From positions 25,683,142-25,747,141 of the forward strand of contig CM067349.1 in assembly GCA_034190875.2 (NCBI GenBank): a stretch of 64,000 nucleotides of DNA, given 5' to 3'. Source of the stretch: Urechis unicinctus. Its lineage: Eukaryota > Annelida > Polychaeta > Xenopneusta > Urechidae. Below, piece by piece: positions 1 through 64,000 of the stretch; the first letter of the stretch is position 1, and each line of letters opens with the position of its first letter. The notes beneath the pieces were generated by a model. It did not search any database. It saw nothing but the letters and a program-made list of their open reading frames with translations, and was not told the DNA's origin. Position numbers and translations under genes: made by a program.

Positions 1-1000
1 TAGTTTCAGAGACATCTTTGGCATGGCTCTATGAAATGTTGTCATCAGTGGCTATTGTCATCATCCTCAACGCCAATTCAACCAAGCCAAATTGGCAAAA
101 TGACACCGCAACACCCCTTGCCCACGCATTACGTTTGACCGCTACTAGGGTCAACGATTTCGAGTTCAAGACAAAAGATAGCGTTTAAACTGTTAAATGG
201 GGTCAAAGGATACTGGTCAATCGCCTCTGAATTTCTCGCCAGAAATTACCAACTGCTTTGATGATGATACTTTTCGGCTAATTCAAGCCGCTTTTAAACG
301 CATTGATCGCGCGCTCCTCAACTCGGCTGTCAGGCGCAGGCTTCTCGACACACAATCGTCAACACCGCACAACGTATCACACAGTACGGGAAATTGCGTA
401 CAGTGCACATAGACGTACAGTGCACACATCCAAGAGTACGTTAGCAAATCGTCAGCTTTCTTTGTATTACCATAACGCCTCATACAACCGCATAAAAAAT
501 ACGTCACGATCGTGGATGATCAGCTTGCAGACACTAGCATCGATGCCTCAGCAGGCTCTACTGGAGCCGCAGCGACAACGATCGCTTATGCCTCACGCTT
601 CCCCTTGCATGCTCTCCTGCAATGCGACGAATGGTCAAGCGCCGCCAACCTCTATAACAATTATGCAAGGCAAATTCTTCCAAATATTCTCGGCACCCTT
701 TTGCGCCATCGCACCAACCCGGTTCAAGACGCGGTGATCCGTCTCATTTTATGTGTATTGTTGTATAAACTCTATATTTAGCCCTGGAACTGCTAATCGG
801 TATTGTTTAAACGTTTTGATTGTTTCCAATTTAGTCCTTGTGCGTGTGATACAACTGTGCAGTGGTTCTTTCTTATAGTCATAAAATTTTTGATTACTCT
901 CAAATCCATGAGCCGTTTTTAGGATTTTTTTTGTTTTATATTAGTGTCCTTGACCAGCCGAAGTACCAACAGTCTACCCGAACGTGTCAAAATGATATAT
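1..1000. other. Unassigned DNA, no supported gene
   Basis: Short open frames exist (for example about 303-737 and 512-781 on the plus strand), but they overlap one another in different frames. None shows a domain I recognise and none has convincing splice or start context. They could be a decayed repeat. I assign nothing here. Confidence 0.4.
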
Positions 1001-1320
1001 TTATATTGTTTCAACTAAATATGAATTACAGTTTGTATATGGAGATTTCTTATTACAGATGAATAAGGTCGGCTGGTCAAAGCCACCACATGTTTTGGAT
1101 ATTAGCTCACTCGGTCAAATCAGAGTAACTGGCCAGATGCAACAGATTATATACGGATGCAGCGATTAGTTCGGCAGTATAAGGCTCACGTGAGCGTGTT
1201 CATGATAGCGATTGGTCATAATTACTGTCCAATTAAATCACTTTCGGATTTAACATGTGTCATCTGTAATAAGATATCTCCATATGCAAAATGTAATTTA
1301 TGTTAAGTTACAACTATATA
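1001..1320. repeat. MITE-like element with long inverted arms
   Basis: About 60 bp at 1001-1061 reappears inverted at 1261-1320 with only scattered mismatches (core TCTTATTACAGATG on the left, CATCTGTAATAAGA on the right). The arms enclose about 200 bp with no open frame. A shorter inverted match (GACCAGCCGA near 948, TCGGCTGGTC near 1068) lies at the left edge. This is the shape of a small non-autonomous DNA transposon or foldback element. I could not define a clean target duplication, so the family and exact ends are open. The LTR element at 1344 inserted just beyond its right arm. Confidence 0.5.
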
Positions 1321-1343
1321 TATGTAGCATTATGGACACCGGG

Positions 1344-1440
1344 TGTTACGATATCGTTTGTGCACCCACCGGATGGAATGACCTTGACCTTGTAATAAAG
1401 TTGCTTCCTGTTTGACACATCATGGCGTTGGTTGTTTACA
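1344..1440 (+). repeat. Left LTR (97 bp)
   Basis: It starts TGTTACG and ends TTTACA, and matches 5789-5885 without a visible difference. It contains AATAAA at about 1394 as a possible poly(A) signal. At 97 bp it is unusually short but within what is known for Mag-type elements. Confidence 0.93.
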
Positions 1441-1453
1441 TGGTGTCAGAAGT
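1441..1453 (+). other. Primer-binding site, tRNA-Leu type
   Basis: TGGTGTCAGAAGT follows the left LTR with no gap. It resembles the complement of a tRNA-Leu 3' end, a primer used by several Ty3/gypsy lineages. The match is from memory. Confidence 0.7.
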
Positions 1454-1647
1454 AAAAATCGAGTGAAATCATCCTTGGTAATAGGCATCGGCGTGCAATG
1501 GATGTGGAATTCGGAAGACCAGACACTCTACTTGCCAGTCATTTGCTTCGATTGTGTTGTCAAGTTGATATTTCGACTGTGTGGCCTATCGTAAGTAGTG
1601 TCTGTCACGCTTCTTCGGATTGACTGTGTAGTGATCCTTGTATCACA

Positions 1648-4600
1648 ATGGCCGGGCTTAGTGCGTTCAAAGCACCCAGAGAGTTAGACTTTACTGGTAA
1701 TGTGTCTCAGAACTGGAATAAATTTCAAAATGCATTTAATATTTTCATGTGTGCCAGTGGGCTAGATGAAAAGCCTGACAAGAGGAAAGTGATGTGTTTG
1801 TTGAATGTTGCTGGCTCACGAGCAATGGCTGTGTATGAGTCGTTCCAGTTTGCCCGTGCTGAAGATAAGTTTGATCTCGCAATTGTGTTGGCCAAGTTTG
1901 AAGCACACTGTATCCCTAAAGTGAATGAGTTGCTGGAAAGGGAGCGATTTTTCATCCGCATGCAGCAGACCGGTGAATCGGGGACGCAAGTCGTCAGCGC
2001 ACTCCGAAAGTTAGCCGAGACATGTAACTTTGGTGCTGTGGAGGACTCATTAATACGTGATCAGTTGGTGTTCGGTATGTTGCCAGATGAGAAATTGCGT
2101 GACAAACTCTATGAGGAGGATGACCTGACTCTGGAGAAGGCGTTGAAGATGTTCTCAACCCATGAAATACGGACGAAGCTACAGGAGCCGGAGAAAGCTG
2201 TTGAAGCCGTGAGTGATGGACATGGGCACTCAAATAACCGAGGACATGGCCAGGGTTACCGTGGTCGTGGTAGAGGCCGTGGTCGTGGAAAAGGTGCTGC
2301 GCATGGTGCAAGCCATGAGTCAAGCGTGAAAAAGGCATGTGGCAAGTGTGGACACAAGAAACATTTACAGAACGGATGTCCTGCGGAGATGGTGCTGTGT
2401 CGGAAGTGTGGCCGTAAAGGACATTACGCGAAAATGTGTCACACCAAACGGGCACACCAGGTTCAAGTAGATAACGATGAAGACAGTGACAGTTTGTTTG
2501 TCGACAGTATCGGCAATACATCATGTGGTGTGAATCAGGTGTCACAAAAGAAGGACTGGCGTGTGTCTGTAGAGGTGGAGGACAGTGAAAAGGTAGTGTT
2601 CAAATTAGACACTGGTAGTGAAGTGAACACAATTCCATGTGATTTTCTTGCCAAAAAGTTTCTGCATGTCAAGGTAGAGCCGTGTGGTGCGCGGCTAGTT
2701 GGTTATTTTGGCAAAACAGTAAAACCTGAAGGTCAAGCTAAATTGCAAGTCTGCTTTAGAAGCAAGTACTATGTAATAGATGTTATGGTCATCAAAGGTA
2801 GTGCATGTCCGATTTTAGGTCTGGATGCATGTGTTGAGCTAGGTTTGCTCAAGAAAACGTGTCAGGTGTCAAGAGAAGCGAACACAAGTGCAGAAATTCT
2901 TGATGAGTCCAAGTACAAAATGGTGTTCAGTGGGCTAGGGTGTATAAAGGGTGTTGCATATGATGCAAAGATGAAACCTGAGGTGAAGCCGGTTGTTAAC
3001 CCCCCACGTAAAGTACCACATGCAATGCTTAAACCCCTCAAGCGATCCCTTGACAAACTAGTGGATCAAGCAATTATTGAGCCTGTCACAGAACCAACTG
3101 AGTGGGTGAACTCGTTGGTGGTTATCGAGAAAAAGAGTGGTGAGTTGCGTTTGTGTATCGACCCCAGACAGTTGAATGAGGGTATCATGCGTGAACACTA
3201 CCCTATGCGCACAGTCGAGGATGTTGCTGTCTGTCTTGCCGGTAAGTCAGTGTTCTCTGTCTTGGATGCAGGTCAAGCATTCTATCAGATACCGGTGACA
3301 GAAGCGACGGCCAAGTTGTTGACATTCAACTCCCCGTATGGGAGATATAAGTTTCTGCGAATGCCATTTGGTATTTCGTCTGCCCCTGAAGTCTGGGAGC
3401 GGACGATCACTACACTGTTTTCTGGCATCGAGGGTGTCGAGATTGTGCGTGATGATATATTGATTGCTGCTGCCAAAAGAGCACAGCATGATGTGATTCT
3501 GAGAAACGTTCTAGACAGAGCTCTTGAGTGTGGGTTGGGCTTGAACAAAGCCAAGTGCAAAATTGCTGTTAATTCAGTTGTGTACCAGGGTCACATTTTC
3601 TCCGAGGAGGGTGTGTGTATTGATCCTGAATAGGTGAGAGCGATCACGAGTTTTAAGGAACCTGAGAATGTTGATGAGCTCACTAGGTGGCTTGGAATGG
3701 TGACATATGTTGGAAAATTCATTCCAAAGTTGTCTGAGAAGGCCGCACCGTTGCGGACCCTTCAGTGTGCCACAACAGCATGGCACTGGGATAAGCCCCA
3801 GCAAGATGCATTTGAGCAGTTGAAGAGGGATGTAGTGAAAACCCCTGTACTCAGCTATTATAGCTTGAGTGAGCCAGTTACGGTGTCAGTGGATGCTTCG
3901 GCGTATGGGTTAGGTGCGTGTCTGTTACAGAACGAAAAGCCGGTGGCTTATGTCTCGCGTGGGTTGACATCGTGTGAAAAGAACTATGGTCAGATTGAGA
4001 AAGAGATGTTGGCTATCACGTGGGGTTGTACAAAATTTCACGATTACATTTATGGTAGACAAGATGTGACAGTTGAGACCGACCATAAGCCACAAGAAGC
4101 GTTGTACCGTAAACCCCTGAGTGCAGCTCCGCCACGCATACAGCGGATGATGTTAAAGCTGCAAAAGTACGTTTTGAAGGTAGTCTGGAAGAAAGGCAAG
4201 GAACTCGTCATCGCAGACACTCTAAGTCGTGCACCAGTGACGTCTCTAGATGAGCCAAGTGATCTAGATGAATATGAGGTGCATACGGTTTCACATCTAC
4301 CAATCAGTGATGTCAGGTTAGCTGAGTTGAAAGACTGAAACCGATGGGGATATGTCATTACAAATGGTAATTAAGTTTGTCAACCAGGGGTGGCCAAGCG
4401 TGAAAGATTTCATCCCAAACCAATGTAGACCTTACTGGTGTGTCAGAGATGAACTGTACGTGTCAGAAGGTTTGTGCTAAGAGGCGAGAGAGTAGTTGTT
4501 CCTGTGTCGATGAGAACTGCAATGTTGCAGCAAATTCACAGAAGCCACCTAGGCGTTGAAAAGTGTAAGAAAAGAGCTAAAGATATTTTCTTTTGGCCTG

Positions 4601-5640
4601 GGATGACAGCTGAAATCACCGAACTGTGTTAGAGATGCAGCGTGTGTGCTGAAACAAAGTGTAACAACAGGAAAGAACCTATGATTACCAGTCAGATGCC
4701 GGACAGGCCGTGGCAGAAAGTAGCAACTGATATGTTCTATTTTGATGGAACAACGTATGTATTAGTTGCTGATTACTATTCCAAATTTGTGGAATTTGCG
4801 AAGCTGTCCCAAGATGCTACAAGTGCCAGTGTTATCAGATTTATGAAAGATCAGTTTGCTAGGTATGGCATACCAGAGCAAGTAGTATCCGACAATGGTC
4901 CACAGTATTCTTGTAAAGAATTCACTGATTTAGCCAAGCAATACGGGTTTGTGCATGTGACTTCATCGCCCTATTACCCGCAAAGTAATGGGTTCGCGGA
5001 AAGCCAGGTCAAAATTGTGAAAAGAATGCTGAAAAAGTGTCGCATTGATAAGAGCGATGTAGCCCTAGCAGTGCTGGAGTGGCGCAACACGCCAATAGAT
5101 GGACTTCATGCGTCACCTGCGCAAATTCGTAGGCTGCGTTCAACAGTGCCGACTACGTCGAAACAGCTTCGACCAAAACCCATTATGGTCAAGCTCACTA
5201 CTGCTCTGGAAGAGAAGGCAGCAAAGTATAAGGCTCAGTATGACAAAATGGCATTGTCCAAAGAACGAGAACAACTGAGTCTAGGAGAGAAAGTGAGGAT
5301 TAACACCTCAGAAGGCTGGTTACCAGCAAAGGTGACCAAAGTAGGGCCTGAGCCTAGGTCATATGTTGTTGCTAGGAATGGGCATGATTACCGTAGAAAT
5401 CGAAAAGATCTGCATACAACTATCGATCAAAGTGTAACGAGTGCAAGCGTGCCTGAAAAGGTGTTTGACAAAGGTGTAGAAAGTACTCAGCCAGAAACAG
5501 CTGATGTGGCTAAAAAGAGTGAAAATCAAACTGTGCCAACAACTGAAAAACATGGTAATGCTGAACTAAGCCAGCCTGATGGTTCAAAGGTGTTTACTCG
5601 GAGTGGTAGAGAGGTGATCAAACCTCGGCGTTTCAGATAA
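1648..5640 (+). pseudogene. gag-pol region of the Ty3/gypsy element (fossil)
   Basis: The region opens with a gag-like protein start (MAGLSAFKAPRELDF). A Gly/Arg-rich stretch and two zinc knuckles of the CX2CX4HX4C kind follow, then protease, reverse transcriptase, RNase H and integrase in the usual Ty3/gypsy order. The integrase end carries a basic tail with a YRRNRK-like motif typical of Mag elements. No envelope-like frame is seen. The region is mostly readable with about two or three breaks, so no complete polyprotein is expected from this copy. Confidence 0.85.
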
Positions 5641-5774
5641 GATGTCGATGAATATCCTGTTAAAGATTTAAAGTGATTCAGTTGATTGTACATCAAGGAA
5701 TGTATGTTTTAAGTGCTTAAGATTTTTTAGTTAAGTCAAGGTTGAAGTAGTTTTGGATTCAGAGATTTCCTGTC

Positions 5775-5788
5775 TTAAAAAAGGGAGA
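5775..5788 (+). other. Polypurine tract
   Basis: A purine-rich run (AAAAAAGGGAGA) ends immediately before the right LTR. This is the expected position for the plus-strand primer of an LTR element. Confidence 0.8.
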
Positions 5789-5885
5789 TGTTACGATATC
5801 GTTTGTGCACCCACCGGATGGAATGACCTTGACCTTGTAATAAAGTTGCTTCCTGTTTGACACATCATGGCGTTGGTTGTTTACA
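5789..5885 (+). repeat. Right LTR (97 bp)
   Basis: Identical by eye to 1344-1440. The target duplication copy CCGGG follows at 5886-5890. Confidence 0.93.
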
Positions 5886-5894
5886 CCGGGGATG

Positions 5895-6290
5895 TGTGTA
5901 GCACTGATCCAGATGTAACGCTCAATGCATCAAGGCAATAATTTTGCTAGCTAGATCATTACAGTGGATTAAATGGATGCCTCCCATTTCCCGTACAGAT
6001 GAAACAGCTGTCATGTTGTCCATCTACAGCTGTATGTGTAAATTGCGAATATTGTGGCACACAGCCTTCAGTCCTTGAAGAGCTGCTTTAAGTTCCAAAA
6101 CGTTGATAAATTTGTTGTTTTTCACCAGCTACCTATCTAGTTGAATTATCTTTAACTATGTTAGCACCCCTTACTAACAGAGATTCATCCGTCTGTAGAA
6201 GTAAGTCAGCATTCCCATGAGAGATGGCAACAGGAAATTTGACAGCATTATCAGTCCACCAAGTATCCTGATTGTCTAAGTTTAGAAAAT
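5895..6290 (-). mobile_element. Old DIRS-like retroelement fragment (RNase H part)
   Basis: Read on the minus strand, the stretch gives the run LELKAALQGLKAV, a later MDN and a GG motif. This resembles the RNase H-like segment that precedes the tyrosine recombinase in DIRS-type retroelements. It is a short, heavily broken fossil with no ends visible. It lies just outside the target duplication of the neighbouring LTR element, so it was already part of the locus when that element arrived. Family assignment is from motif memory only. Confidence 0.45.
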
Positions 6291-6299
6291 GCAGGTTTC

Positions 6300-7490
6300 A
6301 TTTGTTCAGTTAGACTCAACGGTAAGCTTAAACCGTTCGGCAATCAAGTATGCTGAAAAAGTCGAGTTCCAATTCTACACGATGCATCATTGTAGTTTCA
6401 AAGCGTCGTTAGGGTTGGGGCTATCAGCAGACATGGTTTACATTCGATACATAGACACAGGATTCATTGCGCATTGATATGGCTTCATCTTCACCGACGT
6501 CATCGCCTAGTTACCGTAATCTCGAAAGGCGACACGCCCTTACAGAAATTCACGATCGTGACAAAATGACGTGGTCATTTAGTGTAATTTTCGATGCTAA
6601 AAGGCTATTTTCTCTTTCATGTACGTGAGCTGCGATGCTTATGCTAATTTTCTGGTGTCATTTCGTACAGCACGGCGCATTTTTGCCCAATGCCTGTCAA
6701 AAATGCAATTTACACAATGTCGCTTCAGACTCCTTTGTATAAGATCAGCGGAAGCTAATTGGCTAATATGGAGTGAAATTTTAAACGTGATTGAAGACAT
6801 GCAGGTGGAATAAAATTAATATTGACATCAACTTGCACCCGACCCATAAATTGATCATAGTATTTTAAACAGATGACCACCAGAGCGTGTTTATATGGTG
6901 CCACTAAAGGTAAAAATGGAAAAAACAATAACAAAACACGCTATGACTGCTTCAGGAACGATATTGAAATAAACATAAAAAACTTCATTGATGGATGATA
7001 ATAATGTGAAAAGATTATAAAAATCCTCCAATAAACTCAAGGACCTTTTACATCAAGGCGCTCGTACAATTCTGATAGACTCTGATCACAGAAGTGGCTA
7101 TCCCGTAGCAGAATCGGATCAGTCCAATCTACGAGAACGTGTTTATCATTAGCGGTACTGAAAGGCCTGACCGTAGTTCCGCCATCCTGTGTTAAAGATT
7201 GTCACTTTGCTTTTCTTTCTGATAAGTCTCACACGCCGTTCAGTCGGATACCTCATACTGGCTCATGAATCGCATGCATCAAATCGCTAATATAAACAAA
7301 AGCAAAAGATACCTTCAATTGGGGAATTATATAATTATCATATTCAAGAAGCAAAACATCCTTTTCAACACAAAGGCAATATTGGTCAGAGCCATACAAA
7401 TCGGTGTGGGGATCTTTTTGTTCAGGCCCTAAAGATAAGTTCTTATAGCTAATCAGGCCCTAAAGATGAGGCCTTATTGCTTGTCCATGC
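6300..7490. other. No recognisable gene
   Basis: Only short frames (about 60 codons) occur and none shows a domain. The sequence is unique within this window as far as I can see. Confidence 0.4.
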
Positions 7491-7497
7491 CTAAAGT

Positions 7498-7700
7498 TAA
7501 AGTCTTCCAACGGAAAGTTCGACGACAAACAATACGGAATCAACAAGATGCGACAGCATTTTGATATGCATTTCAGCAACCGGGACTGTGATTGCGGCTT
7601 GCTTACATATTATAAGATTGTTGTTGTTAAGGCACCGTATGTGCCGCAGAGGTTAAGGTAGATGGCAGCGAAGGGAGCCGGTAATGCGCACAATTTCACA
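7498..7700 (+). repeat. Diverged fragment of the 1-kb retroposon-like repeat
   Basis: The run from GTCTTCCAACGG through ...TTAAGGCACCGTATGTGCCGC to GGTAATGCGCAC aligns with the head of the better copy at 62998-63972. It is considerably more diverged than the two large copies, so this is an older insertion of the same family. Confidence 0.6.
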
Positions 7701-9110
7701 TAGATGTCACTGCAGCCGCTTATGCAATTCACACGTTGATCGCTGTGACCTTGAACATCTAGCCATTAGAAAGTGTTAAATGAGATATCGACAGCAAATA
7801 CAATTAGGATTACCGCAGCTTGCCAAACCTAGTTCCCAAACACCGAACCACCTCATCATTCTATAAATAGCGGAAAGTTACTTCAAGGTCAACAACGATG
7901 AAGCACGTCCTAGTACTGCGTAATTAGTTTTTATTGTGTCAAAATGGGTGAGAGCTCAGGTCGTTATTTAGAATTAGCAACTACAATAATAGCCATTTTT
8001 TCAATGACTGGTTGACACTGTGACATTGAAAAGTATTTCAAGGTCAACCATACTACATCTGTTGTCAATGTTGTCACGAAAGCTTTAGTCGTTATAAAGT
8101 AATAGCAAATAAAAAAAAATCAATCTTGACAATGATTTAAAAATAAGGTCAAGGTCATTTTGAAGCCATTATTGTGAAGTAATCTTGGTCAGAATTGCGT
8201 TGTTAACAAACTGAACGAAAAAAACACTGACAAAAACAATATAGCTGGAAGCCATGATAACGACCTTTCTCGGAATCGTTTGCACGAGGCTGGTTAGATT
8301 ATTTCATATACAATGGCGTCTTGCACTCTTGAATAACACGAGTCAGATGTATATGGACTCCAATTGCAGAATCGTGCAAGCGTATGCCTCTATTGCAATA
8401 GGTACATTTGTATATTACCAGATACGATGAGGGTTCGGTTATGTAGGCTTCTGCTACAGTTATATCAGATGAAGTGAAAAATTCGCGATATATTTTGGAA
8501 TTGATAAATTACTTATACATGGGTACAGTAGGATTCCTACTAAAACAACCTATGTTAGCCTATGGTGTCGATAAATATTACTTAGTTACAATTTCAACAA
8601 AGAGTCAGCGGTTCTATGTATTTTTGAACGAGTGTAGCTTCCCCGCCTTAACATTCCGCCGGAAAATTAATAAAGCCTTCAATTCAAGTGAAGGGTTGCA
8701 CAACGATATGACATTGTACCACGAAACACTAATCCACCTGTGTGAGAATACCAGACTAGGAACGGGGAAAACCACACCCTACTGAAACCCTCCCACTCTT
8801 ACCCTCACCCCCGGGCCCTCACCGCGCGCGCGAGAGAGGCTCGTTCTTGCTGGCCACACCCTTAGTGGCCGCCTCAGCACATAGATAGCAGGTCGATGCG
8901 CAAAGACCAGGTGCGCATTTGTCTGCAAGACAGCATAAACGACTGCTGAAGGTGAGCAGGCATTGAATAATATCCATCCCAGATCATCATCCATCTTAGT
9001 CGTGCGGTATTACTTATCCATTACTCGCACTTGAAGTCATATGAAGTTTGCCGACACGTTTATCCATTATGTCTGATTTCGAGGCCCCTAGGAATATGTC
9101 GAAGCTGAGT
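7700..9110. other. No recognisable gene; GC-rich patch near 8.8 kb
   Basis: No domain-bearing frame is visible. A 103-codon frame at 8474-8785 has no recognisable feature. A short GC-rich, CpG-dense patch (8800-8840, with CGCGCGCG) sits about 300 bp before the open frame at 9.2 kb. It could be promoter-proximal, but nothing else supports that. Confidence 0.3.
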
Positions 9111-9237
9111 ATAGCAGCTGTGGCGAAAATCAAAACAACTTGTCGTGGGAGTCTCGACAGGGATACTAAAGAGCCTGATCAGAGAGAGTATTGCCAACCA
9201 GGAATCAGGCAGAGCTGTAACTGATACAGATAGCAAC

Positions 9238-9885
9238 ATGCGCTCGAAAATAGCCTCTCCTCATGAAGGTGAAGTTGAAGAGGGAGCGGATGTCGCGAAA
9301 GCGCCGGAAGTAGACGACACTTGTCTCTCTGCTCACGGAGAAAATGAGCCTATTCCAACTGAAAACAAACTGAAAAAAGTGGCTGGGCATGTTGGAGCCA
9401 AGATACAAATTTTAAAAACTATGAATGAAAGCAGCGAGGATCAAACACAAATTGACGGAAGGGGGGCGAAATCTGTGAGTATTTTGGAAGCCGATGAGCA
9501 ACTTGAAAGCCCCGTCAACAAGGAAGAAAAAACTACGAATGAGCTGAAAAGCCCAAGTACTCGTCGCAAACCCAAGCGTCGACCAACGCCTTGGCCCATA
9601 AGAGGCAGAAGTCCATTCAAAAACAGGAATAGGGAACAAAGTCCATCAAGCCCCAGAGGTAATTCTAAGGACAATAGTCCTTGTGGTCGTGTTAAGGACT
9701 CAAGTCAGAGTCCATCAAGGCGCGGAAAAGACTGGAGTCCGTCCAGAAAAGCTGTCATGAAAGCCATTACAATCCCTCTCATGCGAATCTTTAACAGCAA
9801 CAAGGCGACGAAGGAAGTCGCTGAAGAGGAAGGGGCTGCCGAGGGAAACGCGGTGGCCGAAGCCATGGTCGCTTCGGTTGATTAG
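9238..9885 (+). CDS. Hypothetical disordered Ser/Pro/Arg-rich protein or 3' exon
   Basis: This is the longest clean frame outside transposons. It is open from 9115 to the stop at 9885, with the first in-frame ATG at 9238 (215 residues). The N-terminal half is acidic and polar. The middle is basic with repeated SP dipeptides (RSPFK, QSPSSPRG, NSPCG, QSPSRRG, WSPSR), as in phosphorylated, intrinsically disordered nuclear or cytoskeletal proteins. The C-terminus is acidic and Ala-rich. No folded domain, signal peptide or membrane helix is seen. The frame continues upstream of the ATG to just after a TATAG (9110-9114), so it could equally be a terminal exon with an acceptor there. I do not recognise the family. 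Confidence 0.45.
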   Translation: MRSKIASPHEGEVEEGADVAKAPEVDDTCLSAHGENEPIPTENKLKKVAGHVGAKIQILKTMNESSEDQTQIDGRGAKSVSILEADEQLESPVNKEEKTTNELKSPSTRRKPKRRPTPWPIRGRSPFKNRNREQSPSSPRGNSKDNSPCGRVKDSSQSPSRRGKDWSPSRKAVMKAITIPLMRIFNSNKATKEVAEEEGAAEGNAVAEAMVASVD

Positions 9886-10283
9886 CAGCAACATGTACAT
9901 CCAGGTGAATTGAAGCTCTAACACGGTGTTGTCATGTTGACGTGGGTCTTGTCATTGGTTTATTGTAAGCCGACCATTCTGACGTTGGAATGATGTAGAT
10001 GTTGGGTGGCTGGCTCTATCCCTACAACTTTTTTTGCTCTTGTGTCTTATCCCCTTCGTGTAGATGACTATGTGTCGGAAGGGGATATCACGATTCCTGG
10101 GTTTCATTGGTGATGAAATGGTATATGCAAGAAGGGAAGACTTAAACTGGTAGGATGCTAGACATGGATGGTGGCCCCATTTCATAGATGCAGCTGCCAT
10201 TACCAGTTTTAATAATATTTTCTTTATCACAAATCGAATGATGGCACGTTTCGGTAGCACAGTTGTAATAATAGCATCGTATG

Positions 10284-10515
10284 AATGGCACCGATTCGAT
10301 GGCACATATCTAATGATGACACCGTTTGAATAGCGCATATGTAATGATGGCACCGTTTGAATAGCGCATATCTAATGATGACACCGTTTGAATAGCGCAT
10401 ATGTAATGATGGCACCGTTTGAATAGCGCATATCTAATGATGACACCGTTTGAATAGCGCATATGTAATGATGGCACCGTTTGAATAGCGCATATGTAAT
10501 GATGACACCGTTTTG
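10284..10515. repeat. 31-bp minisatellite with 62-bp higher-order period
   Basis: The unit CACCGTTTGAATAGCGCATAT plus a variable tail recurs every 31 bp from about 10320 to 10506. Units alternate between GTAATGATGG and CTAATGATGA endings, giving a 62-bp super-period. More degenerate units extend the left side to about 10236. Minus-strand open frames crossing it are by-products of the repeat. Confidence 0.85.
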
Positions 10516-11720
10516 CTCGCGATGTTGTAAAGACAGCAACGTTGGATTGTTTCAATCATGAATCTTTGTTTTTATAAGCTTGGATATACTGCAAGCGACG
10601 TTTTGTTGTTCGAGCTAGTATTATGGCGAGAAAAACCGTTTCATTTAAACATGTGGCGTGCTTACGTTTTCGTTGACAGCTTTATATCTATGGTTACCGT
10701 TTTGTTCTAAGTTTTGTAGCTATGGTGGCAAGGTTTTGTTATGTGCACATTGTAATGACTTGCAGTACGGCTCCTTGTCACTTACGACCTAACGCTCTGA
10801 GTAGAACATTGTAGCTCTATTCGATTCAATCACTGTTTTGATATAGCCATGCCATTTCATTGTACCACATTCAACGAAGCATGATGCTTTCGATAGAGCT
10901 ATTTAGCGCCGTTGGTATGGCTAACATCAATATTTGCATGTCACCTAAGTGTTGGGGAATTGAAGTAAACATGACAGTTATTGTGAGCCGGCATTCACGG
11001 CATCCAAGATTCTAGGATAGTATCATTTCTTTTCTCTGTCAGTTTGTTGTAAGTGGGTTGTTTTTGATCAGTAATCAATTCTTTGACTCTAGATAACCTT
11101 TCAGATCGAACGGCCCTTCCCTGATTTGCTCTGTTCAAGTGAATATATGAAAGCGTATGATTGACATGTTGTTACGCTGTTAAAATAAAAGTTCGTGATA
11201 TTGTGCTACTTTTGAACATGTGACATGCCGCAATAATCTAGGTATGATAGTGTGTATCTTCCGGGGAGATGTCAGGTGTGTTGCTTAAATAATATTACCA
11301 GAATAGGCTTGCCACACCTGTATTGAGTAATGTTTTTACCCCTGTAGTTAATAGTCCCACCCCACGCTCGTTTATCAAACAACCGTACACGTAGGTATGT
11401 ATACCGTTTTCTTTTTTTCGTAGAATCGTTGCTAAGTCATTTGACGTGGACATCGTGTTATATAGATAAGATGATATGCTTGATATATAAAAGTCACTGG
11501 CTGTCACTAGTAACCCCCCCGCTGCTTGTTAATGATGTTCCCTAGTTGTCTTAGCGCTCTACAACAGAGCAAACTACGATACCTGTATTGCCAGTCTGGC
11601 CATACTCTTCCGCACGTATACCTAGAGCCCACACCAAAACAACTCAGCCCTTGATTTCACTACGTGAAAACTAGGATCTAACGTCATTAACCGATGATAA
11701 TGAAATATATCAATTTTTTC
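10516..11720. other. No recognisable gene
   Basis: AT-rich DNA with many short T-runs and no frame or repeat that I can name. It could include untranslated sequence of the 9.2-kb gene, since AATAAA-like motifs occur, but there is no direct evidence. Confidence 0.35.
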
Positions 11721-13517
11721 AGTAATATTTACAGTAATATTTTCTCAACGTGCACGTAAAGCAGTGTCGCGTTGAATAATAACCCAACCGTTCCACTTTC
11801 ATAATAGTCCATTTTTATCAGAAAATATAGCATATAGCAAGGTAAATTGTATTAAGACAGATGTGCCGGGTGGTATAAAGACGCCATCTGATGCATTGGG
11901 GTGAATAGTCAGGTAAGGGTGCAATGGTATGTTGAAGTGGTGTTCGTTTGTTACATTATAACGATATCAAGTGAAGCTCGATGAATGCTATTCTGTATAT
12001 ACATTGTGACAAAGAAGAATAAGTGATCAGATTCTGTATGTTTGGCGAGCAGCAGAAATATGAGTGAGTTTTTTCGGACGCCATCGCTATTGCACATTCA
12101 ATTGACCAGTTTTATCAATTCTGCAGCAGCCATTGTGCATAACCACGTACAGATGCTTTAAATAAGATTATTCACCATAAGCCCCTATTGAGTAATCGAC
12201 CTTGTTAGTTTTACCCATTCCGCTATATCCCTGTCCCAAGCTTTCCGAGCACTTTTGTGCAACCAATGGATTCAAATGTCTGTTTCTGATGCTTAATAGA
12301 TTATTTTCGACAATTTAGCAATCCGCCCTCTATGACCGACTTTTGATTAGAATTTCGTATTTAAGTCCGTCGCAGCCTAACTAGAGCAGAGTGCCTGTCG
12401 TTGAGTTCTTGCTAATCGACTTTTTTCCGACGATAATGCATCTCGTTTTATCAATTCTGCAGCAGCGCATAATTGATGATGATTTCAATGCCGGCCCATA
12501 CCGCCCTCCACATATATCTGTCCCATACTTTTGGAGAATCACAACATTTTGAGAAAACACTTACTTAAGTGTATCATTTATACAGAAGAGCAAATGCAAC
12601 TATAGCGTCATGTACAAATCATCAAGGTTCCTCAGTGGGTCCATACCCGATGGAGCACGATATTTACTTAATAGATTATCATGGCTATCTCAAAAAATCA
12701 TTTTCATCCTTACAATTTAAAACCGACTAATTCTTCCATTTGTATCCAGTTCCCGGTGTCACGTACTTAATAGATCCTATCCTTTGATCTAAGCATACAG
12801 AGCTTTGTGTTCTGATGCATACATATCCAGCTATTCCCTGCATCAAATCGACGATTACACAACAGGGCGTTCACCAGCAAGAGAGGCGTCACAGGTTGCA
12901 CCGCAACAACAGCTGCTGCATCCGCACCGGCAGTGATGATGTATTGTAATCCTGACCAACCATATTGCAATCGACAGGTGTAACATTTGTGGAATAATTG
13001 ACGTGACAATGAATCTGCGCGGGTTAGTCAATGTGCTAACTATCCGCTGGCTGCATTCCCATTCGCTATGACGCACGTTTACGACGACAAGAGAAATCTA
13101 CGTAGAACAACAATGACATCCGGGGTACTAACGCTCGGTTACCTAAAACAAACCCCATACAGCCACTCTCATTGCGCTCTCGTTGGTCGAATGGGCGTTG
13201 CTTGGCATAACGTCATTGAATCACAAAGGAAGGATCTAGAATAAATGGCTTATCACTTGAGAATGGTATGATGCCAATTCGATCTTAACATGGGAAAGTT
13301 TATTGTAGGAAGCCAATAGTTAGAGTAGGATAGCGCATTACAATCATTGTGGGATACTGGAGAAAATGACGAGAATGACATGTTTGTCTCTGTAGTTGTT
13401 ACACTCTTTGCTGGCGACAAGGACAATTGATATCAATTTTCAAATAGTTATTTGAAATGTTTTTTATTATTGCTATTTTTATCTTAGGGTTTCTGATTTA
13501 TCGACCGCCTGCTAACG

Positions 13518-13880
13518 TCAAGTACACAATGGCAGTCCATCTTTGGTGCATAAAGATAGTCCATGTTTGGTACACAATGACAGTCCATGGTAAGCCCACG
13601 ATAGATAGTCCATGTTTGGCGCACAAAGACAGTCCATACTTAGCACACAATGACAGTCCATGTTTGGCAATGTATTATAGTTCAAGTTTAGCACAAAATC
13701 ACTGGCCATGCTCAACATATAATCACAGTCCGTATTTAGCACACAATACCATTTGATATTTGGCGCACAAGGCCAGTCAACGCTTTGAATAAAAATGACA
13801 GCCCATATTCGACAAACAATACATTCCATGTTTGACACGCATTGGCAGTTTATGCTAGCAAACAATAACAGTGTATATTT
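13518..13880. repeat. Degenerate ~24-bp minisatellite (ACAGTCCATGTTTGGCACACAATG)
   Basis: Variants of CAGTCCATGTTTGGCACACA recur roughly every 22-24 bp about fifteen times, with many substitutions. The same array is present in the duplicated segment at 35864-36170. It produces spurious open frames on both strands. Confidence 0.75.
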
Positions 13881-14044
13881 ACAGCCCGTTTATTCACGAA
13901 TGAGACTACTCAGTAGGTCAGATGGACTTGGCGGTTGATGCAATGGCCGTCATGGAGTTTGAAATGTACGAGTCTGTTTGACACGATATTGGAGGGTGAA
14001 TGATGTTAGGGTGATCTATGAAAACCGATTTGTTAGGGTATTTG

Positions 14045-14345
14045 TTAATTTGATATCAATCACATTTGACTAACAATTAATATCAACCATAGCTGAAATC
14101 AACCCTATATCAATCAGCTAATATAAATCTTACATCAATCACATATGATATCAATCATCCCTCAATCACTGCTGATAAATATATCAATATCATTCACAGA
14201 CACTCATTCAACAATCTCAGCTGAAATCAATCATTCATCAATAACTGCTGATATATACTCTATTCTTATCACACCTCATATCAACCCTTCATCGATTAAT
14301 CTGATATCAACCTTTCTCGATCACAGTTGATATCAATCACACATG
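14045..14345. repeat. Degenerate repeat of GATATCAATCA-type units
   Basis: The motif (TGATATCAATCAC) recurs irregularly with AACCCT or ATTCATC spacers. The paralogous stretch at 36315-36720 has gained a (TA)n tract in the middle. Confidence 0.6.
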
Positions 14346-14999
14346 CTATGTGATATAAGACGCAAAGTTGTGTGTTTGTTCGTCAATTCTAACGAGGTCG
14401 TCGTCAGCTAATGCACCGTAACCTAATGCCTTATTGACGGAATTCATAACGATGCTAGAACATAACCAAGACTTGTATTAAATAGCTAAGGAGCTGAATG
14501 TTAGGTTGTTGTCAGCAAAGAGCTGAATATCAGTTGTCGTCTGCAAAGAGAAGGATATGGGGTCGTAAATGTGTCGATATATATGAAGCTGAGAGCACAT
14601 GACTGGTCTTTTGGTTTTAGGTAATTAAAAAGAAACTGCGTCTTGATTGTAATTGCACTTTCAATGTTTGTATCCTTTGTTTTGCATGAGATTTTTCCTG
14701 CTTTGCATTGGATAGCAGCTTGTTTATTCATGGCTGAACTGCAGTAATATCACGATAGAGCTCAAACCTTGGCTGTTCTTAAAGCTTATGGTAAAGCTGC
14801 TTGTTTTACAATTAATTGTGTCAGCGTAACTAATGCGGGAGATGACATTTAATGAAGATGGTATAATCGCTCAATGCGCTCATTGGTGCAATAAAATGTT
14901 ATTCACGGAATCATCATCAGATGTTGATTGACTTTTTGATTGAATTTTGGACTGTGTGCATTTACTTCTGCTGTATTAATGTGTTTTCAATAAACATTT

Positions 15000-16330
15000 G
15001 ATGCTAATTGAAAACATAAAATGCTACAACTAAGACGGAAATATAACAAACAAATTATACATGCCTAGCAATATTTCTCTCAATGATGTTATAATGTATT
15101 TTTCAGTTCCGATCGGGCAGTTCCTCGTGATCCAATTTCTTCTTCTTTTGCCATATGTCTCAATGTTGTATAGATTCACAATAATGTTATACCTCTACGA
15201 CATAAATGACTACTTCGGACCTCCAGTGCCCCAACAGGGCTATGATTGACTAGTCTCCACTTCATACGGTCCTAGAATGTATTGAATATATTCGGACAAT
15301 CAATTTTTGCTTCTACGTCATGCTAATATTTGCTCATCATTATGGAAAACATAATCTGGTTAGTTTTATCTAGCAAAATTGTAGTTACCTAACCAAAGAC
15401 AGTAAAAACAGAAATTGGTAAGTCAACCATTACATATCCCTGGTGGATTATGATCTATAATTACCATCGTTCACCCACCATAAAAATATATGTTAACTAT
15501 CAATGCTTTTTGTAGACGTAATCTGCCATCTTTCCAACTGTATCGCGTTGAACTTCCGACCCAATGTGTTAGTGCTGATTGGATGATGACACTACTGGGG
15601 TGTGAATAGTAAGCGTCCACTGCTTAGATCACACAACGTCTGGAGTAAGAACTCACAATTTAAGGTTCATTGTGATTGCCATTGACATACCATTTTCTTG
15701 AAAGGATTACGTGTTGTTTGATCAAAACACACAGCACCTTCAGTTGATCAAAACATCAAGATATAATGGATATAGCTGTCCACAATCAGTTTTGCTTCTT
15801 TTGTTTTAATGAGCATCCAGCTACACCGGAAATCACAAGTGAGGGATGGTGTCAAAACCATACTTCCCCCTTCTTTTGAGATAAAGCATAATGACAAACA
15901 TTCATCATGATCATAACGCAATACAACAGTTCAAAGCGTTCTCGCACATTATAACTTATGTTGTAATGTCTCTGCAAATAATGGGTCTGCACATCTCATT
16001 GGCACAAATAAACAAAATTGTTCATGCGAATACGTGTGTTTGCTTATCCTTTAAGCACTACAGTATTCTAGTTATGTGTCACAAATAAACATAGCTCGGT
16101 GTAATCCAATTGCTCAATTATATTTGCTGGTAATCTTTCGGCCATTTTGGTGGTTAGCTGATTCTTCCAGATGATGACTTGTCACACACAACTGATACTT
16201 CATTCTCGACTGATTGTTGAGCTTTGTGCACACGAGTAGACTGAGTGCTGGTTATATCGTTCTCTGAAATCTCACTGCGTCAACCATCATTCCTGACATT
16301 CATGATGTTGGTGTTATGCAGAGTTGAAGT
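15000..16330. other. No recognisable gene
   Basis: Only short frames occur. A stretch at 15796-15860 (GAGCATCCAGCTACACCGG...) has homologues near 18.98-19.05 kb and 38.43-38.53 kb, which suggests that the Ty3/gypsy fossil at 16.3-18.9 kb now separates related sequence. Confidence 0.4.
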
Positions 16331-16339
16331 CTCCAGATT

Positions 16340-18900
16340 CCGTTGTTTTATCTCTTTTAGAAACCGTTGATTACACCTAAACGTGGAACCATCCTGCATC
16401 TCCACCTATTCGATCTTGGTTCTGGGCACTTGTTAACTATCTTAGCAGTAGTCCAACTTCTGTGTTTGAGGGTTCTGCACTCCCACAGTCTGACCTAGCT
16501 GAAAATCGGGCCGTTCTTTTGCTGATCTGTCATTATACTGTTTTTGAAGATCCTGACGATCTTTCAATGCCATCATAACATTCTCCTTTTTTTTATCTTA
16601 GCAGGTATGTTGGTCCTTATTTATCTGTTGTGCAGTAGCTCTGATGGGCTACCAATCTGAGCATCAAATGGAGTAGCTCGGTCACACAAAAGAGCAATTT
16701 CTGGGTCAATTGCAACACGTTTGGCTTTTTCCATGCTGTTCGTGACAGTCTGTACTACTCTTTCAATAAATCCATTTGACTGCGGGTAATGGGGTGATGC
16801 CATGATGTGCCTGAATCCCCGATTCGGGTTGAATTCGTTGGATTCCCTGCTGGAGCAGCATGGTCCTCCATCTGTGAATACTCTTTCTAGTATGTCATGC
16901 CTAAAGATAGTTTTTAGCTTTGCAATGACTGCTGCGCTGGTTTCTGTATTTAGATGTCTGATACGAGGCATTTTGCTGTAGTAATCCGCCACTATCAAGT
17001 TTGTTTGTCCATCAAGGTAGAACAAATCTGAACCAACATTTTGCCATGGACCACTGTGCATACCATGTGGTATTGTGCTCTGTTTTTGTTCCTTTCTACT
17101 AAATTCAAGACAAGCATCAACAAACTGTTCAATGTTATTGTCTATACCACGCCAGTAAACACATGACCTGGCTCTTAGTCGTGTTTTCTCAATTCCTTGG
17201 TGACTAGCATGTAGTCTCTACATTATCTTATGGTGGAGTTCTTTGGGGATTACAATTCTTTGCCCTTTCATAAGGATACCGTCCTGCACAGACTAGAAGT
17301 CGTTTCACGCACCAGTATGGTCGAAAACATTCCGGTAGTTTCTGTACACTTTCTGGCCAGCCTTTTTTTCACCACTTCTAAGAGAGGTTTGAGCTCTTCG
17401 TCATTTTCAGTACATGTTCGTAGCTGATCCATGTTTGCATCTGACCACCTAACACTATGGAAGTTCTTCTCTATTTTCATTGTATCAGCTGGTGTTGGTT
17501 TAACCTTGATAGCGCATCAGCTAACAAAAGCTCTTTTCCAGGCCTGTATGTGATCTTCATGTCGTATTGCTGTATTCGCGGTAGCATGCGTTGTAAACGT
17601 GGTGGTGCCTTGTCAAGGATTTTAAGATGTATCGATTCCAGAGGTTTATGGTCTGATTCGACAGTGAATGTAGTTCCATAAACCTAGGTATGGAAGAGTT
17701 CTGCACCAAATACCGCTGCTAACATCTCTCTCTTGATGTTTGGATATGGTTTTTCGGTCGGAGTAAAGGCTTTTGATGCAAATGCGATTAATTTCTCACT
17801 TCCATTATCTGCTCCTAACCCCTTCTTGCTCGCACCTACCTGTATACGTGTCTCTAGCTTTGTGTTGAAGTAGCTGAGTGTAAAAGTATTGCAGGTTTGA
17901 TCCTTGATAGCTTGGTAGGCATTTCTGTGTGTAGCTGTCAACATCCAATGCGTATCCTTCTTAACCAAATCTCTCAGAACTGAGGTCTTGTCTGACAGGA
18001 TGGCAATAAATGGTGCTAGGTACTGAATTCTGTCTAAGAACTGCTGTAGTTTTTTGACACCTGTAGGACTAGGTAGATTAGCTATCGCTCATGTCTTCTT
18101 TGGATCTGGCTTCACTCCCTCAGTGGTATAAACCATACCGAAGAAATTAACTTCTTTTGTCTTGATGACACATTTTTCAGCATTGAAGACGAGGCCATTA
18201 ACACAGGCATGCTGCCTAAGATTGTGAAGATTCTGGTCATGATCGTCCTCAGTGGTTCCAAATACTATGATATCATCAGCTACATTTATTGTACCCTTGC
18301 AGCCAGTTAGGATAATGTCCATACTTTCTTGAGACACTCTCGGACCAAGAGGGAACGGTTTAAATCGATATCTGCCTCCTAATGCACTAAATGACGTGAG
18401 GGCTGATGACTGTTTGTCAAGCAAGCTCGATGCTCCAGTATCCATGTCTCGCATCTAATTTACTGACGAATGAAGCTCCTGATAGCTTGTGCGTGATTTC
18501 TTCAATTGTTGGCGTTCGGTGGTGTGTTCGTTGGATCGTGGTGTTGAGATTTCGCGGATACAAACAAACGATAGTCCACCCGATTCCTTCCTGTTGGACG
18601 CTAAACAGGCTGAGCAATTCAGTGCTCTCGTTTTCAGGTATTAGTTCTTTTACATCTTGAGCTATCCTTTTATCCAGTTCTGCTTGGATTCCACTTTTGA
18701 GATGAATGGGTGTCTTCCTGGTAGAATTGATAACTGGCGTAACATCCTGTCGGATATTGATTCGGTATCTTCCTGAGAACTTTCCAATTCCAGAGAACCG
18801 ATCTGGGTACATGTTCGTGAGTGCATTCGTGTCCTGTATTGGGACAAACCGCACAAGATAGAAACATCCAGCGAATATATCATGTTCACATTCAAATGAT
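16340..18900 (-). mobile_element. Old Ty3/gypsy fossil, pol part, minus strand
   Basis: Reading from high to low coordinates, there is reverse transcriptase (about 18850-18090, with LDARHGYWSIEL and later VADDIIVFG), RNase H (about 17970-17500) and integrase (about 17060-16370, with ADYYSK and YPQSNGFIE). It is related to, but clearly diverged from, the young element at 1.3-5.9 kb. I see no gag, protease or LTRs, so it is truncated at both ends. It is broken in several places (roughly six or more) and is old. Confidence 0.85.
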
Positions 18901-19104
18901 GCTAACGCGTTGACTTATTGGAGCTAATGCTGCTAAAGTCATATTACCGATGCCGCCATGTAATGCTTGTTTTGCTTGAAACGAGGAATAAATATTCTAA
19001 AGTGGACACAAACATCTTGTTTTGATGAGCATCCAAGCGCGTGAGTTACACTACGGGCCATATTAAAGATAAACATAGCCAAGTTGAAACAATACGAACC
19101 ATTA

Positions 19105-19475
19105 CAAACTAGAATCGGAAAACCCGGAATATTTAAATTAACCGTTCAATAATCGGCAATTTAACATAATGTGTTTTGTGAGTCATATCTCAAAACTGAA
19201 ACTGATTTGGATTTGCTAGCGAAAAGCAAAAACTATCCGTCGATTGGGACGTGGCTTGATTGGCAGCACGCCAAAGTCTTCCACGTAAGAGATATCTGTA
19301 TGCAATACAGTGATATCTGTTACGGGGTTCTAGATATCACATAAGCTTATAAAAAGATGAGTGAGAGATTAACAATATTTATTATACAGGCTCATTGGGA
19401 GATGGAATTGGCTTCAAAAAGACAAAAGTTTATTTTTTTGTGGGAACACTGTACGGAGACACACGAGATATCGCT
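19105..19475 (+). promoter_or_regulatory. Upstream region of gene A with GATATC cluster
   Basis: Four GATATC palindromes lie at 19291, 19312, 19333 and 19467, the first three at exact 21-bp steps. A TATA-like TTATAAAAAG is at 19348-19357. The region is conserved upstream of C (39.55-39.87 kb) and E (54.74-55.15 kb). GATATC contains overlapping GATA cores on both strands. Promoter function is inferred from position and conservation. Confidence 0.4.
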
Positions 19476-19634
19476 GTTCCACAATATATTTGGTAAAATT
19501 CCTTTTAAAGTCAGGCTTGTGTAATTGATTAGTTCAGCATCACGCCTCATAGAGAATTTAATGCATCGCAGAAGGATCCATAGATTCCGTTGTCAGCAAA
19601 ATAGATCTGAATTGTGATCTTCAACTTACAGAGG

Positions 19635-20385
19635 ATGGCGGTAATGTTGCAGGTGCTTATATAACATTACATGCTGTGACTGAAGTTAAGTGTGTTTATA
19701 TACCTGTCATATGTATCATTGACATAACAAGTGTTATTTCCGCTGCCTTCAGGTGCTGTGTGTCGTCAGTTTATGGACTTGCATCGAATCTCGGTCGTTA
19801 TCAGTTGATGTTACCAGATGTAACCCGAACACAGAGAAGAACAGATGTCATTGTGTTGATGAATGGTTCGATGTAGTGATTGAACGATGTATTCCGTGCC
19901 ACGTCGTGTGTCGATCAAGTGTTTATAATGAATGGTGCCGGAGTCAATGTCCAGGTAAATTACTGACTTTTAAGGAAAACAAATGAAAATACTTGATAAC
20001 TTAAGCATCGCCAGGAGCCATTGCAATGCTTTATCAGCTATCACGGGTTTCTGTTTCAGTCTTTGTCCGCTATATCCAATCAATACCAAAGACCTCAGCA
20101 ACAATGCCCACATCGACAGCTTCCGCATCGATAACGTTAGCAGCGCCGTTACAAACTGCAGTAGCGGCAGTAGAAGCACCAGGTCCCCAGAACGCGGCAC
20201 CCTCTATGCTGGCATCAGATGACGACATGGCGGTCCTGGCAGCGGTGAAGCAGATGACCTGGTTGCTGGGCATCACTGTCGTTCTCTGTATCGTCATAAT
20301 GATAACACTGAGTGTGGTTATGTGTCACTGTTATCGCAAGAGTGCCATGACAAATGGCTGTAAAACGAAGAGCGATTTCACATGA
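19635..20385 (+). CDS. Gene A: BCMA-like single-module TNF-receptor-type membrane protein
   Basis: Three exons: 19635-19652, 19753-19954, 20060-20385 (GT-AG; phase 0 then phase 1), giving 181 residues. Exon 1 encodes MAVMLQ and exon 2 continues a hydrophobic signal peptide to about residue 23. Eight cysteines follow (29, 38, 40, 52, 55, 59, 68, 72). The last six are spaced C-x11-C-x2-C-x3-C-x8-C-x3-C around EWFDVVIERCIPC. As I remember it, human BCMA has x12-x2-x3-x8-x3 and EYFDSLLHACIPC. Residues 75-140 form a Thr/Ala/Pro-rich stalk, 141-161 a membrane helix, and a 20-residue tail (CHCYRK...) follows with no evident TRAF or death motif. The predicted role is cell-surface binding of a TNF-family ligand. 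The residues before the first cysteine (SVDVTR) differ from all other copies. AATAAA lies at 20710. Confidence 0.72.
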
Positions 20386-20709
20386 ACACGCCTCAGAAAC
20401 AAGAATTGTCTGACTGGCAGACGTTAGATGTATGATGATACCGTAATGACAATCTTTCGTCTCCCGTATGCACTAACGTGCTATCTGTAAGGCGATTGGC
20501 CAGGTTATGTCGACTAAGAATGTGGGTTTACCTTAGTCTGCATGGCACTATGGGTTTTATCCTCGGCTTATAACCTGACTCACTTGTTGCAACGTCATGT
20601 TTATAACTGCATGTTCAACCTTCGTGTAGGCGGACAAATGTGGTGTATGAACTTGTTACATACGTCGCTGTGAAAGGAATACATGCAAATGGTTGTCAGC
20701 ATCTGTACG

Positions 20710-20715
20710 AATAAA
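20710..20715 (+). terminator. Poly(A) signal of gene A
   Basis: AATAAA about 325 bp after the stop, in the context GAATAAATTATTTTGCATG. The same context follows genes B (24660) and E (56247), and with one change gene D (44371). Confidence 0.65.
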
Positions 20716-20719
20716 TTAT

Positions 20720-23030
20720 TTTGCATGTTATAATTATTGTTTTTACATGAAAGAAAACTCACAGAGCACTCACGTAGAACACTACTTCCAGCACCGACTT
20801 TGTGGCCTCATTGAATGACGTCGACAAATCCTGACGGGATACGGTTTTACGTCAAGTGACATTGACACTCATATTGTCGTCTCCTGAATCCACATAATAT
20901 TGACTGCAGATGGACACCTTGACCATATTACATGGCTAAATCGATGTATTTTTCTTAGGTTCCCAAGTAATATCCAACCTCGACTCGTTATAGTTCCCAA
21001 ATGACAGGTCGTCCAGCATGGTATATTCCTAACCATAACTCAGATGAAGCTGAATGATTTATAGGCAACAAGGTTGTAGACATATCTTACCTACAGCACT
21101 GCGTTTCAAACCAGAGATAGAAACCACAGTTGAACATCGGACCAAGTTGTGAGTGGTGGTGGCGGGGTGGGGGGGGGGGGGGGGGGGGGGGGGGGGAACT
21201 GAACCTCAAAAACATTTTCCTCGTTATAACTTAGCAATCGCTAAAAGGTGCAGTGGTCAGCAATGTTTTATTTTAGTCCATTTCATGAAGTACAGCAGCC
21301 CCTCCTTCTGACCATCCTGGAACACACAATGTGCAAGTATTCTTGAGTTAAAGCTTAATGTTGGTTTGGTCACAGCAGTTGATAACAGCGGCGTCTATTG
21401 TACGCTTAAGTACATGTATCTATGACCTCTAGAATCGACTCAAGTAGGTCTCTAATGCTGCATTTAAATGTAATAACTCAGTGTTGCTTTGTGATTTTCA
21501 ACACGAACATTTAAGTTTTTTGTAGGTTTCGATATATGTATAGGCGTCAATGGTAACAGGTAAATAGCCAGCACAGTGATTTTGTCAAAATAAGTCGACA
21601 TGTTGAATTTCAGAAGCAGGATTTAAGTATTTGTGTATTGTCCAAAGTTCTCGCTTCAAACCCGGTCAATACTATACGACGTGATCAATTCCATCGACAC
21701 CCTCTACATCGCTGAACTCCTTTATAGCAGGATATCATTTATCAAGGGACGACGAGGCAGTCGGTATATTAGTGAAGCAGCCTTTCGAGTCGGTATATCT
21801 TAGTGAAGCGGTATTTTATGACACTTTATCGAAAATTAAGAATGACTGCTATGCGAGGTATATACTTAATACAAGTTGGATGTTTCGGAGAGTGGAGAAT
21901 TTCATCGGTCCGATGCTCACGTTGCTGAATGAGATTTCCGAAATTCAAGATATCAGAAATGACTTATATCATGTAGCGAGGTTATTGATATACCACAAGT
22001 GAATTAAGAGTAAATTATTGTGGTTTATATGGAGCTAGAGGTGACTGGTGAGGGTGTGGAGAGGGGAGAATCAGTGAACGATAAAGGTCACATGTGTATA
22101 TATAAACATGTCATTCTGTGACTTAAGAAAGGCGTGAAGCGTATAACTGTGATGCACAAGATGGCTTTTATATTGTCTACAGGTGCTCTACGCTGTTGGT
22201 TTACTGCTGTTAGTCACGTTCGTCTTACAAAACGCATTGAGCTAATTCAGGATAGTATAGATTATTCAAATTAGTTGCGTAATGGATTCCTCTAGAGGAT
22301 CTGTATAACATTGTAAGAATTGTACATTGTCCTATCCAACTTGACGATACAACCGCTCACTGAGTGTTTATCTCTGTTTAGTAATGACGCAGTGCAGAGT
22401 GTTGAGTGGCTAAGTTTTGTTCTATTCTTATACCTTTGCATACGACGGACTCCCTCGTTCACGATTTGTTAAAAGGGGACAAAAATAGCTACGTTGGGTA
22501 ACTACAATGTATTATCCTTACATGAAACACGCGTCATATCACGGGAGGCCAGGTTAGGAATACGTAGCATTGCCTTGTTAAGAAGAGTTGAATAATGACA
22601 GGCGCATATTGAAAGGTGATAAGGTTCAGTAACTGTTACATAAGTTGTCTCAAGTATCTAATACTACGAAAGCTACAACATACCGCAACGATGCTTCGTT
22701 AAAATGGGCGATGGGGGTGCTTTTCACAATGCCCGGGACTTGGACTGTCGATGGTTTAAACTAGATTTACTTCCTTAAACTCCCTTTTTTTTATTGGAAG
22801 TCTCGAGAAGTCGCATTGTATTTGTCAGAGATAAATCTTTTTTTGGCGTGATCGACAACGAACAAGGTGTTATTCATGGTCATGGTGGTCTTGATCACGA
22901 TACAAAACCTACGGGTGACCACTGTATGGTTTTAAATGCGGGACACATTTTAGATATACATCGCCACTTTAAAGCTATGTCAACTGTTCTTAACTAAAAT
23001 CTAACAAATTCTGCATATTAAGATAAACTG
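20720..23030. other. Spacer between genes A and B; poly-G tract and relic donor end
   Basis: No supported gene. An almost uninterrupted G run lies at about 21164-21196. At 21545-21559 the run GTCAATGGTAACAG followed by GTAAATA resembles the 3' end of the cysteine exon with its donor, as at 25600 and 57353. A 67-codon frame at 22794-22997 recurs at 42500 because the whole block is duplicated, which is not evidence for coding. Confidence 0.5.
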
Positions 23031-23149
23031 TTGAACAATCGATAATATAACATCGACAGTATCATGCAGATATTTATTCTGAGATTTGATCAAGCTTTAG
23101 CTGCGATCAACAACAACTGACTGTCGCGGCGTATTATCGCGATGGGTTG

Positions 23150-23320
23150 CACAATGCGATATCAAAGCTGTTTAAGATATCTAGTTCTGTTATAGCTTAT
23201 TATAACAATGTCACGTGGCTTTCATGATATCAGAAAAAGCCCTGATCTATGTTAGCTGGGACACATGTATTGACTTATTTTGTTACAATTCAAGATATCA
23301 TTATTATCTAAGATATCTTG
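23150..23320 (+). promoter_or_regulatory. Upstream region of gene B with five GATATC sites
   Basis: GATATC occurs at 23158, 23176, 23226, 23294 and 23312, all within 160 bp and about 120-280 bp before the start codon. The arrangement differs from that upstream of gene A, so the cluster is not explained only by recent duplication. The matching region of gene D is at about 42.86-43.02 kb. Confidence 0.4.
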
Positions 23321-23439
23321 TAGACCGATATGACTGTGTAACCCGATAGGGGATTACCATTCTTCTTTGTATCGTGAAGAACCTAATCTGTAGTCTGGGG
23401 ACTACTCGTGTACCGTGAAGAGATCCTTAGTTACAGAAG

Positions 23440-24233
23440 ATGACGACCCTGTTACAGGTGCTTGTCTAATATTATATGCTGTGACTGAAGTTGAATGTGG
23501 TTTATACACCTGTGATGGGTAACAGTGATATAACAAGTGTGATTTATGCTGCCTTCAGGTGCTGTGTGTCGTCAGTTTATGGACCTGTATCGCTTCCCGA
23601 TCGTTGTCAGCCGAAGATACCCAATGTAACCCGAACACAGAGAAGAACAGATGTCATTGTGTTGATGAATGGTTCGATGTAGTAATTGACAGATGTATTC
23701 CGTGCCACGTCGTGTGTCGATCAATTGTTTATGATGAATGGTGCCAGAGTCAATGCCCAGGTAAGTTGCTGACTCTTTAATGAAAAAAAGTGAAAATACT
23801 TGATATTTTAAGCGTCGTCAGGAACCATTGCAATATTATATCAACTGTTATTTTTTATGTTTCAGTCTTTGCAAGCTATATCCATTCGACACCAAAGGCC
23901 TCATCAACTACAACCACATCGACAGTCCCCACATCGATAACCATAGCAACGCCTATACAATCAGCAGATGCAGCAGCAGCAGCAAAAGCAGGTCTCCAGA
24001 ACGAGGCATCCTCTATGCTGGCATCAGATGATGTCGATACGGTCCTAGCAGCAGTGAATCTGCTGACGTGGTTGCTGGGCATCACTGCCGTCCTCTGTAT
24101 CGTCATACTGATAACACTGGGCGTGGTTATTGTGTCTGTTATGCGAGCGCGTCGCCGTGATCGTAAGAATGGCACGCCAAATGACCGTACAAAGAAGAAC
24201 AAAGATTCACATGAACACATGTCAGCAATATGA
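23440..24233 (+). CDS. Gene B: BCMA-like membrane protein, type 2 with long basic tail
   Basis: Exons 23440-23457, 23559-23760 and 23866-24233 give 195 residues. The signal peptide begins MTTLLQ across the exon 1/2 junction. The eight-cysteine module is intact, with WFDVVIDRCIPC in the BCMA-like centre. A Thr/Ser/Ala-rich stalk precedes a membrane helix at about 142-166, followed by a 29-residue, strongly basic tail starting RARRRDRK, a good stop-transfer signal. This is the longest tail in the family and probably the ancestral frame, since parts of it reappear out of frame in the other copies. No TRAF-binding or death-domain motif is visible. Poly(A) signal at 24660. It shares a block with gene A, duplicated as C+D. 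Confidence 0.75.
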
Positions 24234-24659
24234 ATTATCTGGTTGGCAGATGTAGGTTTTATGATAATACCGTAATGATATAATGAATGTTTGGCCCTAA
24301 ACTTCAGGCATAATACGACAATCACTAGTCTCTGGTATGTACGAACGAGCTATCTGTATAGCGACCGGTGATGTCGACTAAGAATGTGAGTTTACCTTCG
24401 GCACTGTCGGATTTTATCATCTCCACATCACCTGACTTATGAGTTAATTCTTGTTTCAACTTCATGTTTATAACTGCATTTGCTTATATTTTTTTACATT
24501 CTGTGGGTGATGGTGTATATATTATATGCTGTTGTAACATTTCCTGTGACCCGCCTACTTACTTACTTACTTACTGCATGCGGATAAATGTGATGTAAAT
24601 ACTTTGTGAATATGTCGGTGTGAAAGTATTATTTGCAAATGTTTGTCAGTATATTTATG

Positions 24660-24665
24660 AATAAA
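24660..24665 (+). terminator. Poly(A) signal of gene B
   Basis: AATAAA about 425 bp downstream of the stop, in the family context GAATAAATTATTTTGCATG. Confidence 0.65.
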
Positions 24666-24699
24666 TTATTTTGCATGTTATTAATATTGTGTTTACATA

Positions 24700-26640
24700 A
24701 AAGAAGATTCACAGAGATCGAACGTTAAACACTAAGTCCAGCTCCAACCAAGTGGACACATATAATGATGTTGACAAGTCTTTGAGAGCAACATTTTTAT
24801 GCCAACTGACATTGACACTCATTTTTTCTTCTCCTGTATCCACATATCATTGACTGCAGATGGATACCATGACCCAATATCAAGGCTAAATCGATTAAAC
24901 CATGACTTGTGTATTTATCTTATGTTCCCAAGTAATATCTAACCTGCACTCGTTATAGTTCCCACCTCTACATTACAGATTATCAAGCATGGCGTATTCC
25001 AGTACTCAAGATGAAGCCGAAGGGTTTATAGACACGATCTTAGCTACATAACTACATTTGATACCAGACACATAATCCCCAGTTGCATCCCAGAAAGTAC
25101 GATGAGCTGTGCCTGTAGAGCCACAATGACTTGGGCCACAGCAAACTCTGTGGTTCCATGATATCACATTGAACGTGCCCAATTGTGAGTGGTGGGGGCG
25201 GGGGATGTTAAGAGCTCCGCCCACAAGTACAAGGATAGGTTTATGTCACCCTCAAATGGAACCCCCAAAACATCACAACCTTCCTCGTCAATTACAATCG
25301 CCATAATTTAGCAATCGCTAAAAGGTGCAGTGGTCAGTAATGTTTTATTTGATCTATATCATCACTTCATGAATTACTGCATTCCCTCCCATCTATCATC
25401 CTGACACACAGGATGTACAAGTATTCGTGAGCTAGCATGATCACAGGTTGAAGGTTCGGTCATAGTTTTTCATAACAGCGGCGTTTATAGCAGTCATATA
25501 CTTAAGCACCTGTATCTATGAACTCTAGTATCCACTCAAGATATTGCATGTGAATATAATGCCTTCTTCTCTGTTATGTTGTATATGCATCAATGAACAG
25601 GTAAATAACCAGCCCACTGTTTTGGCAAAACAGGTTGAAGTGGTGAATTTCATAAGCAGGATACAAGTATTTATGTCGGCAGTCGGTATATTAGTGGAGC
25701 AGCCTATTTCTGCATCGCTATACTAATTACATTGTGTATGTTATACAATCAGCACAGTATATAGCATAGCAGCTATGTACAACGTTCAATATCGGAAAAC
25801 AGATTAAGCCATGAATGGAATCATGTTTGATAAGCGTTAATCACGTTCGCTGGCACCAACATATAATGATCACATTAAAGGTGTACTATGTACAATATAA
25901 TCGATGTTTTCGTCATTGTATAGTATTTGCAGTGATTCAGGGGTCTATTAGACAAATTGAACGTGAAGAGGGAAGAATAATGATTACAGTTGCCGTTATT
26001 TTCAGAACTGTCGAATAAAGTTTCACCAGTGATTTATCGGTCCTTGGTATGCGCACTCATGTCAAGGCATGGATCAAGAAGTCGCATGTAAATGAAAAGA
26101 CACATTGTACGACATTGTCGGATCTTCTATGACTTTCCATTTTTGGGTATAGCTTGCATGTAGCAATATGACTTACTTGATAAATGAGCTTTGCTGTTGC
26201 TAGGGGATGACCATGCTATCAACTGGTTAGTAGAGGGGTTTATTTTGGTTTTGTTTTATGTAAGGATCTTGTTGGCATATTAAGTTAAAGTCGAATCCGA
26301 CAATAGCCAACTAGATTCAAGGGTTAGTGATATGAATATCACCGTTACCGAAGAGGTGTTATGAGATATCTTAATGGGTTCATTATATCGGTATTATATA
26401 ATACAGAACATTAATTTCCCAAACTAACATTCTAACAAGTTATATGCATCACTACGTACAAGTCGGACTGTCCCGGAGAGCGGAGAATCATTCATCGGAC
26501 TGATAGAAGAGGTTCATTTAGCGGGAACATGCTGAATGAGATTTCCGACTGACTGACTGATCTCAGAATTGTTAACATTATCATTTACAATTCCTGACAT
26601 GATTAAGTGATTGAAGAGTTAATTGGGTTTAGTAGTATAG
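24700..26640. repeat. Downstream block of gene B, paralogous to 44.4-46.0 kb and to the 3.22-kb units
   Basis: No gene is supported. The block repeats at 44.4-46.0, 47.9-49.3 and 51.1-52.6 kb with high identity. At 25589-25600, CAATGAACAG followed by GTAAATAACC looks like a decayed cysteine-exon end plus donor. A 60-codon frame at 25544 recurs in each copy only because of the duplication. Confidence 0.6.
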
Positions 26641-26649
26641 TAAACGGCA

Positions 26650-29050
26650 GTTCTGGGACAGTGTGCTCTGGAATGTACTGTTTAAACGTTTTAGCCTCTA
26701 CAAGTCTCAAAGTCTTAACATTGAGACTGCACGGTACTGGGAGGTACTAAAGAACACTTTGCTCATTTTGGAAGAGGAGTTAGGCATCGCCCAGCAGCCA
26801 GTCAAATTACACAGGCAAAAGGCACAAGAAGTCCAACTAGCTTTTGTAGCGAAAACCACCATACCTATGGTCATGGGCGAAAGTACATGCCCTTGAGATC
26901 CAGCTTACTGAGACACAGCAACCTATACCAGCCGTAAAGGTGGCTGTACCAGCGGTTAATGGGTCGCTTTCATTGCCCAGCTGAGTCTTCGAAAAGACAC
27001 AATGTAATATTAAAAATTACCTTCAGGAATAGTCCATGGACGTGCCCGAATATCACCCCCTAGGCGCGGATCTGCTGACGTTCTTGAAAGGTATCCATGG
27101 ACAGATGCATGGTAAACTATCGTCTGTGATAAAAGAACTTGACGGCATAAAATTTCAGATAGCACTCAGAGTGAAGATAAAGAAGGATACAAGCAAAGGT
27201 GTCACTGAGTATGTTGAAGCAGTACTAAGAAACAAGCAAGAGGCACTGCTTACGTCCGACGTGATTGATGAGGCCCTTAACAGGGACAATACTGATATAG
27301 GTTTGGAAAAGTGGACGCAGAGAGGGTCTGGCCGGAAGTATGAAGAGGTTAAAACACTTTGGCTAGACATAGCCCGCTACCAGCCATTCAAAGGTGGCTC
27401 ATATAGAGATTTACCACCAGACCTAATAGAAGAAAAAAGCAATGATAAATGTTGGCAATAACGATAATTGTTGTCGCTGGTCTATTCTGGTTGAATCAAG
27501 AAGCAATTCATCCTATAAAGCAATAAAAGAGTATGTTACTATTGAGCTACCAACTACAATATCTCAAAATTCAAGAAGTATTAACTAGCCTTAAATACAT
27601 TTGGAGGGGATTAAGGGTTTATAATACATCATATTAACAAGCAACCAGACGACATTACCTTAATCAACCAAATGTTAATCAAGAAGGATGGAAAACTTCA
27701 CTAAACATGGATAAAAAACCTTAACAACTCACCTTATGACCAGAATAAACATCAGCACCATAGGTACTCCTGCGAGCGATACCTACACGGCTACTCCAGA
27801 GATGAACTACTTCTAGCTCACGAGTCAGAATGTCTTGGAATGTGGCAAACATCAGTTCGGTTGTAGATATCCATTTTAGAAGTTGTACAAGCAGCTTCCG
27901 GTCCCATACATTATATATGCTGTCTTTGAAGTCCTGACAGTTGAAAGCCTTGTGCTACACCCAGCTAAGAGCAACATCCGGATGATGAAACAACATGAGG
28001 CTGCGGCGATTATGTTGTGATGAGGTGTGATGGTAAATCAAAACAATCGGTAGGATACAGAGGAGAATGTAAGATTAAAAAATTCTTATCCAAGCCTGCT
28101 ACTATGGTGATGACATCACAGGATAAACGAACCAACCGGAGAGCAACTCAATGTCATATATGCAGCAAGCCACTGGTGAGCGACTCTGTCCATGACCACT
28201 GTCGCATAACAGGAAAGTACAGGGGACCGACCCACAATGCGTGCAACCTAAAGCTGCTGTTGAATCCCAATAAAACTATACCAGTTATCTACGGGGCTAT
28301 GACTATCAACTCTTAATGCAGGCCATTAGCAAGGTGGATGGGCAAATCAAATGCATCCCCAAAAACATGGAAAAGTATATTTCACTGTCTTTAGGACAAT
28401 TGCGCTTCATTGACAGTGCTCAGTTCCTCATAGCATCGCTCGACAAGATAGTCGGAAAATCATAACTGAAGCTTTCGCTGTGGCTGCTAAGTAAGAGCTA
28501 CACGATGCGCATCCTAGGATGGCGGTACAAAAGGAATAGTTGTCATCAAAATAATCACCTAGGGGGAGTTAGGACCCCATCTGAGGTTGGAAAATCGGTA
28601 CCCAAACTATGCAACAAAGAAAAGTATGTGATCCACTACATGAACCTAAAGCTTCTCTCTCTGGATGCGGCTTACAAAGATTCATAGAGTGCTCTCCTTC
28701 AACCAGTTCCCTTTGATGGAGCCCTACATCCGCATGATCACAGACCGTAGCAACGTGGCCACAAAGCGACTTTGAGAAAGAGCTGTACAAGATGGTAAAA
28801 CAATGGAGAACCTTAGAAAGCGGGTCAATGTCTAGCTCGTGCGTTCGGCGGAAGGGGACAAAATACGCAGGTTGGTGTCCAGTCATACGTATGCAAGACA
28901 TAAAGTATTTGACTATGATCTTGTAGCCGTACACATGAATATGAGCAAGCTAGTTCTAGACAGACTAGTTTACTGAGGTCACAAAATATACCCAAATGAA
29001 GGGGGAAATAAAGGCCAGATCTGTCAAAGCATACCAGACTGTTTTAATCT
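26650..29050 (+). mobile_element. Polinton/Maverick fossil, DNA polymerase B part
   Basis: Segments resemble Polinton-type protein-primed DNA polymerase B. One holds GSGRKYEEV and LDIARYQPFKGGSYRDLPPDL (about 27.0-27.45 kb). A Cys/His segment with CHICSKPL and DHCRITGKYRGPTHNACN (about 28.15-28.25 kb) is the HNH/endonuclease VII-like piece found inside these polymerases. A later stretch resembles the conserved C-terminal GKTMENLRKR region (about 28.8 kb). Capsid, integrase and terminal repeats were not found, so only the polymerase region remains. It is old and heavily broken, probably ten or more breaks. It sits between the two gene blocks. Confidence 0.7.
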
Positions 29051-30140
29051 AAAAACCGCACTGGTCTAATGTAGGAAAGACGTAGCATTAGATGGCTTCA
29101 GAACAAAATTTGATGCACCTGCTTCTACACAGACCAGCTGACTGTGAATGATATATACCCACCTCAAAAGACGGAGTGATTCCATTGCGAGTACTTTTAC
29201 GTATAACAAAGTGTAAAAGCCCCCTGATGTGACGACTGCACTCCAGTTTCAGCAGGGCCACAAGGGGCCCCTGGAATCCCCCTGTAACCCCACCTTCACT
29301 GAAGATTGGGTTTTGTGTTGTCAACCCCACACAGCCTACCCCATGTGGATGTAGACGTAGGCATGCATTGTACAGAGGGCCCGGGATACCTCTACACAAT
29401 ACACGCGTTAGGTGGTAGTCGTGGGGCAAGGTAAATATGAACAGGTAAATATCCAGCTCAGTGTTTTTGACAAAACATCAGTGTAAAATCAGAGTTCTCA
29501 CAGAAATACGTTTTTTAAATGTCTATTGTCAGCACTGGTCGTCGCCATAGCAGTTTCTTTTACGTCACTGATTGGCGCTGCTGGTCTATAGTTCCACATA
29601 GAATGACGCACTGCTACAAGTTGTATAGCTCTGACAACACCGCATGCACCAATTAGTGACGCAACAACACTAGTTTAAGGGGCGTCCATGTTTAAAAAAA
29701 TCATGTTTGTTCAAAGCGATGATCATTTGAAGGAAAATCAATCCAGAGATATGTTAATGAAATCAGGCTGATTCGGATAAATCGACCTTGGAAAAGTGTC
29801 CCTGTTTCCCTTTAACGCTGTAATTTTTGATGGTGGATGGGGTGATTGTGACGATATATCACGGCACAATCACTAATGGTTCATTGTCGCTGATATTACG
29901 TTTAACCGTAGCATGCAGTTAAAGGTTTAATTGGGCGTAACTAAATCATCCTAGTGGGGAATGTCTTTCATTTCAACGTTTCCGAATGATAAAATCACAG
30001 GATAGCTTTTACTTGCGCCAATCTACACCGTTAGTCTCAAGCTTGCTTTTACATGCGTTTCTCAGTTAAAAGTAATGTCTGCGGCGACCAACCATAATAA
30101 TCGTTATCACCCAGTCGGCATAGGAACCACATGGTTAGCG
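29050..30140. other. No recognisable gene; one relic donor-end module
   Basis: At about 29436-29444, GAACAG followed by GTAAATATCCAGC and TTTTTGACAAAACA matches the module found after relic cysteine exons elsewhere. Otherwise I see nothing. Confidence 0.4.
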
Positions 30141-30698
30141 GTCAGTAATATTTTCTCAACCTGCACGTAAAGCTGTGACCCGTTGAACAATAACCCAACC
30201 ATTCCACTTTCATTATAACCCTTTGTCCATTCTGATCAGGTAATATAGCATATGGCAAGGTATATTGTATTAAGACAGATGTGCCGGGTTGTATAAAGAC
30301 GCCATCTGATGCATTGGGGTGAATAGTAAGGTTAGGGTGCAATGGTATGTTGAAGTGGTGTTCGTTTGTTACATTATAACGATATCAAGTGAAGCGCGAT
30401 GAATGCTATTCTGTAAATACATCACGAAGAATAAGTTGTCAGATTCTGTTTGTTTGGCGAGCTGCAGAAATATGAATGAGTATCGGGGCGTTCGGATGGC
30501 CATCGCTATTGCACAGAACAATTGACCAGACAGGTGGGGCTATCAGGGGGGAGGGAGGGTCTTCTTGTTTTTCTGTACCATTGTGATTTATTTGACCACG
30601 TATAGCTGCTTTAAATAACATTATTCACCATAAGCCCCTATTAAGTAATCGACTTCTTGTTAGTTTATCCCAATGGCGCTCGGATCCCTATGCCAAAC

Positions 30699-30806
30699 TT
30701 CCGAACCGCTTCCGAACCGCTTCCGAGCCGCTTCCGAGCCGCTTCCGAGCCGCTTCCGAGCCGCTTCCGAGCCGCTTCCGAGCCGCTTCCGAGCCGCTTC
30801 CGAGCG
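30699..30806. repeat. 11-bp CpG-rich tandem repeat
   Basis: TTCCGAGCCGC is repeated nearly ten times head to tail; the first two units read TTCCGAACCGC. It is absent from the paralogous place near 12.25 kb, where a single TTTCCGAGC occurs, so it expanded after the duplication. Open frames across it on both strands are periodic artefacts. Confidence 0.9.
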
Positions 30807-33800
30807 CCGAGCCGTGTGAAACAAATGGATCCTACTGTCTGTTTCTGACGCTTAATAGATTCTTTTCGACAATTCAGCAATCCGCCCTCTATGACCGACT
30901 TTCGATTAGTATTTCGCGTTTAAGTCCGTCGCAGCCCAACGAGAGCAGAGTGCCTGTGGTTTATCCGATCAATCGTAAGCATATGCTGGGCAGTTACATT
31001 GACAACCATTTGCGATGTGTTATATGTTCAGTTTGTGTTATTTTATCCTGTACACTCTGTCCGTAATTCATCTATGTAATATATACGCGTAATATTAACA
31101 AACGTAACAGAAAAACCTACCTGAGGCGACATTGCACAAGTGAGGGAGGAAAACTGGATTTCCACTCGTACTGGCCAAAACGCGGCAATCCCCTCAGGCA
31201 AGTTGATCGAGTACGAAGCAGAAGGACGTGATCACGACATCGTGGGTTTATAGATATGCCCAGATAAACAACCGGAAACCCGAGCCTTGTTTAATTAAGT
31301 CATGCATGATAAACAACTTACAATGCACAATTGGATCACTGTAAACATTTGAGCAATTCATAAGAGGAATAGCGAACCCTTGGTCCCAATATCAGCCACG
31401 TGATCACTAAGACAATGTTCAGAATATGTTTCACGTTTTTCCCCAGCTAACATGCTATGGTGGCTGTTCATCAAATGCCATCATCAAAGTCAAGAAAATT
31501 ACATAACATCGCCGCTAAGCCTGGTAGTGTAGCTATCAGTGTAACAAACCAGCTGGTCAAGCATAGCATACAGCCTCGCTGACTTCTAAGAGTATTCGTC
31601 AAGATATAGACAAATCGCAAGACACACACAGCTTCTACCAGTGGAAATAGTGACTGTAGCACAAATAAGTGTTCATGTATTCAATTACAGAAGCAATATG
31701 AACACTGATTTTTCATATCAGTAACGTACAGCAATCCACGTCGCTTTACATTAAACGCATTAATGGACCTCAAAGTATGTGGGTCATAACTTGAATCAAT
31801 TTGTACTGCGCTTGTCAAAAATGTGAAAGGGGTAAAATAAATTAACTTGAGTTCCCGCTAACTTGAGTTCCTGCTCGTTTTAATCAATTCTGCAGCCGCG
31901 CAAAATTGATGATAATATGATCAATGCCGGCCCATACCACCCACCACATACATCTGTCCCATATACTTTTGGAGAATCACAACAATTTAGGAAAACACTA
32001 ACGTGAGCTCATTCAACTGTGCAAGTGTATCATTGATAGAGAAGAGCGAAGGCAACAATAGCGTCATGAAAAGGGACGTCTCTCTCTCGCGGTGAGATGA
32101 GCATGGACCGTTGTTAATTTCTGGCACGTCCCGTTGCTGTCGAATCATCATTTTTGCTTAATAGATTATCATGGCATATCTCAGAAAATCATTTTTATCC
32201 ATGCAATTTAAAACCGACTAATTCTTCCATTTGTAACCAGTTCTAGGTGTAACGTACTTAATAGATCATATTCTTTGATCTGAGCATACAGAGCTTTGTG
32301 ATATAATGCATACATATCCAGCTTCTTCCCTGCATCAAATCGACGATTACACAACAGAGCGTTCACCAGCAAGAGAGGCGTCACAGGTTGCACAGCAGCA
32401 GCAGCTGCTGCATCAGCTACGGCGGTGATGATGTATTGTAATCTCAACCAACCATATTGCAATCGACATGTGAAACATTTGTGGAATAATTGACGTGACA
32501 ATAAATCTGCGCGGGTTGAGAATCATTGTGCTAACTATCTGCTGGCTGCATTCCCATTCGTTATGACACATCTTTACGGCGAGAAGAGAAATCTACGTAG
32601 AACAACAATGACATCCGGGGCACCAACGCTCGGTTACCTAAAACACACCCCATACAGCCGCTCTCATTGCGCTCTCGTTGGACGAATGGGGGTTGCTTGG
32701 CATGACGTCATTGTGTCTCCAGTTACAGTAGGACAGCGCATCACAACCATTGTAAGATACCGGAGAAAACGACGCGAATGATATGCTTGTCGCTTTGCTG
32801 GCGACAAGGACAATCTACACTTGCTTAATTGATATCAATTTTTTTTTCTTTCTCCAGCCTAGGTTTTTCGGGCTTTTCTCTGGAACGGTTGGACATATCA
32901 ACATGAACTTTTTGGGAATGATAGATCAAGTTGGGACACAACACAACCGATCCAGTTTGACGCGCATGCACATTGTTGGAGGCTTATGGGATCGATATAT
33001 CGTCGATTTGTTCCCCCATTTTCTGTAACTATCTCCTCCATAACTACTGCAGTTACGGAAATATGAATTACATGGTTGTAACAAGCAATTATCGTAGCAT
33101 AGAATAACGCAAAAAAATACTTGTTTTCACTTTTTGTACTTTGTATAATGACATGTTTTTCAGGGTATCTATCACGATTTTTGCTCCAGCCTAAGTTTTT
33201 TGGGCTTTTCTCTGGAACGGTTGGACATATCAACATGAAATTTGGGGAATGATAGATCAAGTTAGGACACAACTACCGATACAGTTAGACTCGCATGCGC
33301 AGTGTTGGAGGCTTATGGGATCGATTTTTCGTTGATTTTCCCCCCATTTTCTGTAACTATCTCCTCCATAACTACTGCAGTTTCGAACATATGAATTACA
33401 TGGTTGTAGCAAGCAATTATCGTGGCATGGAATAGGGGGAAAAAATACTTGTTTTCACCTTTTGTACTTTGTATAATGACATGTATTTTAGAGTACCTAT
33501 CGCGATTTTTGCTACGAATTCTCTCCTCATTGATATCTCTGAAGCGGCTGTATTTACGCACATGACATTTCGTCAGTATTTAGAACTTAGCCTCGTGATA
33601 ATGATTGTAACAGTATTTTTAGCATTCACAGTGACAAAAAACAGTAAAAAGGACGATTAGTTTGAATGTTTTCTACTGCGGCAGCTTAGCGAGTAGGCTC
33701 TGCAGGCTTGTCTAAGTAGGCCAAACCTTACGTAATCGACTAGAGGCGATCATCCCTTTTCCCGCTTTGCATTACCAAACCTTACGTAATCGACCAGAGG

Positions 33801-34361
33801 CAATCTTCCCTTCTCACTTTGCATTGACTTGGCTAAGGGGTCATTTCAAAACATCTAAGCGGCAACAGCTTGTGACATCTATCCCAAATAGTGCGCCTTA
33901 CCAGCACCCCTCGCTCATATCTATCGTAAACGTGTGTGGCGCATAGGGTGCCTAAACGGTCTGTGTATAAACCGTCATTTCCTTTTTTGTTTATCAAAAC
34001 TCAAAACCAAAAATGAACAACAGTAACTCATATGCGCCGAAAAAAAAACCGGATAACACTAAACACATTCGTTTTTCGTTTTTCATTCGGTCAAACGGAA
34101 AACGAGTGGCGCTGCAGTCGGCTATGTTTTTACTGATACAAGCCGCTGGAAAGGTTGGTTAGTATTCGCACCGGACGTCCCCCGTGCAATCAAAGAGTAG
34201 ACGAGCCGCGATCTTTGCATAACTATAGTTACATACAATAGCGACTTGGAAGCTTGGCATCGGTAACCGAACCCCTGAATATATGTGTGTATTTATATGT
34301 GAGTGCGCGTGCCTTTGTGTGCATTTATATGTGTGTGCGCATGCGTGTGTGTATGTGTTGT

Positions 34362-34435
<74 letters not shown>

Positions 34436-34695
34436 TATAAATATATATATGTATATAAATATATATATATATATATATTTTTATATATATATGTGTATAT
34501 ATACATATACATATGTATATATATATATATATACATATTTATATGCATGAATATATATATGTATATATATGAACATATAAATATACATGTATATATACAT
34601 GCATATATATATAATATATGTATATATAACCAAACCCCTAAGTGTGTATTTATATGTGTGTGGTGCGTGTGTGTATGTGTTGTTATATACAAATA

Positions 34696-34763
<68 letters not shown>

Positions 34764-34990
34764 TCTATATATATATATAGAGATAAATATATATATATAT
34801 ATATATATATATTAGTATATAGATATATATAGATAGATATCTATATATATGTAAATATAGATATATATATATATATCTATCTCTCTATATATATATCTAT
34901 ATATATCTATATATATCTCTCTCTATATCTCTCTCTCTCTCTCTATCTCTATCTATCTATCTATATATATATATATATATTTTGTGTGTA
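34362..34990. repeat. Long (TA)n-rich microsatellite with internal duplication
   Basis: Two long TA runs (34362-34432 and 34697-34760), each preceded by a similar GTGTGTATTTATATGTG...GTTATATAC segment, indicate a tandem duplication of about 360 bp. The right part grades into CT/AT-rich variants up to 34990. Tyr/Ile-rich open frames here are artefacts. Confidence 0.9.
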
Positions 34991-35005
34991 ATATTGTTGA
35001 TACCG

Positions 35006-35099
35006 TATTGCTGGTCGTCCAGGCTTGCCGTTGGAAGACATGCCGTTGGCGCTTGTGCCGACTCTAAGTAGGCCAAACCTTGCGTAATCGACCAGTGGC
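35006..35099. repeat. Extra partial copy of the retroposon end
   Basis: TTGTTGATACCGTATTGCTGGTCGTCCAGG through GCGCTTGTGCCGACTCTAAG repeats the end of the element at 35735-35806, then continues into the AAACCTTGCGTAATCGACC unit. It records an internal duplication before the SINE inserted. Confidence 0.6.
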
Positions 35100-35446
35100 G
35101 TGTGTGTATGTGTGTGTGTGTGTGTGCATCGAATTATAGTCGTGTTTAGCAACTAGGCTATGTACGACTAGCAGTGTGTGTGTGTGTGTGCATCGAATTA
35201 TAGTCGTGTTTAGCAACTAGGCTATGTACGACTAGCAGTGAGTGTGTAACTCTGAGGGTGGTCACTTCAAGGGAGCACGTCGTCCTCAGAGGATCTTTTA
35301 CATCCCTTTTCAGAGATGGGACCGCCATTTGTACGTGATCATCCGAGTCACGAGTAACCAGTCAGGTTGTCACACCTTGGAGTCAAACCCACAGCCTGTG
35401 GGTCGAAAGGCGAGGCAGTAAACCACCAAGCCACTGGGTCCGGCTT
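35100..35446 (-). mobile_element. tRNA-derived SINE, flanked by AGTGGC duplications
   Basis: On the minus strand the head carries a box A-like TGGCTTGGTGG (35423-35433) and a box B-like GGTTTGACTCC (35379-35389) at tRNA-like spacing. A non-tRNA body with CCCTTGAAGTGACCACCCTCAGAG follows, then an A/C-rich (CA)n tail at low coordinates. AGTGGC at 35094-35099 and 35447-35452 fits a short target duplication. The 3' part is tandemly duplicated (TTTAGCAACTAGGCTATGTA occurs twice, about 60 bp apart). It is not a functional tRNA gene, because the acceptor pairing and clover-leaf are not kept. Confidence 0.8.
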
Positions 35447-35863
35447 AGTGGCATTCCCACGGCTTTGTATTGACTTGTTTAAGGGGTCATGTCAAAACAT
35501 CTGCTAAGGGGTCACGTCAAAACATCTAAGGGGCTGCAGCTTGTGACATCTATCCGAAAATAGTGCGCATTACTAGCTCCCCTCGTCGACATCTATCGTA
35601 AACGTGTGCGGCGCATAGGGTGCCTTAACACCAACCTTACGTTATGTAAACAAGGCGCAATTACAATCCCGATTGCTGAACTAATAGGTCAAGAATTTAT
35701 TTTGTTTAGAGATAACATTTGTTTGTGTAATATTGTTGATAGCGTATTACTGGTCGTCCAGGCTTGCCATTGGAAGACATGCCATTGGCGTTTGTGCCGA
35801 CTCTAGTTGTTGCTTTTTTCATCCCAGGGTTTCTGATTTATCGACCACCAGTTAACGTCAAGT

Positions 35864-36170
35864 ACACAATGGCAGTCCATGTGTGGCGCACAATGGCAGT
35901 CCATGATTGGTTCACAAAGACAGCCCATGTTTGGCACACAATCACTGGCCATGCTCAACACACAATCACAGTTTGTATTTCATATTTTGAACACAATGCC
36001 ATTTCATATTTAGCACACAAGGCCAGTCAACACTTTGCATAAAATGACAGCCCATATTCGACAAACAATACAGTCCATGTTTGACACACATTGGAAGTTA
36101 TGTTAGCATACAAAAACAGTGTATATTTACACATGCTTGGCACCAAACGACAGCCAGTTTTTAAAATACA
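35864..36170. repeat. Second array of the ~24-bp degenerate minisatellite
   Basis: Same CAGTCCATG...GGCACACAATG units as 13518-13880, in the duplicated segment, with fewer clear units. Confidence 0.7.
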
Positions 36171-36446
36171 AAAATGATTCACTCATAAGACTATTTTGTA
36201 AGTCAGATGGGCTTGGCGGCTGACAAAATGTACGAGTCTGTTTGACACGATATTGGAGAGTGAATGATGTTAGGGTGATCTATGATTGCCGATTTGTTAG
36301 GGTATTTTGTAAATTTGATATCAATCACATTTGACTCACAATTAGTATCACCCATAGCTGAAACCAACCCTATATCAATCACAGCTAATATCAATCTTAC
36401 ATTAATCACATATGGTATCAATCATGACTCAATCACTTCTGATATA

Positions 36447-36568
<122 letters not shown>

Positions 36569-37251
36569 TTCACAGACACTCATTCAACAATCACAGGTGA
36601 AATCGATCATTCATCAATAACTGATGATATATACTCTATTCTAATCGCACCTCATATCGACCCAACATCGATAAATCTGATATCAACCTTTCTCGATCAC
36701 AGTTGATATCAATCACACGTGACATATGTTAAGAGACACAATGTTGTCTGTGAGTTCGTCAATTTTAACGAGAACCGACTTGCAGGCATCCCTCAATGAA
36801 TCAGGCTATGCATCGTCGCGCTCGAGATATCCGCCCGGGCGACAGGTACATCATCATGGGCCACGCAATAAGTCTTCCTACATTCCTTCAACAGAATTAA
36901 AAATATATTTCAACCGGTTCCCAATTGTAAGGCTGCGCTGTAGAAATGTGGCCGCGATGCAGTATCATATGATAAGCTTTATAGATACGGTCTTTTGCCC
37001 CCTAAACATGCGCTCGGCTGCTGCCAATGTCAGTTTTGTAATGGACCTATCCTAGCCACTTAACGGAACCATAGCCCCTGCTACTTGGAAACCTTACACT
37101 TAGATCCGAATGCATTTGCCCTGATTTAGGCTGATGTACTGTTACAGCCGGTAGGCTGCTACAACCAGTCATAGCTTAGTCTTCAAAGTCTCATTTTTAG
37201 GAATAGAAGCATGCTCGTGATGACAATGCATCCTTTGCGACAGGGCCGTCG

Positions 37252-37520
37252 TCAATAAAGAGCTAAATGTTAGGTCGTTGTCAGCAAGGGGCTGAATGTT
37301 AGGTTGTCTTCAGCAAAGAGATGAATGTTAGGTCGTTGTCAACAAGGAGGTGAATGTTAGGTTGTCGTCAGCAAGGAGATGAATTTTAGGTCGTTGTCAA
37401 CAAGGAGCTGAATGTTAGGTCGTCGTCGGCAAGGAGCTGAATGTTAGGTCGTCGTCAGCAAGGAGCTGAATGTTAGGTCGTCGTCAACGAGGACCTGAAT
37501 GTTAGGTCGTCGTCAGCAAA
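37252..37520. repeat. 29-bp minisatellite, about nine units
   Basis: CAAGGAGCTGAATGTTAGGT plus CGTCGTCAG recurs at 29-bp steps. The paralogous site (14488-14550) has only about two units, so the array grew in this copy. Units are contiguous with no spacers, so it is not CRISPR-like. Confidence 0.88.
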
Positions 37521-37999
37521 GAGAAGTCTATGAGGTCGTATATATGTGTCGATATATTTGAAGCTGTGAACACATGACTCTTGGTATTAGGTAATAAAAA
37601 ATCCTGCGTCTTGATTGTGATTGCGCTTTCAATGTTTGTATATATTGTTTTGCATGAGATTGTTCCTGTTTCGCATTTGATAGCAGCTTGTTTATTCGTG
37701 GCGAAATTACAGTTATATCACGATAGAGCACAAACCCTGGTTGTTCTGGAAGCTTATGATAAAGCTGCTTGTTTTACAATTAGCTTTATCAGCGTATCTC
37801 CTGCGATAGATGACGTTTAATGAGGATGGTATAATCGCTCAATGCCCTCATGGGTGAAATCTAATGTTATTCACAGAATCATCATCAGATGTTGATTGAC
37901 TTTTTGATTGAATTTTGGACTGTGTGCATTTACTACTTTGGACTCTTTGCTGTATTAATGTGTTTTCAATGAACATATGAGTATCGGTATATCTGATGC

Positions 38000-39160
38000 C
38001 ATCAACGTTATCGTGTTTAAAAGATTTGCCGATCTATGCTCCGGCTACCAGTGGTTATGAATTGATCCACCGTTTGCTTTATCATTAAAGGAATTCTCCG
38101 TACACAACTCGAGATTAATGATTCGCGGAATATTTCGCCATTGTAAATTAACACGGTACTGTGCCGGTTCAATTCGCGATATTATGATAAAATGTGGTCA
38201 TCGTTTTGTTCGAAACTCTACGACAGATGCGGTCGATTGAGCCTCGTTTGAAGAATACATTTAACTTCAACTTAGAATACAAGCTGTTTTGTTTAAATCT
38301 CTGTTGGTGATTCAATTGAAAGAAATTGATACAATTGCTCATATACGGATAGAAGTATGCTAAGAATTCCTTCTTCTTTAACGCATTTGTGATGATTAGT
38401 TATAACTGTAATGTTTTTTTGTTTGTAACGAGGAATGAATATTCCAAAGTGGACACAAATATCTTGTTTTGATGAGCATCCAAGCGCGCCACAACTACAC
38501 CGGAAATCACAAGTGAGGGGTGGAATCAAAACCTTACAATAACGAACAAACTTCATGACACAACTAGTATGCAAATACGAATATCTATCTTTGAATTTGC
38601 GTCGTTTTCAATTATGATAATATCAGAGGGAAACATCGGGAATACATCATGCACATCCTCATCCAAAGAGTACGGATATAACAGCACTGAACTCAGTGAC
38701 CCCAGTAAGTTCACAGGCTTTATCTCGTTGGTGTGATATGGTATGATATGAATGATTGGATAATGTGAGATATCTGTTTTCTAACATTGAATATAACGAA
38801 GAAGGTTGTGGCTTTTCCTGTCGATGTCAAGCGATGGAATTATGAGTTTCAGATTGATGTATGAAGGTTCAATTATATACTTCAATGGAAAATGTACACA
38901 TTTCAGTGTGTTCGAGGGATTGTCACATTTTCCATAATATTTTTTGCCATCGATACTGTACCATGCATACCTCTATGCAATAATATTTTGATATGGCACT
39001 GTGTATAACAAAACCAATGATATACTTTAAGGTTAAAACATAGCAACACATCATGAAACCAACCTAATCTTTAGCACGCTACCTGTTCTACCATGCCTCG
39101 CTAGAAAACATTTTCAGAGCGCTTTCATTTATTTGCACAACAAATTGTCGCCTAATCACA
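38000..39160. other. No recognisable gene
   Basis: AT-rich DNA. The stretch at 38430-38530 is related to 15.80 and 18.98 kb, and 38650-38940 is related to the 46.2-46.45 kb part of the 3.22-kb units. It is therefore flank of the same gene array. Confidence 0.45.
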
Positions 39161-39161
39161 G

Positions 39162-39355
39162 ATTGTGGTGGTCGTTGTCGACTTGTAGGTGTATGCCTCT
39201 ACACAGCCGGCATACGATGCGCAATGTAACCCTTATTCAGAGATGAACGTGCTTGTATGGGAATGAATTGTACTATGAAATAAATAAAAGATATCAGCAT
39301 TGCGTCGCGCGCCAGGTAAGCGTGAACCACGATTCGAGCAAAGATCAACGTCCAG
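39162..39355 (+). pseudogene. Relic cysteine-module exon, oldest copy
   Basis: It is preceded by an acceptor-like CTAATCACAG and followed by the donor CCAG|GTAAATA. It aligns with exon 2 of genes A-E through CAATGTAACCC in the middle and AAAGATCAACGTCCAG at the end. Several cysteine codons are lost and the frame has stops. No exon 1 or exon 3 partner is seen nearby. It lies about 0.7 kb upstream of gene C. Confidence 0.7.
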
Positions 39356-39549
39356 GTAAATAAATGTACACTATATTGGCTGCTGCGCTCAACAGCACGA
39401 CTTGGTGATGAACATTGTGGCTGTTGCTCGAATTATCTACAAGTTATGAAAGAGCTTAATTTAAGTGTTAAGGGGGGGGGGGTGTTGCAAGCAGAGGATT
39501 GGTCGGTTGACTGTATGCGGCTGATTTGTGACAAAGTGAAATGACAAAC

Positions 39550-39880
39550 TATAATCGGAAAAATAGGAATATTTAAATTAACCGTTCAATAATTGACAAT
39601 TTAACACAATGTGTTATGTGAGTCATATCTCAAAATTGAATTAGATCGGGTTTTGCTAGCGAAAAGCAAAAACTCTACGTCGATTGTGACGTGGCTTGAT
39701 TGGCAACACGCCAAGGTCTTCCACATATTAGATATCTGTATGCAATACAGTGATATCTGTTACGGGGTTCTAGATATCACATATGCTTATAAAAAGATAA
39801 GTGAGAGATTTACAATATTTACTATACAGGTTCTATGGGAGATGGAATTGGCCTCAAAAAGACAGAAGTGTAGTTTTGCG
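39550..39880 (+). promoter_or_regulatory. Upstream region of gene C with GATATC cluster
   Basis: GATATC at 39731, 39752 and 39773 has the same 21-bp steps as upstream of gene A, although the flanks differ by roughly 10 percent. The TTATAAAAAG motif is also kept (39788). Confidence 0.4.
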
Positions 39881-40036
39881 GGAACACTGTAACATTCCTT
39901 TTTAAAGACAAGCTTGTGTAATAGGTTAGTTCAGCATCACGCCTCATAGAGAATTTTATTCAACACAGAAGGATCCACAGATTCCGTTGTCAAATAAATA
40001 GATGTGAATTGTGAAGGGATCTGCAACTTACAGAGG

Positions 40037-40808
40037 ATGATGACAGTGTTGCAGGTGGTTATATAACATGACATGCTGTGATTAAAGTTAAGTGTGTTTA
40101 TATACCTGTAATATGTATCATTGATATAACAAGTGTGATTTATGCTGCCTTCAGGTGCTGTGTGTCGTCAGTTTATGGACCTGTATCGATTCTCGGTCGT
40201 TATCAGCCGAAGATACCCAGTGTAACCCGAACACAGAGAAGAACAGATGTGATTGTGTTCATGAATGGTTCGATGTAGTGATTGAACGATGTATTCCGTG
40301 CCACGTCGTGTGTCGATCAAGTGTTTATAATGAATGGTGCCAGAGTCAATGCCCAGGTAAATTACTGACTTTTAAGGAAAACAAATGAAAATACTTGATA
40401 ACTTAAGCATCGCCAGGAGCCATTGCAATGCTTTATCAGCTATCACGGGTTTCTGTTTCAGTCTTTGTCCGCTATATCCAATCAATACCAAAGACCTCAG
40501 CAACAATGCCCACATCGACAGCTTCCGCATCGATAACGTTAGCAGCGCCGTTACAAACTGCAGTAGCGGCAGTAGAAGCACCAGGTCCCCAGAACGCGGC
40601 ACACTCTATGCTGGCATCAGATGACGACATGGCGGTCCTGGCAGCGGTGAAGCAGATGACCTGGTTGCTGGGCATCACTGTCGTTCTCTGTATCGTCATA
40701 ATGATAACACTGGGTGTGGTTATGTGTCACTGTTATCGCAAGAGTGCCATGACAAATGGCTGTAAAACGATTTCACATGAACACGCCTCAGAAACAAGAA
40801 TTGTCTGA
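40037..40808 (+). CDS. Gene C: BCMA-like membrane protein, type 1, mosaic copy
   Basis: Exons 40037-40054, 40155-40356 and 40462-40808 give 188 residues. The start is MMTVLQ, and exon 2 continues the signal peptide. The cysteine module reads CDCVHEWFDVVIERCIPC in its centre and keeps all eight cysteines. Intron 2 is identical to that of gene A and exon 3 differs at only two bases plus a 7-bp deletion, while exon 2 differs from A at about 15 of 202 bases. The deletion moves the tail into a frame giving ISHEHASETRIV, which resembles the end of gene B's tail (DSHEHMSAI). The family poly(A) region after the stop is missing, because about 760 bp present after gene A is deleted. Another downstream signal must therefore be used. 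Confidence 0.7.
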
Positions 40809-40859
40809 CTGGCAGACGTTAGATGTATGATGATACCGTAATGACAATCTTTTGAACCT

Positions 40860-43130
40860 CAAAAACATCTTCCTCGTTGATTACGATCGCCATAACTTAG
40901 CAATCGCTAAAAGGTGCAGTGGTCAGCAATGTTTTATTTTAGTCCATTTCATGAAGTACAGCAGTCCCTCCCTCTGACCATCCTGAGACACTCGATGTAC
41001 AAGTATTCTTGAACAAGGTTAAAGCTTAATGTTGGTTTGGTCACAGCAGTTGATAACAGCGGCGTCTATTGTACGCTTAAGTACATGTATCTATGACCTC
41101 TAGTATCGACTCAAGTAGGTCTCTAATGCTGCATTTAAATGTAATAACTCAGTGTTGCTTTGTGATTTTCAACACGAACATTTAAGTTTTTTGTAGGTTT
41201 CGATATATGTATAGGCGTCAATGGTAACAGGTAAATAGCCAGCACAGTGATTGTGTCAAAATAAGTCGACATGTTGAATTTCAGAAGCAGGATTTAAGTA
41301 TTTGTGTATTGTCCAAAGTTCTCGCTTCAAACCCGGTCAATACTATACGACGTGATCAATTCCATCGACACTCTCTACATCGCTGAACTCCTTTATAGCA
41401 GGATATCATTTATCAAGGGACGACGAGGCAGTCGGTATATTAGTGAAGCAGCCTTTCGAAGAGGTGCTATGAGGTATCTTAATGGGTTCATTTTTATCGG
41501 TATTTTATGACACATTACGTTAATATCCAAAATTAAAGAATGACTTATATTGTAGCGAGGTTGATATACCACAACGTACAAGTTGGACTGTCTCGGAGAG
41601 TGGAGAATCATTCATCGGTCCGATGCTCATTTAGCGGAAACATGCTGAATGAGATTTCCGACTGACTTATATCAAGATATCAGAAATGCTTAAGATATCA
41701 TGTACAATTATTGACATTAAGTGAATTAAGAGTAAATTATTGTGGTTTATATGGAGCTAGAGGTGACTGGTGAGGGTGTGTAAATCAACGTGCAGTGGAG
41801 GTTCCAGTGAACGATAAAGGTCACATGTGTATATATAAACATGTCATTCTGTGACTTGAGAAAGGCGTGATGCGTATAACTGTGATGCACAAGATGGCTT
41901 TTATATTGTCTACAGGTGCTCTACGCTATTAGTTTACTGCTGTTAGTCACGTTCGTCTTACAAAACGCATTGAGCTAATTCAGGATAGTATAGATTATTC
42001 AAATTAGTTGCGTAATGGAATTGTACATTGTCCTATCCAACTTGACGATACAGCCGCTCATCGAGTGTTTATCTCTGTTTAGTAATGACGCAGTGCAGAG
42101 TGTTGAGTAGCTAAGTTTTGTTCTATTCTTATACCTTTGCATACGACGGACTCCCTCGTTCACGATTTGTTAAAAGGGGACAAAAATAGCTACGTTGGGT
42201 AACTACAATGTATTATCCTTACATGAAACACGCGTCATATCACGGGAGGCCAGGTTAGGAATACGTAGCATTGCCTTGTTAAGAAGAGTTGAATAATGAC
42301 AGGCGCATATTGAAAGGTGATAAGGTTCAGTAACTGTTACATAAGTTGTCTCAAGTATCTAATACTACGAAAGCTACAACATACCGCAACGATGCTTCGT
42401 TGAAATGGGCGATGGGGGTGCTTTTCACAATGCCCGGGACTTGTCTTGGACTGACGATGGTTTAAACTAGATTTACTTCCTTAAACTCCCTTTTTTTTAT
42501 TGGAAGTCTCGAGAAGTCGCATTGTATTTGTCAGAGATAAATCTTTTTTTGGCGTGATCGACAACGAACAAGGTGTAATTCATGGTCATGGTTGTCTTGA
42601 TCACGATACAAAACCTACGGGTGACCACTGTATGGTTTTGAATGCGGGACACATTGTAGATATACATCGCCACTTTAAAGCTATGTCAACTGTTCTTAAC
42701 TAAAATCTAACAAATTCTGCATATTAAGATAAACTGTTGAACAATCGATAATATAACTTCGACAGTATCATGCAGATATTTATTCTGAGATTTGATCAAG
42801 CTTTAGCTGCGATCAACAACAACTGAGCGTCGCGGCGTATTGGCGCGATGGGTTGCACAATGCGATATCAAAGCTGTTTAAGATATCTAGTACTGTTATA
42901 GCTTATTATAACAATGTCACGTGGCTTTCATGATATCAGAAAAAGCCCTGATCTATGTTAGCTGGGACACATGTATTGACTTATTTTGTTACAATTCAAG
43001 ATATCATTATTATCTAAGATATCTTGTAGACCGATATGACTGTGTAACCCGATAGGGGATTATCATTCCTCTTCAAATCGTGAAGAACATTATCTGTAGT
43101 CTGGGGACTACTCGTGTACCGTGAAGAGAT
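40860..43130. repeat. Spacer between genes C and D, copy of the A-B spacer
   Basis: Nearly identical to 21.2-23.4 kb apart from small indels. A relic donor end lies at 41221-41230. No gene is supported. Confidence 0.7.
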
Positions 43131-43145
43131 CCTTAGTTACAGAAG

Positions 43146-43832
43146 ATGACGACCCTGTTACAGGTGCTTGTCTAATATTACATGCTGTGACTGAAGTTGA
43201 ATGTGGTTTATACACCTGTGATGGGTAACAGTGATATAACAAGTGTGATTTATGCTGCCTTCAGGTGCTGTGTGTCGTCAGTTTATGGACCTGTATCGCT
43301 TCCCGATCGTTGTCAGCCGAAGATACCCAATGTAACCCGAACACAGAGAAGAACAGATGTCATTGTGTTGATGAATGGTTCGATGTAGTAATTGAAAGAT
43401 GTATTCCGTGCCACGTCGCGTGTCGATCAAGTGTTTATGATGAATGGTGCCAGAGTCAATGCCCAGGTAAGTTGCTGACTCTTCAATGAAAACAAGTGAA
43501 AATACTTGATATTTTAAGCGTCGTCAGGAACCATTGCAATATTATATCAACTGTTATTTTTTATGTTTTCAGTCTTTGCAAGCTATATCCATTCGACACC
43601 AAAGGCCTCATCAACTACAACCACATCGACAGTCCCCACATCGATAACCATAGCAACGCCTATACAATCAGCAGATGCAGCAGCAGCAGCAAAAGCAGGT
43701 CTCCAGAACGAGGCATCCTCTATGCTGGCATCAGATGATGTCGATACGGTCCTAGCAGCAGTGAATCTGCTGACGTGGTTGGTGGGCATCACTGCCGTCC
43801 TCTGTATCGTCATACTGATACACTGGGCGTGA
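43146..43832 (+). CDS. Gene D: BCMA-like protein ending inside the membrane helix
   Basis: Exons 43146-43163, 43265-43466 and 43573-43832 give 159 residues. It is the copy of gene B: MTTLLQ start, intact eight-cysteine module (HVAC instead of HVVC) and the same stalk. Relative to B, one A is missing in the ATAACACTG/ATACACTG stretch, so the protein ends ...CIVILIHWA at the end of the hydrophobic segment and loses the basic RARRR tail. The remaining C-terminal hydrophobic run of about 18 residues could still anchor the protein, could act like a GPI-addition signal, or could let it be secreted. All three are conjecture. It may also be a gene on its way to decay. Poly(A) signal at 44371. Confidence 0.55.
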
Positions 43833-44370
43833 TTATTGTGTCAGTCATGCGAGCGCGTCGCCGTGATCGTAAGAATGACACGCCAAATGACCGTACAAAG
43901 AAGAACAAAGATTCACATGAACACACGTCAGGAATATGAATTATCTGGTTGGCAGATGTAGGTTTTATGATAATACCGTAATGATATAATGAATGTTTGG
44001 CCCTAAACTTCAGGCATAATACGACAATCTTTAGTCTCTGGTATGTACGAACGAGCTATCTGTATAGCGACCGGTGATGTCGACTAAGAATGTGAGTTTA
44101 CCTTAGGCACTATCGGATTTTATCATCTCCACATCACCTGACTTATGAGTTAATTCTTGTTTCAACTTCATGTTTATAACTGCATTTGCTTATATTTTTT
44201 TTACATTCTGTGGGTGATGGTGTATATATTATATGCTGTTGTAACATTTCCTGTGACCCGCCTACTTACTTGCTTACTTACTTACTGTATGCGGATAAAT
44301 GTGGTGTAAATACTTTGTGAATATGTCGGTGTGAAAGTATTATTTGCAAATGTTTGTCAGTATATTTATG

Positions 44371-44376
44371 AATAAA
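44371..44376 (+). terminator. Poly(A) signal of gene D
   Basis: AATAAA in the family context, about 540 bp after the early stop and about 435 bp after the place of the ancestral stop. Confidence 0.6.
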
Positions 44377-46697
44377 TCATTTTGCATGTTATTAATATTG
44401 TGTTTACATAAAAGAAGATTCACAGAGATCGAACGTTAAAGTCCAGCTCCAACCACGTGGACACATATAATGATGTTGACAAGTCTTTGAGGGCAACATT
44501 TTTATGCCAACTGACATTGACACTCATTTTTTCTTCTCCTGTATCCACATATCATTGACTGCAGATGGATACCATGGCCCAATATCAAGGCTAAATCATT
44601 TTAAACCATGACTTGTGTATTTATTTATGTTCAAGTAATATCTAACCTGCACTCGTCATATCCCAAAAATCGGAGTACGATGAGAAGCTGTTTATTAAGA
44701 GCCTACAAACTACTTTGGGCCACACACAAACTATGTGGTTCGATGATATCACAATGATTGAACCTTGGGCCCCGTTGTGTGAGTGGTGGGGGCGGGGGAT
44801 GTTGAGAGCTCCACCTACAGGTACAAGGATAGGTTAATGTCACCCTCAAATGGAATCTCAAAAACATCACAACAATCGCCATAATTTAGCAATCGCTGAA
44901 AGGGCAGTGGTCAGTAATGTTTTATTTGATCTATAGCATCACTTAATGAATTACAGCATTCCCTCCCATCTATCATTCCGACACACACGATGTACAAGTA
45001 TTCGTGAGCTAGCATGATCACAGGTTGAAGGTTCGGTCATAGTTTTTCATAACAGCGGCGTTTATAGCAGTCATATACTTAAGCACATGTATCTATGAAC
45101 TCTAGTATCCACTCAAGATATTGCATGTGAATATAATGCCTCCTTCTCTGTTATGTTGTATATACATCAATGAACAGGTAAATAACCAGCCCACTGTTTT
45201 GGCAAAACAGGTTGACGTGGTGAATTTCATAAGAAGGATACAAGTATTTATGTCGGCAGTCGGTATATTAGTGGAGCAGCCTATTTCTGCATCGCTATAC
45301 TAATTACATTGTGTATGTTATACAATCAGCACAGTATATAGCATAGCAGCTATGCACAACGTTCAATATCGGAAAACAGATAAAGCCATGAATGGAAATC
45401 ATGTTTGATAAGCGTTAATCACGTTCGCTGGCACCAACATATAATGATCACATTAAAGGTGTACTATGTACCATAGATATCGATGTTTTCGACATTGTAT
45501 AGTATTTGCAAAGTATTTGCCGTGATTCAGGGGTCTATTAGACAAATTGAACGTGAAGAGGGAAGAATAATGATTACAGTTGCCGTTATTTTCAGAACTG
45601 TCGAATAAAGTTTCACCAGTGATTTATCGATCCTTGGTATGCGCACTCCATGTCAAGGCATGGATCAAGAAGTCGTATGTAAATGAAAAGACACATTGTA
45701 CGCCATTGTCGGATCTTCTATGACTTTCCATTTTTGGTATAGCTTGTATGTAGCAATATGACTTACTTCATAAATGAGCTTTGCTGTTGCTAGGGGATGA
45801 CCATGCTATCTACTGGTTAGTAGAGGGGTTTATTTTGGTTTTGTTTTATGTCAGGATCTTGTTGGCATATTAAGTTAAAGTCGAATCCGACAATAGCCAA
45901 CTAGATTCAAGGGTTAGTGATATGAATATCACCGTTACTGAAGAGGTCTAATGAGATATCTTAATGGGTTCATTATATCGGTATTATATGACACAGCACG
46001 TTCATTTCCCAAATTAAAGAATGATATAAGTTGTAGTGAGAATGATATATCAGACTGACCCCGAGAGAGGAGAATCATTCATCGGTTTGACATTCGGACA
46101 GAAGTATGCAAACTCATTTAGTAAACATTCGTCATCCTTAACGCAGTTTTGATGAGTAGTTGTAACGACCAAACTTCACAGCAGGGCTAGTTGCAAATAC
46201 GAATAACAGCATTGAACTCAGTGACCCCAGAAACTCAAGGTAACATTGGTGTGATATGGTATGATAATAGTGATTGGATGATGCGAGATATCTGTTATCT
46301 AACATTGCATATAACGAAGAGGGTTTTTGTTTCTCCGGTCAAGCGATTGAATTATGAGTTTTAAAGTGATGTAAGAAGGTTCAATCATATACGTAATTGG
46401 AAAATCTCTCACCAGCTATACACTTCTGTATGTTCCAGGGATTGTCACATTTTCCATATAAATGGTGCCAAGTATACTGGACAATGCATACCTCTATGCA
46501 GTAATATTTTGTGATGACACTGTGTATAACAAATCAATAATATATTTTCAGGTTGAATCATGATAAATTATCATTAAAACCATCCTAATCGTTAGCACGC
46601 TGCCTATTCTACCATGCCACACTAGAGAGGCATCAGACATTTACAGTGAGCTCTCAGATAGTATCTATTCCAATAACAACATTACGCCTCATCACAG

Positions 46698-46893
46698 TTT
46701 GTGGTGGTCGCTGTCGACTTGTTGGTGTATGCCTCTACACAGCCGACATTCGATGCACAATGTAACCCGTATATGGAGAAGAATGTCTGTCTGTATGGAG
46801 ATGAATTGAACGATTGAGTGAATGAATGATATCAACATTGCGTCGTGCCTCAGATAAGCGTGAACGACGATTGGAGCAAAGATCAACGTCCAG
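46698..46893 (+). pseudogene. Relic cysteine-module exon in unit 1
   Basis: Acceptor-like ATCACAG, then a sequence aligning with exon 2 of the intact genes: CAATGTAACCCG and GGAGAAGAATG correspond to the codons of CNP and EKN, and the exon ends CGTCCAG|GTAAATA. Most later cysteines and the frame are lost. Confidence 0.72.
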
Positions 46894-49800
46894 GTAAATA
46901 TCGAGCGCGGTGGTTTTGGCAAAACAGGTGAACATGATGAATTTCAGAAGCACGATGTAAGTATTTATTTGATGATATAATAGCTTATTGTCTAAATGTT
47001 TCCGATTGAAACCAGGTCAACACTATACAGCGTGACCAATGACATCCACTCGATCTACATCACAGGACTCTTTTGGATTTGTAGCAGAACGTCATCATCT
47101 AAGGATGACGAGGCAGTCCGTGTGGTCGGGCAGTAGCTGACGTTGCTACTGGGGTTTTCCCTGTACCGCTGTACTCGTCATGCTACCTACATAATCAAAA
47201 TATCGGAAGACAAATACAGTCATGAATGGAATTATGTTTAATAGGCTTTTGTCACGTTATCTGGCAGCAGGACGTTATGATGATAGCGTACTGTGTCAAT
47301 TAATATTAATGTATTTGTCATTGTACGGTATTTGCAAAATATTTACAAAAACGCTTAATCTGTATTAACCATTTTAGAGGAACGGACACACAGTATACCA
47401 TAGTCTGATGGTACATAAATGTACACTTTCTTGGCAGCTGTGCTTAACGATACGACTTGGGGATGAACATTGTGGCTGTTGGTCTCATTATCTACAAGTT
47501 ATGAAAGGGCTTTATTCTGTGTTGAGTGGGTTGGGTGTTGTAAAGAGAGGATTGGTCGGTTGACTATATGCGGCTGATTGGTGACAATGTGAAATGACGA
47601 AAGTTTGATATATGCTGTATGTTTATTGCATGTATATGTTGTGTTACTAGTGTGGATTAATGCTTTATAAACTGCCATATTAAGTGCAATATATTTCGAT
47701 GATATTGTACACAGACGTTAGTGCATATACTGAATCTGACATTGTTTCACAACTGCTTAAGATATATTGCGCAGTTTCAATAGAACGATGGTTCAGTATC
47801 ATTGCCAGGACTCAAGATGAAGCCGAAGGGTTTATATACATGATCTTAGCTACATAACTACATTTTAAACCAGATACATATTCCACAGCTGCATCCCAAA
47901 AATCGGAGTACCGATGAGCTGTGCCTTAAGAGCCACAATGACTTGGGCCACAACAAACTATGTGGTTCGATGATATCACATTGAACCTTGGGCCCCGTTG
48001 TGAGTGGTGGGGGCGGGGGATGTTGAGAGCTCCACCTACAGGTACAAGGATGGGTTAATGTCACCATCAAATGGAATCTCAAAAACATCACAACAATCGC
48101 CATAATTTAGCAATCGCTGAAAGGTGCAGTGGTCAGTAATGTTTTATTTGATCTATAGCATCACTTAATGAATTACAGCATTCCCTCCCATCTATCATTC
48201 CGACACACACGATGTACAAGTATTCGTGAGCTAGCATGATCACAGGTTGAAGGTTCGGTCATAGTTTTTCATAACAGCGGCGTTTATAGCAGTCATATAC
48301 TTAAGCACATGTATCTATGAACTCTAGTATCCACTCAAGATATTGCATGTGAATATAATGCCTCCTTCTCTGTTATGTTGTATATACATCAATGAACAGG
48401 TAAATAACCAGCCCACTGTTTTGGCAAAACAGGTTGACGTGGTGAATTTCATAAGAAGGATACAAGTATTTATGTCGGCAGTCGGTATATTAGTGGAGCA
48501 GCCTATTTCTGCATCGCTATACTAATTACATTGTGTATGTTATACAATCAGCACAGTATATAGCATAGCAGCTATGCACAACGTTCAATATCGGAAAACA
48601 GATAAAGCCATGAATGGAAATCATGTTTGATAAGCGTTAATCACGTTCGCTGGCACCAACATATAATGATCACATTAAAGGTGTACTATGTACCATAGAT
48701 ATCGATGTTTTCGACATTGTATAGTATTTGCAAAGTATTTGCAGTGATTCAGGGGTCTATTAGACAAATTGAACGTGAAGAGGGAAGAATAATGATTACA
48801 GTTGCCGTTATTTTCAGAACTGTCGAATAAAGTTTCACCAGTGATTTATCGATCCTTGGTATGCGCACTCATGTCAAGGCATGGATCAAGAAGTCGTATG
48901 TAAATGAAAAGACACATTGTACGCCATTGTCGGATCTTCTATGACTTTCCATTTTTGGTATAGCTTGTATGTAGCAATATGACTTACTTCATAAATGAGC
49001 TTTGCTGTTGCTAGGGGATGACCATGCTATCTACTGGTTAGTAGAGGGGTTTATTTTGGTTTTGTTTTATGTCAGGATCTTGTTGGCATATTAAGTTAAA
49101 GTCGAATCCGACAATAGCCAACTAGATTCAAGGGTTAGTGATATGAATATCACCGTTACTGAAGAGGTCTAATGAGATATCTTAATGGGTTCATTATATC
49201 GGTATTATATGACACAGCACGTTCATTTCCCAAATTAAAGAATGATATAAGTTGTAGTGAGAATGATTTATCAGACTGACCCCGAGAGAGGAGAATCATT
49301 CATCGGTTTGACATTCGGACAGAAGTATGCAAACTCATTTAGTAAACATTCGTCATCCTTAACGCAGTTTTGATGAGTAGTTGTAACGAACAAACTTCAC
49401 AGCAGGGCTAGTTGCAAATACGAATAACAGCATTGAACTCAGTGACCCCAGAAACTCAAGGTAACATTGGTGTGATATGGTATGATAATAGTGATTGGAT
49501 GATGCGAGATATCTGTTATCTAACATTGCATATAACGAAGAGGGTTTTTTGTTTCTCCGGTCAAGCGATTGAATTATGAGTTTTAAAGTGATGTAAGAAG
49601 GTTCAATCATATACGTAATTGGAAAATCTCTCACCAGCTATACACTTCTGTATGTTCCAGGGATTGTCACATTTTCCATATAAATGGTGCCAAGTATACT
49701 GGACAATGCATACCTCTATGCAGTAATATTTTGTGATGACACTGTGTATAACAAATCAATAATATATTTTCAGGTTGAATCATGATAAATTATCATTAAA

Positions 49801-49919
49801 ACCATCCTAATCGTTAGCACGCTGCCTATTCTACCATGCCACACTAGAGAGGCATCAGACATTTACAGTGAGCTCTCAGATAGTATCTATTCCAATAACA
49901 ACATTACGCCTCATCACAG

Positions 49920-50115
49920 TTTGTGGTGGTCGCTGTCGACTTGTTGGTGTATGCCTCTACACAGCCGACATTCGATGCACAATGTAACCCGTATATGGAG
50001 AAGAATGTCTGTCTGTATGGAGATGAATTGAACGATTGAGTGAATGAATGATATCAACATTGCGTCGTGCCTCAGATAAGCGTGAACGACGATTGGAGCA
50101 AAGATCAACGTCCAG
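49920..50115 (+). pseudogene. Relic cysteine-module exon in unit 2
   Basis: Copy of the relic at 46698-46893, 3222 bp further on and identical as far as I compared. It was already decayed before the tandem duplication. Confidence 0.72.
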
Positions 50116-53100
50116 GTAAATATCGAGCGCGGTGGTTTTGGCAAAACAGGTGAACATGATGAATTTCAGAAGCACGATGTAAGTATTTATTTGATGATAT
50201 AATAGCTTATTGTCTAAATGTTTCCGATTGAAACCAGGTCAACACTATACAGCGTGACCAATGACATCCACTCGATCTACATCACAGGACTCTTTTGGAT
50301 TTGTAGCAGAACGTCATCATCTAAGGATGACGAGGCAGTCCGTGTGGTCGGGCAGTAGCTGACGTTGCTACTGGGGTTTTCCCTGTACCGCTGTACTCGT
50401 CATGCTACCTACATAATCAAAATATCGGAAGACAAATACAGTCATGAATGGAATTATGTTTAATAGGCTTTTGTCACGTTATCTGGCAGCAGGACGTTAT
50501 GATGATAGCGTACTGTGTCAATTAATATTAATGTATTTGTCATTGTACGGTATTTGCAAAATATTTACAAAAACGCTTAATCTGTATTAACCATTTTAGA
50601 GGAACGGACACACAGTATACCATAGTCTGATGGTACATAAATGTACACTTTCTTGGCAGCTGTGCTTAACGATACGACTTGGGGATGAACATTGTGGCTG
50701 TTGGTCTCATTATCTACAAGTTATGAAAGGGCTTTATTCTGTGTTGAGTGGGTTGGGTGTTGTAAAGAGAGGATTGGTCGGTTGACTATATGCGGCTGAT
50801 TGGTGACAATGTGAAATGACAAAAGTTTGATATATGCTGTATGTTTATTGCATGTATATGTTGTATTACTAGTGTGGATTAATGCTTTATAAACTGCCAT
50901 ATTAAGTGCAATATATTTCGATGATATTGTACAAAGACGTTAGTGCATATACTGAATCTGACATTGTTTCACAACTGCTTAAGATATATTGCGCAGTTTC
51001 AATAGAACGATGGTTCAGTATCATTGCCAGGACTCAAGATGAAGCCGAAGGGTTTATATACATGATCTTAGCTACATAACTACATTTTAAACCAGATACA
51101 TATTCCACAGCTGCATCCCAAAAATCGGAGTACGATGAGCTGTGCCTTAAGAGCCACAATGACTTGGGCCACAACAAACTATGTGGTTCGATGATATCAC
51201 ATTGAACCTTGGGCCCCGTTGTGAGTGGTGGGGGCGGGGGATGTTGAGAGCTCCACCTACAGGTACAAGGATGGGTTAATGTCACCCTCAAATGGAATCT
51301 CAAAAACATCACAACAATCGCCATAATTTAGCAATCGCTGAAAGGTGCAGTGGTCAGTAATGTTTTATTTGATCTATAGCATCACTTAATGAATTACAGC
51401 ATTCCCTCCCATCTATCATTCCGACACACACGATGTACAAGTATTCGTGAGCTAGCATGATCACAGGTTGAAGGTTCGGTCATAGTTTTTCATAACAGCG
51501 GCGTTTATAGCAGTCATATACTTAAGCACATGTATCTATGAACTCTAGTATCCACTCAAGATATTGCATGTGAATATAATGCCTCCTTCTCTGTTATGTT
51601 GTATATACATCAATGAACAGGTAAATAACCAGCCCACTGTTTTGGCAAAACAGGTTGACGTGGTGAATTTCATAAGAAGGATACAAGTATTTATGTCGGC
51701 AGTCGGTATATTAGTGGAGCAGCCTATTTCTGCATCGCTATACTAATTACATTGTGTATGTTATACAATCAGCACAGTATATAGCATAGCAGCTATGCAC
51801 AACGTTCAATATCGGAAAACAGATAAAGCCATGAATGGAAATCATGTTTGATAAGCGTTAATCACGTTCGCTGGCACCAACATATAATGATCACATTAAA
51901 GGTGTACTATGTACCATAGATATCGATGTTTTCGACATTGTATAGTATTTGCAAAGTATTTGCAGTGATTCAGGGGTCTATTAGACAAATTGAACGTGAA
52001 GAGGGAAGAATAATGATTACAGTTGCCGTTATTTTCAGAACTGTCGAATAAAGTTTCACCAGTGATTTATCGATCCTTGGTATGCGCACCCATGTCAAGG
52101 CATGGATCAAGAAGTCGTATGTAAATGAAAAGACACATTGTACGCCATTGTCGGATCTTCTATGACTTTCCATTTTTGGTATAGCTTGTATGTAGCAATA
52201 TGACTTACTTCATAAATGAGCTTTGCTGTTGCTAGGGGATGACCATGCTATCTACTGGTTAGTAGAGGGGTTTATTTTGGTTTTGTTTTATGTCAGGATC
52301 TTGTTGGCATATTAAGTTAAAGTCGAATCCGACAATAGCCAACTAGATTCAAGGGTTAGTGATATGAATATCACCGTTACTGAAGAGGTCTAATGAGATA
52401 TCTTAATGGGTTCATTATATCGGTATTATATGACACAGCACGTTCATTTCCCAAATTAAAGAATGATATAAGTTGTAGTGAGAATGATTATCAGACTGAC
52501 CCCGAGAGAGGAGAATCATTCATCGGTTTGACATTCGGACAGAAGTATGCAAACTCATTTAGTAAACATTCGTCATCCTTAACGCAGTTTTGATGAGTAG
52601 TTGTAACGACCAAACTTCACAGCAGGGCTAGTTGCAAATACAAATAACAGCATTGAACTCAGTGACCCCAGAAACTCAAGGTAACATTGGTGTGATATGG
52701 TATGATAATAGTGATTGGATGATGCGAGATATCTGTTATCTAACATTGCATATAACGAAGAGGGTTTTTGTTTCTCCGGTCAAGCGATTGAATTATGAGT
52801 TTTAAAGTGATGTAAGAAGGTTCAATCATATACGTAATTGGAAAATCTCTCACCAGCTATACACTTCTGTATGTTCCAGGGATTGTCACATTTTCCATAT
52901 AAATGGTGCCAAGTATACTGGACAATGCATACCTCTATGCAGTAATATTTTGTGATGACACTGTGTATAACAAATCAATAATATATTTTCAGGTTGAATC
53001 ATGATAAATTATCATTAAAACCATCCTAATCGTTAGCACGCTGCCTATTCTACCATGCCACACTAGAGAGGCATCAGACATTTACAGTGAGCTCTCAGAT

Positions 53101-53138
53101 AGTATCTATTCCAATAACAACATTACGCCTCATCACAG

Positions 53139-53334
53139 TTTGTGGTGGTCGCTGTCGACTTGTTGGTGTATGCCTCTACACAGCCGACATTCGATGCACA
53201 ATGTAACCCGTATATGGAGAAGAATGTCTGTCTGTATGGAGATGAATTGAACGATTGAGTGAATGAATGATATCAACATTGCGTCGTGCCTCAGATAAGC
53301 GTGAACGACGATTGGAGCAAAGATCAACGTCCAG
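53139..53334 (+). pseudogene. Relic cysteine-module exon in unit 3
   Basis: Third copy of the same relic. It lies about 2.3 kb upstream of the exon of gene E, in line with the spacing of the array. Confidence 0.72.
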
Positions 53335-54739
53335 GTAAATATCGAGCGCGGTGGTTTTGGCAAAACAGGTGAACATGATGAATTTCAGAAGCACGATGTA
53401 AGTATTTATTTGATGATATAATAGCTTATTGTCTAAATGTTTCCGATTGAAACCAGGTCAACACTATACAGCGTGACCAATGACATCCACTCGATCTACA
53501 TCACAGGACTCTTTTGGATTTGTAGCAGAACGTCATCATCTAAGGATGACGAGGCAGTCCGTGTGGTCGGGCAGTAGCTGACGTTGCTACTGGGGTTTTC
53601 CCTGTACCGCTGTACTCGTCATGCTACCTACATAATCAAAATATCGGAAGACAAATACAGTCATGAATGGAATTATGTTTAATAGGCTTTTGTCACGTTA
53701 TCTGGCAGCAGGACGTTATGATGATAGCGTACTGTGTCAATTAATATTAATGTATTTGTCATTGTACGGTATTTGCAAAATATTTACAAAAACACTTGTT
53801 TATTATTCACAATATCGAATGTGAAATATAGAGGAGGAAGTATTTGTGTTGCTGTCTTGCTGTTTTAAATATGACTTTCGGGGTGAATATTCACTTGTGT
53901 CGCTTCAGTCCTTAATGTGGAGACAACACCTTGATCAATGCAAATCTGTATTAACCATTTTAGAGGAACGGACACACAGTATACCATAGTCTGATGGTAC
54001 ATAAATGTACACTTTCTTGGCAGCTGTGCTTAACGATACGACTTGGGGATGAACATTGTGGCTGTTGGTCTCATTATCTACAAGTTATGAAAGGGCTTTA
54101 TTCTGTGTTGAGTGGGTTGGGTGTTGTAAAGAGAGGATTGGTCGGTTGACTATATGCGGCTGATTGGTGACAATGTGAAATGACAAAAGTTTGATATATG
54201 CTGTATGTTTATTGCATGTATATGTTGTGTTACTAGTGTGGATTAATGCTTTATAAACTGCCATATTAAGTGCAATATATTTCGATGATATTGTACACAG
54301 ACGTTAGTGCCTATACTGAATCTGACATTGTTTCACAACTGCTTAAGATATATTGCGCAGTTTCAATAGAACGATGGTTCAGTATCATTGCTTAGTGGGT
54401 GTTATTCAGGACTAATAAGAATTCGCGGACTGCATAGTCATGGTTTGTCGGGTGAAATGTGAAGAAATCGTAACATACAGGGAATGACATCATTCTGTAC
54501 GTCCTTTCAGATATAATGGGACGAATTGTGTAATTGGCTGTTTGTTTATCGATATTTCGTAATTGGTTGGCTCAACATAGTGTATCCTTTAGGTTATTTA
54601 TCTCAATTCACTAATATATTGCGCTTGCCCGGTCAACTCTGGTTTACCATGAAGGGAACCGATATTAATAAAGAATTAATATAGGCCTCTATCATTACAA
54701 TCCGTATTAGAGATAAACATAGCCAAACTGAAACTATAC

Positions 54740-55155
54740 GAACCATCTCGAACTAGAATAGGAAAATCCGGATAATTTAAATTAACCGTTCAATATTCAA
54801 CAATTCAACATAGAATGCTTCGTGCGTCATATTTCAAAAATGAATCTAATCGGGCTTAACTAACGAAAATCTATAACTCACAATCCCTTGCATCGCTGCG
54901 TTTTGGCACTTCACGATCTTTCCTGTTCTAGATATCTGAATTCAGTACCTTATCATACACTGAGTGCGTTAAGAGATATCTTGTTGGCTTTCAAGATATC
55001 ACATATGCGTATAGAAGTATAAGTGAGAGATTTACAATACATGGTAATCAGGCTATATTGGAGAAAGAATTGGCTTCAAAAGGACAGAAAAGCAGCCGTC
55101 TATTTTAGTGGGAATGCAGTAATAGAGACAACAATCTGACACACAAGATATCGCT
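54740..55155 (+). promoter_or_regulatory. Upstream region of gene E with GATATC cluster
   Basis: GATATC at 54931, 54975, 54995 and 55147. The region is homologous to those of A and C but clearly older in divergence and with different spacing, yet the number of sites is kept. Confidence 0.4.
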
Positions 55156-55304
55156 GTTCAACAATATATTTATTAAATTACTATGTAACGACATGCTTGT
55201 GTGATGGCTTAGTTCAGTATCACGCTTCATAGAGAATTTTAGTCAACGCAGAAGGCCCTGCAGAAATACATTTATATTGTGAAGGAATCTTTAACTTACA
55301 GAGG

Positions 55305-56077
55305 ATGAAGACAGTGTTGCAGGTGATTATGTAACATTACATGCTATAACTGAAGTTAAATATGCTTTATATACCTGTGATGGGTAATAGTAATATAACA
55401 AGTTGTATTTCTGCTGCCTACAGGTGCTGAGTGTCGTCAGTTTATGGACCTACATCGCTTCGCTGTCGCTATCAGCCGAAGATACCCGATGTAACCCGAA
55501 CACAGAGAAGAACAGATGTGATTGTGTTCATGAATGGTTCGATGTAGTGATTGAGCGATGTATTCCGTGCCACGTTGTGTGTCGATCAAGTGTTTATAAC
55601 GAATGGTGCAAGAGTCAATGCCCAGGTAAATTACTGACTTTTAAGGAAAACAAGAGAAAATACTTGATAACTTAAGCATCGCCAGGAGCCATTGCAATGT
55701 TTTATCAGCTATCACGGGCTTCTGTTTCAGTCTTTGTCAGCTATATCCAATCAATACCAAAGACCTCAACAACAATGCCCACATCGACAGCCTCCACAAC
55801 GATAACCTTAGTAGCGCCCATACAGACTGCAGTAGCAGCAGCAGAAGCACCAGGTCCCCAGAACGCGGCACCCTCTATGCTGGCATCAGATGACGACATG
55901 GCGGTCCTGGCAGCGGTTAAGCAGATGACCTGGTTGCTGGGCATCACTGTCGTTCTCTGTATCGTCATAATGATAACACTGGGTGTGGTTATGTGTCTGT
56001 TATGGTCCGCATCGCCGTTATCGCAAGAATGGCACACCAAAGAGCGAAGATTCATAGGAACAAACCTCTGTAAATGA
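55305..56077 (+). CDS. Gene E: BCMA-like membrane protein, type 1, diverged copy
   Basis: Exons 55305-55322, 55424-55625 and 55731-56077 give 188 residues. The start is MKTVLQ, and the signal peptide continues VLSVVSLWTYIASLSLS. All eight cysteines are present, with CDCVHEWFDVVIERCIPC as in gene C. The stalk is Thr/Ala/Pro-rich and the membrane helix spans about 141-165. The tail (SASPLSQEWHTKERRF...) is unlike all others because a one-base loss near the helix end shifts the frame relative to gene B. The poly(A) signal is at 56247, only 170 bp after the stop. The downstream flank matches that of A and C up to about 59.28 kb, where a type 2 gene would be expected but is missing. Confidence 0.7.
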
Positions 56078-56246
56078 ATGATCAGGCATAACCTGCATTT
56101 ATGTTTGGTGGGTGATGATGTACATATTTTGTGCTTTTGTAACATTGGCAGTGACCGGCCTATAACCTTAGAGTATGCGGACAAATGTGGTGAATAATCT
56201 TGTAAAATATATTGGTGTGAAAGGCATGGTTGTCAGCATCTGTACG

Positions 56247-56252
56247 AATAAA
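56247..56252 (+). terminator. Poly(A) signal of gene E
   Basis: AATAAA in the same GAATAAATTATTTTGCATG context as genes A and B. Confidence 0.65.
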
Positions 56253-56259
56253 TTATTTT

Positions 56260-59200
56260 GCATGTTATAATTATTGTTTTTACATGAAAGAAAACTCACA
56301 GAGCTCTCACGTAGAACAGTACTTCCAGCACCGACTTTGTGGCCTCATGGAATGATGTTTACAAATCCTGACGGGAAACGGTTTTACTCATATTGTCGTC
56401 TCCTGAATCCACATAATATTGACTGCAGATGGACACCTTGAACACATTACATGGCTATATCGGTGTACTTTTCTTAGGTTCCCAAGTAATATCCAACATC
56501 GACTCGTTATAGTTCCCAAATGACAGGCCGTCAAGCATGGTATATTCCTAACCATCACTCAGATGAAGCTGAAGGATTTTTAGACACCAAGATTGTAGAC
56601 ATAACTAAGCTACAACCTTGCGTTTCAAACCATAGACATAATCCCCAGCTCCAGCACAGTTATTGGAGTAAGATGAGCTAGTTATTAAGGGCAATGATGA
56701 TTTTGGCCAAAACAAGCCCGGTGGCCCAATGATATCAAGTTGAACATCGGGCCAAGTTGCGAGTGGTGGTGTATGTGTGTGTGTATGTGTTGGGGGGGGG
56801 AGTGTTGACAGCTCCGCCCACAGGTGCATGAATGGGTTTATGTCACCCTCAAACGGAACCTCAAACACATAACAACCTTCCTCGTTAATTAAGATCGCCA
56901 CAATTTAGCAATCCTAAGATGTGCAGTGGTCAGTAATGTTTTTTTTTTATAAAAAACCACTTCTTGAAGTACAGCAGTCCCTCCCTCTGACCATCCTGAG
57001 ACACTCGATGTACAAGTATTCTTGAACAAGGTTAAAGCTTAATGTTGATTTGGTCACAGCTGTTGATAACAGCGGCGTCTATCATACGCTTAAGTACATG
57101 TATCTATGACCTCTAGTATCGACTCAAGTAGGTCTCTAATGCTGCATTTAAATGTAATAACTCAGTATTGCTTTGGGTTATTCAACATGAACAGAAACAT
57201 GGCTACATTACTTATGCCATTGCAATATCGTTATATAAGTTATTTGCGGGTTTCAATATATATACAAATAGTACACAATCTAGCATTAAACATTTATGTG
57301 GATAACGTATATTTCTTGACCACACTTGACGCTGTATAGGCGTCAATGAACAGGTAAATAGCCAGCGCAGTGTTTTTGGCAAAACAAGTCGACATGTTGA
57401 ATTTCAGAAGCAGGATGTAAGTATTTGTGTATTGTCCAAACGTTCTCATTCAAAGCCGGTCAATACTATACGACGTGATCAATTCCATCGACACTCTCTA
57501 CATCGCTGAACTCCTTTATAGCAGGATATCATTAATAAGGGATGAGGAGGCAGTCGGTATATTAGTGAAGCAGCCTTTCTCTGCATCGCTATACTCATTA
57601 CATTGTGTATGAATACTGTATGTGCAGCATATATGGCATAACAGCTATGTACAACGTCCAATATCGGAAAACAGATCAAACCATGAATGGAAATTATGTT
57701 TGATTAGCGTCAACCACGTTCTCTGGCACCAGCATATAATGATCACATTGAAGGTGCACTGTGTACAGTGATATCGATGTCTTCGCCATTGTTTAGTATT
57801 TGCAAAATATTTGCAGTTATTGAGGGGACTTATTGCTTATAATAATTAGACAAATCGAACGTGAGTAGAGAGGAATAATGATTTCAGTTGCCGCTATTTT
57901 AAGAACTGTTGGATAAAGTTTCACCTGGGATTTGTCGATTCTTAGTATGCGCACAACTTGTCGATAGCAAGGCAGGGATTAAGTGGTTGCTTTTAAATGA
58001 AATGGCACACTGTACACCATTGTCTCATCTTCTATGACTTACCATTTCTTGGTATAGCCTGTGTGTAGCAATATGACTTACTTGATAATGTGCGTTATTG
58101 TCGTTATGGGGAGGGGGGGGGGGCATGCGATCAACTGGTTGGTAGAGAGGTTCATTTAGGTTTTGTTTTATACCTGCATCTCGTTGTCATAGTAAGTTAA
58201 AGACACATCTATAAGTCGAATCCGCCAATGCCCAACTAGATGAAAAGCTAAGTGATATGATAATTACCGTTACTGAAGAGGTGTAATGAGGTATCTTAAT
58301 GGGTTCATTTTTATCGGTATTTTATGACACATTACGTTAATATCCAAAATTAAAGAATGACTTATATTGTAGCGAGGTTGATATACCACAACGTACAAGT
58401 TGGACTGTCTCGGAGAGGGGAGAATCATTCATCGGTCCGATGCTCATTTAGTGGAAACATGCTGAATGAGATTTCCGACTGACTTATATCAAGATATCAG
58501 AAATGCTTAAGATATCATGTACAATGCTTGATATTAAGTGGAGAGTAAATTATTGTGGTTTATATGGAGCTAGAGGTGACTGGTGAGGGTGTGCAAATCA
58601 ACTTGCAGTAGAGGTTCCAGTGAACGATAAAGGTCACATGTGTATATCCAACATGATTCTGTCACTTGAGAAAGGCGTGAAGCGTATAACTGTGATGCAC
58701 AAGACGTCTTTTATATTGTCTACAGTACGCTGTTAGTTTACTGATGAGTCACGTTCGTCTTACAAAACGCATTGCGCTCAAAGAATGATTATTCAAATCA
58801 GTAGTGTAATGGATTTGTAAAGGTTCACCTCAAGATGATCTGTATAATTGAATTGTACATTGTCCTATCCAACTTGACGATACAGCCGCTCACTGAGTGT
58901 TTATCTCTGTTTAGTAATGATGCAGTACAGAGAGTGTTGAGTAGCTAAGTTTTGTTCTATTCTTATACCTTTGCATACGACGGACTCCCTCGTTCACGAT
59001 TTGTTTAAAAGGAGACAAAAATAGCTACGTTGGGTAACTACAATGTATTATCCTTACATGAAACCCGCGTCATATCACTTGAGGTCAGGTTAAGAATACG
59101 CAGCATCGCCATGTCAACAAGAGGTGAATAAGCGCACATTGAAAGGTGATATTGCTCAGTAAGAGTTACCAAAGTTGCCTCTAGTTGTCTAATGCTACGA

Positions 59201-60600
59201 ATGCTACGACATACCGCAATGATGCTTCGTTGCAATGGGCGCTTGGGGTGCTTTTCAAAATGCCCGGAACTTGTCTTGGACTGACATATGCCAAGGTTTG
59301 TAAATATATTTACGAATAAACTATTGTTATTAGTATTGCGGGCTTATGCTTAGTGACAATAACACTTGTATTTTCTTCTATTATATCCACATACCACTGA
59401 CTGCAGATAGACACATTGACCTATTATAATGGTTAAATCGGCGGTGATTAAAACCGTGACTCGTGTATTTCTCTTATATTCCCAAGTAACATCTCACCAT
59501 GTCTCGTTTTAATTTCCAACTACAAACTATAGGCCGTCAAGATGACATACGACAACCCATGGCACAAGAGGATACCAGGGTTGTCGACGCTTCTTAACTA
59601 CAACACCACATTTCGTACCAAAGACATAAGCCACACCTCCAGCACGGTGATTGCACGCACTTACCCCGTTTTGTCCTGCCTTATGATGAACTGGTGCCTT
59701 AAAGGCCTTAAACAGTTAAAAGCCTGTTCACAGGTTGGCTCGTCGACAATAAGTAGGCGGACGCTTACACATCATATTCAAAACATGTTCTACCCCCTTC
59801 GGACTGAGGGCAATGTCTCAATTACTTGACCTTTACTCTTGCCGCTAATCCACCTAAACAAGCAGGTAGCCAATCATGCTGATCCAAGTGTTTGATCCAG
59901 ATTCACTTATAACAAAAGTGAAAACCAATGTTCAGTTAGTGGTATCTGTCGAACAAATGTTTAGTCTTCAATGGACAGGACGTGTTTGGTCCACTGCATG
60001 CTGGCAAGGTAATATCCTCTACATAATCACGAGGAATGTTCCCAAGGATTCCATGTGATAAAATTCGTTCAGGTTTGTTATGTCATTAAGCTTTCGAATG
60101 CGTTGTGGCAGAATACTTATTGAAGTACTCGTTCCTGAATGATGTCTCATCATAAATTAAATAGGCTCAAACAGAATTTTCCGCGATCCAGCGATGCCAC
60201 AGCATAATCATTTATACGAAGCATCGAGTTTACTTAGTCCAATTCAATGACTACCTCTTGATATAAAACTATCCTGTCTCTGATTGTTTAGCTTCTTCAG
60301 TTTTATTACACTAGGAGTTTTGTTCTGCGTTATATAACATTATCAAAATGTATAACAGTAATAAAGCAAATCAATTCAGTTGCATATGTCATGATGATGC
60401 ATACCAGAAGAGGTCATTACTAAGCAACTTAACCACACAGGATAATTTTTTAGTCTTGTAACTATCAAAAGAAATTCACCGTAAAAAAATGTATTTTGGC
60501 GATGATATGCAAATCAATAGGTATTTTCCAAGTGTGGACTTTGTCCTCACATGCAGCTCTACGCAATAGGTGTCACCTAAGTGCTCACCCATTGCCCAAG
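56260..60600. repeat. Downstream flank of gene E; type 2 partner deleted
   Basis: 56.26-59.28 kb is collinear with the spacers after genes A and C, including a relic donor end at 57340-57353. At about 59285 the sequence jumps to a stretch matching the DNA after gene B (GTAAATATATTTACGAATAAAC..., then TATCCACATA(C/T)CA(C/T)TGACTGCAGAT). The whole type 2 gene has therefore been lost by deletion. 59.5-60.6 kb has a diverged partner at 61.4-61.9 kb. No gene is supported. Confidence 0.6.
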
Positions 60601-60639
60601 TGACCCCTCTAGTTCAATGGATCTCGCCTACTGGATATT

Positions 60640-60805
60640 ATGAGATATCTAAAGCTTTGAGATATCACAAACATATGATGGTTGATCGAACGCATTTTCA
60701 TTACACTACGTGAGATCCCTCCCGATATTTGGAATGGTGGTCTGAGGACTTGTGTAATTCATGCCACAAAACGACATGGAGAATAAAATGGATTCCGCGT
60801 TACAG
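60640..60805 (+). other. Exon-1-like start with upstream GATATC pair (F)
   Basis: ATGGATTCCGCGTTACAG|GTGATG at 60788-60805 has the form of exon 1 in genes A-E (ATG, four codons, CAG, then GTG donor) and would give MDSALQ. GATATC lies at 60644 and 60661. No matching exon 2 follows within the usual 100 bp. It may start a different gene, or be a promoter/exon 1 remnant. Confidence 0.35.
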
Positions 60806-61889
60806 GTGATGTGCTGTCTATATAAGTTACTTATTAGTAGACATATGACATTTGTATTATAAAATATAAATTATATGCTTCATAAAATCGAATTCTAATC
60901 CTACTTCTGAGCTTTTAAACTTTGTAAAAAATTATTTTAAAAAAATCTGTTTGAAATGGGCATTGTTGACTTATGCAAGTGAAACTCCCCATCCTCCTCT
61001 TGCGGACCGTGTTTAGGCTGTTTTCTGCTACTGTTTCATTAAGATATCTTGTAAGACGCCATTACGGTGCTGCTTGCGCGTTGCACAACTGACATAAAAA
61101 AACAATTTTGATGTAATTGTTTTTTGTTTGTAAATAGCTTGCGATAAATCAATATTGATTTACATAGTAATCCAGGCGTAAGAGTCTGAATTCTGTTATT
61201 GGGAGATTTTTTTTGTGGCGACTTTGTGATCTGTTATACATCGACATCATGATTTGAGGGATGAAAATGTAATAAATGAGAAATTACTAATAGAATCATT
61301 CAATCAGAATCGTTCAAGAATGACGTCGCGTCAGAGTTGTCTCATTTGACATATTTGAATTGAAGTCTTTAATGGTTTATGCCAACCTCATATGGAGCCT
61401 CAAAAACCTCGCAAGCTTCCTCGTCAATTACGATCGCGATATGTTCGTAATTACTTAAAGGTATGTGGCTCAGTAAAGTGTTATTTGATTTTTATTTCGT
61501 CTTCATTACCTCGACCTCTCCCTCCTACCATCCAATAATGAACAAGCCTGCACACAGGTTGAGTCATCATTGGCGGACGCTCACACATCTTGCTCAATAC
61601 ATATTCTACCTCCTTAGGATTATGCGTAATGTCTCAACCATTTTCTCTTGCTTTATTTACGCCACCAGTCCACCTTAACAAGCAGGAAGTCAGCTGTATT
61701 GATCACAAAGGTTTATACAGAATAACCGACAAAACAAGTGGAAACATGAATAATGTTTCCATGTATTCCTTGAAATACAAAACGCGCAGGCAGCTCTGAC
61801 CGTCACGTGTCACCTGATTGCTTACCCATGGCTCAAGTGATCCCTCTACTTAAGTCAGTTCAATGGCACTCTCTTATCGGACATAATGA

Positions 61890-62087
61890 GATATCTGACT
61901 GTAGCAGATATCTCTAAATATGGGATATAATTTTTCGCATCGTTCGTTTAGTACTGTAGATGGTTGACTGAAGGCATTGTCATTTTATAACGGTGAATCC
62001 ATCCCGATAATTCGAATTTAGGTCTGAGGTTTTGTGTAATTCATGCCACAAAACGACAAGGGGGATATCATGGCGTCCGCATTACAG
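61890..62087 (+). other. Exon-1-like start with upstream GATATC pair (G)
   Basis: ATGGCGTCCGCATTACAG|GTGATA at 62070-62087 would give MASALQ. GATATC is at 61890 and 61907. It is a diverged tandem copy of F (shared TGTGTAATTCATGCCACAAAACGACA upstream). No cysteine exon follows closely. Confidence 0.35.
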
Positions 62088-62321
62088 GTGATATGTGGTC
62101 TCTATCAGTTACTTATTATTGGATATTTGACATTTGCATTATAATATTTCAATTATACGCTTTATAAAATCGAATTCTAACTATTCTTCTGAGCAGTTAA
62201 ACTTTGTTAAAATTGTTTTAAAAAAAAACCTGTTTGAAATGAGCATTGTTGACTTATGCAAGTCAAAGCTCCACATCCTCTTTTACGGAGCGAGTTTAGT
62301 CTGCTCTGCTACTGTTACATT

Positions 62322-62750
62322 AACATATCTTGTTAGCCGCCAATACGGGGCTCGTTGTGCATAACACAAATTCCATATATTCCGTTGATGTTATTGCCAT
62401 CTTCTTTACAAAAATAGACATTGATCAAAGTACCGTGAATTGGCTTCTTATTTTGTGTAAATTATTAAGATATCTTGTTAGTTGTCAATACGTAGCACAG
62501 TACGCAAATGACATGTATTTCTGTTGATGTTTTTGCCTTCTATTTTGTTTAAATAGACATTGATCGAAGTACTGTGAATTGGCTTCTTATCTTTTGTAAA
62601 TCATTAAGATATCTTGTTTGCCGCCATGACGGAGCCAGCTGTACAGTACGCAAATCACATATACTTCTGCTGCTGATATTGTCGTCTTTTTTAAAAATAG
62701 ACATTGAACAAGCGAAATTCACAATATGCCACTGTCGATTTTCGTATATT
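62322..62750. repeat. Three tandem units of about 140 bp
   Basis: TTAAGATATCTTGTTAGCCGCC-like starts at about 62322, 62466 and 62605, each followed by AAAATAGACATTGA(T/A)C. A further partial copy is at about 61040. Confidence 0.75.
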
Positions 62751-62906
62751 CCAAAGGAGGCTCAATGTGAGAAATGTGCCATTTCAAGAGGTTGGCGACG
62801 ATGCAATCAACCACCCATACGACCTGTGTACTACAAAATAGCTCATATTTCATTGGCTTGCGATATCAATAAGGATATACCCAGTCATTCAGGCGTAATA
62901 GCCTGA
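62705..62906 (+). CDS. Short cysteine-rich frame, possible exon
   Basis: The frame contains ICHCRFSYIPKEAQCEKCAI and then RRC. C-H-C, ten residues, then CEKC recalls the CHC-x11-CIPC part of the gene A-E module, and the run is TNF-receptor-like in general. An acceptor-like AAAATAG sits just before it. However, the later cysteine spacing does not match, no donor is evident and the frame ends at a stop at 62906. It may be an exon of a gene starting at F or G, or chance. Confidence 0.2.
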
Positions 62907-62997
62907 ATATCTTATTGGGAGGTTTCTTTATGACGACTCTGCTATAGCTCGACATAATGGTTTTTTTTTAGGGATGACAATCTGATAAATGAGAAAT

Positions 62998-63972
62998 TAC
63001 TAAAAGAATTAGATTGGCACAAGCGCCAACGGCATGTCTTCCAACGGCAAGTTGGACGACCAGCAATGCGGTATCAACAATATTACACGAACAAATGTTA
63101 TCTCTAAACAAAATGAATACTTGACCTATTAGTTCAGCAATCGGGACTGTGATTGCGCCTTGTTTACATAACGTAAGGTTGGTGTTAAGGCACCCTATGC
63201 GCCGCACACGTTTACGATAGATATCAGCGAGGGGTGCTGGTAACGGACAAGCTGCTGCCGCTTAGATGTATTGACATGATCCCTTAGCAGATGTTTTGAC
63301 ATGACCCCTTAGCCAAGTCAGTGCAAAGCGAGAAGGGAAGATTGCCTCTGGTCGATTACGTAAGGTTTGGTAATGCAAAGCAGGAGAAGGGATGATCGCA
63401 TCTAGTCGATTACGTAAGGTTTGGCCTACTTAGACATGTCATGCAGTTAGCCTGCTCGCTAAGCTGACGCAGTAGAAAACTTTCAAAGTAAACGTTCTTT
63501 TTACTGCTTTTTTTTATACTGTGAATGCTTAAAATACTGTTACAATCATTGTCACGAGGCCAAGTTCATGTGCGTAAATACAGCCGTTTCAGAGATATCA
63601 GCGAGGAGAGAACTCGTAGCAAAAATCGCGATAGGTACTCTAAAATACATGTCATTATACAAAGTACAAAAGGTGAAAACAAGTATTTTTCTCACCTATT
63701 CCATGCTACGATAATTGCTTGTTACAACCATATAATTCATATGTTTGTAACTGCAGTAGTTACGGAGGAGATAGTTACAGAAAATTGGGAAAATAATGGA
63801 CGAAAAATCGATCTCATAAGCCTCCAACACAGCGCATGCGCGTCAAACTGTATCGGTAGTTGTGTCCCAACTTGAACCATCATTCTCCAAAGTTTCATGT
63901 TGATATGTCCAACCGTTCCGGAGAAAAGCCCGAAAAACCTAGGCTGGAGAAAGAAAAAAAAAATTCTGACGA
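62998..63972 (+). mobile_element. 1-kb retroposon-like repeat, cleaner copy
   Basis: It runs from GGCACAAGCGCCAACGG to an A-rich tail (GAAAGAAAAAAAAAA). It is homologous on the opposite strand to the parts of 32.85-35.80 kb, with roughly 5 percent difference, but without the SINE, the TA tracts and the 332-bp duplication. A-rich 3' end, no terminal inverted repeats and no domain-bearing frame suggest a non-autonomous retroposon. Its autonomous partner is unknown. Confidence 0.6.
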
Positions 63973-64000
63973 AAACAGTATGTCAACTATCGTTGGAAGA

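Follow-up and report, generated by a model that had tools for sequence, protein, structure and literature searches.

In the annelid Urechis unicinctus, a 64,000-nucleotide stretch of DNA (C8:25683142-25747141 of a 1.19-Gb genome; hereafter the window, meaning the whole stretch analysed) carries five tandem copies of one gene whose products are probably single-module receptors of the compact BCMA/TACI/BAFFR/Fn14/Grindelwald group, a family with about 27 open copies of the module in the genome and in which the window copies would more likely be dampers. The eight-cysteine module is conserved among these copies and similar in sequence to BCMA and Grindelwald; downstream of it lies a predicted membrane helix.

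Structure and constraint of the gene cluster

All five copies have three exons and lie on the + strand at the coordinates given by the initial annotation; in each, a coding exon 1 of 18 bp and an exon 2 of 202 bp precede exon 3, the introns have GT/AG ends and the frame is closed. Copy A spans 19635..20385 (exons 19635-19652, 19753-19954 and 20060-20385; 181 aa), copy B 23440..24233 (23440-23457, 23559-23760 and 23866-24233; 195 aa), copy C 40037..40808 (40037-40054, 40155-40356 and 40462-40808; 188 aa), copy D 43146..43832 (43146-43163, 43265-43466 and 43573-43832; 159 aa) and copy E 55305..56077 (55305-55322, 55424-55625 and 55731-56077; 188 aa). The predicted products contain, in order, a hydrophobic start, one eight-cysteine module, a stalk in which Thr, Ala and Pro are abundant (as judged by eye), a hydrophobic helix and, in four of the five copies, a tail; by hydropathy, all five have this start and a helix of 21 residues with a Kyte-Doolittle mean of 2.56-3.08. 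The earlier description of five spliced genes encoding such a start, module, stalk, helix and tail stands as regards position and openness (5/5), but not for copy D, which is broken in the helix. The spacing reported for the last six cysteines, C-x11-C-x2-C-x3-C-x8-C-x3-C, was found in every copy and, among the open places of the window in six frames, nowhere else. The initial annotation had overlooked three relic exon-2 modules with stops (~46.8, 50.0 and 53.2 kb), located on the + strand in a 3.2-kb repeat: one at 46755..46892, with two stops and lost cysteines, and those at 49977..50114 and 53196..53333, which sit in this same repeat. It had likewise overlooked a sixth copy, more diverged than the rest, with its module exon beginning ~240-260 bases past the window end. 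Retroelement pieces surround the cluster.

The least certain part of the gene model is the 18-bp first exon, the donor of which is weak in the window copies (CAG/GTGCTT and similar). The second splice, predicted in the window copies, is supported by their relatives. When 20 relatives' loci were scanned, the module was recovered in 18, the sixth copy among them; a GT is found at the same CP-G codon in 17 of these 18, and a hydrophobic open frame lies downstream of the module in 16. The one of the 18 without this GT, L036, is intronless and reads directly through the junction (CP-VYAH), closely resembling the spliced window product.

Within exon 2, dN/dS is 0.19-0.38 for nine of the ten pairs of window copies, and 39 of 50 module columns, including all eight cysteines, are invariant across the five copies; we keep the reading that the window modules are under purifying selection on this exon. 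The remaining pair, B-D, shows three replacement changes and no silent one. Intron identity among the copies is 81-100%, which indicates that some of the copying or conversion was recent. One could instead regard the cluster as a decaying tandem array that is presently functionless, an interpretation that draws on the three relic modules, the one frame-broken copy, the altered tails (see below), the absence of silent change between B and D and the nearby retroelement pieces; however, the low ratios in the other nine pairs and the invariance of the module speak against it, and we consider it quite unlikely. The altered tails and the B-D pair may also reflect decay or recent copying instead of a decoy role.

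Identity of the cysteine module

Unbiased searches support the proposal of a BCMA-like module. When the exact sequences of copies A and C were searched against the PDB, each gave 11 distinct matches at E<=10, ten to BCMA and one to Grindelwald, with best E values for BCMA of 0.0024 (A) and 0.0032 (C) and values for Grindelwald of 0.021 (A) and 1.3 (C); a consensus query scored better (0.00064). The similarity spans 30-36 residues. A Pfam profile check of exon 2, which the initial annotation had suggested, gave a divided answer: all five window modules have BCMA-Tall_bind as their top family (E 0.00055-0.0034), but the scores of this family for these and further family modules (13.8-20.5 bits) all fall under the curated cut-off of 27. 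At E<=10, a range in which the HMMER filters remove most matches above ~0.1, the Pfam families listed for the window modules and the 23 family modules do not include TNFR_c6 (PF00020). EGF-like and other known cysteine-rich modules were also considered, and they are absent among the listed Pfam and PDB matches of the window modules at E<=10.

A profile of 23 family modules matches BCMA at 6.4e-5, TACI at 0.021, RNF13 at 0.75, which is taken as a chance match, and Grindelwald at 0.79. In single-module Pfam scans, BCMA-Tall_bind is matched by 10 of the 23 modules, a set in which window copies or their consensus make up rows 1-4, and TACI-CRD2 by 2 of the 23. Whole proteins give a less uniform picture. 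BCMA-Tall_bind is the sole family found with copy A, whereas with copy B six unrelated membrane or low-complexity families outscore it, and among eight whole family proteins it was found in one, and unrelated membrane families prevail, matching in one case at 1.3e-5.

The likeness could instead be convergent, and the genes could belong to an unrelated family of small disulphide-rich membrane proteins that share with BCMA the spacing and an E-W-Y-D hairpin. The subthreshold BCMA-Tall_bind scores and the two additional N-terminal cysteines are consistent with this alternative, as are the results for eight modules outside the window, five of which match neither BCMA-Tall_bind nor TACI-CRD2, and for L021, a member of a C6 subgroup with different spacing that retrieved no TNF receptor from PDB. 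However, when columns were shuffled with the cysteines fixed, none of 300 shuffles matched the real score, either for BCMA (24.5 bits versus a shuffle maximum of 17.8) or for Grindelwald (13.4 versus 11.5), which indicates that the likeness exceeds cysteine spacing. Furthermore, BCMA is found independently by two divergent kinds of member, since L027, which shares 38% identity with the first row of the family alignment, retrieves it from PDB by itself (6.1e-4). Three of the outside modules match BCMA-Tall_bind: L024, L027 and the sixth copy, which matches TACI-CRD2 as well (E 0.0019). Together with the membrane helix and the TRAF-like tails of the relatives, these observations make convergence rather unlikely.

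The module and the predicted topology fit the single-CRD group of the TNF receptor superfamily, in which compact receptors each engage a single monomer of the ligand trimer, as described for single-CRD receptors (PMC6001812). With BCMA (TNFRSF17), the family shares one small module, the arrangement of the last six cysteines, except that the first interval is x11 where BCMA has x12, an ungapped match from the hairpin onward and, in four paralogs, the D-S-L sequence. It differs in having two extra N-terminal cysteines and many copies in one genome, and the window copies differ further in their D-V-V sequence and in a start that is signal-peptide-like by hydropathy, whereas BCMA is described as a type III protein (PMC6001812). 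With Drosophila Grindelwald, which follows BCMA among the PDB matches, it shares eight cysteines per module, one membrane helix and an E-R-C-x-P-C-x-x-V-C core. The Grindelwald module (X2), however, opens C-x4-C-x6-C-x6-C and has one of its cysteines within the hairpin, whereas both extra cysteines of the window family lie before the hairpin. The match to TACI (TNFRSF13B) is weaker than that to BCMA and covers 30 profile positions on 28 TACI residues; the two members that match TACI-CRD2 include the sixth copy. The family is thus not BCMA proper, given the Pfam score under the cut-off and the window copies without D-x-L, nor Grindelwald proper, given the different placement of the extra cysteines. 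In the best reading of these comparisons, it would be a branch of single-module TNF receptors specific to this lineage, similar to BCMA and Grindelwald and not orthologous to BCMA. The label TNFRSF17-type, used in the initial annotation, proved too narrow in view of Grindelwald as the next match, the extra N-terminal cysteine pair and the signal-peptide-like start.

In Fn14, BCMA and TACI, the tip of a hairpin with an Asp-x-Leu type motif is described as giving major ligand contacts (PMC8024323), and the same source describes Grindelwald as having no motif of this type. In 20 of the 23 family modules, the loop that leads to the fourth cysteine is as long as in the window, and among these 20 the residue at the distance of BCMA Asp15 is Asp in 19 and Asn in 1. 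In the remaining three modules the loop is one residue longer and offers Asp or Glu if counted from the Trp side, so that 22 of 23 have an acidic residue in the position of BCMA Asp15 or next to it. After the fourth cysteine, BCMA's own spacing, 2-3-8-3, is kept in 20 of 23. The claim that D-V-V replaces D-x-L is correct for the window copies, where the D-x-L contact is absent, but does not extend to four relatives (L024, L025, L027 and L028; two near-identical pairs, 4/23 modules), which carry D-S-L like BCMA. We infer that the hairpin, E-W-[FY]-D, would dock on a trimeric TNF-family ligand in the BCMA manner.

Family members, tails and putative ligands

The module has at least 34 matches in the genome at E<=10. 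The 30 that were fetched comprise 27 open copies, the weakest at E 0.05-0.13, and three relics, all of which fall inside the window; four further matches (C17 twice, C3 and C7) lie outside this count, which, like that of TNFR_c6 receptors given below, is a lower bound. Family loci are found on C2, C4, C6, C8, C10, C13 and C17, and when a C4 member served as the genome query, 22 of its 23 matches coincided with places found before. A query with lysin, run with an abalone host in mind, gave no match. In a set of 5.8 billion proteins, which may be poor in animal proteins, no homolog was found at E<=10 with copy A or at E<=1 with an eight-row alignment, and searches of open-access papers turned up no description of this gene family.

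The tail is shortened, frame-shifted or nearly absent in four of the five window copies. In the exon 3 alignment, an 18-base gap relative to B opens the tails of copies A and C, which are in frame with B over most of their length, and copy E has two 1-base gaps relative to B that place its tail in a different frame; a 1-base deletion within the membrane helix of copy D leaves three residues after it. Copy B begins its tail in the frame of the sixth copy, and both have long tails. No TRAF2-type motif was found in the tails of A, B, C, E or the sixth copy.

The major TRAF2 motif consensus is [PSAT]x[QE]E. Among the tails of the relatives, PIQE, PVQE, PAQE, PIEE, TQQE or AQQE occurs, and the consensus is present in 8 of 22 tails (shuffle mean 1.60, P 0.0002), a count of a short motif, tested after the tails had been seen, in tails whose starts were set by eye. 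In 5 of 18 non-redundant tails the consensus was again present (shuffle mean 1.28, P 0.005). Omitted from the motif count are copy D, with its three residues, L018 and L020, for which no tail was found, and L034/L035, near-copies of L033. Members with PxQE, PxEE or TxQE tails may thereby recruit TRAF adaptors. A module under purifying selection, the absence of a TRAF motif and the alteration of four of five tails point to window copies that would bind ligand at the membrane but trigger no TRAF signalling, more likely damping the signal than transmitting it. This combination of a constrained outside and an unstable inside fits membrane-bound decoys, and the original suggestion that the window copies are candidate receptors or decoys is a plausible one.

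The TNF-receptor fold could also be correct and the decoy role wrong, if the window copies signal through a route of the tail that is independent of TRAF, or by pairing with tailed members. The long tails kept by B and the sixth copy, and the retention of most of B's tail frame in A and C, are in favour of such a case, as is the Veli binding domain described in Drosophila Grindelwald (PMC8024323). We regard this as a possibility of appreciable weight that nonetheless falls short of an even chance, since A, B, C, E and the sixth copy are without the TRAF2-type motif, D ends three residues past the helix and the tail of E is out of B's frame. The preferred reading remains that of receptors that would bind ligand and more likely damp the signal than pass it on.

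Putative ligands are encoded in the same genome. Nine TNF-domain matches exceed the Pfam cut-off at E<=0.01, all within a 0.66-Mb stretch of C11, and four out of four of these C11 ligand domains align to the TNF family in Pfam. A BAFF-type identity was considered for them and set aside. They gave 15 weak PDB matches, among which unrelated proteins are interspersed (lymphotoxin-alpha 0.0098, TRAIL 0.69), so that they are not recognisably BAFF and kinship with BAFF is not shown.

Implications for TNF receptor repertoires

Quistad and Traylor-Knowles name among the open questions which ligands invertebrate TNF receptors have and what those without death domains do (PMC4979521). The family described here supplies concrete receptor candidates for pairing with TNF ligands. 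It is also a possible bridge from fly Grindelwald to vertebrate BCMA/TACI, and the window cluster offers a decoy hypothesis open to testing. With respect to annotation, the 15 TNF receptors reported in the Aplysia immunome were counted via InterPro IPR001368 (PMC9334734). In the genome analysed here, canonical TNFR_c6 receptors score over the cut-off in at least 6 places, with one further place below it (150 of 179 candidates scored), as against 27 open BCMA/Grindelwald-like modules, and TNFR_c6-based counts could therefore miss much of the repertoire. Tentatively, and with the chances somewhat against it, the hairpin of the BAFF/APRIL-receptor type may predate vertebrates and may have expanded in this lineage into TRAF-coupled members on other chromosomes and, in the window, a tandem array of membrane-bound decoys with altered tails, which would have evolved beside a tandem cluster of TNF ligands. 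If true, this would mean that a large receptor and decoy system has been overlooked by TNFR_c6-based annotation.

Relic modules and repeats in the window

Three relics of exon 2, the 202-bp exon that encodes the eight-cysteine module, are found at 46755-46892, 49977-50114 and 53196-53333, one in each of the three copies of a 3.2-kb unit, and these modules contain stops and have lost cysteines. Retroelement remains comprise a forward-strand piece with reverse transcriptase and integrase core (1624-5637) and a reverse-strand integrase zinc-binding domain (16624-17217). The window also harbors a TA microsatellite (34362-34980), minisatellites of 29 bp (37247-37523) and 31 bp (10305-10513), and two copies of a 328-bp unit (32852-33513).

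TNF-ligand matches on C11

Nine TNF-ligand matches (L037-L045) are clustered on chromosome C11 (28.06-28.72 Mb), several of which, judged by eye, are type II membrane proteins.

Receptor relatives on C6, C4 and C17

A subgroup of the receptor family (L021 and L033-L035) maps to C6 at 60.29-60.40 Mb, where a single open frame spans the module and the membrane helix; L021 and L033 show 2-2-4-4 cysteine spacing after the fourth cysteine, and a PDB search with L021 returned no TNF receptor matches. Family members L022-L028 form two clusters, at 1.008-1.014 Mb on C4 and 37.243-37.249 Mb on C17, whose comparison yields three member pairs (L023/L026, L024/L025 and L027/L028), a correspondence that reflects a recent duplication of the cluster or, perhaps, an assembly effect.
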